A DNA stretch of 60,176 bases from Saccoglossus kowalevskii (lineage: Eukaryota; Hemichordata; Enteropneusta; Harrimaniidae), in contig NW_003133919.1 in the NCBI RefSeq assembly GCF_000003605.2, positions 1 to 60,176 on the forward strand, in the 5' to 3' direction. The notes under the pieces were generated by a model, which saw only the letters and a program-made list of their open reading frames with translations, ran no database searches and was not told the origin of the DNA. The position numbers and the translations under genes were made by a program. This document shows, piece by piece, positions 1 to 60,176 of the stretch; within the stretch, counting starts at the first letter, position 1, and every line of letters begins with the position of its first letter.

Positions 1-12
1 CATGACTGGCTA

Positions 13-84
13 GCCGTGATCGTCTAATGGTTAGGACATTGCGTTGTGGCCGCAATAACCCAGATTCGAATCCTGGTCTCGGCA
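13..84 (+). tRNA. tRNA-His (GTG), class D
   Basis: A53·C61 in the T stem, and A replaces G in the A-box TAGTGG. Confidence 0.75.
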
Positions 85-110
85 GATTGTGCTATTTGTA
101 GTTCTTGTTG

Positions 111-114
111 TTTT
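111..114 (+). terminator. Pol III terminator, GTTCTTGTTGTTTTG spacer type
   Basis: TTTT is 27 nt after the tRNA end at 84. Earlier T runs are too short. A second TTTT follows at 123-126 as a backup. This is the commonest terminator arrangement in the array. Confidence 0.65.
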
Positions 115-170
115 GAGTCGTATTTTGGTATTCTACATTCAATTCCATTTCAGAGTAACGGGTTACGAAA

Positions 171-190
171 CATAATCACGCAGTCATCAT
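171..190. other. nearly invariant spacer block
   Basis: CATAATCACGCAGTCATCAT is present with few changes in essentially every spacer, while neighbouring parts differ between spacer subtypes. Function unknown. It could be a protein-binding site or just the best-homogenised stretch. Confidence 0.5.
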
Positions 191-221
191 CAACTGCAGA
201 TAAAATGCAAGATCAATGCAC

Positions 222-230
222 TATACATAT
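222..230 (+). promoter_or_regulatory. TATA-like element upstream of tRNA units
   Basis: TATACATAT (TATACTTAT in other spacers) lies about 45-52 bp before the next tRNA and recurs in most units. Upstream TATA-like sequences can aid Pol III initiation, but this one is further away than the usual -30 region, so the role is uncertain. Confidence 0.3.
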
Positions 231-273
231 TCGACGCTTCATGAGAAGCACGTAATTCGAACATGACTGCCTT

Positions 274-345
274 GCCGTGATCGTCTAGTGGTTAGGACAT
301 TGCGTTTTGGCCTCAATAAGCCAGGTTCGAATCCTGGTCTCGGCA
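274..345 (+). tRNA. tRNA-His body with Gln anticodon (TTG)
   Basis: Anticodon loop TTTTGGC puts TTG at 307-309, which would read CAA (Gln). C30·U40 is unpaired. G replaces C just before the T stem. Confidence 0.7.
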
Positions 346-535
346 GATTGTGCGTTATGTTTTGTTTTGTTGTTTTGAGTCGTATTTTGGGATTCTACAT
401 TCAATTATTTTCCAGGGTAACAGGTTAGCAAACATAATCACGCAGTCATCATAAACTTCAGATTAAATGCAAGATCAATGCACTATACTTATTCGTCGCT
501 TACTGCGTAACACGTAATCCGAATATGACTGGCTA
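346..535. repeat. representative inter-tRNA spacer
   Basis: 190 bp between units. It holds the T-rich terminator zone, then GATTCTACATTCAATT, a pyrimidine-rich step ending CCAGGGTAACAGG, the nearly invariant block CATAATCACGCAGTCATCAT, ATGCAAGATCAATGCACTATA, and a variable 5' flank. I see no coding potential or known RNA in it. Confidence 0.85.
360..363 (+). terminator. Pol III terminator, TTTTGTTTTG spacer type
   Basis: TTTT starts 15 nt after the tRNA end at 345 and is followed by two more T4 runs. This tighter, repeated arrangement mostly follows tRNAs of class C. Confidence 0.7.
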
Positions 536-607
536 GCCGTGATCGTCTAGTGGTTAGGGCAATGCGTTGTGGCCGCAATAACACAGGTTCGAATGCTGGT
601 CTCGCCA
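536..607 (+). tRNA. tRNA-His (GTG), class E, decayed
   Basis: Class E T stem, A27·A43 and C2·C71. Probably a pseudogene. Confidence 0.55.
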
Positions 608-800
608 GATTGTGCGATAAGTCGTTGTTTTGTTGTTTTGAGTCGTATTTTTGAATTCTACATTCAATTCTTTTTTCCAGGGTAACAGGTTAGCAAACAT
701 AATCACGCAGTCATCATAAACTGCAGATTAAATGCAAGATCAATGCACTATACTTATTCGTCGCTTACTGCGTAACACGTAATCTGAACGTGACTGGCTA

Positions 801-872
801 TCCGTGATCGTCCTGTGGTTAGGACATTGCGTTGTGGCCGCAATAACCCAGGTTCGAATCCTGGTCTCGGCA
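801..872 (+). tRNA. tRNA-His (GTG), U1 variant
   Basis: U1·C72 opens the acceptor end, and the D arm reads TCCTGTGG. The rest is consensus. Loss of G1 should impair RNase P cleavage and G-1 addition. Confidence 0.65.
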
Positions 873-1061
873 GATTGTGCTATATGTAGTTCTTGTTGTT
901 TTGAGTCGTATTTTGGTATTCTACATTCAATTCCATTTCAGAGTAACAGGTTACGAAACATAATCACGCAGTCATCATAAACTGCCGATTAAATGCAAGA
1001 ACAATGCACTATAAATATTCGTCACTTACTGAATAGCACGTAATTCGAACATGACTGGCTA

Positions 1062-1133
1062 GCCGTGATCGTCTAGTGGTTAGGACATTGCGTTGTGGCC
1101 GCAATAACCCATGTTCGAATCCTGGTCTCGGCA
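1062..1133 (+). tRNA. tRNA-His (GTG), near consensus
   Basis: U52·C62 in the T stem is the only change from class A. Confidence 0.75.
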
Positions 1134-1322
1134 AATGTGCGATACGTGTTTTTGTTGTTCTTTGAATCGCATTTTGGAATTCTACATTCAATTCCATTTC
1201 AGGGTAACAGATTTGCAAACATAATCACGCAGTCATCATAAACTGTAGATTAAATGCAAGATCAATGCACTATACTTATTCGTCGCTTACTGAGTAACAC
1301 TTGATCCGAACTTGACTGGCTA

Positions 1323-1394
1323 GCCGTGATCGTCTAGTGGTTAGAACATTGCGTTGTGGCCGCAATAACCCAGATTCGAATCCTGGTCTCGGCA
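1323..1394 (+). tRNA. tRNA-His (GTG), class D
   Basis: A53, and A23 opens a D-stem pair. Confidence 0.7.
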
Positions 1395-1582
1395 GATTGT
1401 GCTATATGTAGTTCTTGTTGTTTTGAGTCGTATTTTGGGATACTACATTCAATTCCATTTCAGTGTAACAGGTTACGGAACATAATCACGCAGTCATCAT
1501 AAACTGCAGATAAAATGCAAGATCAATGCACTTATGTTTTTGTCGTTTACTGAGTAGCACGTAATTCGAACATGGCTGGCTA

Positions 1583-1654
1583 GCCGTGATCGTCTAGTGG
1601 TTAGGTCATTGCGTTGTGGCCGCAATAACCCAGATTCGAATCCTGGTCTCGGCA
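1583..1654 (+). tRNA. tRNA-His (GTG), class D with U24
   Basis: A53·C61 and U11·U24. Confidence 0.7.
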
Positions 1655-1842
1655 GATTGTGCGATATGTCGTTGTTTTGTTTTGATTCGTATTTTTGAAT
1701 TCTACATTCAATTCCATTCCAGGGTAACAGGTTAGCAAACATAATCACGCAGTCATCATAAACTTTAGATTAAATGCAAGATCAATGCACTATAATTATT
1801 CGTCGCTTACTGAGTAACACTAAATCCGAACATGACTGGCTA

Positions 1843-1918
1843 TCCGTGATCGTCCAGTGGTTAGGACATTGCGTTGTGGCCGCAATAACCCAGGTTCTAA
1901 TCCGGCCTGGTCTCGGCA
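1843..1918 (+). pseudogene. tRNA-His pseudogene with T-arm insertion
   Basis: 76 nt: a 4-nt insertion disrupts the T loop and 3' T stem, T57 damages the B box, and U1·C72 is unpaired. Confidence 0.8.
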
Positions 1919-2108
1919 GATTGTGCGTTATGTTTTGTTTTGTTGTTTTGAGTCGTATTTTGGGATTCTACATTCAATTCTTTTCCAGGGTAACAGGTTA
2001 GCAAACATAATCACGCAGTCATCATAAACTGCAGATTAAATGCAAGATCAATGCACTATACTTATTCGTCGCTTACTGCGTAACACTTAATCCGAATATG
2101 ACTGGCTA

Positions 2109-2180
2109 GCCGTGATCGTCTAATGGTTAGGACATTGCGTTGTGGCCGCAATAACCCAGATTCGAATCCTGGTCTCGGCA
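2109..2180 (+). tRNA. tRNA-His (GTG), class D
   Basis: Same as the copy at 13. Confidence 0.75.
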
Positions 2181-2369
2181 GATTGTGCTATTTGTAGTTC
2201 TTGTTGTTTTGAGTCGTATTTTGGTATTCTACATTCAATTCCATTTCAGAGTAACGGGTTACGAAACATAATCACGCAGTCATCATCAACTGCAGATAAA
2301 ATGCAAGATCAATGCACTATACATATTCGACGCTTCATGAGAAGCACGTAATTCGAACATGACTGCCTT

Positions 2370-2441
2370 GCCGTGATCGTCTAGTGGTTAGGACATTGCG
2401 TTTTGGCCTCAATAAGCCAGGTTCGAATCCTGGTCTCGGCA
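2370..2441 (+). tRNA. tRNA-His body with Gln anticodon (TTG)
   Basis: Same as the copy at 274; TTG at 2403-2405. Confidence 0.7.
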
Positions 2442-2631
2442 GATTGTGCGTTATGTTTTGTTTTGTTGTTTTGAGTCGTATTTTGGGATTCTACATTCAA
2501 TTATTTTCCAGGGTAACAGGTTAGCAAACATAATCACGCAGTCATCATAAACTTCAGATTAAATGCAAGATCAATGCACTATACTTATTCGTCGCTTACT
2601 GCGTAACACGTAATCCGAATATGACTGGCTA

Positions 2632-2703
2632 GCCGTGATCGTCTAGTGGTTAGGGCAATGCGTTGTGGCCGCAATAACACAGGTTCGAATGCTGGTCTCG
2701 CCA
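2632..2703 (+). tRNA. tRNA-His (GTG), class E, decayed
   Basis: Same as the copy at 536. Confidence 0.55.
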
Positions 2704-2896
2704 GATTGTGCGATAAGTCGTTGTTTTGTTGTTTTGAGTCGTATTTTTGAATTCTACATTCAATTCTTTTTTCCAGGGTAACAGGTTAGCAAACATAATC
2801 ACGCAGTCATCATAAACTGCAGATAAAATGCAAGATTAATGCACTATACTTATTGGTCGCTTACTGCGTAACACGAAATCCGAATATGACTGGCTC

Positions 2897-2968
2897 GCCG
2901 TGATCGTCTAGTGGTTAGGGCATTGCGTTGTGGCCGCAATAACACAGTTTCGAATGCTGGTCTCGGCA
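2897..2968 (+). tRNA. tRNA-His (GTG), class E, decayed
   Basis: A49·G65, and U53 faces G61. Confidence 0.55.
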
Positions 2969-3157
2969 GATTGTGCGATATGTAGTTCTTGATGTTTTGA
3001 GTCGTATTTCGGTATTCTACATTCAATTCCATTTCAGAGTAACAGGTTAGCAAACATAATCACGCAGTCATCATAAACTTTAGATTAAATGCAAGATCAA
3101 TGCACTATACTTATTCTTCGCTTACTGAGCAACACTTCCTCCGAACGTAACTGGCTA

Positions 3158-3229
3158 GCCGTGATCGTCTAGTGGTTAGGACATTGCGTTGTGGCCGCAA
3201 TAACCCAGGTTCGAATCCTAGTCTCGTCA
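3158..3229 (+). tRNA. tRNA-His (GTG), variant
   Basis: C50·A64 and C2·U71 are unpaired. Confidence 0.65.
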
Positions 3230-3425
3230 GATTGTGCTATATGTAGTTCTTGTTGTTTTGAGTCGTATTTTGGGATTCTATATTCAATACCATTTCAGAG
3301 TAACAGGTTACGAAACATAATCACGCAGTCATCATAATCTGCCGATTAAATGCAAGATCAATGCACTATACATATTCGACGCTTCCTGAGTAGCACGTAA
3401 TTCGAACATGACTGGCTAGCCGTGA

Positions 3426-3436
3426 TCGTCTAGTGG
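3426..3436 (+). promoter_or_regulatory. A box of the consensus tRNA-His copy
   Basis: TCGTCTAGTGG fits the internal A box bound by TFIIIC in tRNA genes. It is shared by most units. Recurrent variants are TCGTCCAGTGG, TCGTCTGTTGG, TCGTCTCGTGG and TCCTGTGG forms. Confidence 0.85.
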
Positions 3437-3468
3437 TTAGGACATTGCGTTGTGGCCGCAATAACCCA

Positions 3469-3479
3469 GGTTCGAATCC
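3469..3479 (+). promoter_or_regulatory. B box of the consensus tRNA-His copy
   Basis: GGTTCGAATCC matches the TFIIIC B-box consensus exactly. Class D units have GATTCGAATCC and class E units have GGTTCGAATGC, so those units should bind TFIIIC less well. Confidence 0.9.
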
Positions 3480-3507
3480 TGGTCTCGGCAAATTGTGCAA
3501 TATGTTG

Positions 3508-3511
3508 TTTT
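3508..3511 (+). terminator. Pol III terminator of the consensus copy
   Basis: TTTT lies 18 nt after the discriminator base of the 3419 unit, giving a short 3' trailer. It is the first T run of four or more after the gene. Confidence 0.7.
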
Positions 3512-3670
3512 GAGTCGCATTTTGGAATTCTACATTCAATTCCATTTCAGGGTAACAGATTTGCAAACATAATCACGCAGTCATCATAAACTGTAGATTA
3601 AATGCAAGATCAATGCACTATACTTATTCGTCGCTAACTGTGTAACACTTGATCCGAAATTGACTGGCTA

Positions 3671-3742
3671 GCCGTGATCGTCTAGTGGTTAGGACATTCC
3701 GTTGTGGCCGCAATAACCCAGGTTCGAATCCTGGTCTGGGCA
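3671..3742 (+). tRNA. tRNA-His (GTG), class B
   Basis: C29·C41 and G4·G69, the latter next to U5·U68. Confidence 0.7.
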
Positions 3743-3931
3743 GATTGTGCTATCTGTAGTTCTTGTTGTTTTGAGTCGTATTTTGGTATTCTACATTCAA
3801 TTCCATTTCAGAGTAACAGGTTACGAAACATAATCACACAGTCATCATAAATTGCAGATTAAATGCAAGATCAATGCACTATACATATTCGTCGCTTCAT
3901 GAGAAGCACGTAATTCGAACATGACTGCCTT

Positions 3932-4003
3932 GCCGTGATCGTCTAGTGGTTAGGATATTTCGTTGTGGCCTCAATAACCCAGGTTCGAATCCTGGTCTCG
4001 GCA
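3932..4003 (+). tRNA. tRNA-His (GTG), class C
   Basis: Two adjacent anticodon-stem mismatches; D stem ends in U25 (wobble). Confidence 0.65.
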
Positions 4004-4193
4004 GATTGTGCGTTATGTTTTGTTTTGTTGTTTTGAGTCGTGTTTTGGGATTCTACATTCAATTCTTTTCCAGGGTAACAGGTGAGCAAACATAATCATG
4101 CAGTCATCATAAACTGCAGATTAAATGCAATATCAATGCACTATACATATTCGACGCTTCCTGAGTAGCACGTAATTCGAACATGACTGGCTA

Positions 4194-4265
4194 GCCGTGA
4201 TCGTCTAGTGGTTAGGACATTGCGTTGTGGCCGCAATAACCTTGGTTCGAATCCTGGTCTCGGCA
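4194..4265 (+). tRNA. tRNA-His (GTG), class F
   Basis: T stem CTTGG/CCTGG. Confidence 0.8.
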
Positions 4266-4455
4266 GATTGTGCGTTATGTCGTTGTTTTGTTGTTTTGAG
4301 TCGTATTTTGGGATTCTACATTCAATTCTATTCCAGTGTAACAGATTAGTAAACATAATCACGCAGTCATCATAAACTGCAGATAAAATGCAAGATTAAT
4401 GCACTATACTTATTGGTCGTTACTGCGTAACACGAAATCCGAATATGACTGGCTC

Positions 4456-4527
4456 GCCGTGATCGTCTAGTGGTTAGGGCATTGCGTTGTGGCCGCAATA
4501 ACACAGGTTCGAATGCTGGTCTCGGCA
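4456..4527 (+). tRNA. tRNA-His (GTG), class E
   Basis: Class E T stem; U11·G24 wobble. Confidence 0.6.
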
Positions 4528-4715
4528 GATTGTACTATATGTAGTTCTTGATGTTTTGAGTCGTATTTCGGTATTCTACATTCAATTCCATTTCAGAGTA
4601 ACAGGTTAGCAAACATAATCACGCAGTCATCATAAACTTTAGATTAAATGCAAGAACAATGCACTATACTTATTCTTCGCTTACTGAGCAACACTTCCCC
4701 GTACGTGACTGGCTA

Positions 4716-4787
4716 GCCGTGATCGTCTAGTGGTTAGGGCATTGCGTTGTGGCCGCAATAACCCAGGTTCGAATCCTGGTCTCGGCA
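4716..4787 (+). tRNA. tRNA-His (GTG), consensus-like
   Basis: Only a U11·G24 wobble separates it from class A. Confidence 0.93.
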
Positions 4788-4976
4788 GATTGTGCTATAT
4801 GTAGTTCTTGTTGTTTTGAGTCGTATTTTGGGATTCTACATTCAATTCCATTTCAGAGTAACAGGTTACGAAACATAATCACGCAGTCATCATAAACTGC
4901 AGATTAAATGCAAGATCAATGCACTATAGATATTCGTGACTTACTGAATAGCACGTAATTCGAACATGACTGGCTA

Positions 4977-5048
4977 GCCGTGATCGTCTAGTGGTTAGGA
5001 CATTGCGTTGTGGCCGCAATAACCCAGGTTCGAATCCTGGTCTCGGCA
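4977..5048 (+). tRNA. tRNA-His (GTG), consensus
   Basis: Class A. Confidence 0.95.
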
Positions 5049-5228
5049 AATTGTGCAATATGTTGTTTTGAGTCGCATTTTGGAATTCTACATTCAATTC
5101 CATTTCAGGGTAACAGATTTGCAAACATAATCACGCAGTCATCATAAACTGTAGATTAAATGCAAGATCAATGCACTATACTTATTCGTCGCTAACTGTG
5201 TAACACTTGATCCGAAATTGACTGGCTA

Positions 5229-5300
5229 GTCGTGATCGTCTAGTGGTTAGGACATTCCGTAGTGGCCGCAATAACCCAGGTTCGAATCGTGGTCTGGGCA
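5229..5300 (+). tRNA. tRNA-His (GTG), class B with A33, decayed
   Basis: A replaces the universal U33 before the anticodon; also G52·G62 and U2·G71. Confidence 0.5.
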
Positions 5301-5489
5301 GATTCTGCTATATGTAGTTCTTGTTGTTTTGAGTCGCATTTTGGAATTCTACATTCAATTCCATTTCAGGGTAACAGATTTGCAAACATAATCACGCAGT
5401 CATCATAAACTGTAGATTAAATGCAAGATCAATGCACTATGCTTATTCGTCGCTTACTGAGTAACACTTGATCCGAACTTGACTGGCTA

Positions 5490-5561
5490 GCCGTGATCGT
5501 CTAGTGGTTAGGACATTCCGTTGTGGCCGCAATAACCCAGGTTCGAATCCTGGTCTGGGCA
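5490..5561 (+). tRNA. tRNA-His (GTG), class B
   Basis: C29·C41 and G4·G69 only. Confidence 0.7.
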
Positions 5562-5750
5562 GATTGTGCTATATGTAGTTCTTGTTGTTTTGAGTCGTAT
5601 TTTGGTATTCTACATTCAATTCCATTTCAGAGTAACAGGTTACGAAACATAATCACGCAGTCATCATAAACTGCAGATTAAATGCAAGATCAATGCACTA
5701 TACATATTCGTCGCTTCATGAGAAGCACGCAATTCGAACATGACTGCCTT

Positions 5751-5821
5751 GCGTGATCGTCTAGTGGGTAGGACATTTCGTTGTGGCCTCAATAACCCAG
5801 GTTCGAATCCTGGTCTCGGCA
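5751..5821 (+). pseudogene. tRNA-His pseudogene, short acceptor
   Basis: 71 nt: one C is missing (GCGTGA), so the acceptor stem is out of register. Class C anticodon stem. D loop GTGGGTAGG. Confidence 0.75.
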
Positions 5822-6011
5822 GATTGTGCGTTATGTTTTGTTTTGTTGTTTTGAGTCGTATTTTGGGATTCTACATTCAATACTTTTCCAGGGTAACAGG
5901 TGAGCAAACATAATCACGCAGTCATCATAAACTGCAGATTAAATGCAATATCAATGCACTATACTTATTCGTCGCTTACTGAGTAGCACGATATCCGAAC
6001 ATGGCTGGCTA

Positions 6012-6083
6012 GCCGTGATCGTCTAGTGGTTAGGTCATTGCGTTGTGGCCGCAATAACCCAGATTCGAATCCTGCTCTCGGCA
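6012..6083 (+). tRNA. tRNA-His (GTG), class D with U24
   Basis: Also C49·C65. Confidence 0.6.
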
Positions 6084-6271
6084 GATTGTGCGATATGTCG
6101 TTGTTTTGTTTTGATTCGTATTTTTGAATTCTACATTCAATTCTATTCCAGGGTAACAGGTTAGCAAACATAATCACGCAGTCATCATAAACTTTAGATT
6201 AAATGCAAGATCAATGCACTATACTTATTCGTCGCTTACTGACTAACATTTAATCCGAACATGACTGGCTA

Positions 6272-6343
6272 GCCGTGATCGTCTAGTGGTTAGGGCATTC
6301 CGTTGTGGCCGCAATAACCCAGGTTCGAATCCTGGTCTGGGCA
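6272..6343 (+). tRNA. tRNA-His (GTG), class B
   Basis: With U11·G24 wobble. Confidence 0.7.
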
Positions 6344-6532
6344 GATTATGCTATATGTAGTTCTTGTTGTTTTGAGTCGTATTTTGGTATTCTACATTTA
6401 ATTCCATTTCAGAGTAACAGGTTACGAAACATAATCACGCAGTCATCATAAACTGCAGATTAAATGCAAGATCAATGCAGTATACATATTCGTCACTTAC
6501 TGAATAGCACGTAATTCGAACATGACTGGCTA

Positions 6533-6604
6533 GCCGTGATCGTCTGTTGGTTAGGACATTCCGTTGTGGCCGCAATAACCCAGGTTCGAATCCTGGTCTG
6601 GGCA
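6533..6604 (+). tRNA. tRNA-His (GTG), class B
   Basis: D arm reads TCTGTTGG, altering the A box. Confidence 0.65.
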
Positions 6605-6793
6605 GATTGTGCTATATGTAGTTCTTGTTGTTTTGAGTCGTATTTTGGTATTCTACATTCAATTCCATTTCAGAGTAACAGGTTACGAAACATAATCACG
6701 CAGTCATCATAAACTGCAGATTAAATGCAAGATCAATGCACTATACATATTCGTCGCTTCATGAGAAGCACGCAATTCGAACATGACTGCCTT

Positions 6794-6864
6794 GCGTGAT
6801 CGTCTAGTAGGTAGGACATTTCGTTGTGGCCTCAATAACCCAGGTTCGAATCCTGGTCTCGGCA
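6794..6864 (+). pseudogene. tRNA-His pseudogene, short acceptor
   Basis: 71 nt, like 5751, with D loop AGTAGGTAGG. Confidence 0.75.
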
Positions 6865-7053
6865 GATTGTGCGTTATGTTTTGTTTTGTTGTTTTGAGTC
6901 GTATTTTGGGATTCTACATTCAATTCTTTTCCAGGGAACAGGTGAGCAAACATAATCATGCAGTCATCATAAACTGCAGATTAAATGCAATATCAATGCA
7001 CTATACATATTCGACGCTTCCTGAGTAGCACGTAATTCGAACATGACTGGCTA

Positions 7054-7125
7054 GCCGTGATCGTCTAGTGGTTAGGACATTGCGTTGTGGCCGCAATAAC
7101 CTTGGTTCGAATCCTGGTCTCGGCA
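7054..7125 (+). tRNA. tRNA-His (GTG), class F
   Basis: U50·G64 and U51·U63. Confidence 0.8.
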
Positions 7126-7308
7126 GATTGTGCGTTATGTCGTTGTTTTGAGTCGTATTTTGGGATTCTACATTCAATTCTATTCCAGGGTAACAGATTA
7201 GTAAACATAATCACGCAGTCATCATAAACTGCAGATAAAATGCAAGATTAATGCACTATACTTATTGGTCGCTTACTGCGTAACACGAAATCGGAATATG
7301 ACTGGCTC

Positions 7309-7380
7309 GCCGTGATCGTCTAGTGGTTAGGGCATTGCGTTGTGGCCGCAATAACACAGGTTCGAATGCTGGTCTCGGCA
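7309..7380 (+). tRNA. tRNA-His (GTG), class E
   Basis: T stem ACAGG/GCTGG; U11·G24 wobble. Confidence 0.6.
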
Positions 7381-7569
7381 GATTGTGCGATATGTAGTTC
7401 TTGATGTTTTGAGTCGTATTTCGGTATTCTACATTCAATTCCATTTCAGAGTAACAGGTTAGCAAACATAATCACGCAGTCATCATAAACTTTAGATTAA
7501 ATGCAAGAACAATGCACTATACTTATTCTTCGCTTACTGAGCAACACTTACTCCGAACGTGACTGGCTA

Positions 7570-7641
7570 GCCGTGATCGTCTAGTGGTTAGGACATTGCG
7601 TTGTGGCCGCAATAACCCAGCTTCGAATCCTGGTCTCGGCA
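7570..7641 (+). tRNA. tRNA-His (GTG), C53 variant
   Basis: C53·C61 breaks the T stem and B box; otherwise class A. Confidence 0.7.
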
Positions 7642-7830
7642 GATTGTGCTATATGTAGTTCTTGTTGTTTTGAGTCGTATTTTGGGATTCTACATTCAAT
7701 TCCATTTCAGAGTAACAGGTTACGAAACATAATCACGCAGTCATCATAAACTGCAGATTAAATGCAAGATCAATGCACTATACATATTCGACGCTTCCTG
7801 AGTAGCACGTAATTCGAACATGACTGGCCA

Positions 7831-7902
7831 GCCGTGATCGTCTAGTGGTTAGGACAATGCGTTGTGGCCGCAATAACACAGGTTCGAATGCTGGTCTCGG
7901 CA
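7831..7902 (+). tRNA. tRNA-His (GTG), class E
   Basis: Also A27·A43. Confidence 0.55.
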
Positions 7903-8091
7903 GATTGTGCGATATGTAGTTCTTGTTGTTTTGAGTCGTATTTTGGTATTCTACATTCAATTCCATTTCAGAGTAACAGGTTAGCAAACATAATCACGCA
8001 GTCATCATAAACTTTAGATTAAATGCAAGATCAATGCACTATACTTATTCTTCGCTTACTGAGCAACACTTCCTCCGAACGTAACTGGCTA

Positions 8092-8163
8092 GTCGTGATC
8101 GTCTAGTGGTTAGGACATTGCGTTGTGGCCGCAATAACCCAGGTTCGAATCCTAGTCTCGTCA
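8092..8163 (+). tRNA. tRNA-His (GTG), variant
   Basis: U2·U71 and C50·A64. Confidence 0.6.
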
Positions 8164-8352
8164 GATTGTGCTATATGTAGTTCTTGTTGTTTTGAGTCGT
8201 ATTTTGGGATTCTATATTCAATTCCATTTCAGAGTAACAGGTTACGAAACATAATCACGCAGTCATCATAATCTGCCGATTAAATGCAAGATCAATGCAC
8301 TATACATATTCGACGCTTCCTGAGTAGCACGTAATTCGAACATGACTGGTTA

Positions 8353-8424
8353 GCCGTGATCGTCTAGTGGTTAGGACATTGCGTTGTTCCCGCAATAACC
8401 CAGGTTCGAATCCTGGTCTCGGCA
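8353..8424 (+). tRNA. tRNA-His body with Asn anticodon (GTT)
   Basis: Loop TTGTTCC puts GTT at 8386-8388 (reads AAC/AAU, Asn) with C37. All stems match class A. Confidence 0.75.
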
Positions 8425-8612
8425 GATTGTGCGATATGTCGTTGTTTTGTTTTGATTCGTATTTTTGAATTCTACATTCAATTCTATTCCAGGGTAACAG
8501 GTTAGCAAACATAATCACGCAGTCATCATAAACTTTAGATTAAATGCAAGATCAATGCACTCTACTTATTCGTCGCTTACTGACTAACATTTAATCCGAA
8601 CATGACTGGCTA

Positions 8613-8684
8613 GCCGTGATCGTCTAGTGGTTAGGGCATTCCGTTGTGGCCGCAATAACCCAGGTTCGAATCCTGGTCTGGGCA
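8613..8684 (+). tRNA. tRNA-His (GTG), class B
   Basis: With U11·G24 wobble. Confidence 0.7.
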
Positions 8685-8873
8685 GATTATGCTATATGAA
8701 GTTCTTGTTGTTTTGAGTCGTATTATGGTATTCTACATTTAATTCCATTTCAGAGTAACAGGTTACGAAACATAATCACGCAGTCATCATAAACTGCAGA
8801 TTAAATGCAAGATCAATGCACTATACATATTCGTCACTTACTGAATAGCACGAAATTCGAACACGACAGGCTA

Positions 8874-8945
8874 GCCGTGATCGTCTAGTGGTTAGGACAT
8901 TGCGTTGTGCCCGCAATAACCCAGGTTCGAATCCTGGTCTCGGCA
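8874..8945 (+). tRNA. tRNA-His (GTG), class G
   Basis: All stems as class A, but C at position 37, where tRNAs almost always have a purine. Confidence 0.8.
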
Positions 8946-9134
8946 GATTGTGCGATATGTAGTTCTTGTTGTTTTGAGTCGTATTTTGGGATTCTACATT
9001 CAATTCCATTTCAGAGTAACAGGTTATGAAACATAATCACGCAGTCATCATAAACTGCAGATTAAATGCAAGATCAATGCACTATATTTATTCGTCGCTT
9101 ACTGAGTAACACTTGATTCGAACTTGACGGGCTA

Positions 9135-9206
9135 GCCGTGATCGTCTAGTGGTTAGGACATTCCGTTGTGGCCGCAATAACCCAGGTTCGAATCCTGGTC
9201 TGGGCA
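9135..9206 (+). tRNA. tRNA-His (GTG), class B
   Basis: No further change. Confidence 0.7.
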
Positions 9207-9395
9207 GATTGTGCTATATGTAGTTCTTGTTGTTTTGAGTCGTATTTTGGTATCCTACATTCAATTCCATTTCAGAGTAACAGGTTACGAAACATAATCA
9301 CGCAGTCATCATAAACTGCAGATTAAATGCAAGATCAATGCACTATACATATTCGTCGCTTCATGAGAAGCACGCAATTCGAACATGACTGCCTT

Positions 9396-9466
9396 GCGTG
9401 ATCGTCTAGTAGGTAGGACATTTCGTTGTGGCCTCAATAACCCAGGTTCGAATCCTGGTCTCGGCA
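9396..9466 (+). pseudogene. tRNA-His pseudogene, short acceptor
   Basis: 71 nt, like 6794. Confidence 0.75.
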
Positions 9467-9662
9467 GATTGTGCGTTATGTTTTGTTTTGTTGTTTTGAG
9501 TCGTATTTTGGGATACTACATTCAATTCTTTGCCAGGGTATACGTAACAGGTTTGCAAACATAATCACGCAGTCATCATAAACTGTAGATTAAATGCAAT
9601 ATCAATGCACTATACTTAATCGTCGCTTACTGAGTAGCACGATATCCGAACATGGCTGGCTA

Positions 9663-9734
9663 GCCGTGATCGTCTAGTGGTTAGGACATTCCGTTGTGGC
9701 CGCAATAACCCAGATTCGAAACCTGGTCTCGGCA
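9663..9734 (+). tRNA. tRNA-His (GTG), class D with C29
   Basis: A53·C61, C29·C41, and A60 in the T loop. Confidence 0.6.
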
Positions 9735-9923
9735 GATTGTGCTATATGTAGTTCTTGTTGTTTTGAGTCGCATTTTGGAATTCTACATTCAATTCCATTT
9801 CAGGGTAACAGATTTGCAAACATAATCACGCAGTCATCATAAACTGTAGATTAAATGCAAGATCAATGCACTATGCTTATTCGTCGCTTACTGAGTAACA
9901 CTTGATCCGAACTTGACCGGCTA

Positions 9924-9995
9924 GCCGTGATCGTCTAGTGGTTAGGACATTCCGTTGTGGCCGCAATAACCCAGGTTCGAATCTTGGTCTGGGCA
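9924..9995 (+). tRNA. tRNA-His (GTG), class B
   Basis: With G52·U62 wobble. Confidence 0.68.
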
Positions 9996-10184
9996 GATTG
10001 TGCTATCTGTAGTTCTTGTTGTTTTGAGTCGTATTTTGGTATTCTACATTCAATTCCATTTCAGAGTAACAGGTTACGAAACATAATCACACAGTCATCA
10101 TAAATTGCAGATTAAATGCAAGATCAATGCACTATACATATTCGTCGCTTCATGAGAAAAACGTAATTCGAACATGACTGCCTT

Positions 10185-10256
10185 GCCGTGATCGTCTAGT
10201 GGTTAGGATATTTCGTTGTGGCCTCAATAACCCAGGTTCGAATCCTGGTCTCGGCA
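10185..10256 (+). tRNA. tRNA-His (GTG), class C
   Basis: Counterpart of 3932, with U25. Confidence 0.65.
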
Positions 10257-10446
10257 GATTGTGCGTTATGTTTTGTTTTGTTGTTTTGAGTCGTATTTTG
10301 GGATTCTACATTCAATTCTTTTCCAGGGTAACAGGTGAGCAAACATAATCATGCAGTCATCATAAACTGCAGATTAAATGCAATATCAATGCACTATACA
10401 TATTCGACGCTTCCTGAGTAGTACGTAATTCGAACATGACTGGCTA

Positions 10447-10518
10447 GCCGTGATCGTCTAGTGGTTAGGACATTGCGTTGTGGCCGCAATAACCTTGGTT
10501 CGAATCCTGGTCTCGGCA
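10447..10518 (+). tRNA. tRNA-His (GTG), class F
   Basis: Counterpart of 4194. Confidence 0.8.
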
Positions 10519-10709
10519 GATTGTGCGTTATGTCGTTGTTTTGTTGTTTTGAGTCGTATTTTGGGATTCTACATTCAATTCTATTCCAGGGTAACAGATT
10601 AGTAAACATAATCACGCAGTCATCATAAACTGCAGATAAAATGCAAGATTAATGCACTATACTTATTGGTCGCTTACTGCGTAACACGAAATCCGAATAT
10701 GACTGGCTC

Positions 10710-10781
10710 GCCGTGATCGTCTAGTGGTTAGGGCATTGCGTTGTGGCCGCAATAACACAGGTTCGAATGCTGGTCTCGGCA
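10710..10781 (+). tRNA. tRNA-His (GTG), class E
   Basis: Counterpart of 4456. Confidence 0.6.
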
Positions 10782-10969
10782 GATTGTGCGATATGTAGTT
10801 CTTGATGTTTTGAGTCGTATTTCGGTATTCTACATTCAATTCCATTTCAGAGTAACAGGTTAGCAAACATAATCACGCAGTCATCATAAACTTTAGATTA
10901 AATGCAAGAACAATGCACTATACTTATTCTTCGCTTACTGAGCAACAATTCCCCGTACGTGACTGGCTA

Positions 10970-11041
10970 GCCGTGATCGTCTAGTGGTTAGGACATTGCG
11001 TTGTGGCCGCAATAACCCAGGTTCGAATCCTGGTCTCGGCA
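10970..11041 (+). tRNA. tRNA-His (GTG), consensus
   Basis: Class A; counterpart of 4716 without the G24 wobble. Confidence 0.95.
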
Positions 11042-11230
11042 GATTGTGCTATATGTAGTTCTTGTTGTTTTGAGTCGTATTTTGGGATTCTACATTCAAT
11101 TCCATTTCAGAGTAACAGGTTACGAAACATAATCACGCAGTCATCATAAACTGCAGATTAAATGCAAGATCAATGCACTATAGATATTCGTGACTTACTG
11201 AATAGCACGTAATTCAAACATGACTGGCTA

Positions 11231-11302
11231 GCCGTAATCGTCTAGTGGTTAGGACATTGCGTTGTGGCCGCAATAACCCAGGTTCGAATCCTGGTCTCGG
11301 CA
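11231..11302 (+). tRNA. tRNA-His (GTG), A6 variant
   Basis: A6·C67 beside U5·U68 weakens the acceptor stem. Confidence 0.75.
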
Positions 11303-11482
11303 AATTGTGCAATATGTTGTTTTGAGTCGCATTTTGGAATTCTACATTCAATTCCATTTCAGGGTAACAGATTTGCAAACATAATCACGCAGTCATCATA
11401 AACTGTAGATTAAATGCAAGATCAATGCACTATACTTATTCGTCGCTAACTGTGTAACACTTGATCCGAAATTGACTGGCTA

Positions 11483-11554
11483 GTCGTGATCGTCTAGTGG
11501 TTAGGACATTCCGTAGTGGCCGCAATAACCCAGGTTCGAATCGTGGTGTGGGCA
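11483..11554 (+). tRNA. tRNA-His (GTG), class B with A33, decayed
   Basis: Like 5229, plus G6·G67. Confidence 0.45.
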
Positions 11555-11743
11555 GATTCTGCTATATGTAGTTCTTGTTGTTTTGAGTCGCATTTTGGAA
11601 TTCTACATTCAATTCCATTTCAGGGTAACAGATTTGCAAACATAATCACGCAGTCATCATAAACTGTAGATTAAATGCAAGATCAATGCACTATGCTTAT
11701 TCGTCGCTTACTGAGTAACACTTGATCCGAACTTGACTGGCTA

Positions 11744-11815
11744 GCCGTGATCGTCTAGTGGTTAGGACATTCCGTTGTGGCCGCAATAACCCAGGTTCGA
11801 ATCCTGGTCTGGGCA
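11744..11815 (+). tRNA. tRNA-His (GTG), class B
   Basis: No further change. Confidence 0.7.
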
Positions 11816-12004
11816 GATTGTGCTATATGTAGTTCTTGTTGTTTTGAGTCGTATTTTGGTATTCTACATTCAATTCCATTTCAGAGTAACAGGTTACGAA
11901 ACATAATCACGCAGTCATCATAAACTGCAGATTAAATGCAAGATCAATGCACTATACATATTCGTCGCTTCATGAGAAGCACGCAATTCGAACATGACTG
12001 GCTT

Positions 12005-12075
12005 GCGTGATCGTCTTGTGGGTAGGACATTTCGTTGTGGCCTCAAAAACCCAGGTTCGAATCCTGGTCTCGGCA
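12005..12075 (+). pseudogene. tRNA-His pseudogene, short acceptor
   Basis: 71 nt, with D arm TCTTGTGGGTAGG and variable loop AAAC. Confidence 0.75.
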
Positions 12076-12265
12076 GATTGTGCGTTATGTTTTGTTTTGT
12101 TGTTTTGAGTCGTATTTTGGGATTCTACATTCAATACTTTTCCAGGGTAACAGGTGAGCAAACATAATCACGCAGTCATCATAAACTGCAGATTAAATGC
12201 AATATCAATGCACTATACTTATTCGTCGCTTACTGAGTAGCACGATATCCGAACATGGCTGGCTA

Positions 12266-12337
12266 GCCGTGATCGTCTAGTGGTTAGGTCATTGCGTTGT
12301 GGCCGCAATAACCCAGATTCGAATCCTGGTCTCGGCA
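12266..12337 (+). tRNA. tRNA-His (GTG), class D with U24
   Basis: A53·C61 and U11·U24. Confidence 0.7.
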
Positions 12338-12525
12338 GATTGTGCGATATGTCGTTGTTTTGTTTTGATTCGTATTTTTGAATTCTACATTCAATTCTAT
12401 TCCAGGGTAACAGGTTAGCAAACATAATCACGCAGTCATCATAAACTTTAGATTAAATGCAAGATCAATGCACTATACTTATTCGTCGCTTACTGACTAA
12501 CATTTAATCCGAACATGACTGGCTA

Positions 12526-12597
12526 GCCGTGATCGTCTAGTGGTTAGGGCATTCCGTTGTGGCCGCAATAACCCAGGTTCGAATCCTGGTCTGGGCA
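12526..12597 (+). tRNA. tRNA-His (GTG), class B
   Basis: With U11·G24 wobble. Confidence 0.7.
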
Positions 12598-12786
12598 GAT
12601 TATGCTATATGTAGTTCTTGTTGTTTTGAGTCGTATTTTGGTATTCTACATTTAATTCCATTTCAGAGTAACAGGTTACGAAACATAATCACGCAGTCAT
12701 CATAAACTGCAGATTAAATGCAAGATCAATGCACTATACATATTCGTCACTTACTGAATAGCACGTAATTCGAACACGACAGGCTA

Positions 12787-12858
12787 GCCGTGATCGTCTA
12801 GTGGTTAGGACATTGCGTTGTGGCCGCAATAACCCAGATTCGAATCCTGGTCTCGGCA
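12787..12858 (+). tRNA. tRNA-His (GTG), class D
   Basis: A53·C61 only. Confidence 0.78.
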
Positions 12859-13047
12859 GATTGTGCGATATGTAGTTCTTGTTGTTTTGAGTCGTATTTT
12901 GGGATTCTACATTCAATTCCATTTCAGAGTAACAGGTTATGAAACATAATCACGCAGTCATCATAAACTGCAGATTAAATGCAAGATCAATGCACTATAT
13001 TTATTCGTCGCTTACTGAGTAACACTTGATTCGAACTTGACTGGCTA

Positions 13048-13119
13048 GCCGTGATCGTCTAGTGGTTAGGACATTCCGTTGTGGCCGCAATAACCCAGGT
13101 TCGAATCCTGGTCTGGGCA
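13048..13119 (+). tRNA. tRNA-His (GTG), class B
   Basis: No further change. Confidence 0.7.
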
Positions 13120-13311
13120 GATTGTGCTATATGTAGTTCTTGTTGTTGTTTTAAGTCGTATTTTGGTATTCTACATTCAATTCCATTTCAGAGTAACAGG
13201 TTACGAAACATAATCATGCAGTCATCATAAACTGCAGATTAAATGCAAGATCACTGCACTATACATATTCGTCACTTACTGAATAGCACGTAATTCGAAC
13301 ATGACTGGCTA

Positions 13312-13383
13312 GCCGTGATCGTCTAGTGGTTAGGACATTGCGTTGTGGCCGCAATAACCTTGGTTCGAATCCTGGTCTCGACA
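13312..13383 (+). tRNA. tRNA-His (GTG), class F with A71
   Basis: C2·A71 adds an acceptor mismatch. Confidence 0.65.
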
Positions 13384-13566
13384 GATTGTGCGTTATGTTG
13401 TTGTTTTGAGTCGTATTTTGGGATTCTACATTCAATTCTTTTCCAGGGTAACAGATTAGCAAACATAATCACGCAGTCATCATAAACTGCAGATTAAATG
13501 CAAGATCAATGCACTATACTTATTGGTCGCTTACTGCGTAACACGAAATCCGAATATGACTGGCTC

Positions 13567-13638
13567 GCCGTGATCGTCTAGTGGTTAGGACATTGCGTTG
13601 TGGCAGCAATAACCCAGGTTCGAATCCTGGTCTCGGCA
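13567..13638 (+). tRNA. tRNA-His (GTG), A39 variant
   Basis: G31·A39 closes the anticodon loop badly; otherwise class A. Confidence 0.75.
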
Positions 13639-13827
13639 GATTGTGCGATATGTAGTTCTTGTTGTTTTGAGTCGTATTTTTGAATTCTACATTCAATTCT
13701 ATTCCAGGGTAACAGGTCAGCAAACATATTCACGCAGTCATCATAAACTGTAGATTAAATGCATTATCAATGCACTATACTTATTCGTCGGTTACTGAGT
13801 TGCACCTAATCAGAACATGACTGGCTA

Positions 13828-13899
13828 GTCGTGATCGTCTCGTGGATAGGACATTGCATTGTGAACGCAATAACCCAGGTTCGAATCCTGGTCTCCGCA
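13828..13899 (+). tRNA. tRNA-His (GTG), class H
   Basis: Anticodon region GCATTGTGAACGC keeps GTG with A37 A38; A31·C39, C3·C70 and U2·G71. D arm TCTCGTGGATAGG. Confidence 0.6.
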
Positions 13900-14090
13900 G
13901 ATTGTGCGTTATGTCGTTGCTTTGTTGTTTTGAGTTGTATTTTGGGATACTACATTCAATTCTTTTCCAGGGTAACAGGTTTGCAAACATAATCACGCAG
14001 TCATCATAAACTGTAGATTAAATGCAATATCAATGCACTATACTTATTCGTCGCTTACTGAGTAGCACGATATCCGAACATGGCTGGCTA

Positions 14091-14162
14091 GCCGTGATCG
14101 TCTAGTGGTTAGGACATTCCGTTGTGGCCGCAATAACCCAGATTCGAATCCTGGTCTCGGCA
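14091..14162 (+). tRNA. tRNA-His (GTG), class D with C29
   Basis: A53·C61 and C29·C41. Confidence 0.65.
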
Positions 14163-14350
14163 GATTGTGCTATATGTAGTTCTTGTTGTTTTGAGTCGTA
14201 TTTTGGTATTCTACATTCAATTCCATTTCAGAGTAACAGGTTACGGAACATAATCACGCAGTCATCATAAACTGCAGATAAAATGCAAGATCAATGCACT
14301 TACTTTTTTGTCGCTTACTGAGTAGCACGTAATTCGAACATGGCTGGCTA

Positions 14351-14422
14351 GGCGTGATCGTCCAGTGGTTAGGTCATTGCGTTGTGGCCGCAATAACCCA
14401 GATTCGAATCCTGGTCTCGGCA
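14351..14422 (+). tRNA. tRNA-His (GTG), class G2
   Basis: G2·G71, U11·U24 and A53·C61; A box TCGTCCAGTGG. Confidence 0.55.
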
Positions 14423-14610
14423 GATTGTGCGATATGTTGTTGTTTTGTTTTGATTCGTATTTTTGAATTCTACATTCAATTCTATTCCAGGGTAACAGGT
14501 TAGCAAACATAATCACGCAGTCATCATAAACTTTAGATTAAATGCAAGATTAATGCACTATACTTATTCGTCGCTTACTGAGTAACACTAAATCCGAACA
14601 TGACTGACTA

Positions 14611-14682
14611 TCCGTGATCGTCCAGTGGTTAGGACATTGCGTTGTGGCCGCAATAACCCAGGTTCGAATCCTGGTCTTGGCA
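14611..14682 (+). tRNA. tRNA-His (GTG), U1 variant
   Basis: U1·C72 and a G4·U69 wobble. Confidence 0.65.
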
Positions 14683-14871
14683 GATTGTGCTATATGTAGT
14701 TCTTGTTGTTTTGAGTCGTATTTTGGGATTCTACATTCAATTCCATTTCAGAGTAACAGGTTACGAAACATAATCACGCAGTAATCATAAACTGCCGATT
14801 AAATGCACGATCAATGCACTATACATATTCGTCGCTTACTGAGTAACACTTGATCCGAACTTGACTGGCTA

Positions 14872-14943
14872 GCCGTGATCGTCTAGTGGTTAGGACATTG
14901 CGTTGTGGCCGCAATAACTCAGGTTCGAATCCTGGTCTGGGCA
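14872..14943 (+). tRNA. tRNA-His (GTG), G69 variant
   Basis: G4·G69 but an intact anticodon stem; U49·G65 wobble. Confidence 0.75.
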
Positions 14944-15131
14944 GATTGTGCTATATGTAGTTCTTGTTGTTTTGAGTCGTATTTTGGAATTCTACATTCA
15001 ATTCCATTTCAGGGTAACAGATTTGCAAACATAATCACGCAGTCATCATAAACTGTAGATTAATGCAAGATCAATGCACTATACATATTCGTCGCTTACT
15101 GAGTAGCACGAAATTCGAACATGACTGGCTA

Positions 15132-15203
15132 GCCGTGATCGTCTAGTGGTCAGGACATTGCGTTGTGGCCGCAATAACCTTGGTTCGAATCCTGGTCTCG
15201 GCA
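15132..15203 (+). tRNA. tRNA-His (GTG), class F
   Basis: D loop reads GTGGTCAGG. Confidence 0.78.
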
Positions 15204-15394
15204 GATTGTGCGTTATGTCGTTGTTTTGTTGTTTTAAGTCGTATTTTGGGATTCTACATTCAATTCTTTTCCAGGGTAACAGATTAGCAAACATAATCAC
15301 GCAGTCATCATAAACTGCAGATTAAATGCAAGATCAATGCACTATACTTATTGGTCGCTTACTGCATAACACGAAATCCGAATATGACTGGCTC

Positions 15395-15466
15395 GCCGTG
15401 ATCGTCTAGTGGTTAGGACGTTGCGTTGTGGCCGCACTAACCCTGGTTCGAATCCTGGTCTCGGCA
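15395..15466 (+). tRNA. tRNA-His (GTG), variant
   Basis: U51·U63 and U27·C43; G26. Confidence 0.7.
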
Positions 15467-15655
15467 GATTGTGCGATATGTAGTTCTTGTTGTTTTGAGT
15501 CGTATTTTTGAATTCTACATTCAATTCTATTCCAGGGTAACAGGTCAGCAAACATAATCACGCAGTCATCATAAACTGTAGATTAAATGCATTATCAATG
15601 CACTATACTTATTCGTCGGTTACTGAGTAGCACCTAATCAGAACATGACTGGCTA

Positions 15656-15727
15656 GTCGTGATCGTCTCGTGGATAGGACATTGCATTGTGAACGCAATA
15701 ACCCAGGTTCGAATCCTGGTCTCCGCA
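15656..15727 (+). tRNA. tRNA-His (GTG), class H
   Basis: Same as 13828. Confidence 0.6.
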
Positions 15728-15918
15728 GATTGTGCGTTATGTCGTTGCTTTGTTGTTTTGAGTTGTATTTTGGGATACTACATTCAATTCTTTTCCAGGG
15801 TAACAGGTTTGCAAACATAATCACGCAGTCATCATAAACTGTAGATTAAATGCAATATCAATGCACTATACTTATTCGTCGCTTACTGAGTAGCACGATA
15901 TCCGAACATGGCTGGCTA

Positions 15919-15990
15919 GTCGTGATCGTCTAGTGGTTAGGACATTCCGTTGTGGCCGCAATAACCCAGATTCGAATCCTGGTCTCGGCA
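15919..15990 (+). tRNA. tRNA-His (GTG), class D with C29
   Basis: Also U2·G71 wobble. Confidence 0.63.
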
Positions 15991-16178
15991 GATTGTGCTA
16001 TATGTAGTTCTTGTTGTTTTGAGTCGTATTTTGGTATTCTACATTCAATTCCATTTCAGAGTAACAGGTTACGGAACATAATCACGCAGTCATCATAAAC
16101 TGCAGATAAAATGCAAGATCAATGCACTTACTTTTTTGTCGCTTACTGAGTAGCACGTAATTCGAACATGGCTGGCTA

Positions 16179-16250
16179 GGCGTGATCGTCCAGTGGTTAG
16201 GTCATTGCGTTGTGGCCGCAATAACCCAGATTCGAATCCTGGTCTCGGCA
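16179..16250 (+). tRNA. tRNA-His (GTG), class G2
   Basis: Same as 14351. Confidence 0.55.
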
Positions 16251-16438
16251 GATTGTGCGATATGTTGTTGTTTTGTTTTGATTCGTATTTTTGAATTCTA
16301 CATTCAATTCTATTCCAGGGTAACAGGTTAGCAAACATAATCACGCAGTCATCATAAACTTTAGATTAAATGCAAGATCAATGCACTATACTTATTCGTC
16401 GCTTACTGAGTAACACTAAATCCGAACATGACTGACTA

Positions 16439-16510
16439 TCCGTGATCGTCCAGTGGTTAGGACATTGCGTTGTGGCCGCAATAACCCAGGTTCGAATCCT
16501 GGTCTCGGCA
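16439..16510 (+). tRNA. tRNA-His (GTG), U1 variant
   Basis: U1·C72 only. It is followed by the shortened spacer but keeps its TTTT terminator. Confidence 0.7.
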
Positions 16511-16593
16511 GATTGTGCTATATGTAGTTCTTGTTGTTTTGAGTCGTATTTTGGGATTCTACATTCAATTCTACATTCGAACATGACTGGCTA
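16439..16593 (+). repeat. short 155-bp unit with spacer deletion
   Basis: Next tRNA starts 155 bp on. The spacer jumps from TACATTCAATTCTACATTCG straight to the 5' flank of the next unit, losing about 106 bp including the invariant block. Short TTC homology lies at the join. Confidence 0.9.
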
Positions 16594-16665
16594 GCCGTGA
16601 TCGTCTAGTGGTTAGGACATTGCGTTGTGGCCGCAATAACCCAGGTTCGAATCCTGGTCTCGGCA
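16594..16665 (+). tRNA. tRNA-His (GTG), consensus
   Basis: Class A, directly downstream of the spacer deletion, so it lacks the usual upstream TATA-like and invariant blocks. Confidence 0.93.
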
Positions 16666-16857
16666 AATTGTGCGATATGTTGTTTTTGTTGTTGTTTTGA
16701 GTCGCATTTTGGAATTCTACATTCAATTCCATTTCAGGGTAACCGATTTGCAAACATAATCACGCAGTCATCATAAACTGTAGATTAAATGCAAGATCAA
16801 TGCACTATACTTATTCGTCGCTTACTGAGTAACACTTGATCTGAACTTGACTGGCTA

Positions 16858-16929
16858 GTCGTGATCGTCTAGTGGTTAGGACATTCCGTTGTGGCCGCAA
16901 TAACCCAGGTTCGAATCCTGGTCTGGGCA
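16858..16929 (+). tRNA. tRNA-His (GTG), class B
   Basis: With U2·G71 wobble. Confidence 0.68.
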
Positions 16930-17118
16930 GATTGTGCTATATGTAGTTCTTGTTGTTTTGAGTCGCATTTTGGAATTCTACATTCAATTCCATTTCAGGG
17001 TAACAGATTTGCAAACATAATCACGCAGTCATCATAAACTGTAGATTAAATGCAAGATCAATGCACTATACTTTTTCGTCGCTTACTGAGTAACACTTGA
17101 TCCGAACTTGACTGGCTA

Positions 17119-17190
17119 GTCGTAATCGTCTAGTGGTTAGGACATTCCGTTGTGGCCGCAATAACCCAGGTTCGAATCCTGGTCTGGGCA
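17119..17190 (+). tRNA. tRNA-His (GTG), class B, decayed
   Basis: With U2 and A6·C67: the acceptor stem has three mismatches in a row. Confidence 0.55.
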
Positions 17191-17379
17191 GATTGTGCTA
17201 TATGTAGTTCTTGTTGTTTTGAGTCGTATTTTGGTATTCTACATTCAATTCCATTTCAGAGTAACAGGTTACGAAACATAATCACACAGTCACCATAAAC
17301 TGCAGATTAAATGCAAGATCAATGCACTATACATATTCGTCGCTTCATGAGAAGCACGTAATTCGAACATGACTGCCTT

Positions 17380-17451
17380 GCCGTGATCGTCTAGTGGTTA
17401 GGACATTTCGTTGTGGCCTCAATAACCCAGGTTCGAATCCTGGTCTCGGCA
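17380..17451 (+). tRNA. tRNA-His (GTG), class C
   Basis: U29·C41 and C30·U40. Confidence 0.67.
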
Positions 17452-17641
17452 GATTGTGCGTTATGTTTTGTTTTGTTGTTTTGAGTCGTATTTTGGGATT
17501 CTACATTCAATTCTTTTCCAGGGTAACAGATTAGCAAACATAATCACGCAGTCATCATAAACTGCAGATTAAATGCAAGATCAATGCACTATACTTATTC
17601 GTCGCTTACTGAGTAACACTTGATCCGAACTTGACTGGCTA

Positions 17642-17713
17642 GTCGTGATCGACTAGTGGTTAGGACATTCCGTTGCGGCCGCAATAACCCAGGTTCGAAT
17701 CCTGGTCTCGGCA
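17642..17713 (+). tRNA. tRNA-His body with Arg anticodon (GCG)
   Basis: Loop TTGCGGC puts GCG at 17675-17677. C29·C41, A11·A24 and U2·G71. The change creates a GCGGCCGC palindrome. Confidence 0.6.
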
Positions 17714-17900
17714 GATTGTGCGATATGTAGTTCTTGTTGTTTTGAGTCGTATTTTGGAATTCTACATTCAATTCCATTTCAGGGTAACAGATTTGCAAAC
17801 ATAATCACGCAGTCATCATAAACTGTAGATTAATGCAAGATCAATGCACTTACTTTTTTGTCGCTTACTGAGTAGCACGTAATTCGAACATGGCTGGCTA

Positions 17901-17972
17901 GGCGTGATCGTCCAGTGGTTAGGTCATTGCGTTGTGGCCGCAATAACCCTGACTCGAATCCTGGTCTCTGCA
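17901..17972 (+). tRNA. tRNA-His (GTG), class G2, decayed
   Basis: Also U51, C54 and C3·U70. Confidence 0.45.
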
Positions 17973-18160
17973 GATTGTGCGATATGTCGTTGTTTTGTTT
18001 TGATTCGTATTTTTGAATTCTACATTCAATTCTATTCCAGGGTAACAGGTTAGCAAACAAAATCACGCAGTCATCATAAACTTTAGATTAAATGCAAGAT
18101 CAATGCACTATACATCTTCGTCGCTTACTGAGTAACACTTGATCCGAACATGACTGGCTA

Positions 18161-18232
18161 GCCGTGATCGTCTAGTGGATAGGACATTCCGTTGTGGCCG
18201 CAATAACCCAGGTTCGAATCCTGGTCTGGGCA
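18161..18232 (+). tRNA. tRNA-His (GTG), class B
   Basis: D loop reads GTGGATAGG. Confidence 0.68.
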
Positions 18233-18423
18233 GATTGTACTATATGTAGAGTTCTTGTTGTTTTGAGTCGTATTTTGGTATTCTACATTCAATTCCATTT
18301 CAGAGTAACAGGTTACGAAACATAATCACTCAGTCATCATAAACTGCGGATTAAATGCAAGATCAATGCACTATACATATTCGTCGCTTACTGAATAGCA
18401 CGTAATTCGAACATGACTGGCTA

Positions 18424-18495
18424 GCCGTGATCGTCTAGTGGTTAGGACATTGCGTTGTGCCCGCAATAACCCAGGTTCGAATCCTGGTCTCGGCA
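18424..18495 (+). tRNA. tRNA-His (GTG), class G
   Basis: C37 only. Confidence 0.8.
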
Positions 18496-18684
18496 GATTG
18501 TGCGATATGTAGTTCTTGTTGTTTTGAGTCGTATTTTGGGATTCTACATTCAATTCCATTTCAGAGTAACAGGTTACGAAACATAATCACGCAGTCATCA
18601 TAAACTGCAGATTAAATGCAAGGTCAATGCACTATACATATTCGACGCTTCCTGAGTAGCACGAAATTCGAACATGACTGGCTA

Positions 18685-18756
18685 GCCGTGATCGTCTAGT
18701 GGTTAGGACATTGCGTTGTGGCCGCAATAACCTTGGTTCGAATCCTGGTCTCGGCA
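18685..18756 (+). tRNA. tRNA-His (GTG), class F
   Basis: No further change. Confidence 0.8.
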
Positions 18757-18947
18757 GATTGTGCGTTATGTCGTTGTTTTGTTGTTTTGAGTCGAATTTT
18801 GGGATTCTACATTCAATTCTTTTCCAGGGTAACAGATTAGCAAACATAATCACGCAGTCATCATAAACTGCAGATTAAATGCAAGATCAATGCACTATAC
18901 TTATTGGTCGCTTACTGCGTAACACGAAATCCGAATATGACTGGCTC

Positions 18948-19019
18948 GCCGTGATCGTCTAGTGGTTAGGGCATTGCCTTGTGGCCGCAATAACACAGGT
19001 TCGAATGCTGGTCTCGGCT
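18948..19019 (+). tRNA. tRNA-His (GTG), class E, decayed
   Basis: C31·C39, and the discriminator is U73. Confidence 0.5.
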
Positions 19020-19208
19020 GATTGTCAGATATGTAGTTCTTGTTGTTTTGAGTCGTATTTTGGTGTTCTACATTCAATTCCATTTCAGAGTAACAGGTTA
19101 GCAAACATAATCACGCAGTCATCATAAACTGCAGATTAAATGCAAGATCAATGCACTATACTTATTCGTCGCTTACTGAGTAGCACGATATCCGAACATG
19201 GCTGGCTA

Positions 19209-19280
19209 GCCGTGATCGTCTAGTGGTTAGGTCATTGCGTTGTGGCCGCAATAACCCAGATTCGAATCCTGGTCTCGGCA
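19209..19280 (+). tRNA. tRNA-His (GTG), class D with U24
   Basis: A53·C61 and U11·U24. Confidence 0.7.
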
Positions 19281-19468
19281 GATTGTGCGATATGTCGTTG
19301 TTTTGTTTTGATTCGTATTTTTGAATTCTACATTCAATTCTATTCCAGGGTAGCAGGTTAGCAAACATTATCACGCAGTCATCATAAACTGCAGATTAAA
19401 TGCAAGATCAATGCACTATACATATTCGTCGCTTCATGAGAAGCACGTAATTCGAACATGACTGGCTA

Positions 19469-19540
19469 GCCGTGATCGTCTAGTGGTTAGGACAGTTCGT
19501 TGTGGCCTCAATAACCCAGGTTCGAATCCTGGTCTCGGCA
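19469..19540 (+). tRNA. tRNA-His (GTG), class C with G27
   Basis: G27·A43 added to the class C pair of mismatches leaves only two anticodon-stem pairs. Confidence 0.55.
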
Positions 19541-19729
19541 GATTGTGCGTTATGTTTTGTTTTGTTGTTTTGGTCGTATTTTGGGATTCTACATTCAATT
19601 CTTTTCCAGGGTAACAGGTGAGCAAACATAATCACGCAGTCATCATAAACTGCAGATTAAATGCAATATCAATGCACTATACTTATTCGTCGCTTACTGA
19701 GTAGCACGATATCCGAACATGGCTGGATA

Positions 19730-19801
19730 GCCGTGATCGTCTAGTGGTTAGGTCATTGCGTTGTGGCCGCAATAATCCAGATTCGAATCCTGGTCTCGGC
19801 A
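19730..19801 (+). tRNA. tRNA-His (GTG), class D with U24
   Basis: Variable loop TAAT. Confidence 0.68.
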
Positions 19802-19989
19802 GATTGTGCGATATGTCGTTGTTTTGTTTTGATTCGTGTTTTTGAATTCTACATTCAATTCTATTCCAGGGTAACAGATTAGCAAACATAATCACGCAGT
19901 CATCACAAACTTTAGATTAAATGCAAGATCAATGCACTATACTTATTCGTCGCTTACTGAGTAACACTTGATCCGAACATGACTGGCTT

Positions 19990-20061
19990 GCCGTGATAGT
20001 CTAGTGGTTAGGACATTACGTTGTGGCCGCAATAACCCAGGTTCGAATCCTGGTCTGGGCA
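19990..20061 (+). tRNA. tRNA-His (GTG), class B-like
   Basis: A29·C41 instead of C29, G4·G69, and A9 in the A box. Confidence 0.62.
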
Positions 20062-20249
20062 GATTGTGCTATATGTAGTTCTTGTTGTTTTGAGTCGTAT
20101 TTTGGTATTCTACATTCAATTCCATTTCAGAGTAACAGATTTGCAAACATAATCACGCAGTCATCATTAACTGTAGATTAATGCAAGATCAATGCACTAT
20201 ACATATTCGTCGCTTACTGAGTAGCACGAAATTCGAACATGACTGGCTA

Positions 20250-20321
20250 GCCGTGATCGTCTTGTGGTTAGGACATTGCGTTGTGCCCGCAATAACCCAG
20301 GCTCGAATCCTGGTCTGGGCA
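20250..20321 (+). tRNA. tRNA-His (GTG), class G with G69
   Basis: C37, C54 in the B box (GGCTCGAATCC), and G4·G69. Confidence 0.62.
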
Positions 20322-20510
20322 GATTGTGCTATATGTAGTTCTTGTTGTTTTGAGTCGTATTTTGGTATTCTACATTCAATTCCATTTCAGAGTAACAGGT
20401 TAGCAAACATAATCACGCAGTCATCATAAACTGTAGATTAAATGCAAGATCAATGCACTATACATATTCGTCGCTTCATGAGAAGCACGTAATTCGAACA
20501 TGACTGCCTT

Positions 20511-20582
20511 GCCGTGATCGTCTAGTGGTTAGGACATTTCGTTGTGGCCTCAATAACCCAGGTTCGAATCCTGGTCTCGGCA
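20511..20582 (+). tRNA. tRNA-His (GTG), class C
   Basis: No further change. Confidence 0.67.
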
Positions 20583-20772
20583 GATTGTGCGTTATGTCGT
20601 TGTTTTGTTGTTTTGAGTCGTATTTTGGAATTCTACATTCAATTCCATTTCAGGGTAACAGATTTGCAAACATAATCACGCAGTCATCATAAACTGTAGA
20701 TTAATGCAAGATCAGTGCACTATACATATTCGTCGCTTACTGAGTAGCACGAAATTCGAACATGACTGGCTA

Positions 20773-20844
20773 GCCGTGATCGTCTAGTGGTTAGGACATT
20801 GCGTTGTGGCCGCAATAACCCAGGTTCTAATCCTGGTCTCGGCA
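20773..20844 (+). tRNA. tRNA-His (GTG), U57 variant
   Basis: T loop TTCTAAT loses the purine at 57 and damages the B box; stems as class A. Confidence 0.75.
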
Positions 20845-21033
20845 GAATGTGCTATATGTAGATCTTGTTGTTTTGAGTCGTAATTTGGGATTCTACATTC
20901 AATTCCATTTCAGAGTCACAGGTTACGAAACATAATCACGCAGTCATCGTAAACTGCCGATTAAATGCAAGATCAATGCACTATACATATTCGTCACTTA
21001 CTGAATAGCACGTAATTCGAACATGACTGGCTA

Positions 21034-21105
21034 GCCGTGATCGTCTAGTGGTTAGGACATTGCGTTGTGGCCGCAATAACCCAGGTTCGAATCCTGGTCT
21101 CGGCA
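21034..21105 (+). tRNA. tRNA-His (GTG), consensus
   Basis: Class A. Confidence 0.95.
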
Positions 21106-21288
21106 AATTGTGCGATATGTTGTTGTTTTGAGTCGCATTTTGGAATTCTACATTCAATTCCATTTCAGGGTAACAGATTTGCAAACATAATCACGCAGTC
21201 ATCATAAACTGTAGATTAAATGCAAGATCAATGCACTATACTTATTCGTCGCTTACTGAGTAACACTTGATCTGAACTTGACTGGCTA

Positions 21289-21360
21289 GTCGTGATCGTC
21301 TAGTGGTTAGGACATTCCGTTGTGGCCGCAATAACCCAGGTTCGAATCCTGGTCTGGGCA
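21289..21360 (+). tRNA. tRNA-His (GTG), class B
   Basis: With U2·G71. Confidence 0.68.
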
Positions 21361-21549
21361 GATTGTGCTATATGTAGTTCTTGTTGTTTTGAGTAGCATT
21401 TTGGAATTCTACATTCAATTCCATTTCAGGGTAACAGATTTGCAAACATAATCACGCAGTCATCATAAACTGTAGATTAAATGCAAGATCAATGCACTAT
21501 ACTTATTCGTCGCTTACTGAGTAACACTTGATCCGAACTTGACTGGCTA

Positions 21550-21621
21550 GTCGTGATTGTCTAGTGGTTAGGACATTCCGTTGTGGCCGCAATAACCCAG
21601 GTTCGAATCCTGGTCTGGGCA
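21550..21621 (+). tRNA. tRNA-His (GTG), class B
   Basis: With U2·G71 and U9. Confidence 0.66.
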
Positions 21622-21810
21622 GATTGTGCTATATGTAGTTCTTGTTATTTTGAGTCGTATTTTGGTATTCTACATTCAATTCCATTTCAGAGTAACAGGT
21701 TACGAAACATAATCACACAGTCACCATAAACTGCAGATTAAATACAAGATCAATGCACTATACATATTCGTCGCTTCATGAGAAGCACGTAATTCGAACA
21801 TGACTGCCTT

Positions 21811-21882
21811 GCCGTGATCGTCTAGTGGTTAGGACATTTCGTTGTGGCCTCAATAACCCAGGTTCGAATCCTGGTCTCGGCA
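21811..21882 (+). tRNA. tRNA-His (GTG), class C
   Basis: No further change. Confidence 0.67.
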
Positions 21883-22072
21883 GATTGTGCGTTATGTTTT
21901 GTTTTGTTGTTTTGAGTCGTATTTTGGGATTCTACATTCAATTCTTTTCCAGGGTAACAGATTAGCAAACATAATCACGCAGTCATCATAAACTGCAGAT
22001 TAAATGCAAGATCAATGCACTATACTTATTCGTCGCTTACTAAGTAACACTTGATCCGAACTTGACTGGCTA

Positions 22073-22144
22073 GTCGTGATCGACTAGTGGTTAGGACATT
22101 CCGTTGCGGCCGCAATAACCCAGGTTCGAATCCTGGTCTCGGCA
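22073..22144 (+). tRNA. tRNA-His body with Arg anticodon (GCG)
   Basis: GCG at 22106-22108; same changes as 17642. Confidence 0.6.
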
Positions 22145-22331
22145 GATTGTGCGATATGTAGTTCTTGTTGTTTTGAGTCGTATTTTGGAATTCTACATTC
22201 AATTCCATTTCAGGGTAACAGATTTGCAAACATAATCACGCAGTCATCATAAACTGTAGATTAATGCAAGATCAATGCACTTACTTTTTTGTCGCTTACT
22301 GAGTAGCACGTAATTCGAACATGGCTGGCTA

Positions 22332-22403
22332 GGCGTGATCGTCCAGTGGTTAGGTCATTGCGTTGTGGCCGCAATAACCCAGACTCGAATCCTGGTCTCT
22401 GCA
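22332..22403 (+). tRNA. tRNA-His (GTG), class G2, decayed
   Basis: Also C54 and C3·U70. Confidence 0.48.
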
Positions 22404-22591
22404 GATTGTGCGATATGTCGTTGTTTTGTTTTGATTCGTATTTTTGAATTCTACATTCAATTCTATTCCAGGGTAACAGGTTAGCAAACATAATCACGCA
22501 GTCATCATAAACTTTAGATTAAATGCAAGATCAATGCACTATACATATTCGTCACTTACTGAGTAGCACGAAATTCGAACATGACTGGCTA

Positions 22592-22663
22592 GCCGTGATC
22601 GTCTAGTGGTTAGGACATTGCGTTGTGCCCGCAATAACCCAGGCTCGAATCCTGGTCTGGGCA
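22592..22663 (+). tRNA. tRNA-His (GTG), class G with G69
   Basis: C37, C54 and G4·G69. Confidence 0.62.
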
Positions 22664-22852
22664 GATTGTGCTATATGTAGTTCTTGTTGTTTTGAGTCGT
22701 ATTTTGGTATTCTACATTCAATTCCATTTCAGAGTAACAGGTTAGCAAACATAATCACGCAGTCATCATAAACTGTAGATTAAATGCAAGATCAATGCAC
22801 TATACATATTCGTCGCTTCATGAGAAGCACGTAATTCGAACATGACTGCCTT

Positions 22853-22924
22853 GCCGTGATCGTCTAGTGGTTAGGACATTTCGTTGTGGCCTCAATAACC
22901 CAGGTTCGAATCCTGGTCTCGGCA
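22853..22924 (+). tRNA. tRNA-His (GTG), class C
   Basis: No further change. Confidence 0.67.
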
Positions 22925-23114
22925 GATTGTGCGTTATGTCGTTGTTTTGTTGTTTTGAGTCGTATTTTGGAATTCTACATTCAATTCCATTTCAGGGTAA
23001 CAGATTTGCAAACATAATCACGCAGTCATCATAAACTGTAGATTAATGCAAGATCAGTGCACTATACATATTCGTCGCTTACTGAGTAGCACGAAATTCG
23101 AACATGACTGGCTA

Positions 23115-23186
23115 GCCGTGATCGTCTAGTGGTTAGGACATTGCGTTGTGGCCGCAATAACCCAGGTTCGAATCCTGGTCTCGGCA
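23115..23186 (+). tRNA. tRNA-His (GTG), consensus
   Basis: Class A. Its counterpart at 20773 carries U57. Confidence 0.95.
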
Positions 23187-23375
23187 GATTGTGCTATATG
23201 TAGATCTTGTTGTTTTGAGTCGTAATTTGGGATTCTACATTCAATTCCATTTCAGAGTCACAGGTTACGAAACATAATCACGCAGTCATCGTAAACTGCC
23301 GATTAAATGCAAGATCAATGCACTATACATATTCGTCACTTACTGAATAGCACGTAATTCGAACATGACTGGCTA

Positions 23376-23447
23376 GCCGTGATCGTCTAGTGGTTAGGAC
23401 ATTGCGTTGTGGCCGCAATAACCCAGGTTCGAATCCTGGTCTCGGCA
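23376..23447 (+). tRNA. tRNA-His (GTG), consensus
   Basis: Class A. Confidence 0.95.
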
Positions 23448-23630
23448 AATTGTGCGATATGTTGTTGTTTTGAGTCGCATTTTGGAATTCTACATTCAAT
23501 TCCATTTCAGGGTAACAGATTTGCAAACATAATCACGCAGTCATCATAAACTGTAGATTAAATGCAAGATCAATGCACTATACTTATTCGTCGCTTACTG
23601 AGTAACACTTGATCTGAACTTGACTGGCTA

Positions 23631-23702
23631 GTCGTGATCGTCTAGTGGTTAGGACATTCCGTTGTGGCCGCAATAACCCAGGTTCGAATCCTGGTCTGGG
23701 CA
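23631..23702 (+). tRNA. tRNA-His (GTG), class B
   Basis: With U2·G71. Confidence 0.68.
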
Positions 23703-23891
23703 GATTGTGTTATATGTAGTTCTTGTTGTTTTGAGTCGCATTTTGGAATTCTACATTCAATTCCATTTCAGGGTAACAGATTTGCAAACATAATCACGCA
23801 GTCATCATATACTGTAGATTAAATGCAAGATCAATGCACTATACTTTTTCGTCGCTTACTGAGTAACACTTGATGCGAACTTGACTGGCTA

Positions 23892-23963
23892 GTCGTGATC
23901 GTCTAGTGGTTAGGACATTCCGTTGTGGCCGCAATAACCCAGGTTCGAATCCTAGTCTGGGCA
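23892..23963 (+). tRNA. tRNA-His (GTG), class B
   Basis: With U2·G71 and C50·A64. Confidence 0.6.
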
Positions 23964-24152
23964 GATTGTGCTATATGTAGTTCTTGTTGTTTTGAGTCGT
24001 ATTTTGGTATTCTACATTCAATTCCATTTCAGAGTAACAGGTTACGAAACATAATCACTCAGTCATCATAAACTGCGGATTAAATGCAAGATCAATGCAC
24101 TATACATATTCGTCACTTACTGAATAGCACGTAATTCGAACATGACTGGCTA

Positions 24153-24224
24153 GCCGTGATCGTCTAGTGGTTAGGACATTGCGTTGTGCCCGCAATAACC
24201 CAGGTTCGAATCCTGGTCTCGGCA
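24153..24224 (+). tRNA. tRNA-His (GTG), class G
   Basis: C37 only. Confidence 0.8.
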
Positions 24225-24413
24225 GATTGTGCGATATGTAGTTCTTGTTGTTTTGAGTCGTATTTTGGGATTCTACATTCAATTCCATTTCAGAGTAACA
24301 GGTTACGAAACATAATCACGCAGTCATCATAAACTGCAGATTAAATGCAAGATCAATGCACTATACTTATTCGTCGCTTACTGAGTAGCACGATATCCGA
24401 ACATGACTGGCTA

Positions 24414-24484
24414 GCCGTGATCGTCTAGTGGTAGGACATTGCGTTGTGCCCGCAATAACCCAGGCTCGAATCCTGGTCTGGGCA
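24414..24484 (+). tRNA. tRNA-His (GTG), class G with G69, 71 nt
   Basis: One T is missing from the D loop; C37, C54 and G4·G69. Confidence 0.58.
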
Positions 24485-24673
24485 GATTGTGCTATATGTA
24501 GTTCTTGTTGTTTTGAGTCGTATTTTGGTATTCTACATTCAATTCCATTTCAGAGTAACAGGTTAGCAAACATAATCACGCAGTCATCATAAACTGTAGA
24601 TTAAATGCAAGATCAATGCACTATACATATTCGTCGCTTCATGAGAAGCACGTAATTCGAACATGACTGCCTT

Positions 24674-24745
24674 TCCGTGATCGTCTAGTGGTTAGGACAT
24701 TTCGTTGTGGCCTCAATAACCCAGGTTCGAATCCTGGTCTCGGCA
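24674..24745 (+). tRNA. tRNA-His (GTG), class C with U1
   Basis: U1·C72 added to class C. Confidence 0.58.
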
Positions 24746-24935
24746 GATTGTGCGTTATGTTTTGTTTTGTTGTTTTGAGTCGTATTTTGGGATTCTACAT
24801 TCAATTCTTTTCCAGGGTAACAGGTGAGCAAACATAATCACGCAGTCATCATAAACTGCAGATTAAATGCAATATCAATGCACTATACTTATTCGTCGCT
24901 TACTGAGTAGCACGATATCCGAACATGGCTGGCTA

Positions 24936-25007
24936 GCCGTGATCGTCTAGTGGTTAGGTCATTGTGTTGTGGCCGCAATAACCCAGATTCGAATCCTGGT
25001 CTCGGTA
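24936..25007 (+). tRNA. tRNA-His (GTG), class D with U24
   Basis: Also U30·G40 and G1·U72 wobbles. Confidence 0.62.
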
Positions 25008-25195
25008 GATTGTGCGATAAGTCGTTGTTTTGTTTTGATTCGTATTTTTGAATTCTACATTCAATTCTATTCCAGGGTAACAGGTTAACAAACATAATCA
25101 CGCAGTCATCATAAACTTTAGATTAAATGCAAGATCAATGCACTATACTTATTGGTCGCTTACTGCGTAACACGAAATCCGAATATGACTGGCTC

Positions 25196-25267
25196 GCCGT
25201 GATCGTCTAGTGGTTAGGGCATTGCGTTGTGGCCGCAATAACCCAGGTTGGAATCCTGGTCTCGGCT
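25196..25267 (+). tRNA. tRNA-His (GTG), variant
   Basis: G56 in the T loop damages the B box, and the discriminator is U73; stems as class A. Confidence 0.65.
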
Positions 25268-25457
25268 GATAGTGCGTTATGTTTTGTTTTGTTGTTTTGA
25301 GTCGTATTTTGGGATTCTACATTCAATTCTTTTCCAGGGTAACAGGTGAGCAAACATAATCACACAGTCATCATAAACTTTAGATTAAATGCAAGATCAA
25401 TGCACTATACTTATTCGTCGCTTACTGAGTAACACTTGATCTGAACATGACTGGCTA

Positions 25458-25529
25458 GCCGTGATCGTCTAGTGGTTAGGACATTCCGTTGTGGCCGCAA
25501 TAACCCAGGTTCGAATCCTGGTCTGGGCA
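25458..25529 (+). tRNA. tRNA-His (GTG), class B
   Basis: No further change. Confidence 0.7.
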
Positions 25530-25718
25530 GATTGTGCTATATGTAGTTCTTGTTGTTTTGAGTCGTATTTTGGTATTCTACCTTCAATTCCATTTCAGAG
25601 TAACAGGTTACGATACATAATCACGCAGTCGTCATAAACTGCAGATTAAATGCAAGATCAATGCACTATACTTATTCGTCACTTACTGAATAGCACGTAA
25701 TTCGAACATGACTGGCTA

Positions 25719-25790
25719 GCCGTGATCGTCTAGTGGTTAGGACATTGCGTTGTGCCCGCAATAACTTTGGTTCGAATCCTGGTCTCGGCA
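25719..25790 (+). tRNA. tRNA-His (GTG), class G/F mixed
   Basis: C37 and T stem TTTGG/CCTGG, combining class G and class F features. Confidence 0.65.
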
Positions 25791-25981
25791 GATTGTGCGT
25801 TATGTCGTTGTTTTGTTGTTTTGAGTCGTATTTTGGGATTCTACATTCAATTCTTTTCCAAAGTAACAGATTAGCAAACATAATCACGTAGTCATCATAA
25901 ACTGCAGATTAAATGCAAGATCAATGCACTATACTTATTGGTCGCTTACTGCGTAACACGAAATCCGAATATGACTGGCTC

Positions 25982-26053
25982 GCCGTGATCGTCTAGTGGT
26001 TAGGGCATTGCGTTGTGGCCGCAATAACACAGGTTCGAATGCTGGACTCGGCA
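25982..26053 (+). tRNA. tRNA-His (GTG), class E
   Basis: Also A7·A66. Confidence 0.52.
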
Positions 26054-26241
26054 GATTGTGCGATATGTAGTTCTTGTTGTTTTGGTCGTATTTTGGGATT
26101 CTACATTCAATTCTTTTCCAGGGTAACAGGTGAGCAAACATAATCACGCAGTCATCATAAACTGCAGATTAAATGCAATATCAATGCACTATACTTATTC
26201 GTCGCTTACTGAGTAGCACGATATCCGAACATGGCTGGATA

Positions 26242-26313
26242 GCCGTGATCGTCTAGTGGTTAGGTCATTGCGTTGTGGCCGCAATAATCCAGATTCGAAT
26301 CCTGGTCTCGGCA
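26242..26313 (+). tRNA. tRNA-His (GTG), class D with U24
   Basis: Variable loop TAAT, as at 19730. Confidence 0.68.
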
Positions 26314-26501
26314 GATTGTGCGATATGTCGTTGTTTTGTTTTGATTCGTGTTTTTGAATTCTACATTCAATTCTATTCCAGGGTAACAGATTAGCAAACA
26401 TAATCACGCAGTCATCACAAACTTTAGATTAAATGCAAGATCAATGCACTATACTTATTCGTCGCTTACTGAGTAACACTTGATCCGAACATGACTGGCT
26501 A

Positions 26502-26573
26502 GCCGTGATCGTCTAGTGGTTAGGACATTCCGTTGTGGTCGCAATAACCCAGGTTCGAATCCTGATCTGGGCA
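26502..26573 (+). tRNA. tRNA-His (GTG), class B
   Basis: U38, and C49·A65. Confidence 0.6.
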
Positions 26574-26762
26574 GATTGTACTATATGTAGTTCTTGTTGT
26601 TTTGAGTCGTATTTTGGTATTCTACATTCAATTCTTTTCCAGGGTAACAGATTAGCAAACATAATCACGCAGTCATCATAAACTGCAGATTAAATGCAAG
26701 ATCAATGCACTATACTTATTGGTCGCTTAATGCGTAACACGAAATCAGAATATGACTGGCTC

Positions 26763-26834
26763 GCCGTGATCGTCTAGTGGTTAGGGCATTGCGTTGTGGC
26801 CGCAATAACACTGGTTCAAATGCTGGTCTCGGCA
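26763..26834 (+). tRNA. tRNA-His (GTG), class E, decayed
   Basis: Also U51·U63, and A57 in the T loop. Confidence 0.5.
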
Positions 26835-27023
26835 GATTGTGCGATATGTAGTTCTTGTTGTTTTGAGTCGTATTTTGGTATTCTACATTCAATTCCATTT
26901 CAGAGTAACAGGTTAGCAAACATAATCACGCAGTCATCATAAACTGTAGATTAAATGCATTATCAATGCACTATACTTATTCGTCGCTTACTGAGTAGCA
27001 CCTAATCAGAACATGACTGGTTG

Positions 27024-27095
27024 GTCGTGATCGTCTCGTGGATAGGATATTGCATTGTGAACGCAATAACCCAGGTTCGAATCCTGGTCTCGGCA
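27024..27095 (+). tRNA. tRNA-His (GTG), class H-like
   Basis: A31·C39 with A37 A38 as in class H, but the 3' acceptor strand is the consensus TCTCGGC. The base before G1 is G here, unlike other copies. Confidence 0.62.
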
Positions 27096-27285
27096 GATTG
27101 TGCGTTATGTCGTTGTTTTGTTGTTTTGAGTCGTATTTTGGAATTCTACATTCAATTCCATTTCAGGGTAACAGATTTGCAAACATAATCACGCAGTCAT
27201 CATAAACTGTAGATTAATGCAAGATCAGTGTACTATACATATTCGTCGCTTACTGAGTAGCACGAAATTCGAACATGACTGGCTA

Positions 27286-27357
27286 GCCGTGATCGTCTAG
27301 TGGTTAGGACATTGCGTTGTGGCCGCAATAACCCAGGTTCGAATCCTGGTCTCGGCA
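27286..27357 (+). tRNA. tRNA-His (GTG), consensus
   Basis: Class A. Confidence 0.95.
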
Positions 27358-27546
27358 GATTGTGCTATATGTAGATCTTGTTGTTTTGAGTCGTAATTTG
27401 GGATTCTACATTCAATTCCATTTCAGAGTCACAGGTTACGAAACATAATCACGCAGTCATCGTAAACTGCCGATTAAATGCAAGATCAATGCACTATACA
27501 TATTCGTCACTTACTGAATAGCACGTAATTCGAACATGACTGGCTA

Positions 27547-27618
27547 GCCGTGATCGTCTAGTGGTTAGGACATTGCGTTGTGGCCGCAATAACCCAGGTT
27601 CGAATCCTGGTCTCGGCA
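27547..27618 (+). tRNA. tRNA-His (GTG), consensus
   Basis: Class A, followed by a longer terminator zone with TTTTT. Confidence 0.95.
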
Positions 27619-27810
27619 AATTGTGCGATATGTTGTTTTTGTTGTTGTTTTGAGTCGCACTTTGGAATTCTACATTCAATTCCATTTCAGGGTAATAGAT
27701 TTGCAAACATAATCACGCAGTCATCATAAACTGTAGATTAAATGCAAGATCAATGCACTATACTTATTCGTCGCTTACTGAGTAACACTTGATCTGAACT
27801 TGACTGGCTA

Positions 27811-27882
27811 GTCGTGATCGTCTAGTGGTTAGGACATTCCGTTGTGGCCGCAATAACCCAGGTTCGAACCCTGGTCTGGGCA
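27811..27882 (+). tRNA. tRNA-His (GTG), class B
   Basis: With U2·G71, and C60 in the T loop. Confidence 0.66.
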
Positions 27883-28071
27883 GATTGTGCTATATGTAGT
27901 TCTTGATGTTTTGAGTCGCATTTTGGAATTCTACATTCAATTCCATTTCAGGGTAACAGATTTGCAAACATAATCACGCAGTCATCATAAACTGTAGATT
28001 AAATGCAAGATCAATGCACTATACTTTTTCGTCGCTTACTGAGTAACACTTGATCCGAACTTGACTGGCTA

Positions 28072-28143
28072 GTCGTGATCGTCTAGTGGTTAGGACATTC
28101 CGTTGTGGCCGCAATAACCCAGGTTCAAATCCTGGTCTGGGCA
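28072..28143 (+). tRNA. tRNA-His (GTG), class B
   Basis: With U2·G71 and A57 (GGTTCAAATCC). Confidence 0.65.
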
Positions 28144-28332
28144 GATTGTGCTATATGTAGTTCTTGTTGTTTTGAGTCGTATTTTGGTATTCTACATTCA
28201 ATTCCATTTCAGAGTAACAGGTTACGAAACATAATCACACAGTCACCATAAACTGCAGATTAAATGCAAGATCAATGCACTATACATATTCGTCGCTTCA
28301 TGAGAAGCACGTAATTCGAACATGACTGCCTT

Positions 28333-28404
28333 GCCGTGATCGTCTAGTGGTTAGGACATTTCGTTGTGGCCTCAATAACCCAGGTTCGAATCCTGGTCTC
28401 GGCA
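28333..28404 (+). tRNA. tRNA-His (GTG), class C
   Basis: No further change. Confidence 0.67.
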
Positions 28405-28594
28405 GATTGTGCGTTATGTTTTGTTTTGTTGTTTTGAGTCGTATTTTGGGATTCTACATTCAATTCTTTTCCAGGGTAACAGATTAGCAAACATAATCAC
28501 GCAGTCATCATAAACTGCAGATTAAATGCAAGATCAATGCACTATACTTATTCGTCGCTTACTGAGTAACACTTGATCCGAACTTGACTGGCTA

Positions 28595-28666
28595 GTCGTG
28601 ATCGACTAGTGGTTAGGACATTCCGTTGCGGCCGCAATAACCCAGGTTCGAATCCTGGTCTCGGCA
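28595..28666 (+). tRNA. tRNA-His body with Arg anticodon (GCG)
   Basis: GCG at 28628-28630; same changes as 17642. Confidence 0.6.
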
Positions 28667-28853
28667 GATTGTGCGATATGTAGTTCTTGTTGTTTTGAGT
28701 CGTATTTTGGAATTCTACATTCAATTCCATTTCAAGGTAACAGATTTGCAAACATAATCACGCAGTCATCATAAACTGTAGATTAATGCAAGATCAATGC
28801 ACTTACTTTTTTGTCGCTTACTGAGTAGCACGTAATTCGAACATGGCTGGCTA

Positions 28854-28925
28854 GGCGTGATCGTCCAGTGGTTAGGTCATTGCGTTGTGGCCGCAATAAC
28901 CCAGACTCGAATCCTGGTCTCTGCA
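28854..28925 (+). tRNA. tRNA-His (GTG), class G2, decayed
   Basis: Also C54 and C3·U70. Confidence 0.48.
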
Positions 28926-29113
28926 GATTGTGCGATATGTCGCTGTTTTGTTTTGATTCGTATTTTTGAATTCTACATTCAATTCTATTCCAGGGTAACA
29001 GGTTAGCAAACATAATCACGCAGTCATCATAAACTTTAGATTAAATGCAAGATCAATGCACTATACATCTTCGTCGCTTACTGAGTAACACTTGATCCGA
29101 ACATGACTGGCTA

Positions 29114-29185
29114 GCCGTGATCGTCTAGTGGTTAGGACATTCCGTTGTGGCCGCAATAACCCAGGTTAGAATCCTGGTCTGGGCA
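29114..29185 (+). tRNA. tRNA-His (GTG), class B
   Basis: A56 replaces the conserved C of the T loop and B box. Confidence 0.6.
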
Positions 29186-29374
29186 GATTGTACTATATGT
29201 AGTTCTTGTTGTTTTGAGTCGTATTTTGGTATTCTACATTCAATTCCATTTCAGAGTAACAGGTTACGAAACATAATCACTCAGTCATCATAAACTGCGG
29301 ATTAAATGCAAGATCAATGCACTATACATATTCGTCACTTACTGAATAGCACGTAATTCGAACATGACTGGCTA

Positions 29375-29446
29375 GCCGTGATCGTCTAGTGGTTAGGACA
29401 TTGCGTTGTGCCCGCAATAACCCAGGTTCGAAACCTGGTCTCGGCA
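29375..29446 (+). tRNA. tRNA-His (GTG), class G
   Basis: C37 and A60. Confidence 0.77.
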
Positions 29447-29624
29447 GATTGTGCGATATGTAGTTCTTGTTGTTTTGAGTCGTCTTTTGGGATTCTACAT
29501 TCAATTCCATTTCAGAGCAACAGGTTACGAAACATAATCACACAGTCATCATTAAATGCAAGATCAATGCACTATACATATTCGACGCTTCCTGAGTAGC
29601 ACGTAATTCGAACATGACTGGCTA

Positions 29625-29696
29625 GCCGTGAACGTCTAGTGGTTAGGACATTGCGTTGTGGCCGCAATAACCTTTGTTCGAATCCTGGTCTCGGCA
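29625..29696 (+). tRNA. tRNA-His (GTG), class F with A8
   Basis: T stem CTTTG adds U52·C62, and A8 replaces the conserved U8. Confidence 0.58.
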
Positions 29697-29887
29697 GATT
29701 GTGCGTTATGTCGTTGTTTTGTTGTTTTGAGTCGTATTATGGGATTCTACATTCAATTTTATTCCAGGGTAACAGATTAGCAAACATAATCACGCAGTCA
29801 TCATAAACTGCAGATTAAATGCAAGATCAATGCACTATACTTATTGGTCGCTTAATGCGTAACACGAAACCCGAATATGACTGGCTC

Positions 29888-29959
29888 GCCGTGATCGTCT
29901 AGTGGTTAGGGCATTGCCTTGTGGCCGCAATAACACAGGTTCGAATGCTGGTCTCGGCA
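29888..29959 (+). tRNA. tRNA-His (GTG), class E
   Basis: Also C31·C39. Confidence 0.53.
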
Positions 29960-30148
29960 GATTGTGCGATATGTAGTTCTTGTTGTTTTGAGTCGTATTT
30001 TGGTATTCTACATTCAATTTCATTTCAGAGTAACAGGTTAGCAAACATAATCACGCAGTCATCATAAACTGTAGATTAAATGCATTATCAATGCACTATA
30101 CATATTCGACGCTTCCTGAGTAGCACGTAATTCGAACATGACTGGCTA

Positions 30149-30220
30149 GCCGTGAACGTCTAGTGGTTAGGACATTGCGTTGTGGCCGCAATAACCTTTG
30201 TTCGAATCCTGGTCTCGGCA
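30149..30220 (+). tRNA. tRNA-His (GTG), class F with A8
   Basis: Same as 29625. Confidence 0.58.
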
Positions 30221-30411
30221 GATTGTGCGTTATGTCGTTGTTTTGTTGTTTTGAGTCGTATTTTGGGATTCTACATTCAATTCTATTCCAGGGTAACAGA
30301 TTAGCAAACATAATCACGCAGTCATCATAAACTGCAGATTAAATGCAAGATCAATGCACTATACTTATTGGTCGCTTAATGCGTAACACGAAATCCGAAT
30401 ATGACTGGCTC

Positions 30412-30483
30412 GCCGTGATCGTCTAGTGGTTAGGGAATTGCGTTGTGGCCGCAATAACACAGGTTCGAATGCTGGTCTCGGCA
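30412..30483 (+). tRNA. tRNA-His (GTG), class E
   Basis: Also G10·A25 in the D stem. Confidence 0.53.
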
Positions 30484-30670
30484 GATTGTGCGATATGTAG
30501 TTCTTGTTGTTTTGAGTCGTATTTTGGAATTCTACATTCAATTCCATTTCAGGGTAACAGATTTGCAAACATAATCACGCAGTCATCATAAACTGTAGAT
30601 TAATGCAAGATCAATGCACTTACTTTTTTGTCGCTTACTGAGTAGCACGTAATTCGAACATGGCTGGCTA

Positions 30671-30742
30671 GGCGTGATCGTCCAGTGGTTAGGACATTGC
30701 GTTGTGGCCGCAATAACCCAGGTTCGAATCCTGGTCTCGGCA
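30671..30742 (+). tRNA. tRNA-His (GTG), chimera of G2 and A
   Basis: The 5' part is class G2 (GGCGTGA, TCCAGTGG) and the rest is class A with its 3' spacer. It looks like an exchange inside the gene. G2·G71 remains. Confidence 0.72.
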
Positions 30743-30934
30743 AATTGTGCGATATGTTGTTTTTGTTGTTGTTTTGAGTCGCATTTTGGAATTCTACATT
30801 CAATTCCATTTCAGGGTAACAGATTTGCAAACATAATCACGCAGTCATCATAAACTGTAGATTAAATGCAAGATCAATGCACTATACTTATTCGTCGCTT
30901 ACTGAGTAACACTTGATCCGAACTTGACTGGCTA

Positions 30935-31006
30935 GTCGTGATCGTCTAGTGGTTAGGACATTCCGTTGTGGCCGCAATAACCCAGGTTCGAATCCTGGTC
31001 TGGGCA
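30935..31006 (+). tRNA. tRNA-His (GTG), class B
   Basis: With U2·G71. Confidence 0.68.
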
Positions 31007-31195
31007 GATTGTGCAATATGTAGTTCTTGTTGTTTTGAGTCGTATTTTGGTATTCTACATTCAATTCCATTTCAGAGTAACAGGTTACGAAACATAATCA
31101 CACAGTCACCATAAACTGCAGATTAAATGCAAGATCAATGCACTATACATATTCGTCGCTTCATGAGAAGCACGTAATTCGAACATGACTGCCTT

Positions 31196-31267
31196 GCCGT
31201 GATCGTCTAGTGGTTAGGACATTTCGTTGTGGCCTCAATAACCCAGGTTCGAATCCTGGTCTCGGCA
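31196..31267 (+). tRNA. tRNA-His (GTG), class C
   Basis: No further change. Confidence 0.67.
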
Positions 31268-31455
31268 GATTGTGCCTTATGTTTTGTTTTGTTGTTTTGA
31301 GTCGTATTTTGGGATTCTACATTCAATTCTTTTCCAGGGTAACAGATTAGCAAACATAATCACGCAGTCATCATAAACTGTAGATTAATGCAAGATCAAT
31401 GCACTTACTTTTTTGTCGCTTACTGAGTAGCACGTAATTCGAACATGGCTGGCTA

Positions 31456-31527
31456 GGCGTGATCGTCCAGTGGTTAGGTCATTGCGTTGTGGCCGCAATA
31501 ACCCAGACTCGAATCCTGGTCTCTGCA
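31456..31527 (+). tRNA. tRNA-His (GTG), class G2, decayed
   Basis: Also C54 and C3·U70. Confidence 0.48.
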
Positions 31528-31715
31528 GATTGTGCGATATGTCGTTGTTTTGTTTTGATTCGTATTTTTGAATTCTACATTCAATTCTATTCCAGGGTAA
31601 CAGGTTAGCAAACATAATCACGCAGTCATCATTAACTTTAGATTAAATGCAAGATCAATGCACTATACATCTTCGTCGCTTACTGAGTAACACTTAATCC
31701 GAACTTGACTGGCTA

Positions 31716-31787
31716 GCCGTGATCGTCTAGTGGTTAGGACATTGCGTTGTGGCCGCAATAACCCAGGTTCGAATCCTGGTCTCGGCA
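31716..31787 (+). tRNA. tRNA-His (GTG), consensus
   Basis: Class A, with the TTTTGTTTTG terminator type normally seen after class C. Confidence 0.95.
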
Positions 31788-31976
31788 GATTGTGCGTTAT
31801 GTTTTGTTTTGTTGTTTTGAGTCGTATTTTGGGATTCTACATTCAATACCATTTCAGGGTAACAGATTTGCAAACATAATCACGCAGTCATCATAAACTG
31901 TAGATTAATGCAAGATCAGTGCACTATACATATTCGTCGCTTACTGAGTAGCACGAAATTCGAACATGACTGGCTA

Positions 31977-32048
31977 GCCGTGATCGTCTAGTGGTTAGGA
32001 CATTGCGTTGTGCCCGCAATAACCCAGGTTCGAATCCTGGTCTCGGCA
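31977..32048 (+). tRNA. tRNA-His (GTG), class G
   Basis: C37 only. Confidence 0.8.
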
Positions 32049-32237
32049 GATTGTGCTATATGTAGATCTTGTTGTTTTGTGTCGTAATTTGGGATTCTAC
32101 ATTCAATTCCATTTCAGAGTCACAGGTTACGAAACATAATCACGCAGTCATCGTAAACTGCTGATTAAATGCAAGATCAATGCACTATACATATTCGACG
32201 CTTCCTGAGTAGCACGTAATTCGAACATGACTGGCTA

Positions 32238-32309
32238 GCCGTGAACGTCTAGTGGTTAGGACATTGCGTTGTGGCCGCAATAACCTTTGTTCGAATCCTG
32301 GTCTCGGCA
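32238..32309 (+). tRNA. tRNA-His (GTG), class F with A8
   Basis: Counterpart of 29625. Confidence 0.58.
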
Positions 32310-32500
32310 GATTGTGCGTTATGTCGTTGTTTTGTTGTTTTGAGTCGTATTATGGGATTCTACATTCAATTTTATTCCAGGGTAACAGATTAGCAAACAT
32401 AATCACGCAGTCATCATAAACTGCAGATTAAATGCAAGATCAATGCACTATACTTATTGGTCGCTTAATGCGTAACACGAAACCCGAATATGACTGGCTC

Positions 32501-32572
32501 GCCGTGATCGTCTAGTGGTTAGGGCATTGCGTTGTGGCCGCAATAACACAGGTTCGAATGCTGGTCTCGGCA
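32501..32572 (+). tRNA. tRNA-His (GTG), class E
   Basis: Counterpart of 29888, without C31. Confidence 0.6.
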
Positions 32573-32761
32573 GATTGTGCGATATGTAGTTCTTGTTGTT
32601 TTGAGTCGTATTTTGGTATTCTACATTCAATTTCATTTCAGAGTAACAGGTTAGCAAACATAATCACGCAGTCATCATAAACTGTAGATTAAATGCATTA
32701 TCAATGCACTATACATATTCGACGCTTCCTGAGTAGCACGTAATTCGAACATGACTGGCTA

Positions 32762-32833
32762 GCCGTGAACGTCTAGTGGTTAGGACATTGCGTTGTGGCC
32801 GCAATAACCTTTGTTCGAATCCTGGTCTCGGCA
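32762..32833 (+). tRNA. tRNA-His (GTG), class F with A8
   Basis: Counterpart of 30149. Confidence 0.58.
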
Positions 32834-33024
32834 GATTGTGCGTTATGTCGTTGTTTTGTTGTTTTGAGTCGTATTTTGGGATTCTACATTCAATTCTATT
32901 CCAGGGTAACAGATTAGCAAACATAATCACGCAGTCATCATAAACTGCAGATTAAATGCAAGATCAATGCACTATACTTATTGGTCGCTTAATGCGTAAC
33001 ACGAAATCCGAATATGACTGGCTC

Positions 33025-33096
33025 GCCGTGATCGTCTAGTGGTTAGGGAATTGCGTTGTGGCCGCAATAACACAGGTTCGAATGCTGGTCTCGGCA
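33025..33096 (+). tRNA. tRNA-His (GTG), class E
   Basis: Counterpart of 30412, with G10·A25. Confidence 0.53.
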
Positions 33097-33287
33097 GATT
33101 GTGCGATATGTAGTTCTTGTTGTTTTGAGTCGTATTTTGGAATTCTACATTCAATTCCATTTCAGGGTAACATACAGATTTGCAAACATAATCACGCAGT
33201 CATCATAAACTGTAGATTAATGCAAGATCAATGCACTTACTTTTTTGTCGCTTACTGAGTAGCACGTAATTCGAACATGGCTGGCTA

Positions 33288-33359
33288 GGCGTGATCGTCC
33301 AGTGGTTAGGACCTTGCGTTGTGGCCGCAATAACCCAGGTTCGAATCCTGGTCTCGGCA
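33288..33359 (+). tRNA. tRNA-His (GTG), chimera of G2 and A
   Basis: Counterpart of 30671, with C26. Confidence 0.7.
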
Positions 33360-33551
33360 AATTGTGCGATATGTTGTTTTTGTTGTTGTTTTGAGTCGCA
33401 TTTTGGAATTCTACATTCAATTCCATTTCAGGGTAACAGATTTGCAAACATAATCACGCAGTCATCATAAACTGTAGATTAAATGCAAGATCAATGCACT
33501 ATACTTATTCGTCGCTTACTGAGTAACACTTGATCCGAACTTGACTGGCTA

Positions 33552-33623
33552 GTCGTGATCGTCTAGTGGTTAGGACATTCCGTTGTGCCCGCAATAACCC
33601 AGGTTCGAATCCTGGTCTGGGCA
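33552..33623 (+). tRNA. tRNA-His (GTG), class B with C37
   Basis: Also U2·G71. Confidence 0.6.
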
Positions 33624-33812
33624 GATTGTGCTATATGTAGTTCTTGTTGTTTTGAGTCGTATTTTGGTATTCTACATTCAATTCCATTTCAGAGTAACAG
33701 GTTACGAAACATAATCACACAGTCACCATAAACTGCAGATTAAATGCAAGATCAATGCACTATACATATTCGTCGCTTCATGAGAAGCACGTAATTCGAA
33801 CATGACTGCCTT

Positions 33813-33884
33813 GCCGTGATCGTCTAGTGGTTAGGACATTTCGTTGTGGCCTCAATAACCCAGGTTCGAATCCTGGTCTCGGCA
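33813..33884 (+). tRNA. tRNA-His (GTG), class C
   Basis: No further change. Confidence 0.67.
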
Positions 33885-34074
33885 GATTGTGCGTTATGTT
33901 TTGTTTTGTTGTTTTGAGTCGTATTTTGGGATTCTACATTCAATTCTTTTCCAGGGTAACAGATTAGCAAACATAATCACGCAGTCATCATAAACTGCAG
34001 ATTAAATGCAAGATCAATGCACTATACTTATTCGTCGCTTACTGAGTAACACTTGATCCGAACTTGACTGGCTA

Positions 34075-34146
34075 GTCGTGATCGACTAGTGGTTAGGACA
34101 TTCCGTTGCGGCCGCAATAACCCAGGTTCGAATCCTGGTCTCGGCA
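34075..34146 (+). tRNA. tRNA-His body with Arg anticodon (GCG)
   Basis: GCG at 34108-34110; same changes as 17642. Confidence 0.6.
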
Positions 34147-34333
34147 GATTGTGCGATATGTAGTTCTTGTTGTTTTGAGTCGTATTTTGGAATTCTACAT
34201 TCAATTCCATTTCAGGGTAACAGATTTGCAAACATAATCACGCAGTCATCATAAACTGTAGATTAATGCAAGATCAATGCACTTACTTTTTTGTCGCTTA
34301 CTGAGTAGCACGTAATTCGAACATGGCTGGCTA

Positions 34334-34405
34334 GGCGTGATCGTCCAGTGGTTAGGTCATTGCGTTGTGGCCGCAATAACCCAGACTCGAATCCTGGTCT
34401 CTGCA
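34334..34405 (+). tRNA. tRNA-His (GTG), class G2, decayed
   Basis: Also C54 and C3·U70. The following spacer is unusual (GTCGACGTCG insertion). Confidence 0.48.
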
Positions 34406-34599
34406 GATTGTGCGATATGTCGACGTCGTTGTTTTGTTTTGATTCGTATTTTGGGATTCTACATTCAATTCTTTTCCAGGGTAACAGGTGAGCAAACATA
34501 ATCATGCAGTCATCATAAACTGCAGATTAAATGCAATATCAATGCACTATACATATTCGACGCTTCCTGAGTAGCACGTAATTCGAACATGACTGGCTA

Positions 34600-34671
34600 G
34601 CCGTGATCGTCTAGTGGTTAGGACATTGCGTTGTGGCCGCAATAACCTTGGTTCGAATCCTGGTCTCGGCA
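34600..34671 (+). tRNA. tRNA-His (GTG), class F
   Basis: No further change. Confidence 0.8.
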
Positions 34672-34862
34672 GATTGTGCGTTATGTCGTTGTTTTGTTGT
34701 TTTGAGTCGTATTTTGGGATTCTACATTCAATTCTATTCCAGGGTAACAGATTAGTAAACATAATCACGCAGTCATCATAAACTGCAGATAAAATGCAAG
34801 ATTAATGCACTATACTTATTGGTCGCTTACTGCGTAACACGAAATCCGAATATGACTGGCTC

Positions 34863-34934
34863 GCCGTGATCGTCTAGTGGTTAGGGCATTGCGTTGTGGC
34901 CGCAATAACACAGGTTCGAATGCTGGTCTCGGCA
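34863..34934 (+). tRNA. tRNA-His (GTG), class E
   Basis: No further change beyond a G24 wobble. Confidence 0.6.
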
Positions 34935-35122
34935 GATTGTGCTATATGTAGTTCTTGTTGTTTTGAGTCGTATTTTGGTATTCTACATTCAATTCCATTT
35001 CAGAGTAACAGATTTGCAAACATAATCACGCAGTCATCATAAACTGTAGATTAATGCAAGATCAATGCACTATGCTTATTCGTCGCTTACTGAGTAACAC
35101 TTGATCCGAACTTGACTGGCTA

Positions 35123-35194
35123 GCCGTGATCGTCTAGTGGTTAGGACATTCCGTTGTGGCCGCAATAACCCAGGTTCGAATCCTGGTCTGGGCA
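35123..35194 (+). tRNA. tRNA-His (GTG), class B
   Basis: No further change. Confidence 0.7.
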
Positions 35195-35383
35195 GATTGT
35201 GCTATATGTAGTTCTTGTTGTTTTGAGTCGTATTTTGGTATTCTACATTCAATTCCATTTCAGAGTAACAGGTTACGAAACATAATCACGCAGTCATCAT
35301 AAACTGCAGATTAAATGCAAGATCAATGCACTATACATATTCGTCGCTTCATGAGAAGCACGCAATTCGAACATGACTGCCTT

Positions 35384-35454
35384 GCGTGATCGTCTAGTGG
35401 GTAGGACATTTCGTTGTGGCCTCAATAACCCAGGTTCGAATCGTGGTCTCGGCA
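35384..35454 (+). pseudogene. tRNA-His pseudogene, short acceptor
   Basis: 71 nt, like 5751, plus G52·G62. Confidence 0.75.
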
Positions 35455-35644
35455 GATTGTGCGTTATGTATTGTTTTGTTGTTTTGAGTCGTATTTTGGG
35501 AATCTACATTCAATACTTTTCCAGGGTAACAGGTGAGCAAACATAATCACGCAGTCATCATAAACTGCAGATTAAATGCAATATCAATGCACTATACTTA
35601 TTCGTCGCTTACTGAGTAGCACGATATCCGAACATGGCTGGCTA

Positions 35645-35716
35645 GCCGTGATCGTCTAGTGGTTAGGTCATTGCGTTGTGGCCGCAATAACCCAGATTCG
35701 AATCCTGGTCTCGGCA
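35645..35716 (+). tRNA. tRNA-His (GTG), class D with U24
   Basis: A53·C61 and U11·U24. Confidence 0.7.
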
Positions 35717-35904
35717 GATTGTGCGATATGTCGTTGTTTTGTTTTGATTCGTATTTTTGAATTCTACATTCAATTCTATTCCAGGGTAACAGGTTAGCAA
35801 ACATAATCACGCAGTCATCATAAACTTTAGATTAAATGCAAGATCAATGCACTCTACTTATTCGTCGCTTACTGACTAACATTTAATCCGAACATGACTG
35901 GCTA

Positions 35905-35976
35905 GCCGTGATCGTCTAGTGGTTAGGACATTGCGTTGTGGCCGCAATAACCCAGGTTCGAATCCTGGTCTGGGCA
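35905..35976 (+). tRNA. tRNA-His (GTG), G69 variant
   Basis: G4·G69 with a fully paired anticodon stem. Confidence 0.78.
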
Positions 35977-36165
35977 GATTATGCTATATGTATTTCTTGT
36001 TGTTTTGAGTCGTATTTTGGTATTCTACATTTAATTCCATTTCAGAGTAACAGGTTACGAAACATAATCACGCAGTCATCATAAACTGCAGATTAAATGC
36101 AAGATCAATGCACTATACATATTCGTCACTTACTGAATAGCACGAAATTCGAACACGACAGGCTA

Positions 36166-36237
36166 GCCGTGATCGTCTAGTGGTTAGGACATTGCGTTGT
36201 GCCCGCAATAACCCAGGTTCGAATCCTGGTCTCGGCA
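36166..36237 (+). tRNA. tRNA-His (GTG), class G
   Basis: C37 only. Confidence 0.8.
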
Positions 36238-36426
36238 GATTGTGCGATATGTAGTTCTTGTTGTTTTGAGTCGTATTTTGGGATTCTACATTCAATTCCA
36301 TTTCAGAGTAACAGGTTATGAAACATAATCACGCAGTCATCATAAACTGCAGATTAAATGCAAGATCAATGCACTATATTTATTCGTCGCTTACTGAGTA
36401 ACACTTGATTCGAACTTGACGGGCTA

Positions 36427-36498
36427 GCCGTGATCGTCTGTTGGTTAGGACATTCCGTTGTGGCCGCAATAACCCAGGTTCGAATCCTGGTCTGGGCA
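36427..36498 (+). tRNA. tRNA-His (GTG), class B
   Basis: D arm TCTGTTGG, as at 6533. Confidence 0.65.
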
Positions 36499-36687
36499 GA
36501 TTGTGCTATATGTAGTTCTTGTTGTTTTGAGTCGTATTTTGGTATTCTACATTCAATTCCATTTCAGAGTAACAGGTTACGAAACATAATCATGCAGTCA
36601 TCATAAACTGCAGATTAAATGCAAGATCAATGCACTATACATATTCGTCGCTTCATGAGAAGCACGTAATTCGAACATGACTGCCTT

Positions 36688-36759
36688 GCCGTGATCGTCT
36701 AGTGGTTAGGACATTGCGTTGTGGCCTCAATAACCCAGATTCGAATCCTGGTCTCGGCA
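36688..36759 (+). tRNA. tRNA-His (GTG), U40/A53 variant
   Basis: C30·U40 and A53·C61. Confidence 0.67.
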
Positions 36760-36949
36760 GATTGTGCGTTATGTTTTGTTTTGATGTTTTGAGTCGTATT
36801 TTGGGATTCTACATTCAATTCTTTTCCAGGGTAACAGGTAAGCAAACATAATCACGCAGTCATCATGAACTGCAGATTAAATGCAAGATCAATGCACTAT
36901 ACTTATTCGTCGCTTACTGCGTAACACGTAATCCGAACATGACTGGCTA

Positions 36950-37021
36950 GCCGTGATCGTCTAGTGGTTAGGACATTGCGTTGTGGCCTCAATAACCCAG
37001 ATTCGAATCCTGGTCTTCGCA
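36950..37021 (+). tRNA. tRNA-His (GTG), U40/A53 variant, decayed
   Basis: 3' acceptor strand TCTTCGC adds G4·U69 and C3·C70. Confidence 0.52.
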
Positions 37022-37211
37022 GATTGTGCGTTATGTTTTGTTTTGTTGTTTTGAGTCGTATTTTGGGTTTCTACATTCAATTCCATTTCAGGGTAACAGA
37101 TTTGCAAACATAATCACGTACTCATCATAAACTGTAGATTAAATGCAAGATCAATGCACTATACTTATTCGTCGCTTACTGAGTAACACTTGATCCGAAC
37201 TTGACTGGCTA

Positions 37212-37283
37212 GCCGTGATCGTCTCGTGGTTAGGACATTCTGTTGTGGCCGCAATAACCCAGGTTCGAATCCTGGTCTCGGCA
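37212..37283 (+). tRNA. tRNA-His (GTG), C29/U30 variant
   Basis: C29·C41 and U30·G40; D arm TCTCGTGG. Confidence 0.7.
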
Positions 37284-37472
37284 GATTGTGCTATATGTAG
37301 TTCTTGTTGTTTTGAGTCGTATTTTGGTATTCTACATTCAATTCCATTTCAGAGTAACAGGTTACGAAACATAATCACGCAGTCATCATAAACTGCAGAT
37401 TAAATGCAAGATCAATGCACTATACACATTCGTCACTTCATGAGAAGCACGTAATTCGAACATGACTGCCTT

Positions 37473-37544
37473 GCCGTGATCGTCTAGTGGTTAGGACATT
37501 TCGTTGTGGCCTCAATAACCCAGGTTCGAATCCTGGTCTCGGCA
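37473..37544 (+). tRNA. tRNA-His (GTG), class C
   Basis: Followed by GGTTG instead of GATTG. Confidence 0.67.
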
Positions 37545-37733
37545 GGTTGTGCGTAATGTTTTGTTTTGTTGTTTTGAGTCGTATTTTGGGATTCTACATT
37601 CAATTCTTTTCCAGGGTACAGGTTAGCAAACATAATCACGCAGTCATCATAAACTGCAGATTAAATGCAATATCAATGCACTCTACTTATTCGTCGCTTA
37701 CTGAGTAGCACGATATCCGAACATGGCTGGCTA

Positions 37734-37805
37734 GCCGTGATCGTCTAGTGGTTAGGACATTGCGTTGTGGCCGCAATAACCCAGATTCGAATCCTGGTCT
37801 CGGCA
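37734..37805 (+). tRNA. tRNA-His (GTG), class D
   Basis: A53·C61 only. Confidence 0.78.
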
Positions 37806-37991
37806 GATTGTGCTATATGTAGTTCTTGTTGTTTTGAGTCTATTTTGGGATACTACATTCAATTCCATTTCAGAGTAACAGGTTACGGAACATAATCACG
37901 CTGTCATCATAACTGCAGATAAAATGCAAGATCAATGCACTTACGTTTTTGTCGCTTACTGAGTAGCATGTAATTCGAACATGGCTGGCTA

Positions 37992-38063
37992 GCCGTGATC
38001 GTCTAGTGGTTAGGTCATTGCGTTGTGGCCGCAATAACCCAGATTCGAATCCTGGTCTCGGCA
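37992..38063 (+). tRNA. tRNA-His (GTG), class D with U24
   Basis: A53·C61 and U11·U24. Confidence 0.7.
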
Positions 38064-38251
38064 GATTGTGCGATATGTCGTTGTTTTGTTTTGATTCGTA
38101 TTTTTGAATTCTACATTCAATTCTATTCCAGGGTAACAGGTTAGCAAACATAATCACGCAGTCATCATAAACTTTAGATTAAATGCAAGATCAATGCACT
38201 ATACTTATTCGTTGCTTACTGCGTAACACGTAATCCGAATATGACTGGCTA

Positions 38252-38323
38252 GCCGTGATCGTCTAGTGGTTAGGGCATTGCGTTGTGGCCGCAATAACAC
38301 AGGTTCGAATGCTGGTCTCGGCA
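38252..38323 (+). tRNA. tRNA-His (GTG), class E
   Basis: With U11·G24 wobble. Confidence 0.6.
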
Positions 38324-38514
38324 GATTGTGCGATAAGTCGTTGTTTTGTTGTTTTGAGTCGTATTTTGGGATTCTACATTCAATTCCATTTCAGAGTAAC
38401 AGGTTACGAAACATAATCACGCAGTCATCATAAACTGCCGATTAAATGCAAGATCAATGCAGTATACATATTCGTCACTTACTGAATAGCACGTAATTCG
38501 AACATGACTAGCTA

Positions 38515-38586
38515 GCCGTGATCGTCTAGTGGTTAGGACATTGCGTTGTGCCCGCAATAACCCAGGTTCGAATCCTGGTCTCGGCA
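38515..38586 (+). tRNA. tRNA-His (GTG), class G
   Basis: C37; the 5' flank is GACTAGCTA. Confidence 0.8.
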
Positions 38587-38774
38587 GATTGTGCTATATT
38601 TAGTTCTTATTGTTTTGAGTCGTATTTTGGGATTATACATTCAATTCCATTTCAGAGTAACAGGTTACGAAACAAAATCACGCAGCCATCATAAACTGTA
38701 GATTAATGCAAGATCAATGCACTATACATATTCGTCGCTTCCTGAGTAGCACGAAATTCGAACATGACTGGCTA

Positions 38775-38846
38775 GCCGTGATCGTCTGTTGGTTAGGACA
38801 TTCCGTTGTGGCCGCAATAACCCAGGTTCGAATCCTGGTCTGGGCA
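38775..38846 (+). tRNA. tRNA-His (GTG), class B
   Basis: D arm TCTGTTGG. Confidence 0.65.
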
Positions 38847-39035
38847 GATTGTGCTATATGTAGTTCTTGTTGTTTTGAGTCGTATTTTGGTATTCTACAT
38901 TCAATTCCATTTCAGAGTAACAGGTTACGAAACATAATCATGCAGTCATCATAAACTGCAGATTAAATGCAAGATCAATGCACTATACATATTCGTCGCT
39001 TCATGAGAAGCACGTAATTCGAACATGACTGCCTT

Positions 39036-39107
39036 GCCGTGATCGTCTAGTGGTTAGGACATTGCGTTGTGGCCTCAATAACCCAGATTCGAATCCTGGT
39101 CTCGGCA
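39036..39107 (+). tRNA. tRNA-His (GTG), U40/A53 variant
   Basis: Same as 36688. Confidence 0.67.
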
Positions 39108-39297
39108 GATTGTGCGTTATGTTTTGTTTTGATGTTTTGAGTCGTATTTTGGGATTCTACATTCAATTCTTTTCCAGGGTAACAGGTAAGCAAACATAAT
39201 CACGCAGTCATCATGAACTGCAGATTAAATGCAAGATCAATGCACTATACTTATTGGTCGCTTACTGCGTAACACGAAATCCGAATATGACTGGCTC

Positions 39298-39369
39298 GCC
39301 GTGATCGTCTAGTGGTTAGGACATTGCGTTGTGGCCGCAATAACCCAGATTCGAATCCTGGTCTCGGCA
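39298..39369 (+). tRNA. tRNA-His (GTG), class D
   Basis: A53·C61. Its 5' flank (GGCTC) is the type normally found before class E, so the unit may be recombinant. Confidence 0.78.
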
Positions 39370-39557
39370 GATTGTGCGATATGTTGTTGTTTTGTTTTGA
39401 TTCGTATTTTTGAATTCTACATTCAATTCTTTTCCAGGGTAACAGGTTAGCAAACATAATCACGCAGTCATCATAAACTTTAGATTAAATGCAAGATCAA
39501 TGCACTATACTTATTCGTCGCTTACTGAGTAACACTTGATCTGAACATGACTGGCTA

Positions 39558-39629
39558 GCCGTGATCGTCTAGTGGTTAGGACATTCCGTTGTGGCCGCAA
39601 TAACCCAGGTTCGAATCCTGGTCTGGGCA
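39558..39629 (+). tRNA. tRNA-His (GTG), class B
   Basis: No further change. Confidence 0.7.
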
Positions 39630-39821
39630 GATTGTGCTATATGTAGTTCTTGTTGTTGTTTTAAGTCGTATTTTGGTATTCTACATTCAATTCTATTCCA
39701 GGGTAACAGGTCAGCAAACATAATCACGCAGTCATCATAAACTGTAGATTAAATGCATTATCAATGCACTATACTTATTCGTCGGTTACTGAGTTGCACC
39801 TAATCAGAACATGACTGGCTA

Positions 39822-39893
39822 GTCGTGATCGTCTCGTGGATAGGACATTGCATTGTGAACGCAATAACCCAGGTTCGAATCCTGGTCTCCGCA
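39822..39893 (+). tRNA. tRNA-His (GTG), class H
   Basis: Same as 13828. Confidence 0.6.
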
Positions 39894-40084
39894 GATTGTG
39901 CGTTATGTCGTTGCTTTGTTGTTTTGAGTTGTATTTTGGGATACTACATTCAATTCTTTTCCAGGGTAACAGGTTTGCAAACATAATCACGCAGTCATCA
40001 TAAACTGTAGATTAAATGCAATATCAATGCACTATACTTATTCGTCGCTTACTGAGTAGCACGATATCCGAACATGGCTGGCTA

Positions 40085-40156
40085 GCCGTGATCGTCTAGT
40101 GGTTAGGACATTCCGTTGTGGCCGCAATAACCCAGATTCGAATCCTGGTCTCGGCA
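40085..40156 (+). tRNA. tRNA-His (GTG), class D with C29
   Basis: A53·C61 and C29·C41. Confidence 0.65.
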
Positions 40157-40344
40157 GATTGTGCTGTATGTAGTTCTTGTTGTTTTGAGTCGTATTTTGG
40201 TATTCTACATTCAATTCCATTTCAGAGTAACAGGTTACGGAACATAATCACGCAGTCATCATAAACTGCAGATAAAATGCAAGATCAATGCACTTACTTT
40301 TTTGTCGCTTACTGAGTAGCACGTAATTCGAACATGGCTGGCTA

Positions 40345-40416
40345 GGCGTGATCGTCCAGTGGTTAGGTCATTGCGTTGTGGCCGCAATAACCCAGATTCG
40401 AATCCTGGTCTCGGCA
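40345..40416 (+). tRNA. tRNA-His (GTG), class G2
   Basis: Same as 14351. Confidence 0.55.
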
Positions 40417-40604
40417 GATTGTGCGATATGTTGTTGTTTTGTTTTGATTCGTATTTTTGAATTCTACATTCAATTCTATTCCAGGGTAACAGGTTAGCAA
40501 ACATAATCACGCAGTCATCATAAACTTTAGATTAAATGCAAGATCAATGCACTATACATATTCGTCGCTTACTGAGTAACACTTGATCCGAACTTGACTG
40601 GCTA

Positions 40605-40676
40605 GCCGTGATCGTCTAGTGGTTAGGACATTGCGTTGTGGCCGCAATAACTCAGGTTCGAATCCTGGTCTGGGCA
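40605..40676 (+). tRNA. tRNA-His (GTG), G69 variant
   Basis: G4·G69 and U49·G65, as at 14872. Confidence 0.75.
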
Positions 40677-40864
40677 GATTGTGCTATATGTAGTTCTTGT
40701 TGTTTTGAGTCGTATTTTGGAATTCTACATTCAATTCCATTTCAGGGTAACAGATTTGCAAACATAATCACGCAGTCATCATAAACTGTAGATTAATGCA
40801 AGATCAATGCACTATACATATTCGTCGCTTACTGAGTAGCACGAAATTCGAACATGACTGGCTA

Positions 40865-40931
40865 GCCGTGATCGTCTAGTGGTTAGGACATTGCGTTGTG
40901 GCCGCAATAATTCAGGTTCGAATCCTGGGCA
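40865..40931 (+). pseudogene. tRNA-His pseudogene, 3' deletion
   Basis: 67 nt: five bases are missing across the T-stem/acceptor junction (CCTGGGCA), so the acceptor stem cannot form fully. Confidence 0.85.
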
Positions 40932-41119
40932 GATTGTGCTATATGTAGTTCTTGTTGTTTTGAGTCGTATTTTGGAATTCTACATTCAATTCCATTTCAG
41001 GGTAACAGATTTGCAAACATAATCACGCAGTCATCATAAACTGTAGATTAATGCAAGATCAATGCACTATACATATTCGTCGCTTACTGAGTAGCACGAA
41101 ATTCGAACATGACTGGCTA

Positions 41120-41191
41120 GCCGTGATCGTCTTGTGGTTAGGACATTGCCTTGTGCCCGCAATAACCCAGGTTCGAATCCTGGTCTGGGAA
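41120..41191 (+). tRNA. tRNA-His (GTG), class G, decayed
   Basis: C37, C31·C39, G4·G69 and G1·A72. Confidence 0.48.
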
Positions 41192-41380
41192 GATTGTGCT
41201 ATATGTAGTTCTTGTTGTTTTGAGTCGTATTTTGGTATTCTACATTCAATTCCATTTCAGAGTAACAGGTTACGAAACATAATCACGCAGTCATCATAAA
41301 CTGCAGATTAAATGCAAGATCAATGCACTATACATATTCGTCGCTTCATGAGAAGCACGTAATTCGAACATGACTGCCTT

Positions 41381-41452
41381 GCCGTGATCGTCTAGTGGTT
41401 AGGACATTTCGTTCTGGCCTCAATAACCCAGGTTCGAATCCTGGTCTCGGCA
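41381..41452 (+). tRNA. tRNA-His body with Gln anticodon (CTG)
   Basis: Loop TTCTGGC puts CTG at 41414-41416 (reads CAG, Gln). Class C stem mismatches. Confidence 0.6.
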
Positions 41453-41641
41453 GATTGTGCTATATGTAGTTCTTGTTGTTTTGAGTCGTATTTTGGTATT
41501 CTACATTCAATTCCATTTCAGAGTAACAGGTTACGAAACATAATCACGCAGTCATCATAAACTGCAGATTAAATGCAAGATCTATGCACTATACATATTC
41601 GTCGCTTCATGAGAAGCACGTAATTCGAACATGACTGCCTT

Positions 41642-41713
41642 GCCGTGATCGTCTAGTGGTTAGGACATTTCGTTGTGGCCTCAATAACCCAGGTTCGAAT
41701 CCTGGTCTCGGCA
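41642..41713 (+). tRNA. tRNA-His (GTG), class C
   Basis: No further change. Confidence 0.67.
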
Positions 41714-41903
41714 GATTGTGCATTATGTTTTGTTTTGTTGTTTTGAGTCGTATTTTGGGATTCTACATTCAATTTTTTTCCAGGGTAACAGGTGAGCAAA
41801 CATAATCACGCAGTCATCATAAACTGCAGATTAAATGCAAGATCAATGCACTATACTTATTCGTCGCTTACTGAGTAGCACGATATCCGAACATGGCTGG
41901 CTA

Positions 41904-41975
41904 GCCGTGATCGTCTAGTGGTTAGGTCATTGCGTTGTGGCCGCAATAACCCAGATTCGAATCCTGGTCTCGGCA
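41904..41975 (+). tRNA. tRNA-His (GTG), class D with U24
   Basis: A53·C61 and U11·U24. Confidence 0.7.
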
Positions 41976-42163
41976 GATTGTGCGATATGTCGTTGTTTTG
42001 TTTTGATTCGTATTATTGAATTCTACATTCAATTCTATTCCAGGGTAACAGGTTAGCAAACATAATCACGCAGTCATCATAAACTGCAGATTAAATGCAA
42101 AATCAATGCACTATACTTATTGGTCGCTTACTGCGTAACACGAAATCCGAATATGACTGGCTC

Positions 42164-42235
42164 GCCGTGATCGTCTAGTGGTTAGGGCATTGCGTTGTGG
42201 CCGCAATAACACAGGTTCGAATGCTAGTCTCGGCA
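42164..42235 (+). tRNA. tRNA-His (GTG), class E
   Basis: Also C50·A64. Confidence 0.52.
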
Positions 42236-42424
42236 GATTGTGCGATATGTAGTTCTTGTTGTTTTGAGTCGTATTTTGGTGTTCTACATTCAATTCCATT
42301 TCAGAGTAACAGGTTAGCAAACATTATCACGCAGTCATCATAAACTGCAGATTAAATGCAAGATCAATGCACTATACATATTCGTCGCTTCATGAGAAGC
42401 ACGTAATTCGAACATGACTGCCTT

Positions 42425-42496
42425 GCCGTGATCGTCTAGTGGTTAGGACAGTTCGTTGTGGCCTCAATAACCCAGGTTCGAATCCTGGTCTCGGCA
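42425..42496 (+). tRNA. tRNA-His (GTG), class C with G27
   Basis: Same as 19469. Confidence 0.55.
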
Positions 42497-42685
42497 GATT
42501 GTGCGTTATGTTTTGTTTTGTTGTTTTGGTCGTATTTTGGGATTCTACATTCAATTCTTTTCCAGGGTAACAGGTGAGCAAACATAATCACGCAGTCATC
42601 ATAAACTGCAGATTAAATGCAATATCAATGCACTATACTTATTCGTCGCTTACTGAGTAGCACGATATCCGAACATGGCTGGATA

Positions 42686-42757
42686 GCCGTGATCGTCTAG
42701 TGGTTAGGTCATTGCGTTGTGGCCGCAATAATCCAGATTCGAATCCTGGTCTCGGCA
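42686..42757 (+). tRNA. tRNA-His (GTG), class D with U24
   Basis: Variable loop TAAT, as at 19730. Confidence 0.68.
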
Positions 42758-42945
42758 GATTGTGCGATATGTCGTTGCTTTGTTTTGATTCGTGTTTTTG
42801 AATTCTACATTCAATTCTATTCCAGGGTAACAGATTAGCAAACATAATCACGCAGTCATCACAAACTTTAGATTAAATGCAAGATCAATGCACTATACTT
42901 ATTCGTCGCTTACTGAGTAACACTTGATCCGAACATGACTGGCTT

Positions 42946-43017
42946 GCCATGATCGTCTAGTGGTTAGGACATTCCGTTGTGGCCGCAATAACCCAGGTTC
43001 GAATCCTGGTCTGGGCA
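42946..43017 (+). tRNA. tRNA-His (GTG), class B with A4
   Basis: A4·G69 replaces G4·G69. Confidence 0.65.
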
Positions 43018-43205
43018 GATTGTGCTATATGTAGTTCTTGTTGTTTTGAGTCGTATTTTGGTATTCTACATTCAATTCCATTTCAGAGTAACAGATTTGC
43101 AAACATAATCACGCAGTCATCATAAACTGTAGATTAATGCAAGATCAATGCACTATACATATTCGTCGCTTACTGAGTAGCACGAAATTCGAACATGACT
43201 GGCTA

Positions 43206-43277
43206 GCCGTGATCGTCTTGTGGTTAGGACATTGCGTTGTGCCCGCAATAACCCAGGCTCGAATCCTGGTCTGGGCA
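43206..43277 (+). tRNA. tRNA-His (GTG), class G with G69
   Basis: C37, C54 and G4·G69; counterpart of 20250. Confidence 0.62.
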
Positions 43278-43466
43278 GATTGTGCTATATGTAGTTCTTG
43301 TTGTTTTGAGTCGTATTTTGGTATTCTACATTCAATTCCATTTCAGAGTAACAGGTTAGCAAACATAATCACGCAGTCATCATAAACTGTAGATTAAATG
43401 CAAGATCAATGCACTATACATATTCGTCGCTTCATGAGAAGCACGTAATTCGAACATGACTGCCTT

Positions 43467-43538
43467 GCCGTGATCGTCTAGTGGTTAGGACATTTCGTTG
43501 TGGCCTCAATAACCCAGGTTCGAATCCTGGTCTCGGCA
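43467..43538 (+). tRNA. tRNA-His (GTG), class C
   Basis: Counterpart of 41381 but with a GTG anticodon, so the CTG there is a recent private change. Confidence 0.67.
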
Positions 43539-43727
43539 GATTGTGCTATATGTAGTTCTTGTTGTTTTGAGTCGTATTTTGGTATTCTACATTCAATTCC
43601 ATTTCAGAGTAACAGGTTACGAAACATAATCACGCAGTCATCATAAACTGCAGATTAAATGCAAGATCTATGCACTATACATATTCGTCGCTTCATGAGA
43701 AGCACGTAATTCGAACATGACTGCCTT

Positions 43728-43799
43728 GCCGTGATCGTCTAGTGGTTAGGACATTTCGTTGTGGCCTCAATAACCCAGGTTCGAATCCTGGTCTCGGCA
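43728..43799 (+). tRNA. tRNA-His (GTG), class C
   Basis: No further change. Confidence 0.67.
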
Positions 43800-43989
43800 G
43801 ATTGTGCATTATGTTTTGTTTTGTTGTTTTGAGTCGTATTTTGGGATTCTACATTCAATTCTTTTCCAGGGTAACAGGTGAGCAAACATAATCACGCAGT
43901 CATCATAAACTGCAGATTAAATGCAATATCAATGCACTATACTTATTCGTCGCTTACTGAGTAGCACGATATCCGAACATGGCTGGCTA

Positions 43990-44061
43990 GCCGTGATCGT
44001 CTAGTGGTTAGGTCATTGCGTTGTGGCCGCAATAACCCAGATTCGAATCCTGGTCTCGGCA
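43990..44061 (+). tRNA. tRNA-His (GTG), class D with U24
   Basis: A53·C61 and U11·U24. Confidence 0.7.
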
Positions 44062-44249
44062 GATTGTGCGATATGTCGTTGTTTTGTTTTGATTCGTATT
44101 TTTGAATTCTACATTCAATTCTTTTCCAGGGTAACAGGTTAGCAAACATAATCACGCAGTCATCATAAACTTTAGATTAAATGCAAGATCAATGCACTAT
44201 ACTTATTCGTCGCTTACTGAGTAACACTTGATCTGAACATGACTGGCTA

Positions 44250-44321
44250 GCCGTGATCGTCTAGTTGTTAGGACATTCCGTTGTGGCCGCAATAACCCAG
44301 GTTCGAATCCTGGTCTGGGCA
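44250..44321 (+). tRNA. tRNA-His (GTG), class B
   Basis: A-box TAGTTG: U replaces a conserved D-loop G. Confidence 0.65.
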
Positions 44322-44510
44322 GATTGTGCTATATGTAGTTCTTGTTGTTTTAAGTCGTATTTTGGTATTCTACATTCAATTCCATTTCAGAGTAACAGGT
44401 TACGAAACATAATCATGCAGTCATCATAAACTGCAGATTAAATGCAAGATCACTGCACTATACATATTCGTCACTTACTGAATAGCACGTAATTCGAACA
44501 TGACTGGCTA

Positions 44511-44582
44511 GCCGTGATCGTCTAGTGGTTAGGACATTGCGTTGTGGCCGCAATAACCTTGGTTCGAATCCTGGTCTCGGCA
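44511..44582 (+). tRNA. tRNA-His (GTG), class F
   Basis: Counterpart of 13312 without A71. Confidence 0.8.
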
Positions 44583-44765
44583 GATTGTGCGTTATGTTGT
44601 TGTTTTGAGTCGTATTTTGGGATTCTACATTCAATTCTTTTCCAGGGTAACAGATTAGCAAACATAATCACGCAGTCATCATAAACTGCAGATTAAATGC
44701 AAGATCAATGCACTATACTTATTGGTCGCTTACTGCGTAACACGAAATCCGAATATGACTGGCTC

Positions 44766-44838
44766 GCCGTGATCGTCTAGTGGTTTAGGACATTGCGTTG
44801 TGGCCGCAATAACACAGGTTCGAATGCTGGTCTCGGCA
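44766..44838 (+). tRNA. tRNA-His (GTG), class E, 73 nt
   Basis: One extra T in the D loop. Confidence 0.57.
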
Positions 44839-45027
44839 GATTGTGCGATATGTAGTTCTTGATGTTTTGAGTCGTATTTCGGTATTCTACATTCAATTCC
44901 ATTTCAGAGTAACAGGTTAGCAAACATAATCACGCAGTCATCATAAACTTTAGATTAAATGCAAGATCAATGCACTATACTTATTCTTCGCTTACTGAGC
45001 AACACTTCCTCCGAACGTAACTGGCTA

Positions 45028-45099
45028 GCCGTGATCGTCTAGTGGTTAGGACATTGCGTTGTGGCCGCAATAACCCAGGTTCGAATCCTAGTCTCGTCA
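45028..45099 (+). tRNA. tRNA-His (GTG), variant
   Basis: C50·A64 and C2·U71, as at 3158. Confidence 0.65.
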
Positions 45100-45288
45100 G
45101 ATTGTGCTATATGTAGTTCTTGTTGTTTTGAGTCGTATTTTGGGATTCTATATTCAATTCCATTTCAGAGTAACAGGTTACGAAACATAATCACGCAGTC
45201 ATCATAATCTGCCGATTAAATGCAAGATCAATGCACTATACATATTCGACGCTTCCTGAGTAGCACGTAATTCGAACATGACTGGCTA

Positions 45289-45360
45289 GCCGTGATCGTC
45301 TAGTGGTTAGGACATTGCGTTGTGGCCGCAATAACCCAGGTTCGAATCCTGGTCTCGGCA
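45289..45360 (+). tRNA. tRNA-His (GTG), consensus
   Basis: Class A. Confidence 0.95.
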
Positions 45361-45540
45361 AATTGTGCAATATGTTGTTTTGAGTCGCATTTTGGAATTC
45401 TACATTCAATTCCATTTCAGGGTAACAGATTTGCAAACATAATCACGCAGTCATCATAAACTGTAGATTAAATGCAAGATCAATGCACTATACTTATTCG
45501 TCGCTAACTGTGTAACACTTGATCCGAAATTGACTGGCTA

Positions 45541-45611
45541 GTCGTGATCGTCTAGTGGTTAGGACATTCCGTAGTGGCCGCAAAACCCAGGTTCGAATCG
45601 TGGTCTGGGCA
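45541..45611 (+). pseudogene. tRNA-His pseudogene with A33
   Basis: 71 nt: one base lost after the anticodon stem, A33, C29·C41, G52·G62, G4·G69. Confidence 0.7.
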
Positions 45612-45800
45612 GATTCTGCTATATGTAGTTCTTGTTGTTTTGAGTCGCATTTTGGAATTCTACATTCAATTCCATTTCAGGGTAACAGATTTGCAAACAT
45701 AATCACGCAGTCATCATAAACTGTAGATTAAATGCAAGATCAATGCACTATGCTTATTCGTCGCTTACTGAGTAACACTTGATCCGAACTTGACTGGCTA

Positions 45801-45872
45801 GCCGTGATCGTCTAGTGGTTAGGACATTCCGTTGTGGCCGCAATAACCCAGGTTCGAATCCTGGTCTGGGCA
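45801..45872 (+). tRNA. tRNA-His (GTG), class B
   Basis: No further change. Confidence 0.7.
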
Positions 45873-46061
45873 GATTGTGCTATATGTAGTTCTTGTTGTT
45901 TGAGTCGTATTTTGGGATTTTACATTCAATTCCATTTCAGAGTAACAGGGTTACGAAACATAATCACGCAGTCATCATAAACTGCAGATTAAATGCAAGA
46001 TCAATGCACTTTACTTATTCGTCGCTTCATGAGAAGCACGTAATTCGAACATGACTGCCTT

Positions 46062-46133
46062 GCCGTGATCGTCGAGTGGTTAGGTCATTGCGTTGTGGGC
46101 TCAATAACCCAGGTTCGAATCCTGGTCTGGGCA
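46062..46133 (+). tRNA. tRNA-His (GTG), multiply mutated
   Basis: G13·G22, U11·U24, G38, C30·U40 and G4·G69. Confidence 0.5.
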
Positions 46134-46320
46134 GATTGTGCGTTATGTTTTGTTTTGTTTTGAGTCGTATTTTGGGATTCTACATTCAATTCTTTTCCAG
46201 GGTAACAGGTGAGCAAACATAATCACGCAGTCATCATAAACTGTAGATTAAATGCAAGATCAATGCACTATACTTATTCGTCGCTTACTGAGTAACACTT
46301 GATCCGAGGTTGACTGGCTA

Positions 46321-46392
46321 GCCGTGATCGTCTAGTGGTTAGGACATTGCGTTGTGGCCGCAATAATCCAGGTTCGAATCCTGGTCTGGGCA
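46321..46392 (+). tRNA. tRNA-His (GTG), G69 variant
   Basis: G4·G69; variable loop TAAT. Confidence 0.77.
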
Positions 46393-46580
46393 GATTGTGC
46401 TATATGTAGTTCTTGTTGTTTTGAGTCGTATTTTGGAATTCTACATTCAATTCCATTTCAGAGTAACAGGTTACGGAACATAATCACGCAGTCATCATAA
46501 ACTGCAGATAAAATGCAAGATCAATGCACTTACTTTTTTGTCGCTTACTGAGTAGCACGTAATTCGAACATGGCTGGCTA

Positions 46581-46652
46581 GGCGTGATCGTCCAGTGGTT
46601 AGGTCATTGCGTTGTGGCCGCAATAACCCAGATTCGAATCCTGGTCTCGGCA
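46581..46652 (+). tRNA. tRNA-His (GTG), class G2
   Basis: Same as 14351. Confidence 0.55.
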
Positions 46653-46840
46653 GATTGTGCGATATGTTGTTGTTTTGTTTTGATTCGTATTTTTGAATTC
46701 TACATTCAATTCTATTCCAGGGTAACAGGTTAGCAAACATAATCACGCAGTCATCATAAACTTTAGATTAAATGCAAGATCAATGCACTATACTTATTCG
46801 TCGCTTACTGAGTAACACTAAATCCGAACATGACTGACTA

Positions 46841-46912
46841 TTCGTGATCGTCCAGTGGTTAGGACATTGCGTTGTGGCCGCAATAACCCAGGTTCGAATC
46901 CTGGTCTTGGCA
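46841..46912 (+). tRNA. tRNA-His (GTG), U1/U2 variant
   Basis: U1·C72, U2·G71 and G4·U69. Confidence 0.6.
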
Positions 46913-47101
46913 GATTGTGCTATATGTAGTTCTTGTTGTTTTGAGTCGTATTTTGGAATTCTACATTCAATTCCATTTCAGAGTAACAGGTTACGAAACA
47001 TAATCACGCAGTAATCATAAACTGCCGATTAAATGCACGATCAATGCACTATACATATTCGTCGCTTACTGAGTAACACTTGATCCGAACTTGACTGGCT
47101 A

Positions 47102-47173
47102 GCCGTGATCGTCTAGTGGTTAGGACATTGCGTTGTGGCCGCAATAACTCAGGTTCGAATCCTGGTCTGGGCA
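47102..47173 (+). tRNA. tRNA-His (GTG), G69 variant
   Basis: Same as 14872. Confidence 0.75.
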
Positions 47174-47361
47174 GATTGTGCTATATGTAGTTCTTGTTGT
47201 TTTGAGTCGTATTTTGGAATTCTACATTCAATTCCATTTCAGGGTAACAGATTTGCAAACATAATCACGCAGTCATCATAAACTGTAGATTAATGCAAGA
47301 TCAATGCACTATACATATTCGTCGCTTACTGAGTAGCACGAAATTCGAACATGACTGGCTA

Positions 47362-47433
47362 GCCGTGATCGTCTAGTGGTCAGGACATTGCGTTGTGGCC
47401 GCAATAACCTTGGTTCGAATCCTGGTCTCGGCA
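47362..47433 (+). tRNA. tRNA-His (GTG), class F
   Basis: D loop GTGGTCAGG, as at 15132. Confidence 0.78.
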
Positions 47434-47624
47434 GATTGTGCGTTATGTCGTTGTTTTGTTGTTTTAAGTCGTATTTTGGGATTCTACATTCAATTCTTTT
47501 CCAGGGTAACAGATTAGCAAACATAATCACGCAGTCATCATAAACTGCAGATTAAATGCAAGATCAATGCACTATACTTATTGGTCGCTTACTGCATAAC
47601 ACGAAATCCGAATATGACTGGCTC

Positions 47625-47696
47625 GCCGTGATCGGCTAGTGGTTAGGACATTGCGTTGTGGCAGCAATAACCCAGGTTCGAATCCTGGTCTCGGCA
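47625..47696 (+). tRNA. tRNA-His (GTG), A39 variant
   Basis: G31·A39 and G11·A24. Confidence 0.68.
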
Positions 47697-47885
47697 GATT
47701 GTGCGATATGTAGTTCTTGTTGTTTTGAGTCGTATTTTTGAATTCTACATTCAATTCTATTCCAGGGTAACAGGTCAGCAAACATAATCACGCAGTCATC
47801 ATAAACTGTAGATTAAATGCATTATCAATGCACTATACTTATTCGTCGGTTACTGAGTAGCACCTAATCAGAACATGACTGGCTA

Positions 47886-47958
47886 GTCGTGATCGTCTCG
47901 TGGATAGGACATTGCATTGTGAACGCAATAACCCAGGTTCGAATCCTGGTCTCCCGCA
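47886..47958 (+). pseudogene. tRNA-His class H pseudogene, acceptor insertion
   Basis: 73 nt: an extra C in the 3' acceptor strand (TCTCCCGCA). Confidence 0.65.
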
Positions 47959-48147
47959 GATTGTGCGTTATGTCGTTGCTTTGTTGTTTGAGTTGTATTT
48001 TGGGATACTACATTCAATTCTTTTCCAGGGTAACAGGTTTGCAAACATAATCACGCAGTCATCATAAACTTCAGATAAATGCAAGATCAATGCACTATAC
48101 TTATTCGTCGCTTACTGCGTAACACGTAATCCGAATATGACTGGCTA

Positions 48148-48219
48148 GCCGTGATCGTCTAGTGGTTAGGGCAATGCGTTGTGGCCGCAATAACACAGGT
48201 TCGAATGCTGGTCTCGCCA
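48148..48219 (+). tRNA. tRNA-His (GTG), class E, decayed
   Basis: Same as 536. Confidence 0.55.
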
Positions 48220-48412
48220 GATTGTGCGATAAGTCGTTGTTTTGTTGTTTTGAGTCGTATTTTTGAATTCTACATTCAATTCTTTTTTCCAGGGTAACAG
48301 GTTAGCAAACATAATCACGCAGTCATCATAAACTGCAGATTAAATGCAAGATCAATGCACTATACTTATTCGTCGCTTACTGCGTAACACGTAATCTGAA
48401 CGTGACTGGCTA

Positions 48413-48484
48413 TCCGTGATCGTCCTGTGGTTAGGACATTGCGTTGTGGCCGCAATAACCCAGGTTCGAATCCTGGTCTCGGCA
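48413..48484 (+). tRNA. tRNA-His (GTG), U1 variant
   Basis: Same as 801. Confidence 0.65.
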
Positions 48485-48673
48485 GATTGTGCTATATGTA
48501 GTTCTTGTTGTTTTGAGTCGTATTTTGGTATTCTACATTCAATTCCATTTCAGAGTAACAGGTTACGAAACATAATCACGCAGTCATCATAAACTGCCGA
48601 TTAAATGCAAGAACAATGCACTATAAATATTCGTCACTTACTGAATAGCACGTAATTCGAACATGACTGGCTA

Positions 48674-48745
48674 GCCGTGATCGTCTAGTGGTTAGGACAT
48701 TGCGTTGTGGCCGCAATAACCCAGGTTCGAATCCTGGTCTCGGCG
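48674..48745 (+). tRNA. tRNA-His (GTG), G73 variant
   Basis: All stems as class A, but the discriminator is G instead of A. Confidence 0.8.
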
Positions 48746-48936
48746 AATTGTGCGATACGTTGTTTTTGTTGTTGTTTTGTGTCGCATTTTGGGATTATAC
48801 ATTCAATTCTTTTCCAGGGTACAGGTTAGCAAACATAATCACGCAGTCATCATAAACTGCAGATTAAATGCAATATCAATGCACTATACTTATTCGTCGC
48901 TTACTGAGTAGCACGATATCCGAACATGGCTGGCTA

Positions 48937-49008
48937 GCCGTGATCGTCTAGTGGTTAGGACATTGCGTTGTGGCCGCAATAACCCAGATTCGAATCCTGG
49001 TCTCGGCA
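48937..49008 (+). tRNA. tRNA-His (GTG), class D
   Basis: A53·C61 only. Confidence 0.78.
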
Positions 49009-49196
49009 GATTGTGCGTTATGTAGTTCTTGTTGTTTTGAGTCGTATTTTGGGATACTACATTCAATTCCATTTCAGAGTAACAGGTTACGGAACATAAT
49101 CACGCAGTCATCATAAACTGCAGATAAAATGCAAGATCAATGCACTTACGTTTTTGTCGCTTACTGAGTAGCACGTAATTCGAACATGGCTGGCTA

Positions 49197-49268
49197 GCCG
49201 TGATCGTCTAGTGGTTAGGTCATTGCGTTGTGGCCGCAATAACCCAGGTTCGAATCCTGGTCTCGGCA
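49197..49268 (+). tRNA. tRNA-His (GTG), U24 variant
   Basis: U11·U24 only; the T arm is consensus. Confidence 0.82.
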
Positions 49269-49457
49269 GATTGTGCTATATGTAGTTCTTGTTGTTTTGA
49301 GTCGTATTTTGGTATTCTACATTCAATTCCATTTCAGAGTAACAGGTTACGAAACATAATCACGCAGTCATCATAAACTGCAGATTAAATGCAACATCAA
49401 TGCGCTATACATATTCGTCGCTTCATGAGAAGCACGTAATTCGAACATGACTGCCTT

Positions 49458-49529
49458 GCCGTGATCGTCTAGTGGTTAGGACATTGCGTTGTGGCCTCAA
49501 TAACCCAGGTTCGAATCCTGGTCTCGGCA
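49458..49529 (+). tRNA. tRNA-His (GTG), U40 variant
   Basis: C30·U40 only. Confidence 0.8.
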
Positions 49530-49718
49530 GATTGTGCGTTATGTTTTGTTTTGTTGTTTTGAGTCGTATTTTGGGATTATACATTCAATTCTTTTCCAGG
49601 GTACAGGTTAGCAAACATAATCACGCAGTCATCATAAACTGCAGATTAAATGCAAGATCAATGCACTATACTTATTCGTCGCTTACTGCGTAACACGTAA
49701 TCCGAATATGACTGGCTA

Positions 49719-49790
49719 GCCGTGATCGTCTAGTGGTTAGGGCATTGCGTTGTGGCCGCAATAACACAGGTTCGAATGCTGGTCTCGTCA
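49719..49790 (+). tRNA. tRNA-His (GTG), class E
   Basis: Also C2·U71. Confidence 0.52.
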
Positions 49791-49980
49791 GATTGTGCGT
49801 TATGTTTTGTTTTGTTGTTTTGAGTCGTATTTTGGGATTCTACATTCAATTCTTTTCCAGGGTAACAGGTTAGCAAACATAATCACGCAGTCATCATAAA
49901 CTGCAGATTAAATGCAATATCAATGCACTATACTTATTCGTCGCTTACTGAGTAGCACGATATCCGAACATGGCTGGCTA

Positions 49981-50052
49981 GCCGTGATCGTCTAGTGGTT
50001 AGGACATTGCGTTGTGGCCGCAATAACCCAGATTCGAATCCTGGTCTCGGCA
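49981..50052 (+). tRNA. tRNA-His (GTG), class D
   Basis: A53·C61 only. Confidence 0.78.
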
Positions 50053-50240
50053 GATTGTGCTATATGTAGTTCTTGTTGTTTTGAGTCGTATTTTGGGATA
50101 CTACATTCAATTCCATTTCAGAGTAACAGGTTACGGAACATAATCACGCAGTCATCATAAACTGCAGATAAAATGCAAGATCAATGCACTTACGTTTTTG
50201 TCGCTTACTGAGTAGCACGTAATTCGAACATGGCTGGCTA

Positions 50241-50312
50241 GCCGTGATCGTCTAGTGGTTAGGTCATTGCGTTGTGGCCTCAATAACCTCGGTTCGAATA
50301 CTGGTCTCGGCA
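50241..50312 (+). tRNA. tRNA-His (GTG), multiply mutated
   Basis: U11·U24, C30·U40, C51·U63 and G53·A61. Confidence 0.5.
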
Positions 50313-50502
50313 GATTGTGCGTTATGTTTTGTTTTGTTGTTTTGAGTCGTATTTTGGGATTCTACATTCAATTCTTTTCCAGGGTAACAGGTTAGCCAAC
50401 ATAATCACGCAGTCATCATAAACTGCAGATTAAATGCAATATCAATGCACTATACTTATTCGTCGCTTACTGAGTAGCACGATATCCGAACATGGCTGGC
50501 TA

Positions 50503-50574
50503 GCCGTGATCGTCTAGTGGTTAGGACATTGCGTTGTGGCCGCAATAACCCAGATTCGAATCCTGGTCTCGGCA
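50503..50574 (+). tRNA. tRNA-His (GTG), class D
   Basis: Local duplicate of 49981, two units (522 bp) on. Confidence 0.78.
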
Positions 50575-50762
50575 GATTGTGCTATATGTAGTTCTTGTTG
50601 TTTTGAGTCGTATTTTGGGATACTACATTCAATTCCCTTTCAGAGTAACAGGTTACGGAACATAATCACGCAGTCATCATAAACTGCAGATAAAATGCAA
50701 GATCAATGCACTTACGTTTTTGTCGCTTACTGAGTAGCACGTAATTCGAACATGGCTGGCTA

Positions 50763-50834
50763 GCCGTGATCGTCTAGTGGTTAGGTCATTGCGTTGTGGC
50801 CGCAATAACCCAGATTCGAATCCTGGTCTCGGCA
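50763..50834 (+). tRNA. tRNA-His (GTG), class D with U24
   Basis: A53·C61 and U11·U24. Confidence 0.7.
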
Positions 50835-51022
50835 GATTGTGCGATATGTCGTTGTTTTGTTTTGATTCGTATTTTTGAATTCTACATTCAATTCCATTCC
50901 AGGGTAACAGGTTAGCAAACATAATCACGCAGTCATCATAAACTTTAGATTAAATGCAAGATCAATGCACTATACTTATTCGTCGCATACTGAGTAACAC
51001 TAAATCCGAATATGACTGGCTA

Positions 51023-51093
51023 TCCGTGATCGTCTAGTGGTTAGGGCATGCGTTGTGGCCGCAATAACACAGGTTCGAATCCTGGTCTCGGCA
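51023..51093 (+). pseudogene. tRNA-His pseudogene, 71 nt
   Basis: One base is lost at the start of the anticodon stem (GGGCATGCG), U1·C72, A49·G65. Confidence 0.6.
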
Positions 51094-51284
51094 GATTGTG
51101 CGATAAGTCGTTGTTTTGTTGTTTTGAGTCGTATTTTGGGATTCTACATTCAATTCCATTTCAGAGTAACAGGTTACGAAACATAATCACGCAGTCATGA
51201 TAAACTGCCGATTAAATGCAAGATCAATGCAGTATACATATTCGTCACTTACTGAATAGCACGTAATTCGAACATGACTAGGTA

Positions 51285-51356
51285 GCCGTGATCGTCTAGT
51301 GGTTAGGACATTGCGTTGTGCCCGCAATAACCCAGGTTCGAATCCTGGTCTCGGCA
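51285..51356 (+). tRNA. tRNA-His (GTG), class G
   Basis: C37 only. Confidence 0.8.
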
Positions 51357-51545
51357 GATTGTGCTATATGTAGTTCTTGTTGTTTTGAGTCGTATTTAGG
51401 TATTCTACATTCAATTCCATTTCAGAGTAACAGGTTACGAAACATAATCACGCAGTCATCATAAACTGCAGATTAAATGCAAGATCAATGCACTATACAT
51501 ATTCGTCGCTTCATGAGAAGCACGTAATTCGAACATGACTGCCTT

Positions 51546-51617
51546 GCCGTGATCGTCTAGTGGTTAGGACATTGCGTTGTGGCCTCAATAACCCAGATTC
51601 GAATCCTGGTCTCGGCA
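51546..51617 (+). tRNA. tRNA-His (GTG), U40/A53 variant
   Basis: Counterpart of 36688. Confidence 0.67.
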
Positions 51618-51807
51618 GATTGTGCGTTATGTTTTGTTTTGATGTTTTGAGTCGTATTTTGGGATTCTACATTCAATTCTTTTCCAGGGTAACAGGTAAG
51701 CAAACATAATCACGCAGTCATCATAAACTGCTGATTAAATGCAAGATCAATGCACTATACTTATTCGTCGCTTACTGCGTAACACGTAATCCGAACATGA
51801 CTGGCTA

Positions 51808-51879
51808 GCCGTGATCGTCTAGTGGTTAGGACATTGCGTTGTGGCCTCAATAACCCAGATTCGAATCCTGGTCTTCGCA
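51808..51879 (+). tRNA. tRNA-His (GTG), U40/A53 variant, decayed
   Basis: Counterpart of 36950. Confidence 0.52.
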
Positions 51880-52069
51880 GATTGTGCGTTATGTTTTGTT
51901 TTGTTGTTTTGAGTCGTATTTTGGGTTTCTACATTCAATTCCATTTCAGGGTAACAGATTTGCAAACATAATCACGTACTCATCATAAACTGTAGATTAA
52001 ATGCAAGATCAATGCACTATACTTATTCGTCGCTTACTGAGTAACACTTGATCCGAACTTGACTGGCTA

Positions 52070-52141
52070 GCCGTGATCGTCTCGTGGTTAGGACATTCTG
52101 TTGTGGCCGCAATAACCCAGGTTCGAATCCTGGTCTCGGCA
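52070..52141 (+). tRNA. tRNA-His (GTG), C29/U30 variant
   Basis: Counterpart of 37212. Confidence 0.7.
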
Positions 52142-52330
52142 GATTGTGCTATATGTAGTTCTTGTTGTTTTGAGTCGTATTTTGGTATTCTACATTCAAT
52201 TCCATTTCAGAGTAACAGGTTACGAAACATAATCACGCAGTCATCATAAACTGCAGATTAAATGCAAGATCAATGCACTATACACATTCGTCGCTTCATG
52301 AGAAGCACGTAATTCGAACATGACTGCCTT

Positions 52331-52402
52331 GCCGTGATCGTCTAGTGGTTAGGACATTTCATTGTGGCCTCAATAACCCAGGTTCGAATCCTGGTCTCGG
52401 CA
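52331..52402 (+). tRNA. tRNA-His (GTG), class C with A31
   Basis: A31·C39 makes three mismatches in the anticodon stem. Confidence 0.52.
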
Positions 52403-52591
52403 GGTTGTGCGTAATGTTTTGTTTTGTTGTTTTGAGTCGTATTTTGGGATTCTACATTCAATTCTTTTCCAGGGTACAGGTTAGCAAACATAATCACGCA
52501 GTCATCATAAACTGCAGATTAAATGCAATATCAATGCACTCTACTTATTCGTCGCTTACTGAGTAGCACGATATCCGAACATGGCTGGCTA

Positions 52592-52663
52592 GCCGTGATC
52601 GTCTAGTGGTTAGGACATTGCGTTGTGGCCGCAATAACCCAGATTCGAATCCTGGTCTCGGCA
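52592..52663 (+). tRNA. tRNA-His (GTG), class D
   Basis: A53·C61 only. Confidence 0.78.
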
Positions 52664-52851
52664 GATTGTGCTATATGTAGTTCTTGTTGTTTTGAGTCGT
52701 ATTTTGGGATACTACATTCAATTCCATTTCAGAGTAACAGGTTACGGAACATAATCACGCTGTCATCATAAACTGCAGATAAAATGCAAGATCAATGCAC
52801 TTACGTTTTTGTCGCTTACTGAGTAGCATGTAATTCGAACATGGCTGGCTA

Positions 52852-52923
52852 GCCGTGATCGTCTAGTGGTTAGGTCATTGCGTTGTGGCCGCAATAACCC
52901 AGATTCGAATCCTGGTCTCGGCA
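52852..52923 (+). tRNA. tRNA-His (GTG), class D with U24
   Basis: A53·C61 and U11·U24. Confidence 0.7.
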
Positions 52924-53111
52924 GATTGTGCGATATGTCGTTGTTTTGTTTTGATTCGTATTTTTGAATTCTACATTCAATTCTATTCCAGGGTAACAGG
53001 TTAGCAAACATAATCACGCAGTCATCATAAACTTTAGATTAAATGCAAGATCAATGCACTATACTTATTCGTCGCTTACTGCGTAACACGTAATCCGAAT
53101 ATGACTGGCTA

Positions 53112-53183
53112 GCCGTGATCGTCTAGTGGTTAGGGCATTGCGTTGTGGCCGCAATAACACAGGTTCGAATGCTGGTCTCGGCA
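53112..53183 (+). tRNA. tRNA-His (GTG), class E
   Basis: With U11·G24 wobble. Confidence 0.6.
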
Positions 53184-53374
53184 GATTGTGCGATAAGTCG
53201 TTGTTTTGTTGTTTTGAGTCGTATTTTGGGATTCTACATTCAATTCCATTTCAGAGTAACAGGTTACGAAACATAATCACGCAGTCATCATAAACTGCCG
53301 ATTAAATGCAAGATCAATGCAGTATACATATTCGTCACTTACTGAATAGCACGTAATTCGAACATGACTGGCTA

Positions 53375-53446
53375 GCCGTGATCGTCTGTTGGTTAGGACA
53401 TTCCGTTGTGGCCGCAATAACCCAGGTTCGAATCCTGGTCTGGGCA
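53375..53446 (+). tRNA. tRNA-His (GTG), class B
   Basis: D arm TCTGTTGG. Confidence 0.65.
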
Positions 53447-53635
53447 GATTGTGCTATATGTAGTTCTTGTTGTTTTGAGTCGTATTTTGGTATTCTACAT
53501 TCAATTCCATTTCAGAGTAACAGGTTACGAAACATAATCACGCAGTCATCATAAACTGCAGATTAAATGCAAGATCAATGCACTATACATATTCGTCGCT
53601 TCAAGAGAAGCACGTAATTCGAACATGACTGCCTT

Positions 53636-53707
53636 GCCGTGATCGTCTAGTGGTTAGGACATTGCGTTGTGGCCTCAATAACCCAGATTCGAATCCTGGT
53701 CTCGGCA
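53636..53707 (+). tRNA. tRNA-His (GTG), U40/A53 variant
   Basis: Same as 36688. Confidence 0.67.
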
Positions 53708-53897
53708 GATTGTGCGTTATGTTTTGTTTTGATGTTTTGAGTCGTATTTTGGGATTCTACATTCAATTCTTTTCCAGGGTAACAGGTAAGCAAACATAAT
53801 CACGCAGTCATCATAAACTGCAGATTAAATGCAATATCAATGCACTATACTTATTCGTCGCTTACTGAGTAACACATGATCCGAACTTGACTGGCTA

Positions 53898-53969
53898 GCC
53901 GTGATCGTCTCGTGGTTAGGACATTCTGTTGTGGCCGCAATAACCCAGGTTCGAATCCTGGTCTCGGCA
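53898..53969 (+). tRNA. tRNA-His (GTG), C29/U30 variant
   Basis: Like 37212 in the gene, but its 3' spacer is that of class C (GGTTGTGCGTAATG), so the unit looks recombinant. Confidence 0.7.
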
Positions 53970-54158
53970 GGTTGTGCGTAATGTTTTGTTTTGTTGTTTT
54001 GAGTTGTATTTTGGGATTCTACATTCAATTCTTTTCCAGGGTACAGGTTAGCAAACATAATCACGCAGTCATCATAAACTGCAGATTAAATGCAATATCA
54101 ATGCACCATACTTATTCGTCGCTTACTGAGTAGCACGATATCCGAACATGGCTGGCTA

Positions 54159-54230
54159 GCCGTGATCGTCTAGTGGTTAGGACATTGCGTTGTGGCCGCA
54201 ATAACCCAGATTCGAATCCTGGTCTCGGCA
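54159..54230 (+). tRNA. tRNA-His (GTG), class D
   Basis: A53·C61 only. Confidence 0.78.
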
Positions 54231-54419
54231 GATTGTGCTATATGTAGTTCTTGTTGTTTTGAGTCGTATTTTGGGATACTACATTCAATTCCATTTCAGA
54301 GTAACAGGTTACGAAACATAATCACGCAGTCATCATAAACTGCCGATTAAATGCAAGATCAATGCAGTATACATATTCGTCACTTACTGAATAGCACGTA
54401 ATTCGAACATGACTAGCTA

Positions 54420-54491
54420 GCCGTGATCGTCTAGTGGTTAGGACATTGCGTTGTGCCCGCAATAACCCAGGTTCGAATCCTGGTCTCGGCA
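54420..54491 (+). tRNA. tRNA-His (GTG), class G
   Basis: Counterpart of 38515 (offset 15905). Confidence 0.8.
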
Positions 54492-54679
54492 GATTGTGCT
54501 ATATTTAGTTCTTATTGTTTTGAGTCGTATTTTGGGATTCTACATTCAATTCCATTTCAGAGTAACAGGTTACGAAACAAAATCACGCAGTCATCATAAA
54601 CTGTAGATTAATGGAAGATCAATGCACTATACATATTCGTCGCTTCCTGAGTAGCACGAAATTCGAACATGACTGGCTA

Positions 54680-54751
54680 GCCGTGATCGTCTGTTGGTTA
54701 GGACATTCCGTTGTGGCCGCAATAACCCAGGTTCGAATCCTGGTCTGGGCA
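54680..54751 (+). tRNA. tRNA-His (GTG), class B
   Basis: D arm TCTGTTGG; counterpart of 38775. Confidence 0.65.
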
Positions 54752-54940
54752 GATCGTGCTATATGTAGTTCTTGTTGTTTTGAGTCGTATTTTGGTATTC
54801 TACATTCAATTCCATTTCAGAGTAACAGGTTACGAAACATAATCACGCAGTCATCATAAACTGCAGATTAAATGCAAGATCAATGCACTATACATATTCG
54901 TCGCTTCATGAGAAGCACGTAATTCGAACATGACTGCCTT

Positions 54941-55012
54941 GCCGTGATCGTCTAGTGGTTAGGACATTGCGTTGTGGCCTCAATAACCCAGATTCGAATC
55001 CTGGTCTCGGCA
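54941..55012 (+). tRNA. tRNA-His (GTG), U40/A53 variant
   Basis: Counterpart of 39036. Confidence 0.67.
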
Positions 55013-55201
55013 GATTGTGCGTTATGTTTTGTTTTGATGTTTTGAGTCGTATTTTGGGATTCTACATTCAATTCTTTTCCAGGGTAACAGGTAAGCAAAC
55101 ATAATCACGCAGTCATCATAAACTGTAGATTAATGCAAGATCAATGCACTATACATATTCGTCGATTCCTGAGTAGCACGAAATTCGAACATGACTGGCT
55201 A

Positions 55202-55273
55202 GCCGTGAGCGTCTAGTGGTTAGGACATTCCGTTGTGGCCGCAATAACCCAGGTTCGAATCCTGGTCTTGGCA
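55202..55273 (+). tRNA. tRNA-His (GTG), G8 variant
   Basis: G8 replaces conserved U8; C29·C41 and G4·U69. Confidence 0.6.
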
Positions 55274-55461
55274 GATTGTGCTATATGTAGTTCTTGTTGT
55301 TTTGAGTCGTATTTTGGTATTCTACATTCAATTCCATTTCAGAGTAACAGCTAACGAAACATAATAACGCAGTCATCATAAACTATAGATTAATGCAAGA
55401 TCAATGCACTATACATATTCGTCGCTTACTGAGTAGGACGAAATTCGAACATGACTGGCTA

Positions 55462-55533
55462 GCCGTGATCGTCTAGTGGTTAGGACATTGCGTTGTGCCC
55501 ACAATAACCCAAGTTCGAATCCTGGTCTCGGCA
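55462..55533 (+). tRNA. tRNA-His (GTG), class G, decayed
   Basis: C37, C30·A40 and A52·C62. Confidence 0.55.
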
Positions 55534-55722
55534 GATTGTGCTATATGTAGATCTTGTTGTTTTGAGTCGTATTTTGGGATTCTACATTCAATTCCATTTC
55601 ATAGTAACAGGTTACGAAACATAATCACGCAGTCATCATAAACTGCAGATTAAATGCAAGATCAATGCACTATACATATTCGTCGCTTCATGAGAAGCAC
55701 GTAATTCGAACATGACTGTCTT

Positions 55723-55794
55723 GCCGTGATCGTCTAGTGGTTAGGACATCGCGTTGTGGCCTCAATGATCCAGGTTCGAATCCTGGTCTCGGCA
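55723..55794 (+). tRNA. tRNA-His (GTG), variant
   Basis: C28·A42 and C30·U40; variable loop TGAT. Confidence 0.6.
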
Positions 55795-55984
55795 GATTGT
55801 TCGTTATGTTTTGTTTTGTTGTTTTGAGTCGTATTTTGGGATTCTACATTCAATTCTTTTCCAGGGTAACAGGTTAGCAAACATAATCACGCAGTCATCA
55901 TAAACTGCAGATTAAATGCAAGATCAATGCACTATACTTATTCGTCGCTTACTGCGAATCACGTAATCCGAACTTGACTGGCTA

Positions 55985-56056
55985 TCCGTGATCGTCCTGT
56001 GGTTAGGACATTGCGTTGTGGCCGCAATAACCCAGGTTCGAATCCTGGTCTCGGCA
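55985..56056 (+). tRNA. tRNA-His (GTG), U1 variant
   Basis: U1·C72 with the TCCTGTGG D arm, as at 801. Confidence 0.65.
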
Positions 56057-56245
56057 GATTGTGCTATATGTAGTTCTTGTTGTTTTGAGTCGTATTTTGG
56101 TATTCTACAATCAATTCCATTTCAGAGTAACAGGTTACGAAACATAATCACGCAGTAATCATAAACTGCCGATTAAATGCACGATCAATGCACTATACAT
56201 ATTCGTCGCTTACTGAGTAACACGAAATTCGAACATGACTGGCTA

Positions 56246-56317
56246 GCCGTGATCGTCTAGTGGTTAGGACATTGCGTTGTGGCCGCAATAACCTTGGTTC
56301 GAATCCTGGTCTCGGCA
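56246..56317 (+). tRNA. tRNA-His (GTG), class F
   Basis: Counterpart of 15132 without the D-loop C. Confidence 0.8.
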
Positions 56318-56508
56318 GATTGTGCGTTATGTCGTTGTTTTGTTGTTTTAAGTCGTATTTTGGGATTCTACATTCAATTCTTTTCCAGGGTAACAGATTA
56401 GCAAACATAATCACGCAGTCATCATAAACTGCAGATTAAATGCAAGATCAATGCACTATACTTATTGGTCGCTTACTGCATAACACGAAATCCGAATATG
56501 ACTGGCTC

Positions 56509-56580
56509 GCCGTGATCGGCTAGTGGTTAGGACATTGCGTTGTGGCAGCAATAACCCAGGTTCGAATCCTGGTCTCGGCA
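56509..56580 (+). tRNA. tRNA-His (GTG), A39 variant
   Basis: G31·A39 and G11·A24, as at 47625 (offset 8884). Confidence 0.68.
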
Positions 56581-56769
56581 GATTGTGCGATATGTAGTTC
56601 TTGTTGTTTTGAGTCGTATTTTTGAATTCTACATTCAATTCTATTCCAGGGTAACAGGTCAGCAAACATAATCACGCAGTCATCATAAACTGTAGATTAA
56701 ATGCATTATCAATGCACTATACTTATTCGTCGGTTACTGAGTAGCACCTAATCAGAACATGACTGGCTA

Positions 56770-56841
56770 GTCGTGATCGTCTCGTGGATAGGACATTGCA
56801 TTGTGAACGCAATAACCCAGGTTCGAATCCTGGTCTCCGCA
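56770..56841 (+). tRNA. tRNA-His (GTG), class H
   Basis: Same as 13828. Confidence 0.6.
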
Positions 56842-57032
56842 GATTGTGCGTTATGTCGTTGCTTTGTTGTTTTGAGTTGTATTTTGGGATACTACATTCA
56901 ATTCTTTTCCAGGGTAACAGGTTTGCAAACATAATCACGCAGTCATCATAAACTGTAGATTAAATGCAATATCAATGCACTATACTTATTCGTCGCTTAC
57001 TGAGTAGCACGATATCCGAACATGGCTGGCTA

Positions 57033-57104
57033 GCCGTGATCGTCTAGTGGTTAGGACATTCCGTTGTGGCCGCAATAACCCAGATTCGAATCCTGGTCTC
57101 GGCA
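57033..57104 (+). tRNA. tRNA-His (GTG), class D with C29
   Basis: A53·C61 and C29·C41. Confidence 0.65.
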
Positions 57105-57293
57105 GATTGTGCTATATGTAGTTCTTGTTGTTTTGAGTCGTATTTTGGTATTCTACATTCAATTCCATTTCAGAGTAACAGGTTACGGAACATAATCACG
57201 CAGTCATCATAAACTGCAGATAAAATGCAAGATCAATGCACTTACTTTTTTGTCGCTTTACTGAGTAGCACGTAATTCGAACATGGCTGGCTA

Positions 57294-57365
57294 GGCGTGA
57301 TCGTCCAGTGGTTAGGTCATTGCGTTGTGGCCGCAATAACCCAGATTCGAATCCTGGTCTCGGCA
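57294..57365 (+). tRNA. tRNA-His (GTG), class G2
   Basis: Same as 14351. Confidence 0.55.
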
Positions 57366-57553
57366 GATTGTGCGATATGTTGTTGTTTTGTTTTGATTCG
57401 TATTTTTGAATTCTACATTCAATTCTATTCCAGGGTAACAGGTTAGCAAACATAATCACGCAGTCATCATAAACTTTAGATTAAATGCAAGATCAATGCA
57501 CTATACTTATTCGTCGCTTACTGAGTAACACTAAATCCGAACATGACTGACTA

Positions 57554-57625
57554 TCCGTGATCGTCCAGTGGTTAGGACATTGCGTTGTGGCCGCAATAAC
57601 CCAGGTTCGAATCCTGGTCTCGGCA
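57554..57625 (+). tRNA. tRNA-His (GTG), U1 variant
   Basis: U1·C72; counterpart of 16439, followed by the short spacer. Confidence 0.7.
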
Positions 57626-57708
57626 GATTGTGCTATATGTAGTTCTTGTTGTTTTGAGTCGTATTTTGGGATTCTACATTCAATTCTACATTCGAACATG
57701 ACTGGCTA
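57554..57708 (+). repeat. short 155-bp unit, same deletion as 16439
   Basis: Same join as at 16439. It is shared by descent through the 41.1-kb offset duplication. Confidence 0.9.
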
Positions 57709-57780
57709 GCCGTGATCGTCTAGTGGTTAGGACATTGCCTTGTGGCCGCAATAACCCAGGTTCGAATCCTGGTCTCGGCA
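57709..57780 (+). tRNA. tRNA-His (GTG), C31 variant
   Basis: C31·C39; counterpart of the consensus copy 16594. Confidence 0.75.
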
Positions 57781-57972
57781 AATTGTGCGATATGTTGTTT
57801 TTGTTGTTGTTTTGAGTCGCATTTTGGAATTCTACATTCAATTCCATTTCAGGGTAACAGATTTGCAAACATAATCACGCAGTCATCATAAACTGTAGAT
57901 TAAATGCAAGATCAATGCACTATACTTATTCGTCGCTTACTGAGTAACACTTGATCTGAACTTGACTGGCTA

Positions 57973-58043
57973 GTCGTGATCGTCTAGTGGTTAGGACATT
58001 CCGTTGTGGCCGCAATAACCCAGGTTCGAATCCTGTCTGGGCA
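57973..58043 (+). pseudogene. tRNA-His class B pseudogene, 71 nt
   Basis: One base lost at the T-stem/acceptor junction (CCTGTCTGGGCA), plus class B changes. Confidence 0.65.
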
Positions 58044-58230
58044 GATTGTGCTATATGTAGTTCTTGTTGTTTGAGTCGCATTTTGAATTCTACATTCAAT
58101 TCCATTTCAGGGTAACAGATTTGCAAACATAATCACGCAGTCATCATAAACTGTAGATTAAATGCAAGATCAATGCACTATACTTTTTCGTCGCTTACTG
58201 AGTAACACTTGATCCGAACTTGACTGGCTA

Positions 58231-58302
58231 GTCGTAATCGTCTAGTGGTTAGGACATTCCGTTGTGGCCGCAATAACCCAGGTTCGAATCCTGGTCTGGG
58301 CA
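58231..58302 (+). tRNA. tRNA-His (GTG), class B, decayed
   Basis: U2·G71 and A6·C67; counterpart of 17119. Confidence 0.55.
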
Positions 58303-58491
58303 GATTGTGCTATATGTAGTTCTTGTTGTTTTGAGTCGTATTTTGGTATTCTACATTCAATTCCATTTCAGAGTAACAGGTTACGAAACATAATCACACA
58401 GTCACCATAAACTGCAGATTAAATGCAAGATCAATGCACTATACATATTCGTCGCTTCATGAGAAGCACGTAATTCGAACATGACTGCCTT

Positions 58492-58563
58492 GCCGTGATC
58501 GTCTAGTGGTTAGGACATTTCGTTGTGGCCTCAATAACCCAGGTTCGAATCCTGGTCTCGGCA
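58492..58563 (+). tRNA. tRNA-His (GTG), class C
   Basis: Counterpart of 17380. Confidence 0.67.
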
Positions 58564-58753
58564 GATTGTGCGTTATGTTTTGTTTTGTTGTTTTGAGTCG
58601 TATTTTGGGATTCTACATTCAATTCTTTTCCAGGGTAACAGATTAGCAAACATAATCACGCAGTCATCATAAACTGCAGATTAAATGCAAGATCAATGCA
58701 CTATACTTATTCGTCGCTTACTGAGTAACACTTGATCTGAACATGACTGGCTA

Positions 58754-58825
58754 GCCGTGATCGTCTAGTGGTTAGGACATTCCGTTGTGGCCGCAATAAC
58801 CCAGGTTCAAATCCTGGTCTGGGCA
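58754..58825 (+). tRNA. tRNA-His (GTG), class B
   Basis: A57 in the T loop. Confidence 0.66.
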
Positions 58826-59017
58826 GATTGTGCTATATGTAGTTCTTGTTGTTGTTTTAAGTCGTATTTTGGTATTCTACATTCAATTCCATTTCAGAGT
58901 AACAGGTTACGAAACATAATCATGCAGTCATCATAAACTGCAGATTAAATGCAAGATCACTGCACTATACATATTCGTCACTTACTGAATAGCACGTAAT
59001 TCGAACATGACTGGCTA

Positions 59018-59089
59018 GCCGTGATCGTCTAGTGGTTAGGACATTGCGTTGTGGCCGCAATAACCTTGGTTCGAATCCTGGTCTCGACA
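59018..59089 (+). tRNA. tRNA-His (GTG), class F with A71
   Basis: Counterpart of 13312. Confidence 0.65.
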
Positions 59090-59272
59090 GATTGTGCGTT
59101 ATGTTGTTGTTTTGAGTCGTATTTTGGGATTCTACATTCAATTCTTTTCCAGGGTAACAGATTAGCAAACATAATCACGCAGTCATCATAAACTGCCGAT
59201 TAAATGCAAGATCAATGCACTATACTTATTCGTCGCTTACTGAGTAGCACGATATCCGAACATGGCTGGCTA

Positions 59273-59344
59273 GCCGTGATCGTCTAGTGGTTAGGACATT
59301 GCGTTGTGGCCGCCATAACCCAGGTTCGTATTCTGGTCTCGGCA
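59273..59344 (+). tRNA. tRNA-His (GTG), variant
   Basis: U28·C42 and G53·U61; T loop TTCGTAT weakens the B box. Confidence 0.6.
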
Positions 59345-59533
59345 GATTGTGCTCTATGTAGTTCTTGTTGTTTTGAGTCGTATTTTGGTATTCTACATTC
59401 AATTCCATTTCAGAGTAACAGGTTAGCAAACATAATCACGCAGTCATCATCAACTGTATATTAAATGCAAGATCAATGCACTATACTTATTCTTCCCTTA
59501 CTGAGCAACACTTACTCCGAACGTGACTGGCTA

Positions 59534-59605
59534 GCCGTGATCGTCTAGTGGTTAGGACATTCCGTTGTGGTCGCAATAACCCAGGTTCGAATCCTGGTCT
59601 GGGCA
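59534..59605 (+). tRNA. tRNA-His (GTG), class B
   Basis: U38. Confidence 0.68.
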
Positions 59606-59794
59606 GATTGTGCTATATGTAGTTCTTGTTGTTTTGAGTTGTATTTTGGTATTCTACATTCAATTCCATTTCAGAGTAACAGGTTACGAAACATAATCAC
59701 GCAGTCATCATAAACTGCAGATTAAATGCAAGATCAATGCACTATACATATTCGTCGCTTCATGAGAAGCACGTAATTCGAACATGACTGCCTT

Positions 59795-59866
59795 GCCGTG
59801 ATCGTCTAGTGGTTAGGACATTGCGTTGTGGCCTCAATAACCCAGGTTAGAATCCTGGTCTCGGCA
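59795..59866 (+). tRNA. tRNA-His (GTG), U40 variant
   Basis: C30·U40, and A56 in the T loop and B box. Confidence 0.62.
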
Positions 59867-60056
59867 GATTGTGCGTTATGTTTTGTTTTGTTGTTTTGAG
59901 TCGTATTTTGGGATTCTACATTCAATTCTTTTCCAGGGTAACAGGTTAGCAAACATAATCACGCAGTCATCATAAACTTCAGATTAAATGCAAGATCAAT
60001 GCACTATACTTATTCGTCGCTTACTGCGTAACACGTAATCCGAATATGACTGGCTA

Positions 60057-60128
60057 GCCGTGATCGTCTAGTGGTTAGGACATTGCGTTGTGGCCGCAAT
60101 AACACAGGTTCGAATGCTGGTCTCGGCA
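60057..60128 (+). tRNA. tRNA-His (GTG), class E
   Basis: Last unit. Its spacer is cut by the window end at 60176. Confidence 0.6.
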
Positions 60129-60176
60129 GATTGTGCGATAAGTCGTTGTTTTGTTGTTTTGAGTCGTATTTTGTGA

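Follow-up and report, generated by a model that had tools for sequence, protein, structure and literature searches.

A head-to-tail array of tRNA-His units in Saccoglossus kowalevskii, probably part of a re-copied and decaying satellite

Introduction

What is a contig that consists, from one end to the other, of a single repeated tRNA sequence? The window analyzed here, 60,176 bp in length, is the entire contig NW_003133919.1 (C2577) of the 572-Mb Saccoglossus kowalevskii assembly GCF_000003605.2. A sequence-only reading had described it as a satellite-like tRNA-His array of at least 232 units of a single isoacceptor, with no edge in view and built differently from known tandem tRNA arrays. 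The same reading suggested that such a block could act as a chromatin boundary, a nuclear organizer or a replication-pausing zone, or could serve a tissue needing much tRNA-His. Our analysis indicates that the window is probably part of a satellite of tRNA-His genes that is re-copied as it decays.

Results

Layout of the array

An nhmmer search of the window with the 72-base tRNA consensus gave 232 matches, and TRF reported a period of 261 with 220.6 + 9.5 copies. The units follow one another head-to-tail at a period of ~261 bp over positions 1–60176, in the same orientation throughout (+ strand in 232/232), as in a tandem tRNA gene array. Unit spacings (n = 231) range from 250 to 268 bp, apart from two 155-bp spacings. 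The outermost matches lie at 13–84 and 60,057–60,128; since these are so close to the ends of a contig of 60,176 bases, the array continues past both, and the proposed minimum of 232 units without a visible edge stands. The Rfam RF00005 gathering score is reached at 227 places. ARAGORN (standard code) called 216 tRNAs, of which 199 are His(GTG) and the remaining 17 have a different or unreadable anticodon. The first copy (13–84, +), called tRNA-His(GTG) by ARAGORN, differs from the consensus and scores 56.3 bits in Rfam; the last (60057–60128, +) scores 46.5 bits. In the spacer of the first unit (85–273, +), a T-rich, terminator-like stretch 3′ of the tRNA is followed by ~150 bp leading to the next tRNA. 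The consensus itself scores 62.3 bits, as does the identical copy at 3419–3490; ten further exact matches, also on the + strand, start at 4977, 10970, 16594, 21034, 23115, 23376, 27286, 27547, 31716 and 45289.

Multi-unit blocks recur within the window. Eleven successive units at 3671–6532 (+; end approximate) are found again from 9924 with 99.3% mean identity, and a 9-unit run from 15132 matches units from 56246 at 99.4% (odd-length units excluded). One 155-bp unit, a tRNA with a reduced spacer, occupies 16439–16593 (+), and the second, 57554–57708 (+), is close to the end of the region that repeats the block from 15132. Mean unit identity on three contigs is 0.897–0.902, with recurring runs of 4–18 units. 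The units form three subfamilies, the window belonging to subfamily A. Their consensuses differ at 0/72 tRNA sites vs 9–12/189 other sites, a weakly significant difference (pairwise p 0.04–0.07; p = 0.014 for the union, rising to 0.066 when one block is counted a single time). The array is long and unbroken, its monomer is short, blocks are duplicated and some variants are specific to particular arrays; these are the properties of satellite DNA, and the satellite-like character proposed earlier is real.

Units on other contigs and copies outside the array

The 100 of 116 spacer-motif matches that were listed place array-type units on eight contigs besides that of the window. We counted 136 units on C824, 97 on C1317 and 71 on C2137, together with 23 within 6,000 of the 10,476 bases of C2206 and 12 tRNA matches within 3,021 bases of C2500; C3151 and C3441 are assigned to the array by motif matches alone. 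The whole assembly is estimated to hold ~860–880 array units. C343 has eight degenerate tRNA matches, and a degenerate array edge is apparently present. Elsewhere in the assembly, a COX1 query matched C4830 at 84% with 5 in-frame TGA codons, as fits an invertebrate mitochondrion.

The same tRNA also exists outside the array: copies on C2452 and C4205 match the array consensus at all 72 bases and have flanks unlike the array. The outside copies were found with a tRNA pattern requiring a non-G base after the tRNA, to which outside copies followed by G are invisible; it occurs at 29 places, 25 of them on array contigs. The 4 elsewhere have the 3′ end TCTCGGCAT, and C4530 holds two of these, separated by 972 bp.

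Integrity of the tRNA copies

Copies identical to the consensus number 11 of 232 in the window (~1/20) and 74 of the 535 ordinary-length units on five contigs (~1/7), with 35 of 136 on C824. The 535-unit counts exclude 18 odd-length units, an exclusion that is not neutral: 13 of these are short C2137 units, and 12 of the 13 read ATG. Anticodons in the 535 are GTG 516, ATG 8, TTG 4, GCG 4, GTT 2 and CTG 1, so a single isoacceptor describes the great majority of units but neither the other 19 nor the ATG group among the short ones. TTTT occurs in the first 70 nt past the tRNA in 535/535, a count made without a control, and the T-run lies mostly 14–28 nt downstream; the anticodon and downstream T-run expected of a functional tRNA-His are both widespread. 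Stem pairing is less well preserved: 387 units form fewer than 20 of the 21 pairs and 148 form 20 or more, among them a single unit with all 21. Single-sequence folding of the consensus failed to reproduce the complete cloverleaf. The window thus holds 232 tRNA sequences, but to call them 232 genes would be an overstatement, given 11 exact copies there and one fully paired unit on five contigs.

Conservation of tRNA and spacer

Divergence of the tRNA from its own subfamily consensus, relative to that of spacer 85–240, is 0.69, 0.49 and 0.68 in the three subfamilies, with bootstrap ranges of 0.65–0.73, 0.42–0.57 and 0.54–0.83 that are optimistic because the resampled units share ancestry. One spacer window of subfamily A, starting at 168–169, is as low as the tRNA or lower (0.0352 vs 0.0381); subfamilies B and C have no window clear of the tRNA that is as low. 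Indels of any kind affect the tRNA window in 4.7% of units vs 12–85% for the tested non-overlapping 72-site windows, T-runs contributing to the latter. The tRNA shows no shortage of private (singleton) substitutions, with tRNA/rest ratios of 1.15, 1.67, 1.61 and 1.89 on four contigs. Compensatory stem changes are almost absent, and conservation of the anticodon is unexceptional, 21% of 3-site stretches being kept as well or better.

A mismatch in the acceptor stem

The acceptor stem of the consensus is not fully paired: it carries a U5.U67 mismatch, which explains why only 1/535 units has all 21 pairs. Positions 5 and 67 are T-T in 532/535 units and in both outside copies. In animal tRNA-His, an A usually stands opposite T5. 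Decay of the acceptor stem specific to the array was considered as the origin of the mismatch and rejected, because the C2452 and C4205 copies have the identical 72 bases. Exact-pattern searches of this one assembly found the usual tRNA-His 3′ end at 0 places. Two patterns for a non-T base at 67 returned an identical set of 3 places, located on C824 and C2500, and a pattern for a non-T base at 5 hit 4 places, on C824, C2137 and C3441; with C3441 counted as array by its repeated motifs, every departure from T at 67 or 5 that these exact patterns detected lies on an array contig. Nor did they find a normally paired tRNA-His elsewhere in the assembly, a search that a diverged or gap-located gene would escape. 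It is possible, although we would not favor it, that the standard nuclear tRNA-His of this species has a fixed U5.U67 mismatch and that nearly all of its genes lie in the satellite. If so, HisRS, the G-1-adding enzyme and end processing would tolerate the mismatch or have adapted to it. Common to the array and two outside copies, U5.U67 is a concrete, testable oddity in an otherwise very conserved molecule.

Discussion

The reading that we prefer, and consider probable, is that the window belongs to a satellite whose monomer would be one complete tRNA-His(GTG) gene with ~190 bp of flank. With A and B boxes inside the tRNA and a T-run downstream, an intact copy could be transcribable by RNA polymerase III on its own. 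The duplicated blocks suggest that the array grows and is reshuffled by unequal exchange copying several units at a time. Individual copies would drift into pseudogenes as the consensus tRNA stays identical across three subfamilies and two outside copies, and this combination points to a pool of tRNA-His sequences that decays while being copied again and again. On sequence grounds, the exact units may serve as a source of tRNA-His, and the non-exact ones are probably passive repeats. Counting against this reading are the undepleted singletons, the low-divergence spacer stretch of subfamily A, stems that vary more than loops and have scarcely any compensatory changes, an unexceptional anticodon and the weak significance of the consensus difference.

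Several features could also be expected of a selected dosage reservoir, with widespread expression among the copies and a copy number matched to heavy tRNA-His demand: in each of the three subfamilies, the tRNA has diverged less than the spacer does on average, GTG and a terminator-like T-run are retained in 516 and 535 of the 535 units, and C824 alone has 35 exact copies. We nevertheless regard such a reservoir as unlikely. Most units (461/535) are inexact, and the 387 with fewer than 20 stem pairs have lost at least one pair beyond the common mismatch; the tRNA has no deficit of singletons, subfamily A, to which the window belongs, has a spacer stretch conserved equally well, and the same tRNA is available outside the array. 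If the array were retained for the Pol III promoters it contains, through TFIIIC binding, a boundary or nuclear organization, and not for its tRNA product, this would fit the observation that loop sites, some of them within the two boxes, are less variable than stems (pi 0.040 vs 0.078). Neither box is exceptional, however, since, of stretches of equal size within the unit, 13% match or exceed the A box in conservation and 43% the B box, and we consider a promoter role highly unlikely.

That the unit is a tRNA-derived retroelement, a SINE or a Helenus-type TRIM turned tandem, has precedents in reports on tandem Helenus arrays (PMC10886601) and SINE-derived satellites (PMC10702118), and the TCTCGGCAT-ended copies on other contigs, including the C4530 pair, could be read in its favor. 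Dispersed whole-unit copies, as expected of a SINE, did not appear in a search with one exact spacer motif: among the 100 of 116 places listed, the motif is confined to nine contigs, each of which carries either tRNA units or repeated motif matches. The consensus unit also lacks the polypurine tract expected near the 3′ terminal repeat of a Helenus/TRIM element, its longest purine run being 4, the flanks of the C2452 and C4205 copies are unlike the array, and the consensus tRNA scores 62.3 bits. A retroelement origin is accordingly very improbable. Hardest of all to credit is an artefact in which the assembler repeated or collapsed the units. The window contig does start and stop inside the array, but units differing by ~10% in mosaic order, with duplicated blocks and three subfamilies, argue against it, and the longest run common to the five compared contigs is at most 7 units at 97.5%.

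Returning to the satellite of tRNA-His genes, its interest lies in a single tRNA gene that behaves like the monomer of a satellite, complete with duplicated blocks, subfamilies and an apparent degenerate edge, and in the question it opens of how a tRNA consensus is maintained while most copies decay. A partial literature search found no earlier account of a tRNA-His satellite, and the part of PMC2770079 available to us has nothing on tRNA arrays.

For Entamoeba and human 1q23.3, the contrast in construction drawn earlier with known tandem arrays largely holds, but large animal tRNA clusters are already known and not new. Tandem repeats derived from SINEs or TRIMs (PMC10702118, PMC10886601, PMC6934838) resemble the array in being element-derived tandem arrays, and Helenus has a tRNA-like sequence within its LTR (PMC10886601, PMC6934838); here, a plain His-type tRNA is followed by a T-run, without a polypurine tract, and no dispersed full unit is found among the places listed. 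Entamoeba likewise has long tandem arrays with tRNA genes in the units, but there are 25 types of unit there, containing as many as 5 tRNA genes, with short tandem repeats separating the genes and copies mostly uniform within an isolate (PMC2652664), as opposed to one tRNA, 90% mean identity and mostly inexact copies. The human 1q23.3 VNTR, also an animal tandem repeat carrying tRNA genes, has a GC-rich 7.3-kb unit in 9–43 copies and a CTCF site (PMC4041453), compared with hundreds of 261-bp units. Clusters of fifty and more tDNAs occur in Nematostella and teleosts, tDNA pairs being mostly mixed in Nematostella and zebrafish and mostly of the same amino acid in drosophilids (PMC2888827). Such clusters share with the array tRNA genes <1 kb apart, mostly parallel and with pseudogenes included (PMC2888827); what sets the present array apart is one 261-bp monomer, 232 unbroken copies on a contig and the behavior of a satellite with subfamilies.

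Results

The sequence-only reading had described a tRNA-His array of at least 232 units with no edge in view, and searching with a profile of the 72-base consensus tRNA bore this out. The window is contig C2577 from end to end, part of an assembly of 572,110,611 bases in 4,830 contigs; 232 units were found on it, every one on the + strand, and both contig ends still lie inside the array. Calling of tRNA-His in the window, suggested there as a check, gave the same picture: ARAGORN reported 216 tRNAs, of which 199 were His(GTG), and 227 places exceeded the gathering score of the Rfam tRNA model. TRF returned a period of 261, and since unit-to-unit distances (n = 231) range from 250 to 268 bp save for two of 155 bp, the array is free of interrupting insertions.

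Further units occur on C824 (136 in 35,700 bp), C1317 (97 in 24,983 bp), C2137 (71 in 18,191 bp) and C2206 (23 within 6,000 of its 10,476 bases), with 12 tRNA matches within 3,021 bases of C2500; spacer-motif matches (100 of 116 places listed) put units on C3151 and C3441 as well. Two motifs gave 339 and 116 places genome-wide, from which 6 and 1 lying off the arrays proper were subtracted. Scaling by motif frequency in the four fully read contigs yields assembly totals of ~862 and ~881 units, both rough, as motif frequency varies by contig and two of the subtracted places were judged without their sequence.

The monomer pairs a complete tRNA sequence with a T-run downstream of it, and its copies make up blocks and subfamilies. 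We delimited 553 units on five contigs and aligned the 535 of 235–290 bp; the 18 excluded by length came from C2137 (13), C2577 (2), C1317 (2) and C824 (1). GTG is retained in 516 of the aligned units, and 74 match the consensus tRNA exactly. Of the 21 stem pairs, 148 units form 20 or more, and one unit forms them all. TTTT follows the tRNA within 70 nt in all 535, and at 14–28 nt in at least 506, a count made without a control. Among the short C2137 units (217–225 bp), ATG replaces GTG in 12 of 13. ARAGORN assigned the anticodon ATG, typed His, to 19 of 70 tRNAs on C2137, and made a single such call across the four other contigs scanned.

Mean unit identity is 90% in three contigs, and median identity to the nearest other unit is 99.2–99.6%. 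The longest within-contig recurring runs listed span 4–18 consecutive units at 98.3–99.8% identity. Between contigs, runs of at least 3 units at 97.5% were shared by C2577 and C1317 (18 runs, longest 5 units) and by C824 and C2206 (4 runs, longest 7 units), and were found in none of the other eight of ten pairs. We treat C2577 and C1317 as subfamily A, C824 and C2206 as B, and C2137 as C. The overall pattern fits a satellite that is renewed as blocks are exchanged. Subfamily consensuses differ at 0 of 72 tRNA sites versus 9–12 of 189 elsewhere (pairwise Fisher p 0.04–0.07; union of differences p 0.014, or 0.066 with one block counted once).

Measured against the consensus of each subfamily, tRNA divergence is 0.69, 0.49 and 0.68 times that of spacer positions 85–240. 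In subfamilies B and C, the windows that reach the low divergence of the tRNA all overlap it; in A, spacer windows from 168 and 169 are no more divergent than the tRNA (0.0352 vs 0.0381). Stem sites are more variable than loop sites, with almost no compensatory changes in stems. The anticodon is equalled or bettered in conservation by 21% of 3-site stretches, and singleton depletion in the tRNA was not found in four contigs (ratio 1.15–1.89). The balance of these results for and against constraint suggests that the consensus is kept up while individual copies are free to decay.

Positions 168–240, upstream of the next tRNA, equal the tRNA in conservation in subfamily A. Within this stretch, ~45–55 bp upstream of the tRNA, lies CACTATACTTATT, possibly an upstream promoter element. 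The 33 bp directly upstream of the tRNA (241–261 plus 1–12) show about twice the divergence of spacer 85–240 in all three subfamilies.

Animal tRNA-His usually carries A at position 67. In the consensus acceptor stem T5 faces T67 (unit numbering), as in 532 of 535 units. Decay, our initial expectation, was ruled out by tRNA-His copies at C2452:99212-99310 (contig of 101,391 bp) and C4205:39615-39713 (41,540 bp), whose 72 bases equal the consensus within non-array flanks. Because 23 of the 27 flanking bases read agree and each copy lies ~2 kb from a contig end, the pair could represent a single locus, duplicated or allelic. Exact patterns across the assembly found no tRNA-His with a non-T base at 67, or at 5, outside the array contigs. 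Pattern matches place two further tRNA-His copies outside the array contigs, at C4530:9475 and C4530:10447; lying 972 bp apart, they could form another small cluster or belong to terminal repeats.

On C343 (651 kb), eight degenerate tRNA matches fall into three groups at 629.7–645.9 kb. Frames between and after them appear, by our own reading rather than a family search, to be BEL/Pao-like and LINE-like retroelement remnants. The stretch that holds these units and frames (C343:630001-650000 and just before) also includes 4,024 consecutive N. The groups look like a decayed array edge. Position 67 is A in the unit at 639,485–639,553 and G in that at 630,003–630,066, perhaps older states, or chance.

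Discussion

We propose that blocks spread by unequal exchange, that Pol III would be able to transcribe the exact copies, and that tRNA-His might be supplied by a minority of array copies together with the copies outside. The chromatin and tissue-demand roles suggested by the sequence-only reading may also apply; in conservation the two promoter boxes do not stand out (13% and 43% of equal-size stretches are as low).

Tandem tRNA clusters are already known. In a 74-genome survey, clusters of at least 50 members are reported in Nematostella and teleosts, and pairs are mainly mixed in Nematostella and zebrafish and mainly of the same amino acid in drosophilids (PMC2888827). Tandem arrays are described as possible for Helenus TRIMs with tRNA-like LTRs (PMC10886601), but the tRNA-His unit has no purine run longer than 4. 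No dispersed full unit copies were found among the spacer-motif places listed (100 of 116). The Entamoeba arrays (PMC2652664) and the human 1q23.3 repeat (PMC4041453) have multi-gene or far larger units, whereas the unit here is a single tRNA in 261 bp; in build, the tRNA-His array differs from these two.
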